Assembly (NCBI GenBank): GCA_963855995.1
Contig: OY979719.1
Location: 16,401,312 to 16,465,311 of the forward strand
Direction: 5' to 3'
Origin: Muricea muricata
Lineage: Eukaryota; Cnidaria; Anthozoa; Malacalcyonacea; Plexauridae
DNA: 64,000 bases
In this document: in pieces, positions 1-64,000 of the stretch
How positions within the stretch are numbered: the stretch's first letter is position 1
Layout: every line of letters starts with the position of its first letter
Notes under the pieces: generated by a model
What the model was told of the DNA's origin: nothing
The model's database searches: none
The model's input: only the letters and a program-made list of their open reading frames with translations
Translations under genes and position numbers: made by a program

Positions 1-477
1 TTGCTTTGGGTTGGGACTTCTTCAAACTACCATTATTGCTTGACTGTTAACCAGTGACTAGTGAAAATGTTTAAGCCGTAATCATTACTACCAGCAGTCG
101 GCAAGCATATTCATATACTGGTACTACATGGCTTTTCATGGTGCTTTGTAGGTGTTCATTAAGTACTTGTTTGCAAAAATTTTTTAATGAGTACTGATCT
201 TGGCCATTTGGGCTAACTTAGTGTAGTGCATTAATAAACATGAGTGAATAAATGAGCAATATATAAAATACAGTAATAAATCTGGGATAGTATATTTGCA
301 AAATTGTAAACAAACATAAGCACTTTATAACTGATCATCACAAAATGACAAAAATAAACGCGAGTTCTTGTTGCATCATGGTGGTTAAGTTGATATATAT
401 AAAATTTGAAACAGTGCAAAATACCCATGAATTAGAAACGCGATAACAAGAAATACAAAGTCTATAATAGGTTTCCT

Positions 478-548
478 ACCTTCTAGTCCGATCCATCAGG
501 CTTTGGAGTTGCATTTTTTGCTTTTGGCCGTTGTCTTCAACCGCTAAC
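478..548 (-). CDS. Possible coiled-coil mini-exon of paralog A
   Basis: The minus strand is open here, coding a Gln/Lys/Leu-rich stretch (QKQKMQLQSLMDRTRR) that ends at a GTAGGA donor. It follows a possible ACGTTAG acceptor at about 549. Composition and size fit the stalk exons of the sister genes, but the ending phase (2) does not match their usual phase-0 rule. The exon is tentative. Confidence 0.28.
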
Positions 549-1627
549 GTGTCAAACCTTCTTTTCTTTCGCGTATACTCACAAACTTCGGATATCTCAG
601 ATTCTCGCCTTTTTTAAAGGAACAATTTGATCCTTTATACCACATTTATTAAAAAATAAAAAACATACGAACTTTAACACATGTCTGAACTTCTATAGGA
701 ACCAAAAATTAAATGAAAAGAAGCCTGAACGAAGGAACCTATACAAGCCGAAGTTGTCACATTTTAACAACTTCGAACAAAAATACGCCATTGCGCAAAA
801 TGCCTCGAAGAAGAAGCTTTGCAGTGGAAAAACATCGCGAGTAACCATGGCGATATTGATATCATTTTAATCCTCTAGAAACCCTCTTTCTCCCTATTGC
901 CCTCAAATACCCACCAAGGAAAACGCGCACCAGGAATAGCTTGACGAATTTAAAGAATTTTTCAATAATTAAATTCCCTACCAGGCTCCAAAAATATGCG
1001 CGCGGTTGCGAAAAAAATTGTCTCACTTCGAATGATCGTTTTCGCGTGCAAAATGCCAGGCGTGCCAACTAATTTTTCAAATAACAACTCACTTTTTAAA
1101 AACACTGGCTTATTTCACCGCCTTCAATTAACTCTCTAGTTTAAGACTCTGTTCACAACTCATTCTGTAATAACCTTAATTGTTTATTGAAAAAAGGTTT
1201 AGTTAAAAAAAAACTTAGATGTTACAATGATGCTGTACATTTGGTACAAGCGCATGTTCTGAAATGTGGATATTTGCAGTTACGCTCTATCACATTTGGC
1301 TTAAAACGCGTCCAAAAATACCATTCTTGGTTACGGAACAGACAAACTTATCTAAATCCGTCATATAATTACGCGATTTATGCGCAGCGAGATAATCTTA
1401 TAATCGTTTATGATTTATCAATGGCACAGTGTCAACTCTGTTTCAGAGAACTTACTGAACTATAACTTACTTAACTATAACTATAAATGAGTTATAATAA
1501 TAAACTTATACACCCACATTTTTCATTGAAAGTTTGTTCTGTCTCCTTCAGACAAGTGGCATGCAGCTGCGAAATATAGGTCATTTGATTCTACATATGA
1601 TATTCGAACTTTTTTTCAAACTATTAG

Positions 1628-1741
1628 CATAGGCGGCCCAATTGAGTGCGTAGTTTGATATAGAGATCAGTAGCGAGCGGTAGCGTATTGTTTACATATA
1701 TAAAACTATATGAAACTACACTCTGAATTGGGCCGCCTATG
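1628..1741. mobile_element. MITE, 114 bp
   Basis: Termini CATAGGCGGCCCAATT and AATTGGGCCGCCTATG are exact inverted repeats, flanked by the direct repeat CTATTAG (1621-1627 and 1742-1748). It lies within the paralog A region. Confidence 0.8.
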
Positions 1742-1986
1742 CTATTAGTTACAAGTTTTACGTACACCGTTTTAACTTTACTCCTCAAACTTGTCATGAT
1801 ACGTTTATTGTCGCTGTAATGGGGTTGCAAAGCAACACGAATTACATTTGAAACAGCTAGATAAGAACACTTATTGCAATTCAATTCCGTTCAAAATCCG
1901 ACACCAATGGCGATCCCGCCAAGTGCACAAACCCGCTGCAAAGTGAAGTTGGTGGGTGCAGTTACAATATAAAGTTTGTAAATTAC

Positions 1987-3358
1987 CAAGTAAAACCATT
2001 GTTTCTTTAAAGTGTGCATCAATTTTTGTCAAGCTGTTGAAAATTTTGTTTAACATGAGTCCTATGAACATGAAATGATTATTTTTGTGCGAGATAATAT
2101 TTTGTGTGAAATTACCGCTCAAATTTCACGAGTGTTGAAAAGTCGAATGATCAAGCCTCAAAACCAACCTAAACATAGTTCAATATTCGTGCAGATTTGT
2201 ATCTATCATTTTGTACACAATATTAAATGCAATTGCGCCAACACTGTTTCTACTATAAACCACATGTTTCTAGTGTATATTATTGTATGATGTTCTGGTT
2301 ATCATAGCTTTAATTATGGCTTAAAATGTCACGTAATCATGGTTGTGTTGGAGTACCAGCGCGCTAATAGACCTGCTTTGACTGTTAGCCTTTTTTCATT
2401 TGCTGTATTTGTCCATCCAAGTTTTTTGCGTAATGTTAACGACATGGGGGATCGTATTGTACTAGGTATACTCACGAGCGGATGATGATACAAAACGGAA
2501 TACGCGTGTTGTTTTATAACACTTGTACGACTTCATTTCGCATTGACTTTGCGTTGGTGTACATGTGATGGGCGCGCAAACTATATCAAGTTATTCATGA
2601 ATTTAATTCACGAATTTCTGTTCTTAGTCGAATTAGTGTTCTTAATCCATTATCAAAATCGCACCATTCTTGAAATCGTTCAAAAGAGGAGCATTAAAAT
2701 ACAAACATACAAACTTACCGCGCAGCTTCACACTTCCCGATGCTACAAGAAGCGCCAGTATAGCCAGGCCACAAGCCAAACCGCTCAACAGCAGCGTGAA
2801 GATCTGGATACAACTGGCGTGTTGTTTGCGAGTGCTATCATTTTTGTATGAATGTTGGCTTGGTCTTCCGGATCTAGTATCGCGGATTCCTTCCCTTCGA
2901 AGCGTTTCTGGTGAATTCGTATCGTACACAATATTGTCGCTGAAACGCGAGTTTCTGAAACTCTCTTCATACAAGTGGCCTCGGTCTGCTTCGTCTTCCC
3001 GCCCGTGATTGTCGTAGGCAAAGTACGCTTGTGACAAACGTGGTACGACATTCTCCGTATTACTAACGTACGAATAACCAGTTGGTAAAGTATCATCGTA
3101 CGCTCTTTCGTAAATATCGTTAGTTTTAGCACGACCTCCTTTGGAGTCGTTCGATTCTCGTCTTTGAGTCGTATTAGCGTCTCTTTCTACACCCAGACAC
3201 AGGGGTGATTCATAAACTGGTTCATGGTTTGGATTTGAGTAAAGATTCCGACCATTCGTTTCGCTCAAGATATCTGTACATTTCGGTACACTCGGGACGT
3301 CTTCTATATCGAGTTCGTACGTTTTGCCCAAATTAATCGTGACATTTTTGCCCGACAT
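1987..3358 (-). CDS. Paralog A: type II single-pass membrane protein, 5' part only
   Basis: First exon 2719-3358 starts at an ATG at 3358 and codes about 213 residues. Residues 1-182 form a hydrophilic tail with 12 tyrosines (14, 40, 49, 83, 87, 95, 97, 112, 115, 130, 145, 171). A basic stretch (SYKNDSTRKQH) precedes one hydrophobic helix at about 183-207, which predicts a cytoplasmic N terminus. The exon ends in phase 1 at a GTAAGT donor (2718). A second exon, 1987-2061, follows a TTCATAG acceptor, keeps the frame and codes an amphipathic segment (NKIFNSLTKIDAHFKETM). It ends either at GTAATT after 1987 or ten bases earlier at ATG|GTTTTA, which would give the phase-0 junction seen in the sister genes. 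The 3' exons, including the cysteine module expected from the paralogs, are not visible and probably lie beyond the left edge. Function is unknown; the tail could bind SH2 or PTB proteins if phosphorylated. Confidence 0.72.
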
Positions 3359-3486
3359 CGTTTTTAATATGTGTAAATTGTGAATGGAAGCTTAATTTGG
3401 TGTTTTACACTACGAATAAATGTCGCCCGTCGACTGCCCTCATGAACGGTTCTCGTCGTTTGAACAGATACCGTATGTGCTTTTCA

Positions 3487-3538
3487 TTTTATACCAAACG
3501 TCAATGGCATTTCCTGTTTCGCTGTGAGTGGTGACTCA
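3487..3538 (-). promoter_or_regulatory. Paralog A core promoter: TATA box and AP-1 site
   Basis: On the minus strand TATAAAA lies at 3487-3493, about 130 bp before the ATG at 3358. A consensus AP-1 site (TGAGTCA) lies at 3532-3538, 40 bp further upstream. AP-1 sites are common in stress- and immune-responsive promoters; activity here is an inference. Confidence 0.45.
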
Positions 3539-3916
3539 GTACAAAAGTTTAGTCAAAGATCAGACCATATATATACGTAAATATATGATCAAATTGAAGC
3601 TATTAAAAAATTCAAAACTTTAGGCAAAAAAGAAATGCTTAAAAAATACGAAAACAACTGCAATTTTGCAGAATACAGCAAATTTCCCTTCAAACTTTAA
3701 GTTGGTTTCTTTTTGCCTGAAGTCTCGAAATTTTTACACCAAATACAACTTTTTAATAGCTTTCATTTGATATGCGGCACAATTTTTGACGTTCAGTGTT
3801 TCAACTAAAAACTCAGAAAAACTAAATCAAATTGGCTTCAACTTCCCCCCTGACTTACGTTGAAGTTTACCTATAGTTCAATCACTTCAATGCCGTACTC
3901 AGGGCCTCCTCGTACC

Positions 3917-3962
3917 CAGGGCCTTTCTGGGCTTGGCTCGCGGGATTTGGAAAGGCCCTGGC
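3917..3962. repeat. Short inverted repeat, MITE-like
   Basis: CCCAGGGCCTTTC and its near-complement GAAAGGCCCTGG flank a 20-bp spacer. This is a hairpin typical of very small MITE remnants. Confidence 0.4.
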
Positions 3963-4853
3963 CATATCAATATGAGAAACGAAACCGCTTGGTTGATTTA
4001 CAACACACTCGATAACGGATTCATGCTCTAAGCAGGTTTTCTTCGTGCGGCTAGTATATTTTTGTACACGAGTGAGGAGTATTTTGCCAAAAACTTTGCG
4101 TAAATTGCTACAATTTTGAATAAATATCGGAGGGGGGGGGGGGGTAAAATCGCTCTATTGATAATTTAATATAAATTTTAAAATGCAGGCCATCGGAAAG
4201 TTGAGATAAGACCCCCTTCTACCCTAGAAGGATTGGCGATTTGTGTATATGTATGCAAGCAGAATTAAATACAGGGTTAAAAACTAGTTAGATGGTCCGT
4301 CATTTTTTCCACGCAGGAAAGTCTAGAATTTCGCGTTTAGACTTTAGTCTTCGCCGGAAATTATCGTTCACTGAAGTTTGGACTCTGACCTTGTGATTCA
4401 TTCCTCGTCACGGTTCCAGTTAGTCACATCGGCAGATGTGTGCTTGGTTCGTGTGATTTTGAGGTCGTGCAGCTGTTTCAGAAGGATACACGTTTTCTCA
4501 GAATTCGTTTCCTAGACATACTCAAAGCACTGGTGTACTCATGTTCAATCAAGTTCACAACTTTAGGTTTTTTCCAAAGCGTAGGGAAGACTTCTTTTTG
4601 GTACTCCGGCTTTCGCGAGTAGCAACATTAGCTAGCATGTAAACTGAGTTGTGCAGAGATTAACGTTTTTCCTCGGAATGAGCAGGATGTCATGAAACGA
4701 ATATGCAGACAAGGGTTTGAGTTATGACATTTTATTACCTAATTAGGTTACTTAGTTAGAATATAATAATTTATACAAATTTACATTTAAAAATATTGTT
4801 CTTCAGTATTCTACGATTAAACACGAAGGATTCTGTCTTAAGTCAGTGTTATG

Positions 4854-5244
4854 CAGGGGCGTAGCCAGGGCCCTGACTTTGGGGGGGGGGGGGCGAGCTC
4901 ATTTAAGGGGTGTCGGGCGACATCCCCACCGAGGAAATTTAACATTCTATATAGGGTTTCTGAAATTCAGAAAAATAAGGGTTCCCCATTCTGGAAGTTT
5001 GGGCAAGAAGAATTTACGAGACCATCAAGTTGATAGAAAATGGAAATGACTTTTTTAGTAATTCAAAGTATATAAATTAAATCAGATGTTTTTTCCTCTT
5101 TTTTTGGTAAACTGGTTTTCTTTCACTATCAGATAATCCCCCCAACAATTTTCTACCCGGATTTCAACGTTTTGAAAAAATGGTTTCTCGGATGATTGGG
5201 GGGGCGACCGCCCCCCCCCTTTCCCCCCCTTGGCTACGCCCCTG
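4854..5244. mobile_element. hAT-type MITE, 391 bp
   Basis: Termini CAGGGGCGTAGCCA and TGGCTACGCCCCTG are flanked by an exact 8-bp duplication GTGTTATG (4846-4853 and 5245-5252). It contains G14 and C9 homopolymers. Confidence 0.88.
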
Positions 5245-5865
5245 GTGTTATGGATCGCGTGTGCTTCTTACAATGCATATATTTACAATTTGCATAATAA
5301 TTATTTTTGTCATTTCGATAATAGCGACGCCATCGTGGATTTAATTTTGATTATTCCTGCCAATTTAGAGCGTTTAAAAGCTGCAGTAATAATTATTAGA
5401 CCAGGCTTACGCAATCGTGGCAAAAAATTATTGTGCACAGCGGTGTACGTAGTTACTGGGAAATAAATGCTTCCCGAGGTCATACCCCTGCAAACAACAA
5501 TTGTTGGCTACCATTTTGATGCTGGAAAAGGCCAAGGTCTATTTTATTATGTACGAACATCCTTCAAACTCACTAAATTGTCGAAACAATTGATTCGAAC
5601 CATGCTATGCTTCATGTTTAGGTGAAGCTCAAGATGGCCAAAATTTACGTTCAACAACCTAAACAGTTTTAATACCGTGTTCTAAAACCGTAACGTTACT
5701 TTTTAAATCGATAGTAGCAACTGCGCAGAAAAAACAATTGAAGGGGGCTGGTACTTAAATGCCAATATGATTTCAAAATGGCGGCCAAGTTATCGGTTGT
5801 TCTTTCATGTGATGATAACAAATATTCCGTTCTTTGCCGCAGTTCCAAAATCGTAATGAAATTAA

Positions 5866-6257
5866 GGTGGCTCGATGGTCAGAATTCATTAGAAATTTTG
5901 TCTCTACGATTAAATGTTTTGTCGTGAATGCTTGAGCTTCATTTTAGTTCATTGCACAGCTCTATAGCACTGTTTGCTGTATTTAAAAAAGAATTTCTTA
6001 AAAGTTTGCATGAACATAGAAATCACGTTTCTTGTTGGAACTCGTTTCTAATTATAAGTTGATTTGCATAAACTCCACACCTTACCTATGACAACAATGT
6101 CTCTGGACATACGAACGGTAGGAGTATAAAACTTTTCCAATTATGAAGACAACCAGCAGAGCTATGCAATGAACTAAACTAAGCTTTACACGCGCTCTGT
6201 AAAAGATTCTATGGCGAAAGAAGTATTATGTGCTATGAGTTAGACTATCGAGCCACC
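5866..6257. mobile_element. TTAA-flanked MITE, 392 bp
   Basis: Termini GGTGGCTCGATGGTC and GACTATCGAGCCACC are inverted repeats flanked by TTAA at 5862-5865 and 6258-6261, as for piggyBac-type insertion. Confidence 0.75.
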
Positions 6258-6416
6258 TTAAAGGCGGTACATTCGTGACTCGTAAAATAAAAGAATAATG
6301 AAGTTATCGTTCCAGTCTAACATATAAAGTTCACTAGCACGGTACACACTATCTATAGGTTTGTATCTGTAGGTTCTGATCTATCGTGACTCGTAACCAA
6401 GTTATCGTTCTTGTAC

Positions 6417-6983
6417 AGGGTGCACAAAAAAAAGGTAATCGAACTTTGATGTGCTCTAGGGCGTTGAATATTTAACATACAGAAATAATTCTTTCGTAGT
6501 TGGAAAGACCAGGCTTTTAGCTTTTATTTGCCATCATTTTTATAAAATTTGAAGAAAAATCAAGCAAATACAAATGCGATAAAAATTGCAGGTCGAAATC
6601 GCATTTTTTCACCGTTGGGAGTTTATTGAAAGTCTGTTGAAATTTAATGCCATTAGGGGATTAAATTACAAAATTAATCGACCATTTTAGCTTAGGTAGT
6701 AAACTTCTGGCATTTTATTTGTGATGTTAATTGTTTCTCGTGACAGATAAATGATTAATGAAATTTTCTTTTCTTATTCGTTGCCCTAATAAATAGTGGA
6801 AATATGCGATTTCGACCGGCTATTTTCATTTGATTCGTATTTGCCCAATCTTTCTTCAAATTTCACAAAAATGATGACAATCGAAAGCTAAAATGATTGC
6901 GAAAGAATGATTTCTGTAGATTGTATAATGAACGCGCTAGAGCACTGCAAAGTTCGATTACCTTTTTTTTGATACACCGTGTA
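6417..6983. mobile_element. Long imperfect-palindrome MITE
   Basis: Left GGTAATCGAACTTTGATGTG and right CACTGCAAAGTTCGATTACC, with flanking A/T runs, open arms that stay similar for more than 120 bp. No coding frame is present. Confidence 0.7.
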
Positions 6984-7137
6984 TAGAGCTCACTGATATG
7001 AAGGCGTTAGTAAGAAAATTGCTTAGAAAATTGCTAATGACTGCTTAGATATACGAATTATATTTTTCCATTTTTATAACACTGGAAATATAGTTCGTAT
7101 CTTCAAACGGTTACGCGATTATAATAATTCAACACTT

Positions 7138-7341
7138 TCACGTGAGGGCTGGACATTCCCAATAAATTATAACGCACTTCATTATCTGGTCCCCGTTTTC
7201 GTCAGTGCGCAGTCGAAATCCCGCATATGTCGATTGTCCAGCACATGTACATGTGTATTTGTTGCCACTTCGTGACAAAACAGTGTGTATTGTTCCATAA
7301 CCTTCTACCGTAGAACAAACGGCGGAGATAACCTTCCAGCC
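7138..7341 (-). CDS. Paralog B terminal exon with Cys module
   Basis: The final exon begins after TCTTTTCAG and codes 67 residues plus TGA. Cysteines fall as one near the start (SAVCSTV), a C-x-C pair (YTCTC), then CVIIYWEC four residues before the end. The same spacing of the last two cysteines (six residues, with Tyr at +4) is found in paralogs C, D and E. Confidence 0.82.
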   Translation of the reverse strand, partial: GWKVISAVCSTVEGYGTIHTVLSRSGNKYTCTCAGQSTYAGFRLRTDENGDQIMKCVIIYWECPALT

Positions 7342-10300
7342 CTGAAAAGATTGGAACACTTTTTAGATACAGATGAATTAATAATTTTCCATTACGGTTC
7401 CTTTCTTCAGATAGATGGCTCTAAGATAGACTGGAGTTTACGAGGGTTTTTTGATTGATATGCATTATGCAAATGTTATCACATTTGTTATTACCATGCC
7501 AAGGTTACTGGATAATGATTGGTTGTACGAAAGCTGGATAGTGCTATCCACCGGATGGTGATTTTTTTCAACTGCCGCAAAAGGGCATAAAAACAGTGAC
7601 ACGAAGAATATTGACCTCACAAGAGATATAAAGTGACTTCAACTTGAAAATGATGAACTTTAATATAACTTTTACAAGTTACCGAAAATAGTTAGAAAGT
7701 TGCAAAAAAATCACTATCCGGTGGATTGCGCTATTCAACTTTCGTACAACCGACCCCAGTACAATTATTTCATTAATTACACAGCAGTACAATTAGTGAT
7801 TTCAAAACTAACAAAATGGCGGAAAGATCACTTGTACTAATCATTAATTATTCTCCTTGTGTATAATAATTTATAGTTATTTATATTATAGCAATACTAT
7901 CATTATAAAGCTTTTTTTTAATTATGCCGTTTTAAAGATAGGTATCCATGCATAATTCGATACTTTTGTTATGATCGCTCTATACGTACCGCTCTTTGTT
8001 CATAAGAAACTATGACTTCGTCTACATTTGCGAACCTCACTTTTGTCTGCCGTGTCTCCTGGTCGACAATGCATGCAGACAGGTTGCCAACACCAGCGTC
8101 TCCTTGCGCACCTGGCAAGCCTTGAGTTCCATTGAAACCACGTGGGCCTTGAGTTCCATTGAAACCACGTGGACCTATTTCTTTGCTTATATTCCTTAAC
8201 TGATAGAAAATAATATTTCAATACTTCATCTTTCTTCATTTCTGCATGCATTGCGAGTAGCTGCCAATAAACCTGGAGCTTAATTTGTTGTTTCTGTTGG
8301 GCATTAAACGTCTTTGTGTGGTTTTGTTCAGTGATGAATATTGGCCTGCAAGCTTAATACATGTTTGTTTGAGGAAAGTTTGTGTGGAGGGAAGGTTTAT
8401 AAAACCCCTAACTCTTTTACACCTATACTCGCGCGTTTTGTAAGTGAAAAACATTACAACGTCACAAATAATTTAATGTTCAGTATTAAGTTATTAGTTA
8501 ACTCCCCGGCTCAAAGAAGTTTATAACTATAGCGTGGCTCATATGTTAAAACTGCTAAGTACACAGCCAAAAACAAACAACCTGTTCGGCCTGATAAAAC
8601 TGAACAGGCTTGAACAATGTCTTGCTATACCAACATTGTTCAATGTTGTCAACAATATTGTTCAGCTTTGTCACACCTGAATTAGCCTGCAATCAGGTGT
8701 AAAAATGTTGAACAACATTGCTGACAACCTTGAACAATGTGGGCAGCAAAACATTGTTCAATGCTGTTTTCATCAGGCCAGAACAGGCTGTTCGTTTTTT
8801 GCTGTGTATAACAGATGTGTGCGGTCAAATATGCTATATATATACATTAACTTTCGTGAGAGACCCATAACGTCGTTTAGCAATACATTGAAATACAGGA
8901 ATAGAGAAACAGAAAAGGAATTAATAGTTCTTATTCAAATATAAATTGTATCATTCCAATTCCGTAGAAATTGAGGCTAAATATGACTCGAAACCTGAAT
9001 GTATCTGTTTGATTCTGTATCTCGAAATAACGTTGTCAGTGTCGGTAGTCATGCAGTTGCAGTGAGTCTGCTATAAGTGGGGCCACTTAGACAACATTAG
9101 TAAACATATGATCCACCACAATTGTTGATATAAGAAGAATATATATACGGAAGCATAAGATACGGAAGCATGTCGTGTAAAGGCTGAGCAAAGGCTGTGT
9201 ATCTGTGTATGATGATTACAGTTTACGATTATAGCTCCCTCGTTGACTTTTTCAAATTTCATGCTTATTATTAGTATGTTTATTGTGAAATCGACATTGT
9301 TTTTCTGCTATGCTGATTGGTCAACGTGCTATTTTGAGCGATTTTTGCATATTTAGCCTCAATTTGTCATATACGGAACTTAGAGTTGTACAATTTATAT
9401 TTGGTGGATGTGAATATATCAAGCACAGCGATCATCCGTGTTCATAACCAGGGTTGCCAGATCACTGCATTTTTGAGGCCAAATCTTCAACAATGCTCTT
9501 TGTTTTTCTTTGTACTTGGCTTTTGTTTTGCTTGTTTACTTGACTACACTAATGACGATTTGGCCTCAAAAATGCAGTGATCTGGCAACCCTGTTCATAA
9601 CGAATGGTCTTCGCTCTTGGTTTTATCGTTTCTGTAATGCTGTCTCATAAATGGTTTTGTGTACGTCATCTAATGCGAAAGAGCGGGTCAGCGATGACCC
9701 CCCCCCCCCCCCGTGAGAGATTAGTGTAATTGAATGTAAATAATTTTAAGTAATTGTCTGATTTAAGCAAAGGTAAAGACAGTAAGGCAAGGAAACAAAT
9801 CAGTACCTTTGTGCTGAGCGTTGAGTTAATGTTTTGAATCGTATTGTTCAGTTCTTGATTTATGGTTTTCATTGTTTCTTTTGTCCTGGTAAGCTTCATT
9901 TGTTGAAAGAAAAAAAAACAATTATGAGAAGAAGAAACCGTGGAAGAGAAATCTAACAAAGTGCATGATAAAGTTAAATTAACAAGACTGGTATACTGGT
10001 ATTATATAACTCCTGGTCAAATCCATTTACGCACATACGCGCAAGTTGTAACAAACCTGCAAGCAAGTGGTAACAAGTCATTTGACAAGTTGTTTTCGCA
10101 ATGGACCATCCCCCTTTTAGACAAACTTTTGAATTATGAATATTCATTAGCACAGCTGGAAAGAGCATCCTAAATTTAGAAAAGTGGTAAAATTTGGTGG
10201 CAAAATAGTATAAAATATGGAAAGTATAGTCCTGTGAAGTTTGCGAATTTTGAATATATTTCTATTATGCGCGGAAAATCACATTTCGAAATGTGATTGG

Positions 10301-13300
10301 ACTTTTCCACGCATAATACAAATTTTAAGTATACAAAATTCGCAAACTTCACAGTGCTATTTCTTCGACATTTTACAACATTTTGCCACCAGACTTCGCC
10401 ATTTTACTAAATTTAGGATGCTCTTTCTAGCTGTGCTAATGAATATTCATAATTCTAAAGTTTGTCAAAAAGGAGAATGGTCATTTTTGTTCCAAGTGGT
10501 TGAAACAAGTTTCAAAAAACCTGCATATTGACAAGTGCAAACATGCTCGATAGGACTATATCAGATTTCTGGTAGAGTTGTTTTGACAACAATGATACAA
10601 TGTGTCAATGTATACTTTACTTCAGTCGTTATGTAATTATCGTCAACATATAGTTAATTTCATCAATGGGGAACAAAAGCTTCTCGACTTTTGTCGGTTG
10701 GTAATTAAAAAGAAAGACTCATAAAGGAGTAAACGTCTAGAAGACGTCGTCATGGTGGGCGCCGAAGCGGAGAAAAGAATAGCCGGAACCATTGACAATA
10801 TATGTTGTCACCGTTTATTCATTTTATTCAATTCACAATGGATTCGAAAAGAATAAACAAGTATTGCTATATTGATTATAGATTCGGGTTTTTTGAGACA
10901 GTCTGTAGGTCGTCAGAAAGTGAATTTCCAGAGTAAGATCCTTTCATTTTCTATGCCCCATTTGTTTATCTGTTATTTTCGTTGTATCAAGGATATAAAA
11001 TACGTAGTATCGATTCGGTTTTGAGTGGTTTTGTGGAAGATACTACCACGCAATTTTGGTCCTACGTGTAAAACGATTAGCAGCGGCTCAGTAGCTCAAC
11101 TTTAGTATAAGCTTTATAGCGGCGAAACGTGTTCTTGCCTGACGAAGGAAGGGTAAAAATTTATGGTGTGTGATGACATCCATCCCTAAATTTTTGAACC
11201 CCCCCCCCCCAGTTGTTACCCCCTCGATCTGTCCCCGAAAATTACTTTATGTATCACCAGTTCAGATGATGTGTCAGTTTGAAAAGCATAAACTAAGAAA
11301 TGTGTTGACTACCACTACCCGCCACCACCGCTTCCTTAATTAATCTATCTTTTAGCCAATCGGGTTTGTTGCATCCACCCGATTAACCAATTAGAATACT
11401 TGCAAGTCTGGAAATGGCAACGGTAGTTGAAGTCAAATCTGAACCTCGCTATTAACATACCTCTATCTTCTGAATCATTTGGTCCGATTGAAGAGAGCTC
11501 AATGCAGCATTCAACATATCAAGCTGATCAGAAACTTTCTTAATGTCTTGAGTTAACTTATTTTGAACCTCGGCTATTTCAGCTGTGTAATTTCTTTCTT
11601 CTAAATGGAACATAGTTGATAGGAAATAATTCAGTCAATATGCCTCCTTCAGGCGAGCACATGAAACTCAACATTCGGGTTCCTGCTATTGTATTTTCCT
11701 ACAACTGAACCAATGTCAATGTTTTGGCGTATTTATATAACTTCATGCATGTGTTATTTAAGCTATACAAGTCACTTGAAAAGGCCTGTTTTTGTATCTG
11801 CGAAACCAGATATATTGATATCTTCTGCGATCCGTGCTGTTAGCTTGTAGCCAAATGTTAGTCAGAGCTTTCGCTCGTCTGACAGATCTGATCTTTCAAT
11901 TTCGAAAAGTAAACATCGCTTAAGCAAGCACAGCCAAGGCGACTTAAAAGAAGACTATGCTTGAGGACACGACAGACCTGTCATTTAGTTACTTAAATCC
12001 TAGCAAATGATGTGTTTAAAATTGAATATGTGTTTTCATCGTCAGTTACCGAAATATTTCACAGCTCCTTTTGTCGCCTATTTTTTCCTGCTAGTACATA
12101 ATCAGTTATATTCAAACTAATGCATGTTTGTTCAATTGTTCATGACTAGTTGTTTTGTAAACAGCTAATTCAAAACACAACATCCTGTGCAAAACCTTGA
12201 CATTCATTTTCATAACAATATCCTTTGCAAACCCTTAAAACATATTGGAAGCACCGTTTGTGAGCTCATGAGAAATTAATCATTTATGGGGGTCATTTCT
12301 TAGAAACATAGTAACTATCATTCACAAATCAGAGTTGCAAAAAAGCCACGGGTATGCGGGTATTACCCGTGAGGAAGGTTTGCAAAATGGGCAGTCAGTG
12401 AGGAAGGTTTCATGTCAACACACTACATAATGTATCCTAAACACTAAACTAACAAAAAAATAATAGATGATGATCCATTCCAGAAAACATGCCTTCTTTC
12501 CAAAAAAAATAGTGATTCATTTGCAAGACTAATTCTGATCTTCAGTTTGTAAAGCCCAACTTTACAACATTTTGAGGAAGGTTTGCAACCTTAGAAAATT
12601 TTGCCCGGAGGAAGTTTGAACGCTTTTTGCAACTCTGTCACAAATACTTGCAATATTCAGCTAGGAAGCTTGAAACTTGTGCTCCTATTACGCTTTTTGC
12701 GCTTAGAGTTTAAGGTTTGCAAAGAAAGCACAACTTTTTTTATAGTTGGCTGGCTAATGATCGATGATAAAAAAAGCTTCGCCTGGCCGAAAAATCCCGC
12801 GAGTCTTGCTGCCAAATGTTTCAACTGCCTACATTATATTGAGTGGACGTGTTGCTAGGTAAAACAAGTGCCTTCTCATTTCTGTGGGTGGAAGACAAAG
12901 ACGTTTGGGCGCAAGAAATTCGAAATGTCTAGGTGGGGTAATTTTAGTAAGTATTATTCTGCATGCATTGTCATTGTATTATTATTTTCGTAGCAACCTG
13001 ATAGAATTATTCACCGATGGCTTTCAGGTATCAAATTAGAGGAAATGATAAAAAAATGGCATCCATGTTTGTAATTTTAAAGTTGGATGAGTTTTCAGAT
13101 TGATATAGTATTTCTGAATCTGCACTATAATATACCTTTAATTGATTGTCCGATGCAATAAATTAGAGTATACGGTTTGGTTTACAATTGTCATGGCATG
13201 CAGAAAGTACTCTGCCACACGTACGTAGTTATAGAATAGATCTAACCAGGAAAACGAACTTATAAAAGAAAATGAATATATTGTTCTATAACTATTTAAA

Positions 13301-16107
13301 AACTATTTAGTAAAAAATGTAAGAAACATTAACATGTAGTTTTTTTAAAACTCGAGACGTGTTTTACTTTAGATATATTAATATTAAATTGTGTGTACAT
13401 AAATATATTTTTTATATTTCATTTTACCCGCAATGCCTGACACACGTTCCCATTAAATCCTAAGGTAAGAAAGTAAATTTGGTGCTAAATTGTTTAGTAA
13501 TTCACATTAATGCAAAATATTGACGCTTAAGTGGAATATTTTACTCTGCCATGTTTATCACTATTCATCACCACACCCTCGCCCATCGAAATCGTGCAAC
13601 TGCAAGTTCTTTTTGTGAGTTGAAACAGTGGGATATATTGATGCTGTTGAACCGGAACTGCGATAAGCTTGCTATAGCACTTGTAAGTTTGTTTATAATT
13701 CTCTCTATGAGACACGAGACGAAGTAATTTATCGAAAAATAAAAAGTATCTTTTACAATGTAAGATAACATTGATTTTCGCTTTCATGTTGTCAATTAAT
13801 TACTAACTTAGTGTAAGAGGTAAATAAGACGAGTTCCAGCGAGGGGAAATATAAAAAACATCCACTGATGTGTATTTTTAGCCTGGGCGGCCCGACCATC
13901 GAGTATTTTCTTCAAATACTTTGGCCTACGTCATTGCGATAACGCTAAAGCAAACATTCGGCTTATTGCTCAAACAAATTAACTTATTTAACTTGTGATA
14001 TATATCGAGATAAAACATATTTCAATTAGAAAATCGTGCATTGCGGCTAATTCGCTCAGGAACATCCTGTTCTTAGCGTGAGAGATATGCAATGCCTGAA
14101 TGATCGCTTTAATAAAGTCGTCAGTGGCAACTTGCAAATCTGTTAAGTAATATGTTTTGTATTATTGACAGTAGATCTAAACTTATCGGTTGCTTCAATG
14201 GCGCGACTGTTTCACTTAGAATATGCCACTTTCAGTTTCACTTAACTATTGATTTTGAAGACCGATTAGCACTTCTCAATTCAGCAAATTATCTTATATC
14301 ATTTCCATACAAGCATTGTTAATGCTATTTCTGTCATCATATTTACGAAGGTGTTCAAAAAAACAGGTTTCCCTTCAGTGTTTTTTTAGGAATTTTAGCA
14401 ATATTTAACAAAGTCTTTCGGCGAAAACCCGAAATTTTGCCATGCGAATTGAACTAAATAAGTGACAGAGAGGAGTGTACAGTCGATATGCTGGAGTAAC
14501 ATCGATAATGAGTGTAGCGAGATTTCCTCTCCCTGGTACCATGTTTAGAAGAAGTATTAACTATATACAAGAGTGTAATTTCTTTTTGGTTCTAAAGGGG
14601 TTTATTGATCTGTATTTTGTGTCCATTGAAAGTTAGACCTATAACAATAAAGGGATTAAAGAGGCTTAAAGCCATGTAGCGAGCATAATATCTTGTAATG
14701 CCACTGGTTCAGTCATTAGTCTATGTTTAGATTTACAATTCCTTATAAATGATCTTTTAGAACGACTGCATATTGAGGTAGCCAGATTTTAACATAAGGA
14801 TATCTTTGCGTTCCAACGAACCGCTGGTTAAATATTTTACTGGGAACAAGTACATCTTCTCACGAAATGGCATCAATTTATCAATGACCTTATAGTTGTA
14901 AATTTGCTTGGTTAATTAAAATATTTTAAATACTATCTTGTGTCTCACGCACATATGTCCAACTAACACAAAAGAACTTGTGCGATACATTATTGTTATC
15001 AAATGAACTAGAATTTGTGATCATGTCTTTTATTGTTACTTATTCTTACTCAATCAATATATTAGTAACATAATAAACATGAATGGAGCCATACAATTCT
15101 TCCTCGTAATTACCATTCAAATATCTCGCAACTATTCATGAGTTGACTAACGAAGTTAAGATATTAATTTATCAACATGCCATGATCGACAGATAACATA
15201 TGATCGACAATTCAATTATCGAATCCTAGGGTTCCATTTCGTCCACGACCAAATTTCATGCATATTTTGTCGATAAGTGCTCAAGAGGCTGAATGTGTAT
15301 AAAGTAATTCGTCTACGTTAGTAAAGACATTAACTTGGAATCTTGAATCAAGTGAACATTGACTTCACTTCAGTGAAGACCTTGACTTAACTGTATTAAA
15401 GACATTGAACCGACTCAATTGAAGACATTAACTTGACTGTAGTGAAGACATTGACTTCAGTCCAGTAAAGACATTGAATTGATTAAAGAGATTGATTTGA
15501 CCCAAACGACGCTGTTTTATATATAATTTCACCCACCTTTGTCATTGATTTGTTGCAACGGTTGCGGCGAAGAATTAGTACATGAACATTTTTCCTCCCT
15601 GAAATAAGCCAACACTCCCAGAGCTGCACCGACGAGGCAGATCACGAACAGTATACACAATATTATAAAAGGTAATCTCCATCTTGTGTCATTCTTTGAA
15701 ATGCCACCCCAGTCCTCTGCTGGTCGTGGAGGAATATTCAAAGCTCGAATTCTAGGAGGTTCCGATTGCTTCTCGCTCTTTGGTTGCTTCTCGCTCTTTG
15801 GTTTCTTCTTGTACCCAGCAGCTTCGTAGACAACGTTCTCCTTTTTTCGTCGGCCCGTGCCCTCCAATCCTGCTTTCTTTACCACCTCAGAAGTGTCCTC
15901 GTAATGAGGATTCACTTCAACAAAATGTTCTGGTTGAAAGCCACCGTTCTCCATCGGTTTCCCGAGATTTCTTTCCGATTCACTGCCACCGAATGTACTA
16001 AAAGTTAAATCGTCTGTGCTGATAGCGTATGGATTAAACGCTAAATTGGCGTAATCTGTCATGTTGCTGTCGTCCGACCCCGATTTCTTTTCTGTAGCCG
16101 AAGTCAT
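7138..16107 (-). CDS. Paralog B: type II membrane protein with coiled coil, collagen-like segment and C-terminal Cys module
   Basis: Five exons join in frame to 403 aa: 15537-16107, 11461-11600, 9807-9893, 7990-8199 and 7138-7341. Exon 1 (ATG at 16107) codes a 144-residue tail with YANL at 19-22, NPHY at 66-69 (an NPxY-type PTB/endocytosis motif), Y94, Y99, a KSEKQ repeat and a proline-rich patch. The transmembrane helix is at about 145-169, followed by a CSC pair. Exons 2 and 3 are amphipathic and Asn/Gln-rich, coiled-coil-like. Exon 4 holds about ten Gly-X-Y triplets, with GPRGFNGTQ coded twice in tandem. Exon 5 holds the cysteine module ending C-x3-Y-x2-C (CVIIYWEC) and the stop. Phases are 1 after exon 1, then 0. 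Acceptor TTTTCAG and donors GTGGGT, GTATGT, GTACTG and GTACGT are visible; exon 3 has a weak acceptor (AATGAAG). More mini-exons may be missed. Family unknown; a trimeric surface receptor is inferred. Confidence 0.8.
7519..7757. mobile_element. MITE family 1, copy 1 (intron 4 of paralog B)
   Basis: Termini GGTTGTACGAAAG and CTTTCGTACAACCGACCCC, with internal CCACCGGAT and ATCCGGTGG blocks. A second copy in inverse orientation lies at 52820-53071. Confidence 0.75.
7990..8199 (-). CDS. Paralog B collagen-like exon
   Basis: This 210-bp phase-0 exon lies between TTTTCTATCAG and a GTACGT donor. It codes LRNISKEI, then Gly-X-Y triplets GPR GFN GTQ (twice), GLP GAQ GDA, then a short tail containing one Cys (NLSACIVDQ). 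The same opening, (G)PRG[FY]NG[ST]QG, occurs in the paralog E exon at 39740-39931, which supports common descent. NGT inside the triplets is an N-glycosylation sequon. Confidence 0.82.
8560..8808. mobile_element. MITE family 2, full copy
   Basis: Termini TACACAGCCAAAAACAAACA and GTTCGTTTTTTGCTGTGTA are imperfect inverted repeats with TA at both ends. The interior repeats GAACAATGT/ACATTGTTC. It lies in intron 3 of paralog B. Confidence 0.75.
9449..9593. mobile_element. hAT-type MITE, 145 bp
   Basis: It opens with CAGGGTTGCCAGATCACTGC and ends with the exact complement; about 37 bp of each end match without error. The 8-bp duplication TTCATAAC is intact (9441-9448 and 9594-9601), so insertion looks recent. 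Confidence 0.92.
10102..10480. mobile_element. Foldback MITE family 3, copy 1
   Basis: Inverted arms include AATATTCATTAGCACAGCTG / AGCTGTGCTAATGAATATTC, AGAGCATCCTAAATTTAG and its complement, and GGTGGCAAAAT / ATTTTGCCACC, around a central hairpin (ATTATGCGCGGAAAA / TTTTCCACGCATAAT). A second copy is at 32542-32885. Confidence 0.8.
11601..15536 (-). other. Intron 1 of paralog B
   Basis: About 3.9 kb with no exon that I can support. It contains a C10 tract just upstream at 11,202, the tandem repeat at 15,318-15,505, and otherwise unremarkable AT-rich sequence. Confidence 0.5.
15318..15505. repeat. Degenerate ~30-bp tandem repeat in intron 1 of paralog B
   Basis: Variants of AGTGAAGACATTGACTT recur six or more times next to the exon 1 donor (15536). 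Confidence 0.65.
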
Positions 16108-18974
16108 GCCGTATGCTTTTGATATTGGTTTATTTACTTAGGTTATGTCAATCCGACGGCACCGCGGTTTATTTGTACCTCTAAGACTCTTTGAAGATTC
16201 CTTTCTTTAAAATTAAAATGTTGCAATCACCATATTAATTAGTCAACATTTGAATAAGAATAAAAAATACTGTATAGACACCCACATATGTGGCTTTTTG
16301 AGGGAATTCAATGAGCCCACTGTCAGATCAGCTTATTCCTATACAATATAATGCACCATGGGTGAGCATGGAAACAGTTTGATCTTTTCTTCATATTCCA
16401 TATCTATATGTATATGTATATATATAAGTGGAACTTAACTTGATAAATTGACGTTAACTTGGTCATATGAATAATTAAGTTCAAGTGTGTTTGCTTTTTT
16501 TTAAGTCAATGGTCGTATAAGCCTAAGCACCAATATTGTAAAATAATACATGTATTTGTTGATTAAGTTAAGGAAATAATGTCAAGACTTATTCAGTTCT
16601 AAACTAGTTGATCCCAACTGATCGTTAAATACCAATACTTCCACAGCATCTATTGTATGCATGTGGATGACCGACAAAGCTTTTTGTGAAATTCATGATG
16701 GGATCCAACGAGCTGTTATCCGTGTTGAGGGCCTGGATCTACAGAGTATAATATTGCTTTCTGGACACTTTCGACGGAAATGACGTTACCGCGCCTAGCT
16801 ATTGAAAACGAGAATCAACAAACTTTGAAGTTCGAGAGGTTGTGTCAAAATCAAACAATGCATATTTAGCATGCTCGCTATTTAGTTGGGAAGTTTTTTA
16901 GTTAGAAAGTTTTTTAGTTGGAAAGTCTTTTTTTCATTAGTAAACAATAACACTAGAGAGGGCATCATAATCTTTTTCACTGAAAACAAAAGGGAACGCG
17001 ACGATTTGGGAGGCAAATTCTAGTCCCGGATGCAGGGCCAAGCGCCTATTGGCTTAACTAATGCTTCCTTAGCGGTTAACCACCTTATTAACAGCAGGAA
17101 TGTGTATGGAATGTTTCGTCATCGTTGTTTAAGGCGGCTTTGCCGGTTTTGTGGGAAAAATATTACTTTTTTAATCGTTTTTATTCGTCTGTCCAATCTG
17201 GAATGATATTTTAAATATTTTTACGGGAAAAACATTTCAAAAAGCAGAGACATCGTGAATGAGTGAACATCCGGGACTTGCATGAATTTGCCCCCAATCG
17301 CCGCGTCCCCAAATTTTATCCTCGATGCCTCCTCTATAGTGTTATTTATAACCTCTATGCTTTTACCTACATGACTCCGAGCAAAAATGACAAAAGTTAC
17401 CTTGCAAAACGAAACGAAACGAGAGTTTAAGGAACTTAGAGTGACGTTCAAGGAACTTGTAAGGAGTCCCTTTGCTTAACGGTGGTCAAATAGTTTAACT
17501 AGTCAAAAACTGACTTCTAAAAACACATGCAAGTGTTCCACAAATCTAAAATTTTTATTCAATGAAATAGTGAAGATTTTCTTACAGTAGTGTGATAAAT
17601 GTTTTTGAAATACAATAGCAATATGCAAGTCAGTTTCAATACGACTACGCACTACTTCATAAGGAAACCGGAAAATGCAACACTTTTTGTTCATGAAAGG
17701 ATCTTAATGGCTGATTTCACAATTAATATCATTGTTCATACACGAAAATGGTAACTGTAGTGTAATGACATGGAGGCAATAAAAAGTCCACGACAACTTA
17801 ATCTAGTTGGCTCTTTTACTAATGGCTTCTTTTACTTCGCAATTGATATATCATTGTTCAAACTTTAAAATGAAAGTTAACTGTATTATTTTGTTTTGAC
17901 GAATCAAGCATTTCATCGAGGCAATAAAAATCCACGACAACTTAATCTATAGTTGCTTCCTTTAGTATAGTGGCTGACTTCATAATAATTAATATCATTT
18001 TTCAAACTTTTAAATGGTTAAGTTAACTGTAGTGTTTTGACAAATCGAGCATTCGATCCACAACTTAATCTAGTTAGTTCCTTTAGTAATGGCTGACTTT
18101 CCAATTAATCAGTATAATTGTTCAAACTTTAAAATGGGAGTTAACTGTAGTGTTTTGACAAATCAAGCATTTGAGGCAGTAAAAAGTCCACGACAACTTA
18201 ATCTAGTTGGTTCTTTTATTAATGGCTGACTTCACACACTTAAAAATGGTAGATAACTGTGTTGTTTTATTTTGACAAATCAAGCATTTGAGGCAATTAC
18301 GTCCACAACAATTAATCTGACTATATAGTTGGTTCCTTTAGTATAATAGCTAACTTCATTTTTTCCAGCATTTTTTTCACAGCAGATACTCGATTCATGT
18401 TTTTTTTTCTAGATTAGTGATGTTTGTATAATGTTATTTAGCTAACTTAGCTAGTACTGTTATTAATAAACCTGCATATACATAAAGTACCCAGGGAAGC
18501 CACAGGAAAGTGCGAAAATAGTGTGTATACCAAGATTGTTTCAAAGACTGGAATAAATCTCCTCAGTTTAAACAGTGTAAATACTGCTTAGGAAAGATCC
18601 CTAACACTCACAAAGAATACCCGGCCTAGTTGGCAGCGAGGAACGTCCAAATTTCATTACCGAGATTACTGACCTGTGTGATACAGGTGGGTCATATCAG
18701 TGGTAACTAGTTTTTTAGGTAATTCTAAAAACTATTAGCTACTAAGAATTCTTAGGTATTAAAAGTTAACCTTTGGAAACTTTAATCCAAATGTTTAAAC
18801 ACAAGCCAACTTTTCATAGTTTTTGTGCGCGAATATGAAACGGTTCTGTCTTGTTAAACGTCGTGAATTTGGTCTTCATATATCACCTTTGCACGTCGTT
18901 ATCTTAAGCGCTGTGCAGCGTTGCATGGTCGGTGTACGCAATCCCACAAAGGATTCTCCTTTGCTTTAACGCAT
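16108..18974. other. Intergenic, paralog B promoter to paralog C 3' end
   Basis: Contains the 125-bp tandem array (17,700-18,370). No TATA box was recognised upstream of paralog B. Nothing coding. Confidence 0.5.
17700..18370. repeat. ~125-bp tandem repeat array, about five units
   Basis: Units begin near 17708, 17824, 17970, 18091, 18223 and 18348 with variants of GGCTGACTTCACAATTAAT. Each contains TCCACGACAACTTAATCTAG. Units differ by 10-20 percent by eye. It lies between paralogs B and C. Confidence 0.8.
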
Positions 18975-30244
<11,270 letters not shown>

Positions 30245-31405
30245 ACTTCTGTGGTAAATTTCTCTTTTCTTTATTATGTAAACTTTGGACCTTGTCTTAC
30301 CTGATTTTGCTTACATGCCAGATTATATGTGTATTGTTCTACGCAATATGATACTGATAACATGATCTTTTTATTGCTCGTTCACGTACTTATAAAAACT
30401 GGATTAGGAAATGGAGTACCCAAGAAGTTCTGTTGATATTCTAATGTAGATATTCTGGAGCTCTTTAATTCCTAAGAAATTTGTCCAGGGTCTACGTTAG
30501 GGCACTAAAGAGATTAAGGATGCTCAGCGCAAAAAAGTTTGTCGGCTGGAAACTGCTCTTCAAGATCGACGGAGGAGTAGGATTTCAAACTGGGTTTAAT
30601 AAGTTTTAACAGTCGGGGGGGAAAAACAAGCCTTGTCGGTAAATCGATCAGAAAACGTCAGTAATGGTTAGTAGAGAGAAGGACAGTAGAGAAACACTCC
30701 TCTCCACCCCTAAAAGAATGGTTTCGCTACGCTCCTGGAAAAAAGGGGAAAAAGTCGCAGTGTTTATACGCGTTGGCCAAACAGACTGTCATGGCATTTC
30801 TTCTTCGCACGTGGGGTGGGGTAAAGTCTCCTTTGACGTAAGTTGAGCACTTTAGTTTCTCAGTTCTCCCATTACGGCATCATGTAGTGATTCACATGCA
30901 ATATCTCGTATTAAAAAATCACGGGAATTGAACTGAGAACGTGCTTAATATTGTTGAAATAACAAGATTTGTGAGAATTTTAATTTCCATCATCATTCTA
31001 CTGCATGTCAACAGCAGGGCATGCTAAAAGTCCCGTTTGTATTTGTGGTTTTTACAAAATTTATTCAATTTCACTGTAAATGTGGGTTCGGCCCACTTAT
31101 AGCGTCTAATACAGGGGAATTTAAAATAGTCGCGATTTTCAGTCGAGGCAAAATAGGCATTGCCATCGGCAAGTCAAAGCAAGATACGCCCAGTTATTAA
31201 TAAATTGAATTCTTTCGTAAACAGTAGATTGTGAGTAAAATAATTAAGAAGCCGCGGATCTTGATTGTTATGTTCCGTGTACTGACATTTTTCATGTAAA
31301 GCTACATGCAGGGTTTCTACGTTTTGTTACCATGTATGGTCATGTATCAATTACAATGTTTCCTATAATAGGTCTACACATGCAGGACACGTCTGGTTAT
31401 TATTC

Positions 31406-31570
31406 TCATCGCATACATTCCCAATAATAAGCGACACAGTCAGTTTCTTTAGTAATCTTGTTCTTGCAATAGCAGGTGTGCTCTTCTTGTGTGCCACTTG
31501 GTGCCATGTATGTTACGTCTGCTGTATGTTTCAACGAAGTCGAACACGTGACTGCAACCGTGACACGATC
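31406..31570 (-). CDS. Paralog D terminal exon with Cys module
   Basis: After TTGTTACAG, 54 codons are open to TGA. The cysteines are TVAVTC, HTCYC and CVAYYWEC, with two residues after the last Cys. The first strand (VTVAVTC) and the last (AYYWEC) alternate hydrophobic residues, suggesting a small beta domain held by disulfides. Confidence 0.8.
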   Translation of the reverse strand, partial: DRVTVAVTCSTSLKHTADVTYMAPSGTQEEHTCYCKNKITKETDCVAYYWECMR

Positions 31571-34500
31571 CTGTAACAAAACGTGTAGACATCAAAATAA
31601 CAGAGCATGTTATACAATAATACATTTATGGACAGTCAGGGACCGCGGAGCGGTTTTTTATTGGTGGGGCCAATCGAGCACCGATTGTGCTCTAGGTGCG
31701 AGATATCTAGAGGGGAAACTTTTGAAATCAAGAGCCCTGAGATGCCTGGAAATACTTCTATTTTCAACAATCATCATGAAGTGGCATATAGCTTTGCCTC
31801 GATTCTTATATTTTTAATGAAAAAAATTATTGGTGGGGCTTTAGCCCAGCCAGCCACCCCGCTCCGCGATCCCTTACAGTACTTCTGGGATCATAATACA
31901 ATGCTGACACGAGCGTTGAACTGTGGGGATGTAACGAACTGGGATAGTCAATTAGCTACATATTGGCAAATAATGAAACTAAACACAAATAATCTGTATG
32001 TTTTCCAAGTAATAGTATACCTCGGTCATTTTTGGAACGTTCACAGTGACCAAGGTGCCATTTTTACGTTCTTTGGCTTGTTTGAATAAACAGTTTGGGT
32101 TTGCAATAAGTCTTTCAACCTTCCAAATAAAAATAAAAAAAACATGAAGTATGAGGTTTCAACAAGTAAAATATGAAGTATGAATAATTAAACATACTTA
32201 AGCTGGGTGAATGTAAATGCGTGGAAAAGTACTGCCACTAGTTGTCAAAAAGAAATCCGTTTTTCGATCCCAAACAGTGGCGAACCTAGCGTAAGTCAAA
32301 ATAAATTACCACAGCTCATTCTAGGATATATTTGCATTTTAAAATACCTTCAAAGCAACTTCATTGGTTAGATTTTATTCTTTTGTAATTCATAACCTAT
32401 GACATTGTTATAACGTTATTTTGAATTTAAAATTGAGCTGCTATAATTTATTTTGACTAACCCTGGATCCGCCACTGATCCCAAATACTAAATTCCTCAT
32501 GAAACATAATGGATAATTTGCATAATACACTAACACTCGATCTAGGCAAAAAGAACAAAATCTTTTACTACAGCTAGAAAGAGGATTTTAAGATTAATAG
32601 AATTGCCGGGTGTGGTGGCGAAATGTTGTAAAATACGGAAAGTATAGCTTTGCGAAGTTTGCAAATTTTGTATATAGTTGCATTAGCTATGCATGGAAAA
32701 AGTTACCATTTTCGCGGCAATTCTAGCTCAAAAATGTTAACTTTTTCCGCGCGTAATACAAATATAAACAAAATTTGCAAATATTTTTCGTCATTTTACA
32801 ACGTTTCGCCACCAAACTTTGGAATTCTACTAATTTTAAGATGCTTTTTCTAACTGTAGCAAAAGATTTCGTTCTTCCTGTCTAGTCCGACCTGAAGTCA
32901 AATTGTCCGCTTGCTATGTTTCGACACTTCTACTAGACTTTCTTTACGACACATGATTTAAAACTTAGATTTAATAATTTTCAAAAAGTTGAGTGATTAA
33001 AAACACGAAAATGGATTTCTATTACTTTTAACTTTTTATGCAAGTGAACAAAAATATTGACAGTGCTGTTATTACCTTCGCAGTGGTTTGTTGAAACTTT
33101 CTTGCAATATTTTTTTCAGTGTTCTAAAAAGATAAACGTTGGGTTGTTCATTAGTTAGTTCTCGCGTTTCGGTTCAAATTCACAACTGATAAAGTTTACC
33201 GTTTAAAAATTAACATGGAACATAACGATACCTATAGCTGAAATCGTTTTAACTTACGTTAAAAAGCCTTTCCAAAATTACCCTCGTTTGTTCATACACA
33301 TCCTGAAAAAGATGAAAAACATTTGTTCTCATTTGGATAAAAACTTTGTAATATATGGTCTGGCAAACCAGCTGGGAAAACATGTTGCAATTGATGTGGC
33401 AATTGATGTCGCAATTGCTACATTGCCAAACCATTATATTTTATAGTTTTGTTTTATATATTATCAGTTTGTTGTTAAAAACTCCCACACCAATCGTCAC
33501 GATGGCTGCTAGGACCCCAAAATAGTACAAATTATAAGTAAACACTTGTGTATTTGTCAAGTCAAAGCCAGAATTCGTGCGCAATGCTTATAAACTTAGT
33601 TGCTGTGACAAATCTGAAACAAACTGTTACTAAAGTTGTTATAAATGGTTATTTGCCACAAGTGCACAACTCTGCTTGAAGAAGTGTAAGAACTATGCGA
33701 TGCTATTTAGTAGCATATTGCTACGGGTTTCGGCACCAAGTTAGGCGTCAATATGGTGAACTTGTGGGCTGTACATGGATAGATATACTGGTTTAATTTT
33801 ACTTAAAACTGTATTGGTTAATTCTCCAGTTTAGTAACTGAAGGTGTAGTTGCAATCCAGAATTTTTCACCTACTAGCTTTTTTCTGCATTCCTTATTGT
33901 TTCCATCGCAATGATGTTTGTCAGTGAGGTTACTTGAATGACGAGTACTATTCTGAAATGCATGAAACTTGGAAGAATAGGTCGTTTGCAGGTGAAAAAA
34001 ATTATTTCGATTGTTGCTGAATTGAACACACTTCAGGGAATTTAAAACGGTCAATTACATAAGATGGGCAATATGGTTAGCTGTTAGAAGGTAAATCAGG
34101 GCCTTTTTTTAACTATTTACGTGGGGGGGGGGCAAGGACCCCCCACCCCCTCCTTTGGCCCCCCACTGATGGATTTTGCCCCCCCCACTAAGTTGTCATG
34201 TTGTTACTTTAACACGTAGCATGAAATAAAAATGTATGTACTGCTCTTGGCAGTGGGTGGGGACAGTTAAATTTCTTACCATTTAAATTAACAATAACCG
34301 AATAATACAGTTCATTCAGGTCAGTGGTCTACTTTATATCTGTGTAAAACGAAGCACATCTACATCAATCAGTTCATAACGCAGGCGCATTGCAATTGAC
34401 CTAGTTCAATAGCCTATGATTGAAGTTTAACTTTAACCAAATAAGATAAAATGTTCAATCCATTCATACTGTCATTCTAAGACATTACACATCATATAAA

Positions 34501-37500
34501 ATCTCTTCGCCTTAGCCTAAGTCCCAATTTACTATCATTTTATAAGTTGAAAGAGTTCATATTTTGTATAGATTGAGATTTAAGCATGTTTCGCTTAATG
34601 TTGTCAGCTCCTCGCTGTTAACGATATGTTACACAAAAAACAGTGCGTTGATGAGCGAAAATGTTAACTAATAATAACTGATCGTAACATTTTAAAAATA
34701 TTTTTCATTCAATAATAAATATAGAAACTATGTCAGCATATCCCACAATTTTCTGTCCCTTCGGTCATAACCAACGGTCATAACCGCCCCCCCCCCCCAC
34801 GGGCAATTTCTTAAAAAAGGCTCTGAGGTAAATGAACTGCGTTTGTTAACTTGAAAATGTAACAGATTCTTACTTTATAATTATGCAAACAGAGAATAAA
34901 TCAACTTTCTTCATGAACAAGGGAGTTAAACTATACATTGAGGGTATACATGCTGGCGTGTCTTAGTCACCTTAGCCATCTCTGCATTACTGATACTTGA
35001 CGCCTTCTCTGATTTCAGACGCGAATGACGTTTTAAGCTTCGGGAGTCACAGTTCATTTACGTGACTACTGCACTGCATATTTTTTACACATTGCTTTTA
35101 GGGTTGAATGTAAATTAATGCTAACCTAGTAAATTTGCTAAATATTGTGAGCAGGTATACCATCAGATGTAGTTACATCTTTGGTTGTGCATGCTTTATA
35201 TGACATGGTTTATGCCACATTATATGATATGTGTTCATTATTGCATCAAGATAATCAAAGCAAGTAAGTAAATAAGTAAGTAAAGCAAAGTAAAGTAAAC
35301 AAACATATTTATATAAAAATGTAAGGAACAAACCCATATCGATGTTGATTGATGTCAGATAAGGATATATTTCTTTTTGCTAAGGATAAAATTTGCGCAT
35401 GCCATGCAAAACTAACCATTTTGTTTTTCAAGTCCAAGATGTCTCGCTGTAACTTTTCCTTCATGTTATGCATAACTTCGGTTAAATTTAGTTCGACAGA
35501 AACAACTACATAAAAAGATGGTGTTCTATTTTAAAATTTGATGTTCAATGTAACTTTTTAAACAATTTTATACGCTGCTTTATGTTGTTGTTTTTTTAAT
35601 TTTTTGTTGTGGTTAATGTTGTTCATGTTCTAATGCCAAGATGTTTTGTGAAGTCAAGACAGAATTACCACAAAATACTTGAAGCGTGGCAGTTAGTTCT
35701 GATGCAAATGTGGGAACGTAAAATTACAAGAACCTAACTCACAGTTACAAGTGTTTGAAGAAACAGTTCTTCCAGTAATTTACATGCATTTTAGGGGGTC
35801 TTATAACATCGCAGTTGACTTGTTTTCATTTTAACCAGCGAAGGTCGTAGTTTTCGAAAGAAACGCCTTAAAATCATTTTATCTTAACCAGCATCAAATC
35901 TTTTAGTATACCTTTTTAAAATTATTGAAAGACTTCCAACGTAAAAACCTTGAAAGGTTCTGCCAGCTATGATCGCCAGTGTGAAAAAATCAGCAGTGCA
36001 AACTAGGCTATCTACTAGTATTTATGGCCTGTCAGATATTTATTTTGTTCTTCTATTTTTGCATGTGAATTGTTTTTTATTCGTTTATAAACGCTTGTAC
36101 GTATTGAAACATTACAGAGGTTCAGAATTGGCTTCCAGTACCTCTACGGCTACCTATCAGCCAATCAGATTTGCCGGACCCAACCGATTAACCAATCAAA
36201 TTGTCTAAAAATCGGGAAAAGGTAGCGGTAGTGGTAGAGGAAGTCAAATCTGAAAGTCTCTATAAAAGTTCATGCAAATTATGCAACCACTAGATATTGA
36301 TTCTTTTTGTGTTTGTTTATGATGTGCACATGCAAAAATTTTACAACTTGTACATCTTGTAGCAGGTCTGTCTTCTCAAATTCACAGGGAAATTTTGCAA
36401 AAACCCTTGAATAGAAGTTGATATGGGAAATATACAATTTCCCATTTCAAACCCAAAAAACCCACACATGGGAAAGTCGTACAAATCACACTAATGGGAT
36501 GTTTCCATTGTTGATACTTAACATTTAAATGCATGGGATTTTAATATTCATGTTAGTGTTTTCCATTCATGTAAATCCGCACACCAGATCATTGGAATTT
36601 ACTGATATTCACATCTATGTAAAATGTACTTCCCATAGAAAGAACTTAATTCCCATCTTAAAAATCATCCCATTAATGCGAAATACAAAAAGGGATTTAA
36701 TATAACACATCAATGGCTTTTAAAAAATCTCATTTAATCATTGACGGTTAGAATTTACAAGCATGTAAATGTTAAATATCCCATTAATGTGATTTGTACA
36801 ACTTTCCCAAGTGTGGGTTTTGTGAGTTTGAAATGGGAAATTGTATATTCATAGGTTCTTGCAAAATTTCCCTGTGATTGTCAGCATGTTTGCAATAACT
36901 TATTGACAACTTGTAACAAGCTGCATGACATGGACCGATCAGACTTGTTACAAGTTGTCCTAACAACTGTGAACAGTCAGACTTGTTGTTAGTAACAAGG
37001 TTGTCAGAACGCAAGATTTAGCTGATGGACCTCTCAAGCTTGTTACAAGCTGTTAACAGCTTGTTCAAAGCTTGTTCAAACAACTTGTAACTAATTGTCA
37101 ACAGTAATTTGTGAACAGACTTGTTACAATTTGTTTGCACGTTTGTTACAACTGGCTCGTTTTTACGCGCGCATCTTATACAAAACTACGACAAATTGGA
37201 CATTGTTTCCCCCCACTCAGCCCACCCCCAAACTGCTTTCCATGCACAGTTCAACTGAAACAGATATATGCATAATCATTCGGGCAAAACGGCACATATA
37301 AAAAAAAAGAAGAAATTTGACCGAGAAAGTGTTGCGTGAAAATATCAGTTTAACAGATCAATTTGTTAGGAAGTATCGTAGTGAACGTGGATAAAAATAC
37401 ATATATAAAATAAAAAATATATAACATATAATATATATATAAACATATATAAAATAAATACATATATAAAATAAAATACAAAAATTTAATACAAAATATT

Positions 37501-38002
37501 AAATCGCATACACATGCAACAGCACAATGCTCCCGTAATCCCTACAGTATTGAATGTCTGATATATGTTGCGAGACAGTTAACTGTAAACTGTGGTGACT
37601 CGAAGTCATATTAAAAATTCGTTCTAAAGTGCCGGCAAACTACTGACCTTTTGCTTTACTATAATAATCACTAGAGGAGCAGTGACAATCATGTCGTCGG
37701 AGCACCAAGTACCAAACGGCACAACTCGCTGCCATGGAAAGAATCGCTAGTACAACGAGAGTCGAGAGGAATGTATTGCTGTTGTAAAAATACTTATTTT
37801 TGATAGGTGATTGTTCCGAACTTGAAGCTCGTTGATGTCTCATAGCATTTGCTTGTAGGCATGACCGCATATCGTTTTCTACAGCTTCGTCTTGAACATT
37901 TGCTTGAATAGCGTTGTGATTCCCTTTTCGTTTATCGTTCGCGGTAAAATTCCCGGCAAAGGTTTGATTTGGTACAGGTCTATCATTCTCTTCAACTGGC
38001 AT
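31406..38002 (-). CDS. Paralog D: type II membrane protein with short stalk exons and C-terminal Cys module
   Basis: Six exons join in frame to 266 aa: 37648-38002, 35417-35505, 33258-33302, 33076-33123, 32021-32119 and 31406-31570. Exon 1 (ATG at 38002) codes a 75-residue Asn-rich tail with no tyrosine before residue 71, then a helix at about 76-101 and an external CHC pair (106, 108), comparable to the CSC of paralog B. It ends in phase 1 at GTCAGT. Exon 2 (acceptor ATGTAG, donor GTTAGT) is amphipathic (VMHNMKEKLQRDILDLKNKM). Exons 3 and 4 are only 45 and 48 bp but have good splice sites (CTTTTTCAG/GTAAGT and TTTTTAG/GTAATA). Exon 5 has one Cys and an NGT sequon. Exon 6 carries the Cys module (HTCYC ... 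CVAYYWEC) and the stop. No Gly-X-Y repeat was found. The introns hold at least five transposons. Confidence 0.8.
31640..31880. mobile_element. Inverted-repeat element in the last intron of paralog D
   Basis: AGGGACCGCGGAGCGG at the left and CCGCTCCGCGATCCCT at the right, with inner ATTGGTGGGGC repeated in direct orientation. ACAGT flanks both ends. Confidence 0.55.
32275..32477. mobile_element. hAT-type MITE, 203 bp
   Basis: Termini CAGTGGCGAACCTAG and CTGGATCCGCCACTG, with AGTCAAAATAAATTA inside both arms. An exact 8-bp duplication ATCCCAAA flanks it (32267-32274 and 32478-32485). Confidence 0.9.
32542..32885. mobile_element. Foldback MITE family 3, copy 2
   Basis: Arms AGAACAAAATCTTTTACTAC / GTAGCAAAAGATTTCGTTCT continue into TTAAGAT, GGTGGCGAAATGTTGTAAAA and a central GGAAAAAGTTA / TAACTTTTTCC hairpin. 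The order of blocks matches copy 1 at 10102-10480. Confidence 0.75.
34097..34825. mobile_element. hAT-type MITE, 729 bp
   Basis: It begins CAGGGCCTTTTTTTAAC and ends TTAAAAAAGGCTCTG, with flanking 8-bp duplication AGGTAAAT (34089-34096 and 34826-34833). G/C homopolymer tracts sit near both ends. A related terminus (TTAAAAAAGACCCTG) is at about 46,868-46,882. Confidence 0.82.
36320..37175. mobile_element. ACTTGTTACAAG-type MITE (family 4) with a nested MITE
   Basis: The outer element is made of degenerate ACTTGTTACAAGT units (36340-36380 and 36885-37160), with CAAAAATTTTACAACTTG at one end and CTCGTTTTTACGCGCG at the other. It is split by a second inverted-repeat element at about 36,385-36,883 (CACAGGGAAATTTTGCAA / TTGCAAAATTTCCCTGTG; AATGGGAAATTGTATA in both arms). 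It lies in intron 1 of paralog D. Confidence 0.7.
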
Positions 38003-38504
38003 TTTTGTTGAATCAATTCAGTCCGCTTTGCGTTTAGTCTACATTGCGCGTATCTAATTTCGGATCGATGTGCCGCACATCACGTGCGCAAAATTGGTCA
38101 ATTAGCTAATCCTTATGATGTCAGCACTGCATAGCTCTATTTATGTTGTCAGAAATGTTTCGATTTTTTAATTTAATGTAACCAATGTCAACACTGATCT
38201 GTTTTCATATAAACGGCTTTGAAAGTAAACCCATGCAGGGTGTTTCAGTCTTCGTAAACTGAAACGTTGCCAGTGTAAAGGCAGCTAGTGGCGTGCAGTC
38301 TTTCTACATCTGACTGTAGCTATATAAAGACAGTTGTTTCACTACCCTACTCGTCTCTATTACTCGACGTTCCGGTATCGGCCTTTCGTCGGCATTCTTT
38401 CTCAACATTAATATTGATCAGTTATAGTTATCAGTAATCATTCTTATTCTTATCAGTATATAATATGATATTAATCATAGTATTTATGATTATTCTTAGT
38501 ATAA

Positions 38505-38620
38505 TAGTAATAATAATAATTATATAATTATACTTTTTTGTAACAATAATTGTTACTAGTAGTACAATTATTTGTAATTATAATTTTTACAATTGTATAA
38601 TTACTAGTATATTATATATA
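38505..38620. repeat. AT-rich dispersed repeat, copy 1
   Basis: Contains TGTAACAATAATTGTTACTA and TATAATTACTAGTATA. The same blocks recur in order at about 40190-40310. Confidence 0.6.
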
Positions 38621-38621
38621 A

Positions 38622-38722
38622 CTTCTGAAGATGACTTAAAAGTAAAGTCGAAACGTTAAAAGGAAAAATGTTTACCATTTTCGGAGTGTCTATTGTTTTG
38701 TGTTTTATTAAAATACTCTATG
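38622..38722 (+). repeat. CTGAAGATGAC...GTCGAAACG repeat, single copy
   Basis: CTGAAGATGACTT, a short loop, then AAGTCGAAACGTT, followed by TCGGAGTGTCTATTGTTTTG and TTTATTAAAATACTC. The same string of blocks appears in the inverted pairs at 54050-54515. It resembles the ends of Penelope-like or similar retroelements. Confidence 0.6.
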
Positions 38723-39428
38723 ACAACTTAATTAGTGCTGCTACTTTTAAACGACCTTAATGCCCTATTTTTCCCTCTTTGAACATTCAAAGACTACAAA
38801 ATGAAATTAAACACTTTATTTTCAATGTTTTGCCAATGACTCGCGTGCAATTTGCACTATAGGAAAACTCGATAAATCGCCATTTTTCCCCATATTTTAT
38901 AGAAATGTTTAAGGTATACAACTATACATCGAGATTTAAGTTAGACATTAATTCGTTCAAAAAACTTTAAGTTTACAAATTAAATAGCTTCTTTAGCTTC
39001 TTAATTACAACAAGTGAGGGGGATGGGGCGTTTTTTGCGTCACCTGGTGCATCACTCTGTTCATCCACTGTAACAATTCCGTGTTCTTTTTACACTATAT
39101 GCACATATTTGCTGTTGTTGTTCTTTCCGTATAGTTAGTGAGCATCCATACATAGGAGCTGATCTCGTTTGTGCTTTGCGTTTTTGGCACTTGTTCAGTG
39201 TTGTTATCGAGCCATGCATGTTATACCAGTCAACCTATGGAAGAAGTCATCAGTACAAAATTCACGATAATTATCTACGTCAAAAAATCACAGTTTATCG
39301 AAGTTTATGTAAATTAAAGTAAAACTTTATGGTTTTGTGATATTCTTTATGTTTTACTCATTAATCATGAATGTGATTAAATAAAGAAATATGAGTTTTT
39401 TGAACAAACAGCTTGGACGTCAAGCATG

Positions 39429-39593
39429 TCATATTGATATCAAGGAACATCGCGTGTATTTCAGAATACATTTGTAATCATTCATTGTTCCAGGTTTGTG
39501 CATGCATCTACAGATGTAGGAATTTCCTTCTTCTGTTAATTTCGCTTCTCCATTAGCATCAGCTTCGCATTTCAGGTTCAAATATAACTCACT
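39429..39593 (-). CDS. Paralog E terminal exon with Cys module
   Basis: After TTTTTACAG, 54 codons are open to TGA. The pattern LNLKC ... SYICRC ... YKCILKYTRC has the same C-x-C and C-x3-Y-x2-C spacing as paralogs B, C and D, but threonine replaces the tryptophan after the conserved tyrosine. Confidence 0.82.
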   Translation of the reverse strand, partial: SELYLNLKCEADANGEAKLTEEGNSYICRCMHKPGTMNDYKCILKYTRCSLISI

Positions 39594-42500
39594 CTGTAAA
39601 AATAAAACACAAGTAGCTAATGTATCATCCAGTGAACTGTATATACCGTCTGGAGTAAAACCTCATCAGTGCAACGATTGAAGTAGGTGTTTTCCTGTAT
39701 GTGCTAAGTATGCAACTGAATAACACATAATGTACATACCTTACTTCGTAATGGTTTTCTAAATTCCGCCAACCCCTGGCCAACCTTAATCAGCTTTGTT
39801 TGCGTGTGGTTTCGACAGCCCTGAACTGTCATCCCTGGTTCTCCTTGTTTTCCTTGGGTCCCTTGCGGTCCAGGTGGTCCGGCTATACCTTGGCTTCCAT
39901 TATATCCGCGCGGTCCCCTCATTGTACTAAGCTAAAAATTATAATTATTCATCAATTCTATGCACTCTCATGACGACTGAATGTGATATTATCTTATCAA
40001 TGCATTTGTAGTGTAGAATTATTCAAAGCTGTCGTTGGTTGCAGTTTACCTTTACCCAAAAAGAAAAATTCATTTTTTCAACTTCTTGCATATTTCTCTG
40101 CAACTGATACAGTGAACTCGAATAAGTTTAACATTTAAATTATATGTTAGAATATAGATCAATCTGGTGTAACTGGTGAGAATATTGTATAATAGTAATA
40201 ATAAGAATCATATAATTATACATTTTGTAACAATAATTAATACTGGTAGTACAATTATTAGCAATTATAATTATTATAATGGTATAATTACTAGTATACT
40301 ATAATAATATAATTATTAAACAAATTATAATCTTCATGATTAATTAAAATTTTAATTTATGCAGCGGAAAACCATAGGATTTTTCACTACCTAAACGATA
40401 CAAGCAGAATTATTCGAGCAAGCGTGTAAATAAGTTAAAACAACCAGCCCTCGTGGAATAAATCCTGGAAACAATACCATCTCAAATATTACTCACCATT
40501 GTGGTGGTATAATTTCTCGTTTCTGTCATCTCTTGGTTGGTTTTGTTGATAAACTAGAGATAAATACTATAATGAATCAATTACATAAATATATGACAAC
40601 CAACACCTGTCAACCTTATATTGACAAGTGCGACTATATGATTTACTTATTCCGCTTTCTCTTTGCCTTCTTCTTCTGTTTATATGTTTACTGTACCTTC
40701 TCAATGACATTGGAAAACTGGTCAATCTTTTGCAGCGAGTGCATCACATTTGTCGTCACGTTCTCTTTAAAATTGTTAAACTACGAAAACAGAGAAGAAC
40801 AAGCATAGGACATATAATTTTTGGTGTTTAATGGATATGAAGTAATATCAAAAGCACTGAAAAGTTTAATGAGTTTCTTGCACGCTTGCGTGGTGAATAT
40901 CAATCATTATAGTCTTGTGGAAACACCACAAGAAGCTAGCCGAAGATCCGAGCTTACGGATCAGAAGCCTTGCGATAGTACATTTACTCATCCACAAAAT
41001 TATAATTTAACTGAAATGCGCGTTAAAAAACAAGGGCTGGCAGTGTTTTATACACGTATTCTATGCGGTATCATTCCATGCAAACCTTGTTATAGAAAGT
41101 ATTTTGGAGTACATCCAGTCGTTCAAGTATTTCTGATATATTCTTCTTGGTTGATTTGTTCACTGTTTCCAACTGTAATACGAATTATACAGTTCTAAAT
41201 ATGCCAAGCTGTATATTAATACATGTACAATTAGATTGTTGTCGTGCATTGTGTCCCTACATACGAGAAACTGACATTGGTTGGCTTGAAACGCTATGTA
41301 TACGCGACTTCTACGCGTAATCGGCAGAGCATTGGGCTAGTAATCCGAAGGTCGTAAATTTGATTGCACCGTGATAAGACATATTACAAATATTATATTA
41401 CAAATATATTATTTATATTCACATGATTTATATTCATGTATTATACCTTCTCAATAGTTGCAAAACGTGAATTAACTTCTTTAGAAAAATTGGTCAGCTG
41501 TTTTTCAGTGTACGAATTTATCTAAAAAGTCATAAACCACTAATTAGTCAGTCTGATCAACAAATTGTTCAAATGTTATCAACTGGTATTTTAGTGTATA
41601 TAGTATACAGCTTGAGCTCGGAAGATGGTATTTTGTCCTAATGTGCTTACCTCTTCTCTTATTTGATTTATTTCTTTTTTCTGACGTTCAAAAGCTGCCT
41701 GCATTGATGCCTATGGTGTACAAAGTTGAGAAAACTTTTAAGTGAATTTAAACTGCACGAAATTTTAACAAGGAATCCTGAGAATCCTTAAGGCTTATCT
41801 GCACGATACGATTTGTCGCATACAATTCTTACTCTGGCGTATGGAAACGAGCGCTGATCGATGCCATGGCCAGATTTTTACTCGTTCGCTGAAAGACGAA
41901 ATTTGAGATCCAGGTTGAAATCTGACGTTTTTTACGCGTGCTCACTCGATCACATACACCAGAGTAAGAATCGTATGCGACTAATCGTATCGTGTAGTTA
42001 GGCCTTTGTATGATATCCTTAAAATGATTTTTGTTTGAAACGTTGAAATTATTGCTGAAGTATAATGATTACTACCACATGTTTGTGTTGAGTTCATTGC
42101 CATTCACAACATCAGATTCTCCGGGTTTCAGGACTCCCTGTTGGGGGTTTTAAAGGTATATAGTCACAGAAAATAGCCGCATTTCCGTACCTGGCATTTC
42201 ACTGCGTGTGTGTAAAGTGTAATCAACTGTTGTAGCTCGCTAAAACGATTACTATAACTGAATTGTTTATTTCCCATCAACTATTTTATTTTTATACTGC
42301 AATACGTTGTGTGGTTTACAAGTTTCCCTATAGTTTCGACTGTTCAGTTGTACGAAAAGTGTATCCAAATTTATATATCTAAACAGTCCTGGGGTTATAA
42401 TTATTTGAAATTATTGCATCGTCAAACGAGTCATATGCAACAGTTTTTATGCTATAGTGTGATAGCTATATAGTCATTACGCTGAACTTTAATCAGTTAT

Positions 42501-43782
42501 TCCATTTTTATTAATTGTTTTATAAACAATTTGAGGTCTGTCATGTGATCACACGTGTGATGTGGAATTTAAACCATATTAGGCTTTGCCGTCCACCCCT
42601 TAGGCCTCCGCCCCTTGCTGTTAGCCCACATCACACTTGCGACTTTTATTCAACCGATACTAACAAAGTAATTGAATTATCTGGCTCCTGAAGAGAGGGG
42701 GACTATCTCCATTTCCCAACACAATTTTTAACTCAATCCTATTGTCCATGTGCACACATTCTATAGTACATGTAGCTGTCTTTTCCAAATCTTAATCCCA
42801 CCCTTGTTTTCTGTTGAATTCCAGTCCCAGTGCATGGAATCCTGTTTTTCCGGAAAATTTTTTGGCAATTCCTGCTCCCATTTAACCCCTTCACGACCCT
42901 CACGATATTGATTATAATGTGGCATTTTAGATCAGCGTTTAAGCATAGCTTCTGGATTGTCTGTGGTTTAAGTAAACAGCTCACCAAGGTTTTGTTTGCA
43001 TTTCGCGAGTCGTTTGTCAATTCTTGTATCTTGTCTGCCAGTTCGGAATATTTGCCATCCTTCGTCTGTCCTATTTTATCAAACAAATGTAAAAGACGCA
43101 AATTGTTCGTTGCTAGTGCACTAATTATAGGTTCCCAACGACATTCTTCGCGGGAAACTATTGCTCATTGCACATGACTGATGATTGATCCCTTACAATT
43201 CTCCCATGTATGCTATTTTTGCTTTTGCTGTGAGTAAAGCTGATTTGTAGTCACTGGGAAAGCAGACTGAATTTAAAGAACTTAATTATTCATCCTGGTC
43301 GTCCGAACACCATTCCTGGAATTTTCTAATGGAAATCATAGGCGTAGGTTTTATTCCTTTTGGTGGACCTATACTTGATGAATTATTAGTTTTCTCAGAA
43401 TTTCTCACTTACCTAATAATTTATCAGATTCATACAAGGAGGTATTTGATCTCTGGAAGTTTTTTGGCTCGATATAGCCAAATATCAAAGCACAAACGAG
43501 AATCAACACCGTCATGGAGAGGATGCAGGATATAGCCAGAGCTATCTTCATTCCTCGCTGGCGGCTTGTTTTGATTCGTCGCTGTTTTAACGTTGAGTTG
43601 GCATTGTCAACAACATTGAGACCATTGGGTTTAGGTGAAACCCTGCCGTTGCCCAACTCACCGAAATAAACCGTCGAGGTTGCATTTTCAAATTTAATGA
43701 CTTCTTCTACTTCATAACCTTCATTGTTCGAGTTAAAGTCGACGAGGTTGTCAACATTTAGTGTAATCGGTATTGCTCGCAT
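39429..43782 (-). CDS. Paralog E: type II membrane protein with long multi-exon coiled coil, collagen-like segment and Cys module
   Basis: Nine exons join in frame to 391 aa: 43413-43782, 42985-43070, 41651-41710, 41447-41521, 41086-41172, 40697-40780, 40497-40553, 39740-39931 and 39429-39593. Exon 1 (ATG at 43782) codes a 78-residue acidic then basic tail with Y23 and Y39, a helix at about 79-104, an external NTS sequon and a phase-1 GTAAGT donor. Exons 2-7 are phase-0 mini-exons of 57-87 bp coding Lys/Glu/Asn-rich amphipathic helices with N-linked sequons (ENVT, RNYT). Exon 8 has nine Gly-X-Y triplets beginning GPR GYN GSQ, followed by one Cys. Exon 9 has the Cys module (YICRC ... CILKYTRC) and ends five codons later. 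Every junction shows AG/GT signals and the summed length (1,176 bp) is divisible by three. This is the best-supported model and the template for the family. Confidence 0.85.
39740..39931 (-). CDS. Paralog E collagen-like exon
   Basis: This 192-bp phase-0 exon lies between ATTTTTAG and GTATGT. It codes LSTM, then GPR GYN GSQ GIA GPP GPQ GTQ GKQ GEP, then a 35-residue tail with a single Cys (VQGCRNHT). Its layout parallels the paralog B exon at 7990-8199. Confidence 0.85.
40190..40310. repeat. AT-rich dispersed repeat, copy 2
   Basis: Matches 38505-38620 in the same orientation, including GTAACAATAATTAATACTGG and GTATAATTACTAGTATACT. It lies in intron 7 of paralog E. Confidence 0.6.
41316..41372 (+). 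repeat. tRNA-like fragment, probable SINE or tRNA pseudogene
   Basis: Contains TCGGCAGAGCATTGGGCTAG and TAATCCGAAGGTCGTAAATT, which read like the D-arm to anticodon-arm region of a tRNA with a decayed B box (AATTTGATTGCACC). The acceptor ends do not pair. Not a functional tRNA. Confidence 0.4.
41787..42006. mobile_element. MITE in intron 2 of paralog E
   Basis: Arms GCACGATACGATTTGTCGCA / TGCGACTAATCGTATCGTGT and AATTCTTACTCTGG / CCAGAGTAAGAATC are inverted repeats around about 100 bp. Confidence 0.78.
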
Positions 43783-43852
43783 TGTGTTTGCTGGTGAGTG
43801 GTACGATTCTGATCGGTGTGTTCGAGATGTATGTAGACTGCCGAGTTTGTTT

Positions 43853-43860
43853 TGACGTCA
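43853..43860 (-). promoter_or_regulatory. CRE-like palindrome upstream of paralog E
   Basis: TGACGTCA lies about 70 bp upstream of the paralog E start codon. This is the full CREB/ATF consensus. No TATA box was seen nearby. Confidence 0.3.
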
Positions 43861-44299
43861 TGATTTCGTTTTGGGATTAGGTTGTTTTGTTATAGGTACT
43901 TGAACTGATAACATTTTGATTTTAATTTTTCGTCCTCTGTAAAGTATTATTTAACATACGAGGAGGAGCGTTTTATCATATTTGAAACACAAAGCGAAGC
44001 TGTTTTAGCCTCGGTTCGAGTGTGTTAAATGACTTCAAATACAGCGCATTGCCAATGAAGGTGACATGATTATACTCATTATACTGTACGTAGTTTCATC
44101 CTAATTAGCACTTTATCAGGTATATTAAAGCCATATTACATTCATTAATCCTTTGATCAAGTTACTCCTAAAACAACAATGACTATACTCGTAGATCAAT
44201 AAATAATTACAGAATAAACATTCACCTACACAAACACATATCTACATACACAAAATTAAAGTACACAGACAAACATATACATAGATAAGATACAATTTA

Positions 44300-45897
44300 T
44301 GCATGCATAAGCATTGACCTAATAGCTGGGAGTGCCACAGCTTTAAATTGATTGATAGAATTTACACTATCGTTAATTGTAAGGCTGTTCCAAGTTACTG
44401 TTGTTCTTGGGAAGAATGAATGTTTATCTGTGTTGTTGGATATACGCTAATTTGATGGTGTCGGTGATCGTTGGGTGCTCTGTTGCTTCTTGTTATTGGT
44501 CTCATGATCACTTCAGGCGGGAAAGAAATATTGATAATACCCATAGGCCATATGGATCTTATAAAACATAGTAGCGTGAACGAGGAGTCTTCGGACTTTT
44601 ATAAATGAATTCTATCCAAGGCGTTCCAGCATTGGAGTGACATGGCTAGCCAGTGCGCGAATAGTAATTGAAGACAAATCGGGCTGCTCTTCGCTGAACC
44701 ATCTCTATTTGATTTACGTTGTACTGAGTATACGGATTCCAAGTGCTACATGCGTATTGCAATTTAGGTCGTATCAAGGTGCAGTATTCGTAACTTCAGA
44801 GTTACAAGCACGTAGGATTCGACCCAGTAAACCATGAGTGGGGTTAGCTTTCTTGCATATATTATTCACATGCTCATTCCAGTTAAGCTTGTCAGTCACA
44901 GCAACTCCAAGGCATTGAGCTGACGAAACTCTAAAAGCGGTCTTCTAGCTTACTATAAACTTGCCTCAAAAACTGTCTATGATGCAGAGGATCCACGAAC
45001 GTGGAAATCTATATGTTTGTGTTGTAATACGTCTCGTAACCTGTCCTGTCCAATATCGTGCTGTAGTTAGCTTGTATGTATAGAAATAGATGAGGTATTC
45101 TGCTTTTCCGTGCAATTTTTAAATATTAATTTGATTGTATTTTTCGTATTGTGTGAAGGATCGCTGTAATTGGCTTGAGCTGTAGCGATTAGCAAGCCAT
45201 GTCAATGTCATATATTGTTTTTGTTAATGTGTGTATAGTCTTGGCAAAGCCTAATCAAATTAAAATTAAAATTAGATTAAAATTAAAATTTAATAAATAA
45301 TGGTGAGCAACTGGGGGTTTCTTGCACGTTATGCCAAAGTGATAGCATTTTTTGACATTGAACGACAGTTGCCAAGTCTTTGACCATGATGATAATTGGT
45401 CAAGATCTCTTTGTAAGGTCGAACAGTCTTGTTGATTTTTTTGTAGAGGATACAATCATCAGCAAAAAGTCGCAAGTTTGATTGAATATGTGTGGTTATG
45501 TCATTTATGTACAACAGAAATAGCACCGGTCCCAAAATTGAGCCCTGCGGGACTCCCGAGAGGACAGGCTTGGAAGAAGAGTGAACACCATTTATAGAGA
45601 CTACTTAGGTGCGATCCACATAAGCATGCGGCAACCCCTGATGCCATGGTAATCGAGTTTAGTTAACAGTCTCTGATGCGGGACAGAATCGAACACTTTG
45701 GAAAATTCAGGCAACAAAGCATCGGTTTGTTTTCGCATGTTAATGGCTATAGCCCAGTCATGTACTGCCGATATTAATTGGATTTCCCAAGAATACCGTT
45801 GCCTAATAAAGCCATGTTGCTCATCTATCAGGATCTTATTTGAGGATAAATGTTTGGCCATATGGCTCAGGACGATATGTTCCATGATTTGACATTG
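44300..45897 (-). pseudogene. Decayed non-LTR retrotransposon (jockey/CR1-type reverse transcriptase)
   Basis: Reading right to left on the minus strand, RT blocks appear in the correct order. Near 45,885 is HMAKHLSSNKILIDEQHGF, then KVFDSVPHQRLLTKLDYHG (motif A), a stop, then GVPQGSILGPVLFLLYIND (motif B) and LRLFADDCILYK (catalytic motif C), then SFNVKKCYHFGI. After a break at 45,297-44,946 the RT continues (SSAQCLGVAVTDKLNWNEHV, then RPKLQYACSTWNPYTQYNVN and QIEMVQRRAARFVFNYYSRT), with frameshifts and stops. No endonuclease domain is visible. The copy is 5'-truncated and dead. Confidence 0.85.
44946..45298 (+). mobile_element. Insertion inside the LINE, ending in a TAAAAT-type tail
   Basis: The LINE reading frame breaks between AHHYLL and SSAQCLGV. 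The intervening ~350 bp ends at 45,256-45,298 in repeats of ATTAAA/AAAATT, as expected for the 3' tail of a plus-strand retroelement. It is probably a truncated LINE or SINE copy inserted into the older LINE. Confidence 0.5.
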
Positions 45898-46899
45898 TCA
45901 GTAATAACAGCAATAATAATATAAGAAAACCAGTTACATGCTATTGAACATGGTCTTTTAAACAAGTAAAGATAGATTAATACAGCTTCAAATAGGTTTG
46001 TTGCTAACCTGAAAACGATTCTTTGTAAAACTTACTGAATTACATCATGAAGCATTTCTTTCAAGATTTCATTTTTTCAATGTAAGAGCAATCTTGTATG
46101 TTTTAAGTTTTGGTTTGGTTTCTTTTACTTTTCCAACCAGAAGCAACTAGTGGGAGAGATTGCTCCCACCCTCCAATGTTTTAGGCAGAAAATACAAAAC
46201 AATGTCGAGAAATCAATGTAGTTTATAAATAACCGACATGATAAAAACTCATATTAATACATTTCTTTATTTTTTCCCCGGTCCGGTTTCCCACAGAATC
46301 CTGTAATCTGGTTGGCTGACGAACGGTCCAGTTTTTTCCTATACGGACCGCTCACCCGGACAGCTAATGGTTTTTGCAACTACTGTTGCATTTAAACATG
46401 GATTGTTTCAAATCTCGTGTGTGCAAAATGGAATTGCATGTACAAATAAAATAATTTTAATTTAAAATTTTTTTTAATAAAAGGGAAATGGTAACAAAAT
46501 TTTTTATCGTCTCATTTGAAAGAGCCTCCAAAAAAATATATAGAAGTCTAATAAAGCTATCTGGGGCATAGATGGGGCATTTAAATGTTTCTGGGGACCT
46601 TTTCTAAGAAATTGGCCTGAAACATCTGCCCCATTATTTAGTACATAAGCAAGGGAAACGTAAACACATAAGCATATAATTAATATTCCTACAATAAAGA
46701 ACAGGGCTCGTTTTGCCTCCCCCTCCCCCAGTCAAGTCACTGGGGGAAGGGGGGGGCAAAGACACCCCTTCATCATTTTTCACAGAGTCTCGCAAAAATA
46801 TAATTGGTCCTGAAAACATGCTTATATATTTTGGTCACATTTCATAAATATTTAACAGGAGGGATGTTAAAAAAGACCCTGAATTTTCTTGTAATGCTA

Positions 46900-47140
46900 T
46901 ACAGTAAAACCCCACATGTAAGAACCTTCATTTTAAGAACCTGTTAGGCTAAAATTATGTTTTCCTCACTATAAATTTGTCTCAGAACATTGTACAGACA
47001 CTGCATGTATGTTTTTCCACAGGAATCTGTTTTCCACTGTAAAGAGATCGACAAACACTGCCTCCCAACAAGAGCAATATGCTACAAGTATATTAGAACC
47101 TTTTTAAGCTTTAGGTTCTTGTACGTGGGGTTTTACTGTA
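46900..47140. mobile_element. MITE immediately 3' of OPA3
   Basis: Termini TACAGTAAAACCCCAC and GTGGGGTTTTACTGTA are exact inverted repeats; AAGAACCT blocks recur inside. Flanking TA suggests a TA target. Confidence 0.85.
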
Positions 47141-47153
47141 CATTAAAATGTTT

Positions 47154-49400
47154 TTATTTATTTATTTTGCTAACTTTATCAGCAATTTTTAGTAAAAATT
47201 CATTGAGTTGTTTTATTTCTTTGTTCTGTTTTTCGACACACAGTGAAAGTTCTTCAACTTTACTTTGCAAATTTCTAAAGTCTTCCTGGTGCTTGTTTTC
47301 TTCACGATTCTCACTCCGTTTCTGTCTTCTATACTCCGCATATAACACAGCGACTCCAATACTGAACACAACTACTTCGCCTAGCATCTCTGCTCCCAAG
47401 TCCACTGCAGCATTTTCTTTCAAAGGTTCCACATTTGTTTTTCCTTTATGGCCCATCAGTCGCATTCTAATGTCAAATTCCAAGCGATGGTACACTAAAC
47501 ACAAAAATTTGCGGTACTTAGTGATTTTTACTTGACATAGTTTGCCACGGACTATCAACCAAAGTAAACAACTTTAATCGATGAGTCTAAACATACATTG
47601 ACATCATGCTCGAGCATATAGCTAAACATACCAAACCAAGCAGGAATATACTTATACTTATATTTTTTGAATCATTAAATGAACCAGTCCAGATCAATTA
47701 ATCCCCTCCCTAGTTAAAGATGATGTACATAAGCGATTCAGAAATGTCCGTTATGTAAACAAATGCTTCAAAATGCTTAGATCGTGAATTTTCTGGTTCG
47801 TAAAATATGATATAGTAACTAAGTATCTTACACTGTTTTGGTCTGCTGTGCTTGTAAAGATTTAGAAAATGTGCAAAAGATGTGAAATTTGGGCAAACTT
47901 CATATCTCCCTTTGTTATAAACAGAACCATGTAACATACAAAATGGACTGTCAGTATCTTAACCAAAGTCAATCTATTGATATGGTCTAGAGGCCCAGCC
48001 AACATCTTTGTTCTATCTTTTTGTCTGTGTTTACGCAGTCTTGTTCACTGTGGAGACAATGAATTTTTTGGTGTAATGAAGCAATTGTCCAAAAGCTTTG
48101 CCTTGCCAAAGCACTCAACTGTACTGTTGAAATATTAGTAGGCAAAATTTCACAAGATTTGTGCACAGTGAAGCAAACTCAACATAAAATCTTAGCTCAT
48201 TATAAACACTTTGAAGTTTGCAGACCACGTTTGGATTGACTATGGCTTAGCCCATTTCATGGTTGTTTCATAACTGCAAATTTTATTCAAAATTTATATC
48301 TACTTCCTTTGATGTGAAAAATTGCAGCTAGGTTATAATTTTTCTGTGGGCCATGCAGGCAAAATTGTCTTACTTAAACTGACTTTTGAAATGATAATCA
48401 GAAAGCAACATGGCAATATTACTTGGGTGTGCAATTTGCAACATTCTGGTCTGGTCTGCAGACTATGGCAGTTTTCATAAAGATCTTGGGTGCGGCAATG
48501 ACCAGAATTTGGGTGCGGGTGTGCAAAAGTTCCGTCAGATGTGCCATGAAAAATCTTCTAGGTGTGCCAAAATATATTTAAGTGCGCCTAAAATATTTAA
48601 GTGCGGCATTATATTTCAATGCTTGGTTATAACTAATTGTCAACGTGAAAGGTGAAAATGACGTGTTTCTAAGGTCACTTAAAACACTAGGCACAGTAGA
48701 CTGGGTGCGCCAGTTGTCTTGTACTATTTTTGTACCCGAAAAAAAAAATCTTGGGTGCGCAGTTGTCAAAATGTGCAGTCTGGGTCTGGTTCATCTCCAT
48801 TTGAAAGCGATATTGCCATGGCATGGTAATCTCAAACTAAGTTTGCCAGTATAGGTTTTTTAACTATCTGAAGCTATAAAAGTAATTTGAATTTTTGAAG
48901 GTCACTAGCACGTTTCTCAAAACATCAATTTTCACTTTACCATTTCAATGATTTCATATAGTCAAAGAACCAATAGCTTTCGTGTTTCCATAGTACCCAG
49001 TAAGTCCTCAATTATGATGTTTAATTAGTTTGTTTACATTCTGAAACGTTTTGCAATCACGTACTATTGAGCAAATTTCTGTTACAAACAAAATGTTATT
49101 CCTTTTAAGGTGTAAAGTATGTGTCCCCACGCGTTTTTTTTTTAATTGTCCCTATCCTTCCCACGCTATGACCTAAATCCATCCGGGCATGATATGATAA
49201 ACACCGCCAAACCCACATTGAGATCGTGTCAACCATACTATCAGAATTTATAACCATTTACCTTGCCCGGGATAATAGCATAGATATTTCTTAAAGAGAT
49301 CGCTTTCCTTTGCTCCTCTTTTGATCACATTAGCAACAGGTTTCGCCGATTGTTTGATGGCCAACGAAGCTAGTTTAAATAGGGGAAGACCAGCTACCAT
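47154..49400 (-). CDS. OPA3: OPA3-like mitochondrial protein
   Basis: Two exons give 159 aa. Exon 1 (49262-49400) starts at ATG 49400 and codes the family's N terminus (MVAGLPLFKLASLAIKQSAK), a mitochondrial-targeting-like region, ending YYPGQ in phase 1 at GTAAAT. Exon 2 (47154-47494) follows TTTAG and continues VYHRLEFDIRMRLMG. The OPA3 core follows (PLKENAAVDLGAEMLGE), then a hydrophobic stretch (VVVFSIGVAVLYAEY) and a Lys/Glu-rich C-terminal coiled coil. OPA3 proteins act at mitochondrial membranes and human OPA3 is linked to optic atrophy and 3-methylglutaconic aciduria; the precise role is not settled. The length is slightly below the roughly 180 aa of vertebrate OPA3, mainly at the C terminus. 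The TAA stop overlaps AATAAA hexamers (47153-47162 on the opposite strand), so the 3' UTR may be very short. A MITE ends 13 bp downstream. Confidence 0.93.
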
Positions 49401-49862
49401 TATCACATCTTTATGTAAATAATATTGGCACTTTAATTACTCCCATCCCATCGTTCTTACGTACATCGTCAACCCGGAAGAACTAGACCGCGAAAGTCGG
49501 AATAACATCGGTCATCGGCCAAAAATGATTGTAACTTCCACGTTAATACTTGACAAAACTTGGGAGGTTTTCTGCGGTAAAGGTTTTCCATACAATCGTT
49601 GTTTAATACGTAAGAGGTTCTCCAAAGTTGTTTTAGACCGAATGTTGAAGGCAAGTGCATACCCTCCCCCCCCCCCCCCCCTAAAACGTGGACTACTGCC
49701 CAATTTCGAGCAAAGGCTCTTTGAGGGGAAATTGCAATAATCCACCGAAGTGATCTATTCAGGTAAATGGCATGACGGAATGATTAGGCGATCGATAAGT
49801 AATCGATAGCGTCCATGCTTTGTTTACAGTAAAAAAATTGCCAAATCAATATCAGTATAAGG

Positions 49863-50425
49863 TAGGGTTGGGCGATATTTAAAAAATCAACTCACGATTA
49901 TTGTCATGGAAAATATCGTTATAATCGATAATATCGCGATTAATGAAATAGAAAAAATGACCACACCTCTCAAGTACAATTAATATCAAAGCATGTATAA
50001 ACTTGTATATAATCTTATTAAAGACAAATCAACAACAGATTAAAGTAATATGAAGGCTTTTTCTTCTCTAATATTTACTGCTCATAACTGTTGTAATATA
50101 ACGTGTACTGTTCAATTTTATTCCATGATTTGTGAAAGGAAAACTAAATTATGAACATGCAGTACAACTACTACGAAAAGCATTTACAATAATCGATGTC
50201 TTGCTAATACACTTTTTGAGGGTATATTTGTTGCTGGAATGCAAAGATACTTTCAACTTGTTTAGGATTCTGCAAGCTATATACATATTTCTAAGCAATA
50301 TCACGATAGTCATCGAACATGACGATAATTTCGATAAATCGTCACTCAAGTTTTTAGCTTCGATACGATAATCGCGATTGGAAATATCACGATAAATCAA
50401 AATTTCGAAATATCGCCCAACCCTA
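49863..50425. mobile_element. hAT-type MITE, 563 bp, upstream of OPA3
   Basis: Termini TAGGGTTGGGCGATATT and AATATCGCCCAACCCTA-like ends are flanked by the exact 8-bp duplication GTATAAGG (49855-49862 and 50426-50433). The interior is rich in ATCGATA/TATCG blocks. Confidence 0.9.
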
Positions 50426-50936
50426 GTATAAGGTCATTGGATGAGGTAGCCCGGTTAACCAGGCTGATTTGTGTACTTCAGGGTGTGTTTTAGACGTCTC
50501 ACTTTGTTTCACTGACTAATAAAATTGTATTGGTCAATTGACCGACTATTTTCAACAAAGACATGGATATTTTTCCAGTGGTTTTTACTACAATAGGAGA
50601 AGGTAATATCTTCAAGCTTCCGAGTAATGTTCTTTTTATTACATGGAAAAGCTGCCATACAGTTGACAAAAACACAAAATCGTGACGATCCTGCGAGCAA
50701 ACACATGCTTGTTACACATTCCGTTTGATTACGCAATGTTCCGCCTGATCATAGTTAATGATATAGCAGAAACAGGCCTGATTAATCCGACTAGATCATG
50801 TAATTACGGCCAACATTTTATCGTATCCAGATGAATATTATCGAATACTGAAAGCATGCACGTGCGGGGTTCGGGGTGTGATCGTAAATGATCCGATCAA
50901 CGTGCGTCAGAATTCGGAAACGGGCGTTGAGTGGAA

Positions 50937-50944
50937 TATAAATA
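50937..50944 (+). promoter_or_regulatory. TATA box of a possible plus-strand promoter
   Basis: TATAAATA lies in a locally GC-richer segment (50860-50960) and is followed by GCAAACACAGG about 20-30 bp downstream, a plausible transcription start region. It faces the possible MDDT exon and lies between the OPA3 and TRAF-like genes. Confidence 0.35.
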
Positions 50945-51085
50945 CTGCCCCGCTGTCTTTGCAAACACAGGAACTTACATATTATGAAATTTTACAGTGA
51001 CATTTTCAGTGGATTGCTTAAAAAATCATCCGTACCTGACAGTTGTTTGACCGCTTTTAGCTGCTCTAGTAAGACATAAACAGCA

Positions 51086-51098
51086 ATGGACGATACAG
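51086..51098 (+). CDS. Possible first coding exon of a plus-strand gene (MDDT)
   Basis: ATG at 51086 has a good context (CAGCAATGG) and after four codons (M-D-D-T) meets a consensus GTATGT donor at 51099. It lies about 140 bp downstream of a TATA box at 50937. I found no plus-strand downstream exon in the window, so the gene cannot be named and the call rests on signals only. Confidence 0.3.
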
Positions 51099-52384
51099 GT
51101 ATGTTTACATTTAGCTTATGTTGTTTTATTGATCGGTCGAAGCTTCATAAAAATGGAATATATACAACATTATGTAATGTTGAGCAATTATTTTAAAACC
51201 TTAAGGTTTGGTAGCAGCTAGACGTGCGGTTATTGTATGGATTAGTGATGTAAAATATAATTTAGACCGAAATGTCTGTATTCAGGGACGCGATTTTGTG
51301 GTAGATTTGAGTGTGACCTAATGGGTAATGGCTATATTTATCTCTAGTTAAAGTTGCTCTCAGCTACTACAAGGATATTGGCCTGATTTATACACAAGAT
51401 AGATAACTTATCTATCAGGATGTACCAGTTGCGAGAGATTATCGAAAATGACCCGTCTTTACAGAAAATCAAATGACCACTTTTGTAATGAGGGTCAATT
51501 TCACCTTACTATGAAATTTCAACCAGTCTAATCATGTTTAGACTGGGCTTTCTACATTGTATTCAAAAGGGATATTCTGTTCGCAAACGAAAATGTGAAC
51601 TATTCATCAAATTTGAGCTATTCAGCTTACAAATACTTCATCTCAGTTGACTGGGCTAAGAATTACATAACCAAATTTTCAGCCTGGGCAATTGTAAGAG
51701 TCTAAGGTAAAAAGTTCAACCTGACCTAAAAATGGCAAAAATATGCATCTCAGTGCCTTATTCCAATTATGGGAACTGTAACAAATGCCTCCAAAGCTGA
51801 TTTGTTTTAAAAATCTGAAATATGTTGCTAAAAAATTGCAGATTTTTTGCTTGTTTTAGCATAATGCATGACATGCATATATGTAAACTATGTGCAAACA
51901 TAGCAAAACTTTAAATCTTTTATACTGTATGCAAAATATTTGAAAATTTAACAGGAAACTTACAATCCTTCAGCAGACAAATTGTCAAACAATTTCCCAA
52001 ATCCAGACATAGAACTATGGTTCCAAATTGGTCCAATTTAAGTGTTACTTCTGTCTCTAAACTATGTGTACTGCGTGGGGTTTAGTAATGTGACATCATT
52101 TCAAACCCTGTAAAAAGTACTTAAAAGTAATCAGATTAAATTCAAAACCTGGAAGAAAAAAGTTTAATAGCAACATGCCTTACTAACAACATTACACTTG
52201 CAATCAACACTAGTTTTTCTAGCAAATTTGTTACAAATTACAAGTATATGTGCACACAAGTATAAAATCTACCAAAAATAATTACACTAGTTCTATAACT
52301 ATAATTTAATATAAATCCTATAGAGATGCCATATTACATTTTGTAGATTAATATTGCAGAAAACAAGATGGAACAATGCACTAG

Positions 52385-52470
52385 GTAGAGGGTCAATATT
52401 GTTCATAGTTGTCAACAACATTAAACAATATTTTGTTGAGCCTGAATTAGCCTGCTTTCAGGTGTAACAA
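52385..52470. mobile_element. MITE family 2 fragment
   Basis: CCTGAATTAGCCTGC followed by TCAGGTGTAA, and TATTGTTCA with GTCAACAA, match the interior of the element at 8560-8808. Confidence 0.55.
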
Positions 52471-52819
52471 TACGATATAATATTATTCACATCTTGTTTT
52501 TGACAAGTTATAACAAATTTTGCTCTGCATCACCAGGACTGCCAAACAGTTTGGGTTTTTTTTTGTTTTACTATACATCAATGCATTACAGTATATAAAA
52601 TATTATTGTATAATCAGAGGTATTTTGCACGATTATACATTTCGCTCTGTCTGTATCTGATTTAGCACTTTTTTGTGTATTTCGCAAACAAAAAACACAT
52701 TTAATATATTATATTTGTACATATTTTGCATATTGTATAGCTAGAATTTATCTTAATATAAGTTTGTAGACAATCTCTGGTTGTAAAGGTCTATTTAGTA
52801 CAAACTTTCCACTACAAGT

Positions 52820-53071
52820 CTGGGGTTGGTTGTACAAATGGTGAATAGCGCTACCCACCGGATACTGATTTTTTTGCAACTTTCTAAACATTTTCAGTAA
52901 CTTGTAAAAATTATATTAAAGTTCATCATTTTCAAGTTAAAGTCACTTTATATCTCTTGTGAGGTTAATATTCTTAGTGTCACTGTTTTTTATGCCTTTC
53001 TGTGACAGTTGAAAAAAATCACCATCCGGTGGACAGCACTATCTAGCTTTCATACATACAACCGACCCCTG
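52820..53071. mobile_element. MITE family 1, copy 2
   Basis: Starts CTGGGGTTGGTTGTAC and ends TACAACCGACCCCTG. The interior (AGTTAAAGTCACTTTATATC, CCACCGGAT / ATCCGGTGG) matches 7519-7757 in reverse orientation. Confidence 0.8.
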
Positions 53072-53485
53072 CAGTTTTCAACAGGTCGAAAAAACTTGCA
53101 TCACTTATAAAGTCTCATAATCAGTTTCATGATAAATTTGCTAACCAAAAGGAAAAAAGGGCCCCAGAATATCAAATTAATCGATATTCAAACATAGTGA
53201 AGCTTTACTAATTTGGTTTGATAGAATCTACTAGCATACGAATGCTAATGTAATTTGATTGGCTACTCTACTCGCTATCTATTCCTCGATAGAGACAATA
53301 TTTAGTATTATTTTTAACAAAATGGCGTATGAGTCAATAATTTATCTCAGATTCTACTAAAACAATTACTAGATTATTCGCTCTGGATTTCTATATGCGT
53401 TGATAGTTGATTCAGGCTTCGCCCTCATCAACTATCACCGCATAGAAATCTCGAGCTCGTAATCTAATTGTTCAATCGTAGCATC

Positions 53486-54782
53486 CTACCGTCTTGCACA
53501 TTTAGCTAGGTGAACTCTCATTTCGCAGCGAGGTATTTTCGCTTCACATCTTGAACACACCAGTAGCTCTTTTTTGCATGTAACCTTGTGCGCCTATAGT
53601 AAAAAAAAACATTGTCTAAAAGGATGTAAAAGTATTGTTACAGTCACGGGTAGTTATGTGTTTTGAATTTTTAAAACAAGTATAAAACCTGCTAATAATC
53701 TCGTAATATTAAATTGTACTGTGGAAAAATGCAGTTATAATTACAGAGAGAGACGTATATGTTGCCGCATAAAGTAGTAGGCCAGTAATAAAAATGTATA
53801 TTTCTGTACACGAGAGTTTACGCTAATATGTAGACCTACCTTGAGTAATTCAACAACGCCTCCTGTCCATGAACATCCTCTTTCCCTGTTTGGACAGATG
53901 CATTCGAGGGCCATAAGCTCACGAATGCAAACTTTGTCTGCGTAAATTTTATCCAAGGGTTCGCCATCGATCGAACATTTTTTCGAACCCCTAAAAATAA
54001 ATATAAAATCATGTCTATTTCCCGGAAACGTACATTTAAAATATCTAAATAATTGCGGGAACCATTGAGTATTTTCATAAAATACACAACAACGGTATAA
54101 CTCCGAATAAAGACAACATTATGATTCAACGTTTCGACTTTATTTAGTCATCATCAGGAATAAATGATGACTAAATAAAGTCGAAACGTTGAATCATAAT
54201 GTTGTTTTTATTCGGAGTCACCGTTGTTGTGTATTTAATATCTACATACAAAACAATAGATACTCCGAAGATCGATAACATATTGAAAATTTATTTCGAC
54301 GTTTCGACTAAACTATGGTCATCATCAGAAAATGAATGATGATGATGACTATAATGACTATGACTATGACTATTATGACTATGACTATGACTATGACTAT
54401 GATGACTATAGTTTAGTCGAAACGTCGAAATAAATTTTCAATATGTTATCGATCTTCGGAGTATATCTATTGTTTTGTATTTTATCAAAATACTCAGTGG
54501 TTCCCGTAATATCTACATTTTTGCAGAGTACAATAATTTACACGAGCGGTCTTGCATGCCTTTAAAATAATACGTGGGTGCATTGTATTTTCATCAATAC
54601 CTTAATATCTCCTGAATTATGCATTCTTCGCAGAACCGATGCCCACACGAAGTTTGTTTTGGAAACTGCAGAAGCAGTTGGCACTTGCTGCATTTCAGTC
54701 CATCTGGTAGTGGATTTACAAAATCCACTTTCCTGAGATTGATAAGGAAATAGTTCTCCAAAGTATTTATTACGTCCGACAT
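53486..54782 (-). CDS. TRAF6-like RING and TRAF-type zinc-finger protein
   Basis: Three exons: 54601-54784 (ATG at 54782), 53840-53990 and a third starting at 53593. Exon 1 codes a RING finger: CSKC, then TSCGHRFCEEC. Exon 2 completes it with KKCSIDGEPL, where Asp takes the last ligand position as in TRAF6-type RINGs, then begins TRAF zinc fingers (CICPNRERGCSWTGGVVELL). Exon 3 continues with HKVTCKKELLVCSRCEAKIP and RVHLAKC. The frame then meets CGG TAG (stop at 53486-53488), but GTAGGA overlaps that stop and is also a possible donor. The product is therefore either about 146 aa without a MATH domain, or continues in exons I cannot see. TRAFs are cytoplasmic adaptors and E3 ligases for TNF-receptor and Toll/IL-1 signalling. 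Two bases of exon 1 precede the ATG, so a 5' UTR exon probably lies upstream. The intron at 53991-54600 holds composite inverted repeats. Confidence 0.85.
54050..54515. repeat. Composite of two nested inverted repeats in the TRAF-like gene intron
   Basis: Arms around 54,150 (GACTTTATTTAGTCATCATC / GATGACTAAATAAAGTC) and around 54,360 (ATTTCGACGTTTCGACTAAA / TTTAGTCGAAACGTCGAAAT) are each head-to-head copies of the repeat at 38,622. An outer pair GGGAACCATTGAGTATTTT / AAATACTCAGTGGTTCCC encloses both. A (GACTAT)n microsatellite fills the second loop (54,340-54,410). Confidence 0.75.
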
Positions 54783-55578
54783 ATCTAAAGAAGAATAAAA
54801 TAAAATTATTTTCTTTGTCAAGATTGTTAACTTTGACCACCTGATGCTACGCCAACCACTGGGCTATTATAACAATTTTGATCGCATACATTTCCTCGAT
54901 TACGTAACAGAAAAGTGGGGAGGGGTTCTTTTGTATGCCTACAGAGAAAATATTTCCCACTCATGCATACCGCTTCCATAAGCCATACGCGTGGTTTCAC
55001 ATCAAGGTTTCGGTTGATTTTTAATTTCATTCAAAAAACCATTACCATGCAGAAGACAATTTAATAAAATACAAGAAAAAAAATACTCCGAAGAATAGCC
55101 TGTCTTGTAAACTGAAGATACGATCTATGCCAACAAGGCAACGTTTTATACGGCGATGTTTCAACTCCGATTTCAAATCCATTGTCAAACCAGATAATAA
55201 CCAATGCCAATGGCAACAATGACTTTGAAATGACTTAGAGTCGAATTATCACTACAAAGTTGTTGTCTTATTGTCGTTGCTCATATCTTGGGTTTTAATA
55301 CAAGATGTTATTCTTCGAAGTATGTTTTTTCTTGTATTATTTCCACGTTGCATATAGTTGCGTAAGACTTGTTTTTATTCATCGCAAAGCAATTAACTCA
55401 CGCTAATTGCGAATCCTGGCTGACATTTATTGTCTAAATAAAATAAAATCTCGAACATTGTGTTTGAAGGAAAACACTCGCTGACTCGGGAGAACTTGCC
55501 TTGTCTTATGCGCAGATCGACTAAAGCGGACACTGGACATTTCATGCATTCAACATTGTTCGTGCGGTATGAATGTTG

Positions 55579-56280
55579 TAACACCGCAGAAAAACGTCTG
55601 CGCATGCGTCAATTTTACTGAGATTGGCTTGATGAATCGGGTGTTTCGAGCTTGTTTATTTCGCAATATGGCGGTGAAAGAAGTACCTCACATATGTGCC
55701 TTTGGAGTAAAATTATTAGCAAACCAACGAACGTATGAACTTAAAAACAAGAAATAATTGTAGTTTACATGCCTAGAAAATAATAGTATTTTAGATGCAG
55801 GTCAAAGGTGAGTAATGAAAAGTTTATTGTTTACGAAAGCTGCTCGACCGAATGAACAAGAAAATTTTCCATAGGGTAATTTTATCCACATTTTTGCGAA
55901 TAACTTTTTTTGCGTAGAATGAAAAAATTTTGCGTTGACTGTATTCAAGGGTAATGACTTGCTATGCAACTTAAGCATATGCAAATGCAAAACTCTTCCA
56001 CAGTTTGCAAAACTCTTGTGTTTTAATCCGGTGTTCGAAAATTTTTCAAGAAGTACTCGCTCGCCTCTCGGACTCAAACGTCAATTTTTGAATTAAATTT
56101 TGTATTCTTAACCTTAGAAAACTACTTGTTAATAGCTAAACTACTTGTCCTAATGTTGTTTTGTTTGTTTCACTTATCTTCAGCAATTAAAAGGAATGAT
56201 TTTGCTCCAGAAAACGGGATTTAAATTCCCCACAATATTTCCAAGTACTTGCGCATGCGCATACATTTTTCTGCGGTGTT
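55579..56280. mobile_element. hAT-type MITE, 702 bp
   Basis: Termini AACACCGCAGAAAAA / TTTTTCTGCGGTGTT plus adjoining GCGCATGCG blocks, flanked by the 8-bp duplication GAATGTTG (55571-55578 and 56281-56288). It lies upstream of the TRAF-like gene. Confidence 0.88.
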
Positions 56281-56288
56281 GAATGTTG

Positions 56289-59200
56289 TTGTTTTTTTAA
56301 GGCTGAAAGTTGAAACAGTATTTCGATGACAGTATTGAGAGTTCTATATAAATAAATGTTGCGTCTTTATAAATCAATGATGCGTCTAAGTGCATTAATT
56401 ATAATTTAATTAAAAGTTAAGTTCAGCCATTCATGTGATCACACCGTTTTTAGCTAAACTAACTTCGGACAGCCACACTGCCACAGTTAGTCGACTATGA
56501 ATATCTGCCATATGTATCTACATAGTTACTTAAGATAAACTAGGCCACGACGCGACTGCGACTTTCTCGTGTCAATGCGAGATGCGAAATCGTTACGAAT
56601 TTCGTGGTCGTACTGCAATTCGTAGTCGTTACTAAACAAAGGTATATATACTGAAAACTAGACGAAATGCATAGCAAGCGTTATCCATCGAACGATTGCC
56701 CTCTGATGCATGAAAATTGTGCTGATGCAAGACTTTTGCTAATTTACCAATGGTGAAATTTTAAATGCGTGTACCGTTTTACGCCTATTTATTCAATCAT
56801 CGTAAGTATACGTTGGGGTATTCATACTCCAAATCGTATTGCGTAGACATGGGTAAATATGTCTTAATTAAAAAAGCAACTCTGACGTATTGTGCCTAAA
56901 CTATTTCTACAGTAAAAATTGAATTTTCCATATAAACAATAAAATCGTTGCTTGATGTGCGTAGTACAGACATAGTTTTAGCTCTCGGACAACAGTTTCG
57001 GGAAAATCATGGGCAAGTCTAATTATATACAATTGATACATTTACAAAAATTAGTGCATACAATACTAAACTTACTTATCAAGTGGTTATTTCGATTCTA
57101 AGCGTTTGCCTCTGACTCTTTGTATGTAAACGTTTGTACCGGGTCTTGACAAACGAAAAATGCCTTTTGATACTTGCGAAGAAATTAGGGCACTAAGATT
57201 TCGCACCTGTGGACTCCGACATGAGGATATAGTGTTTGCGACTCGTTCGCTCACCGGAAAACTTGTGCAGTCGTGTCATACAGACATTGGACGTTTTTTT
57301 TCCTTTCGACTATGATTGGTTGATGGTAGTCACATGGTGTACGATAGCCATGCAGCAAAAACCAAATTATGTCGAAATTAAGTCGACCTAGTTCTTTCTT
57401 TAGCACGCTATTGCGAGTTTATTTCACGTGGTCGCTTTGCTTGTTGTTAATTGGTTAACTTCTCCATATAATCAAACATAATTCGTCTAAACTTATGTTA
57501 AATTTTAGAGTTAGGTCAAAAATGTTCATCAGTACAAAAATCGTATCATTACCTCTTTGGTGCTTCTGCCTTACTGAAACAGTTGGAATAATATATATAT
57601 ATATATACTCTTCAATCAAAAGTTATATTGAGTTAAATTGACCTCAAATGGTTTATATTGTACCACAAATTGTATCTATCTTCTGAATTGTGTATGATTT
57701 TGTGAATAGTTCAGGCGGCAACTGTGACCTAGATTCCTCTTTAAATTTTCCAATGCATTTCTAACAAATAACAAAGTGTAAAATAGTCCTCATAATTTCT
57801 ACTGCTGTTTGATGAAACTACTATTACGCCCTCACTGTGTGTACTACGCCTTTAGTTCGGCCTTCCATCTTTCTGTTATGCTAACTTCAATGGCGTCATT
57901 GTTTGTCAATAAAAAACCCCGTTGTGTTTAAGTACTTATATTCCTTAATATTAACTTCCCGCTATTATTCTAAGAGAGTAATAGTGGATTATTTTAACCG
58001 CTTCCACTAATATTCCGCCATTGCCAGTTGCCACCTTGTTTGTGCAAAATTAATGATAGTCCTCGTGTACTGAATTAAATGAGTTAAAATATTTACATGC
58101 ATCACTGACACTAGTAACGTTACTAGTGGTAGTATCGTAGTCATTCTAAGTTAAAATCAAACAAAACTGTGTAATATTTTGCTTCAAAAGGACATTCCAG
58201 ACCCTGGTCCTCGTGGCCGCTACTGGGAAATATCATATGATCTAGTTTGTATATAAATAAATAAACACTGATTGCTTTGGCTTTCGTTCTATTATTTTTT
58301 AAACTTTCACTTTGTCATGCGATGTTTTGGCCTTAAAAAATGCACAGTGAGTGGGCTGATAGAAAAACATTGTCAACAGAGATTTAAGAGCTACTTCAAG
58401 GCTTTCTGTGTTTTTGGCGCAAAAATTTCTGCCCACGTAACAGGACTCCGCGAGCTTCCGAAAGGCGAAGCAAACATAAATGCGAAATCCTCGTATTTTC
58501 TCCAAAATGAAGTTCGCCATAAGCGGTCAGATACGATCTAGAGGTTGATTTATGAAATAGCAATTATAAATGAACGAAAAATCCAAAAAAAAATGTACAA
58601 ATTTTCGAAGCAGTTGTTGTCAGACTCAGTTTATACATTATATAAGTACAGGTATTTAAGAATGGGTTAAAGTTTGCATATGTTGTCTAAAAACATCGTT
58701 TGTGAGGTAATATCGTTGCATATCGTTATTTACAGGCAACTATACTCGTATTTCCTGTACAAGAATACACTTTGCTGTACATTAAATATATACACGATTG
58801 ATGAAACATGGAAGGTGACTTCCGCCTCTATACATATATATAGCCATTAATTTTTAGTGTATATTTACACGTCTGTGGAATCCTAAGAATGTCACATTCT
58901 TTTTGACTGCGTGCGTTTGACCATTGGTCAAACTAAATTAGTTTGACCAATGGTCAAACGCACGCAGTCAAAAAGAATGTGACATTCTTAATTTATCACG
59001 CAAGCCAATATTGCAATAAGTATCGAAGGCAGATTAATTACATGATAATCATAATCTAAATTCATACACAAAGGGAGATAAATAGTCATTCATTTTCGTT
59101 TCTTCCCTTTCCGGTCAGACGAAAAAGGCGGCTCACTAGGATGTCTCAGAGGCATAGTAACGCACATTTAACAACAATAGTATCATTTCTAAAGGGACAC

Positions 59201-59464
59201 ACTTTACAGTACAATCTCTCACAACCCACGAGTACTATATCCATAGAGACGAGCAATTCGTTTATCCTTCAACAAAAAGTATAACTCAATGTACAAAAAT
59301 GTTGACCATCAAAATATATTATGACGTTATATTATCTTTCCTTAATACGTACAATGCCTATTTCATCGTTGTATCTGTAGTATTTTAATATTTTAGTTAC
59401 ACTGACGATAAAACAACTTGCAATGTTAGTCAATAGCCGACCAATGTTCAATACTTTAATCGGT
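56289..59464. other. Intergenic, AT-rich
   Basis: Contains the palindrome at 58,884. The segment 56,540-57,300 has scattered ACTGCGACT / GTGTTTGCGACTCG-like inverted blocks that may be another MITE. No gene recognised. Confidence 0.45.
58884..58990. repeat. 107-bp near-perfect palindrome
   Basis: Arms of 53 bp (starting TAAGAATGTCACATTCTTTT) are complementary around one central base, with no mismatch that I can see. Ends are TA. No coding potential. Probably a minimal palindromic MITE. Confidence 0.92.
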
Positions 59465-59849
59465 TCAATGACCTACATTTTTACGCGTCATTCCAAGCAT
59501 GTGAAGAGCGTGACACAATGTCTGTGGACGAAATGAAGAGCCAGTAGCACTGGTAATGTAGTTAGCTATTTCATGTAGCCGTATCTGAGGTGTTCGAAGA
59601 ATACAATCCATTATGGATGGACTCTTCGTGATCGAATAAACTCGCGCTTCCAGGCCGACCAAGACGATACGGCTTCACATCACCGCTATTAAAAAACGTA
59701 ATCGTCCGGTACACAGTTTTTGGGCAAACAAATAACTGTGATGCTATTTCTTTATACCTCCTTTGATAAAATAGTCTTTGATAAACCATTCTCCAACGCA
59801 AATCATGCGCCGAATAATGTCTCGGCATTGTGTAAAGTATATACTGCAA
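59465..59849 (-). pseudogene. Broken Tc1/mariner-superfamily transposase N-terminal region
   Basis: The frame starting near 59828 (MPRHYSAHDLRWRMVYQRLF) contains a helix-turn-helix (YKEIASQLFVCPKTVYRTI) and the GRPGS linker typical of Tc1/IS630-type DNA-binding domains. The second paired-like helix domain (LHEIANYITSATGSSFRPQT and LCHALHMLGMTRKNV) continues in another frame, so a frameshift lies near 59,640. The DDE catalytic domain is absent. Confidence 0.75.
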
Positions 59850-59879
59850 ACAGGTTTTAATTTTTAGATATATATATAT

Positions 59880-61900
59880 ATATTACATGTATATGGCTGG
59901 GGTTGTTTGAATGCATTTAATTTGCATTCTCAGCAGCTCACGGATCTCTAGTCTAGCAGCTTTGAGATTTCCGGTTTCCTGAACTTAGAGTTCTAATACT
60001 ACACACGTAAAAATCTCACAACTTGTAACAAGTCTGCAGACAAGCCGTCAACAAGATGTGTTCGCACTGCTTGTTCCAAAGTTGTCAACAAGTTGTTCCA
60101 AACTTGTTGACAACTTGTAACAAGCTTGACGAAAATATCAGACTTGTTACAAGGTTGTTCTAACAACTCTGATACAATCCTGTTGTAGCAAGTTTGTTAC
60201 AAGATTGTATATTGATATAATTTCATGATTGTATATCATGCTATATCAGTCTTGTTGGGACAATCATGTAACAGGTCTGATAGTCCCATCAAGCTTGTTA
60301 CAATTTGTCAACAGCTTGTTCCAAACTTGTTCTAACAAATTCGGAACAAGCAGTGCGAATACATCTTGTCAACAACTTGTGAACAGACTTGTCACAACTT
60401 GTTTGCAGGTCTGTAGCAACTTGTGCGTTTTTACCTGTGTACATGCAAGTGTTAGGACGAAACCGTGCATTTTACATGATGATTTCCGTGTTTGGCTTGC
60501 CTACATAACGAGTGCAACCGTATTTAGGTTTTAAATATAGCATTGTGGTATTCACAATAAAGCATGCAACACAATGCATCTTATCATTTTATCGTTATGT
60601 ATGCTCGTTATGTGAACGACATTATTTTGTTGTCGTTTTGAGCGAAGGCTGAATCGTTCTTTACTGTTTTAAAAACTGATTTCCCCGATGGATTTCGATC
60701 TTGAAACGTCTCGTCCAATAGACATTTATGTCATATATGAATTATGAGATTTGCCCACACTCAAAAAGACGAATTTCGAATTCAATTTTGTACAATGCTG
60801 TCCAAACGATAATGTTCGTAAATTTTGCAAGGTTAAGTCTAATCTAAGCGACAATTTAAAGATGAAGTGGGTTTAGTAGAAGTTGATAAATATATGTCGA
60901 GTCGCGAATATTTCAAATATTTAGAAAGAGGTGTCATCGATCCTGTTTTACCTACAGATTCATACGGGGCAAGTTTTCATCGCCCTGTACATATGCCGGT
61001 ACATTATTAATGTAATAAAATTTTAATCCATGCTTACTTACTAGACATTTACGCCAGTTACGGATTTGGAGCAGTAACACATTAACATTGTATTGAGATT
61101 CACATGTAGGTCATACCAAATCATCTATAAAACTTAAAACAACGTATGGTATACTTACTTCAATTTGTTCCCAGTATATTCCGACGTCAGTCCTCGATCA
61201 AAAATTTGGATCTGTTCTATATAGAAATATTTATGTTTGTATCGAGTGTATTATGTACATGTATATGGCTGGGGTTGTTTGAATGCATTTAATTTGCATT
61301 CTCAGCAGCTCACGGATCTCTACTCTAGCAGCTTTGAGATTTCCGGTTTCCTGAACTTAGAATTCATGTGTTGTGGGCTTAAAAGTGTTTGGACGAAATC
61401 ATGAATATTACATGATGGTTTTCCGTGTTTGGCTTGCCTAAAAGTGCAACAGTACTTAGGTTTTGTGTATACAATAAAGCATGAATGACATTATTTTGTT
61501 GTCGTTCCGAGCGAAGGCTGGATCGTATTTTTACTGTTTTAAAAACTGGTTTCCTCGATAGATTTCGATTTTGAAAGGTCTCACTCAATACGGCAATAGA
61601 CCTTTATGTCATATATGAATTATGAGATTTACCCACACTCAGGAAGACGAATTTTGAATTCAGTTTTGTATAATACTGTCCAAGCGACAATGTCAATGTT
61701 CGTAAATTGCGAGACTAAATCTAATCTAAGACTAAGTCAGTAAGTGACAATTTAAAGACAAAGTTGTTTAGTGGAAGTCGATAAATGTTGAATCATGAAT
61801 CGTGACTTTAGAATCATTTTAGCTAAAGGTAGGTGCAAGTCCGTGCAACGACGATATTATGGCTCACACGGGTGAGCGAATATTTGAATATCGATTGCTT
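59880..61900. repeat. Local tandem duplication, about 1 kb units
   Basis: ATGGCTGGGGTTGTTTGAAT ... CCGGTTTCCTGAACTTAGA occurs at 59,890-59,990 and at 61,263-61,362. It is followed in both by GACGAAA, CATGATGRTTTYCGTGTTTGGC, GAGCGAAGGCTG and TAAAAACTG blocks in the same order. Copy 1 is interrupted by the MITE at 60000-60441. Confidence 0.82.
60000..60441. mobile_element. ACTTGTTACAAG-type MITE (family 4)
   Basis: Termini TACACACGTAAAAA and TTTTTACCTGTGTA enclose inverted arrays of CAACTTGTAACAAGT units. It interrupts the first copy of a local duplication: the second copy at 61,255 lacks it. Confidence 0.75.
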
Positions 61901-62347
61901 GATTGAACTAAAATATTTTTAGTCTTGAAACGCAGAAGCAGCGTGCAGCGAATGTTTATAGTAAAATGTCATGAACGATCGCGTTTTGGTTGGAAAACGA
62001 AGCAGATATTTTTACTAGCGATTTAAAACAGAAAATGTTAAACATAAGCTAATGTTGCCAGTGTCGGCAGTGCAATCAAGCACTCGAAAACATCGTTCGC
62101 TGCCCGGCATAAGCAGAATTCAACGCTTTGTCGAGCTCATGCATAATTTCCGAACGAAACCGGTATTCGCTCGAAACGTCGTTTCAGGTATAATATACAG
62201 TAAAAGATCTCATGTTTGACGTAACTGTTACAACAGTGATGGCGTTTTGTAGGAAGCTGGCGATAACAATTCGCGTAAATCAACAAATCAAACTAGATGG
62301 ACAAGTCATGGACATATTCATATTAATCTGACACTACTGAGAACAAC

Positions 62348-62430
62348 GAAAAATTCGTTGTCTCGAGCGGGATTCGAACCCGCATTTTCGGGTTTCTAGA
62401 CCGCCGTTAGTAAGTCTTGACGCTTGTCTT
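62348..62430 (-). repeat. tRNA-like T-arm fragment
   Basis: The minus strand has GCGGGTTCGAATCCCGC, a perfect T-arm and B box, preceded by a possible anticodon region (AAGACTTACTAACGG). No pairing 5' acceptor strand was found, so it is probably tRNA-derived. Confidence 0.4.
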
Positions 62431-62854
62431 TGAGGATGCGCAGTGTTTCGATTCTGTTTCAGAACCATCTTCAGCGGCTCAGGGATATAAAAAACTAGAT
62501 TCTGAGGATGGTTCTAAAATATATGGACATATTGTGGGTGTATTCAAATCTTTTAAAATAATTTAGTAGCAATGCTTGAACTTCCTTTTAGGCCAAGCAT
62601 GATGTTTACGAAAATTATTGAAAGCGGAAATATGATTTCCCTAAAATGTATATAAAATTATCGGCGATATTCGGCAAGATGATTTCTGGATGCGGTATAT
62701 TATGTTTCGACTGCTCGATATTTATATTTTACCTGTTACTTTAGTCTAGAACGTAGTATGTGGGTAAAATCGTACGAGATACCTGTTGCAAAACTTGCAA
62801 TTATACCTAGCGTTACTTTTAATGTTGGTATGAAACTGCCTTCATAGATGGACT

Positions 62855-63171
62855 TACCGATTATTAATTTGTTAGTAGGAAGTGATACACCTGATTTCCA
62901 GTAAGATTGGCGAATCTGAAATAAAAAGTTTTATTCGTGAAGAAGCTAGCTAACCCTGATTTCGTTTGAAAGACTTCAGTCAGATGAATTTCCTCTTGAA
63001 CTTACCTGGCTGAAACTGCTGAATCATTTTGAGCAGTCTTGCGTAGTGACGGTCAACATACCAAAGGAACGATTTGACTGTTGATAGGCTGGCAGAAAGC
63101 CAATCAGATACAGAGATTATAAGTGAATTGGAATGCCAAAAAGCCTTATTTTGATCGATATCTTTAGGCAA
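62855..63171 (-). CDS. Unidentified gene fragment: one strong internal exon and a possible terminal exon
   Basis: A minus-strand exon begins after TTACTCTAG (63172) and ends at a GTAAGTTC donor just after CAGCCAG (about 63006). It codes some 55 residues (LPKDIDQNKAFWHSNSLIIS, then VSDWLSASLSTVKSFLWYV, then a basic amphipathic end DRHYARLLKMIQQFQP). A second segment near 62867-62919 lies between TTTTTATTTCAG and GTAAGTCC. Joined in phase it reads DSPILLEIRCITSY then stop; in phase 0 it stays open to the donor instead, so the joining is uncertain. I do not recognise the protein. The start lies to the right of the window or was not found. Confidence 0.5.
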
Positions 63172-63889
63172 CTAGAGTAATATTTTTCATGTTGCCCCAA
63201 TGAGCTCTATACAATTATACATGGAACGCCCTCTGTTTCAGGCCCAGAAGATATTTCACTTAATGCAGGCCTGAAAGGGCGCTATTGTAGGGTTGAAAAC
63301 AGCGTTTTAAAATGGGTGACTTTTGTGACTTAATGGCGGCCTTCAATCAGGCTTCAAAGATGGCGGCCAAGTTATCGTTCCGGGAATAATTATATAGAGT
63401 TCAGTGTGTTGCCCTTCCTCATGTGTGGAAACTATATTCTTGACATGAGTGTACCTGTATTTTGATATTTGAAGTTAAATTGTTTTCTCAATACATAATA
63501 TGAGAATTATATGGTTCGTAAGTTTTCCGAATTCAATATTAATTGCATTATTATATAATGACGGCTGATTTTCCCTGAGAATTTCTAGTGATTATGCCCT
63601 GGACAATCCTTATAAGGACATTAAATAATTTGATGTATCTACTATTTGTACGCTCACGGTACCAATTTTCATCATCTCTAACATTAAATAAATTAAAAGA
63701 CGTGACTATATATTTGGTTAAAGTTGAAATTCAGAATTTACAATCCAATTTACAATCCAATTGCTAACAAGCTTTGATTACTATCTTGTAATCTTTCTGC
63801 ATGGATTAAAGTGTTTTAGCATAATTTCTTTAGTAAATAATGGTTTTCAAGCATTTTGGTTGGTTGACTGGCTAGTAAACCTGTATATC

Positions 63890-64000
<111 letters not shown>

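Follow-up and report, generated by a model that had tools for sequence, protein, structure and literature searches.

Membrane-associated collagens XIII, XVII, XXIII and XXV are type II transmembrane proteins with collagen; the proteins described here differ from them by a collagen stretch of just 9-13 GXY triplets (in the octocoral proteins counted) and by a distinct head. Class A scavenger receptors, as outlined in the accessible text of Whelan 2012 (PMC3567963), are type II proteins with an α-helical coiled coil, a collagenous region and a C-terminal domain. The accessible part of a survey of cnidarian pattern-recognition receptors treats TLRs, NLRs, RLRs and C-type lectins, and stalked receptors go unmentioned there. 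The tandem array of Muricea muricata shares the type II transmembrane helix, coiled coil, C-terminal domain and, in part of its genes, collagen with SR-AI, MARCO and SCARA3-5. However, its cytosolic tails are 79-185 aa long in genes A-E, compared to about 30-55 aa in the scavenger receptors, and its head is a six-cysteine module of its own, with no SRCR or C-type lectin domain by Pfam. In addition, the collagen exon is present in five of the seven genes (A, D, E, F and G), whereas it was looked for in the models of B and C and not found. A head without an SRCR or lectin match in Pfam, together with the longer tails, keeps us from filing the array family under class A scavenger receptors.

The array lies on the minus strand of contig OY979719.1 (C4 of assembly GCA_963855995.1), in and to the left of a window of 64,000 nucleotides (positions 16,401,312 to 16,465,311); all coordinates below are window coordinates, which turn negative left of the window. 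The data support a single paralogous family of type II membrane proteins, built on one exon scheme in all seven genes. A preliminary description had counted five minus-strand genes; the five first exons lie at the places it gave, and the count becomes seven with F and G. As it had stated, each first exon of A-E carries one hydrophobic helix, beyond which the top-scoring donor is in phase 1 (5/5), A, B, C and D all finish within the window in a phase-0 exon with the common cysteine module, and two collagen exons, those of A and D, lie in the window. The coil mini-exons it had described for every gene number seven in A; B, C and D have fewer of them, and these are less secure. E had been taken for a truncated gene, yet it extends to coordinate -12234; the former left limit at 1987, a supposed exon of E, could not be confirmed, and a convincing second exon of E was not found.

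For the gene models, long open frames were translated, splice sites scored and exon chains built with loosened splice-site thresholds; a stricter set yielded almost nothing. A first-exon scan of 344 kb (window plus flanks, both strands), which asked for a methionine, a tail of at least 25 aa, a transmembrane helix and a donor scoring above 7, returned seven minus-strand loci in phase 1 and none in phases 0 and 2, compared to two, none and one plus-strand loci in phases 0, 1 and 2; its thresholds were chosen once A-E were known, and an earlier form of the scan had found F and G. Relaxing the donor score to above 5 in phase 1 gave one weak plus-strand locus. A profile of the terminal exons of A-D and the Dendronephthya gigantea protein P0001 revealed three new terminal exons in the flanks, all on the same strand (E = 4.4e-26, 1.5e-9 and 1.3e-8; next match E = 0.21). 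With these included, the best further match in the 344 kb had E = 0.24. The whole array spans ~104 kb, and no further heads were found within the 344 kb, which extend ~79 kb beyond G on the left and 160 kb beyond A on the right. To the right of the array, a G-like first-exon fragment (44 aa, 75%) lies at 84744-84613.

Gene A starts with an exon encoding a 79-aa tail, the transmembrane helix and the start of the ectodomain up to a phase-1 donor (43413..43782, 40% identical to Paramuricea clavata P0002), followed by an exon running from phase 1 to phase 0 (42985..43070, 56%). Six phase-0 coil exons span 40050..41710 (41710-41651, 41521-41447, 41172-41086, 40780-40697, 40553-40497 and 40103-40050), four of which P0002 matches directly. 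The collagen exon, with 10 GXY triplets and the first part of the head (39740..39931, 66% to P0002), scored E = 3.9e-6 and 27.0 bits against Pfam Collagen, slightly below the 27.2 cut-off; the terminal cysteine-module exon (39429..39593) is absent from the P0002 model. Gene D consists of a first exon with a 146-aa tail, transmembrane helix, CSC motif and phase-1 donor (15537..16107, 64% to P0001), a coil exon from phase 1 to 0 aligned to P0001 without a direct tblastn match (11461..11600), a phase-0 coil exon (9807..9893, 53%), a collagen exon with 10 GXY triplets and the first head part (7990..8199), and a terminal cysteine-module exon (7138..7341, 60%). In total, P0001 matches four of the five modelled exons of D and P0002 seven of the ten of A.

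For B, C, F and G, the exon chains are based on splice signals, phase and module homology. Gene B has a first exon with an 80-aa tail, transmembrane helix, CHC motif and phase-1 donor (37648..38002), internal exons placed by splice signals alone across 32021..35505 (35505-35417, 33302-33258, 33123-33076 and 32119-32021, the last bearing the first head cysteine), and a terminal module exon identified by homology (31406..31570); a full-length relative of B did not emerge. Gene C is arranged likewise, with a 97-aa tail, transmembrane helix and phase-1 donor in exon 1 (29854..30244), internal exons again from splice signals alone across 19330..22649 (22649-22531, 20620-20531 and 19395-19330), and a terminal exon from module homology (18975..19145). 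Exon 1 of E encodes a 185-aa tail with 12 tyrosines, a transmembrane helix and a phase-1 donor (2719..3358), and its collagen exon (-11533..-11727) and head exon (-12043..-12234) lie left of the window; by order and phase only, this exon 1 is taken to belong with the downstream ectodomain. Genes F (-25263 to -31172) and G (-46295 to -60712) were delimited by splice signals, phase and homologous ends, and Dendronephthya P0003 covers the G type at full length.

Each of the seven proteins has one transmembrane helix, and no second hydrophobic segment appears in the models (for E, in exon 1). Of 12 proteins, 11 carry more lysine and arginine on the tail side; among the array genes this holds for six of the seven, where the count for E involves just seven residues beyond the helix in exon 1, and B is the exception, with two on the tail side against three. 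N-glycosylation sequons are found in both tails and ectodomains (in C, four in 97 aa of tail versus three in 160 aa), and thus do not settle the topology. A CxC motif sits directly outside the membrane in four of the seven proteins. The region after the helix is predicted to be a coiled coil, as seen in the coil exons of A and in the helix 191-268 of the AlphaFold model of P0001. An initial reading as trimeric surface stalk receptors held in part: the exon models and the P0001 model predict a coiled-coil and collagen stalk with a small cysteine head, while the AlphaFold models are monomers and trimerisation of the family is plausible.

The head comprises ~100 residues and is predicted to be β-rich. 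Its six cysteines are invariant in 13 of 13 aligned modules, including Nematostella P0026 and Exaiptasia P0034, with a C-x-C in mid-module and a W-x-C near the end, the tryptophan of which is kept in 12 of 13 (A lacks it). AlphaFold gives P0001 a disordered tail, a transmembrane helix at 143-170, the coil helix and a β domain at 329-426, and the head block of P0008 reaches pLDDT 73-96. None of the searched libraries contains a family covering the head, in agreement with the preliminary description; the domain has no entry there and is common to octocorals and sea anemones. Pfam scans of the 13 modules plus P0001-P0004, P0026, P0029 and P0034 contained neither SRCR nor C-type lectin, and Ig-like, SRCR, C-type lectin or C1q heads were rejected for want of a significant family match. 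Against Pfam the head gave 11 chance-level families (best E = 0.014, neither resistin nor PCSK9 among them). Against the PDB the head profile retrieved two antibody light chains alone, at non-significant E values of 0.052 and 0.15; the HMMER filters limit the sensitivity of both searches. The VIA-align lists are without an SRCR or C1q entry, which was not counted against those folds. A resolved head tree was abandoned, as none of the 10 inner branches of the 13-row tree was well supported; for this reason pairwise head identities alone are used below. The literature searched (titles and abstracts) contained no publication describing these genes or the head module.

A protein search with the D head (region 295-403) gave one match, Dendronephthya gigantea LOC114522319 (P0001, E = 1e-27), and a search with A likewise one, Paramuricea clavata P0002 (E = 1.8e-86). 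An eight-protein profile (A2) retrieved 164 proteins at E<=1, of which 30 of the best 120 were used to judge relatives; many weaker matches carrying the Pfam collagen label alone were taken for collagen matches. Accepted relatives include Dendronephthya LOC114522416 (P0003, 63% to G), Paramuricea P0008 and P0009, P0004, at least about 20 shorter frames, and, from sea anemones, the Nematostella 'cuticle collagen 3A3' isoforms (P0026 and P0029) and the Exaiptasia 'Collagen-like protein 2' (P0034). The relatives P0001 (for D), P0003 (for G) and P0002 (for A) support the joined exons. To judge from sequence, LOC114522319, LOC114522416 and the Paramuricea proteins are probably orthologous, or else closely related, to D, G and A; the Dendronephthya and Paramuricea proteins are uncharacterised, and the Paramuricea A-type model lacks the terminal exon. 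The Nematostella isoforms have the same C-terminal module with all six cysteines, plus a transmembrane helix and CxC, but a longer collagen with runs of 25 and 5 GXY. Exaiptasia P0034 has the same module with six cysteines but looks secreted, which suggests that the head also works off the membrane. The database names of these sea anemone proteins seem to rest on the collagen stretch.

The cytosolic tails fall into several types. Those of D, F and G are homologous (D-G 29%, F-G 50%), although D and F gave no match at E 0.01 in the comparison of 13 tails and 0.008 in another; P0001 does match F. The tail of A and its Paramuricea counterpart form a separate type (40% identical), those of B and C matched weakly, to P0004 and G, and that of E had no match at E 0.01 among the 13 tails, the set to which these E-values refer. 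Between species, the tail is more conserved than the head for D (65% versus 53%) and G (76% versus 60%), the two genes this comparison covers (for A, the 40% tail identity stands alone), which fits a kept intracellular job. In 15 G-type tails, including P0007, which is 97% identical to G, and excluding F, P0005, P0012, P0020, P0025 and P0028 as F-type or partial, the residue of G is kept at positions 1-125 in a mean of 78% of rows. Tyrosines number 12 in the E tail, 6 in G and 5 in D, and five of the six in G are invariant across the 15 rows. A phosphotyrosine motif as the conserved signal was nevertheless rejected, since tyrosine windows are no more conserved than the whole tail (p = 0.28), so that no signalling motif is shown.

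Tail exons and ectodomains may be exchangeable. At 70% identity, the head of D resembles that of E more than that of its Dendronephthya relative (53%), while the tails of D and E do not match at E 0.01. At the nucleotide level the two loci resemble each other just in their coil, collagen and head exons and in one repeat. Given such close ectodomains on unrelated tails, either a D-like ectodomain would have become attached to a different first exon in E, or gene conversion would have made the two ectodomains alike. The Nematostella X1 and X2 isoforms, which are database predictions, have 252 C-terminal residues in common and different starts of 144 and 80 residues, both of which carry a transmembrane helix and CxC; this pattern suggests what alternative first exons would give. 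The equal exon phases make the exchange of tail exons and ectodomains easy.

Beyond the array, the D head matched D, E, G and F at E <1e-5 in the 453-Mb assembly and a further place (C51) at E = 2.5; such genome-wide head searches are insensitive, as the D query did not recover A, B or C, and that of A matched itself alone. Exaiptasia P0034 gave 166 genome matches, mostly of its collagen among the matches listed. At least four, on C1 and C10, extend 42-57 residues beyond residue 253 into the start of its head, which begins at residue 254, and are possible further family members. We infer, without proof, that the array is also kept in other octocorals, taking P0001/P0003, P0006/P0020 and P0007/P0012/P0023 as groups from the same source.

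The array probably encodes type II, trimeric cell-surface receptors in which the heads would bind and the tails act. Starting in the cytosol, each chain would have a long tail specific to its sub-family, one transmembrane helix, a CxC (in 4/7) that could staple the chains together by disulfides, a coiled coil encoded by phase-0 exons, a collagen triple helix of short length (in 5/7) and the head, which may be a sensing or sticking tip. Three heads on a rigid stalk would bind repeated low-affinity ligands, and the tail would turn their clustering into signalling or uptake.

A rather unlikely alternative, though one to be taken seriously, is that these are membrane-anchored matrix or adhesion collagens that tether epithelia to the mesoglea or are shed into it, with the head as a trimerisation or matrix-assembly domain and no ligand sensor. 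The collagen of five genes and the secreted-looking P0034 with the same head speak for it, as do the short, broadly expressed 'collagen-like' proteins without additional domain motifs in the accessible text of the Nematostella matrisome (PMC12549020), which may or may not include the 3A3 gene. However, the long tails conserved between species suggest an intracellular role, and the octocoral collagen is short and missing from B and C. It is also possible, at a tentative level and compatibly with the receptor reading, that the head is homologous to the cysteine-rich fold of PCSK9 and resistin and builds a trimeric cap like theirs. Both of these are secreted proteins, whereas the array proteins are membrane-anchored by computation, and the profile searches above detected no sequence relation to the head; the predicted head fold is nearest to PCSK9 module 603-682. 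In resistin, according to the accessible text of PMC4474570, a coiled coil precedes a cysteine-rich β head, the same order as here. Somewhat more doubtful is the combined proposal that such a PCSK9/resistin-related anthozoan head caps a trimer while same-phase first exons were exchanged by duplication and alternative promoters; if true, one head would be wired to several cytosolic outputs.

The preliminary description had also seen a rapidly diverging immune or self-recognition locus, which was not supported: both tail and head are conserved from one octocoral to another, the head recurs in sea anemones, and dN/dS of F versus G is 0.41-0.45 in the exons for tail, link and head, the head value coming from NG86 only. 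Between D and E it is 0.52-0.62 in the head/terminal exon and 0.69 in the coil (NG86 only); overall, YN00 values exist for four of the seven pairs compared. The D/E link exon reaches 0.93 (NG86) or 1.37 (YN00), but its 65 codons are too little to claim positive selection, and we read the ratios as constraint, at most relaxed after the recent D/E duplication (dS 0.17-0.27 in link and terminal exons). Hydractinia-type allorecognition (Alr) proteins are type I with Ig-like domains, whereas the array proteins are type II by computation and without an Ig-like Pfam domain. An allorecognition or rapidly evolving immune locus, judged on a single haplotype, is very unlikely, even though a tandem array of membrane proteins, the recent duplication with its link exon and the lack of resemblance among the tails of A, B, C and E would suit it; a role in immunity or self-recognition is conceivable but finds no support here. 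It is highly improbable that the exons were chained wrongly and that the tail exons are parts of other genes. The second exon of E, which was not found, and the long introns of C would favour such an error; nevertheless, seven tail exons and seven heads alternate strictly 1:1 on a single strand, and relatives are full-length for the D and G types and near full-length for A.

Overall, this is a real, conserved anthozoan gene family, tandemly arrayed here, whose architecture is familiar, and whose head and tail modularity are new. If the receptor reading is right, the work names an extracellular domain of octocorals and sea anemones missing from the searched family libraries, small enough for direct expression and testing, whose proteins are so far labelled merely collagens or uncharacterised. 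It would further provide a candidate class of coral surface sensors beside TLRs and lectins and what may be an early relative of the resistin/PCSK9 fold, and it would illustrate exon modularity compactly, with the same ectodomain attached to more than one kind of cytosolic tail.

The six-cysteine head, the C-terminal module common to the array proteins and their sea anemone relatives, also terminates a collagen protein of Exaiptasia, P0034. This protein starts with a hydrophobic, signal-peptide-like stretch, which suggests that the module occurs in a secreted context as well. In a comparison of P0034 with the octocoral genome that carries the array, at least four matches extend beyond the collagen into the early head region, covering the first 42-57 residues of the latter (C1:75512447-75512770, C10:4724274-4724552, C1:121333632-121333961 and C1:70833924-70834247). 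The four are possible relatives outside the array; two of them contain stop codons.

An isolated 44-residue fragment on the minus strand of the right flank (84613-84744), 41 kb rightward of gene A, shares 75% identity with the beginning of the first exon of gene G, an array member left of the window. Its reading frame ends shortly downstream, without a transmembrane segment, and the fragment may represent a partial duplicate or a pseudogene.

The first intron of gene C harbors a fold-back element (23264-27497) with two pairs of complementary arms, one of 633 nt (99% complementarity) and the other of 483 nt (98%); owing to this high complementarity, it was probably inserted recently. A minus-strand reverse-transcriptase remnant lies at 45332-45897, with an RVT_1 match in 45332-45604 (E=2.5e-8) and none found in Pfam for the adjacent frame 45604-45897. 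The minus-strand helix-turn-helix frame at 59574-59882 (HTH_23, E=0.0024, below the cut-off) is perhaps a transposase remnant.

On its upstream side, gene A is neighbored by a minus-strand OPA3 exon (47157-47573; PF07047, E=6.3e-24). A TRAF-like gene (53744-54863, minus strand) combines a TRAF2/3/5 RING match in the Pfam scan (54597-54863, E=8e-10) with a cysteine-rich frame (53744-54118) that reads like a TRAF zinc finger, for which the same scan gave no match. A TRAF-like gene adjoining the receptor array is possibly of interest.
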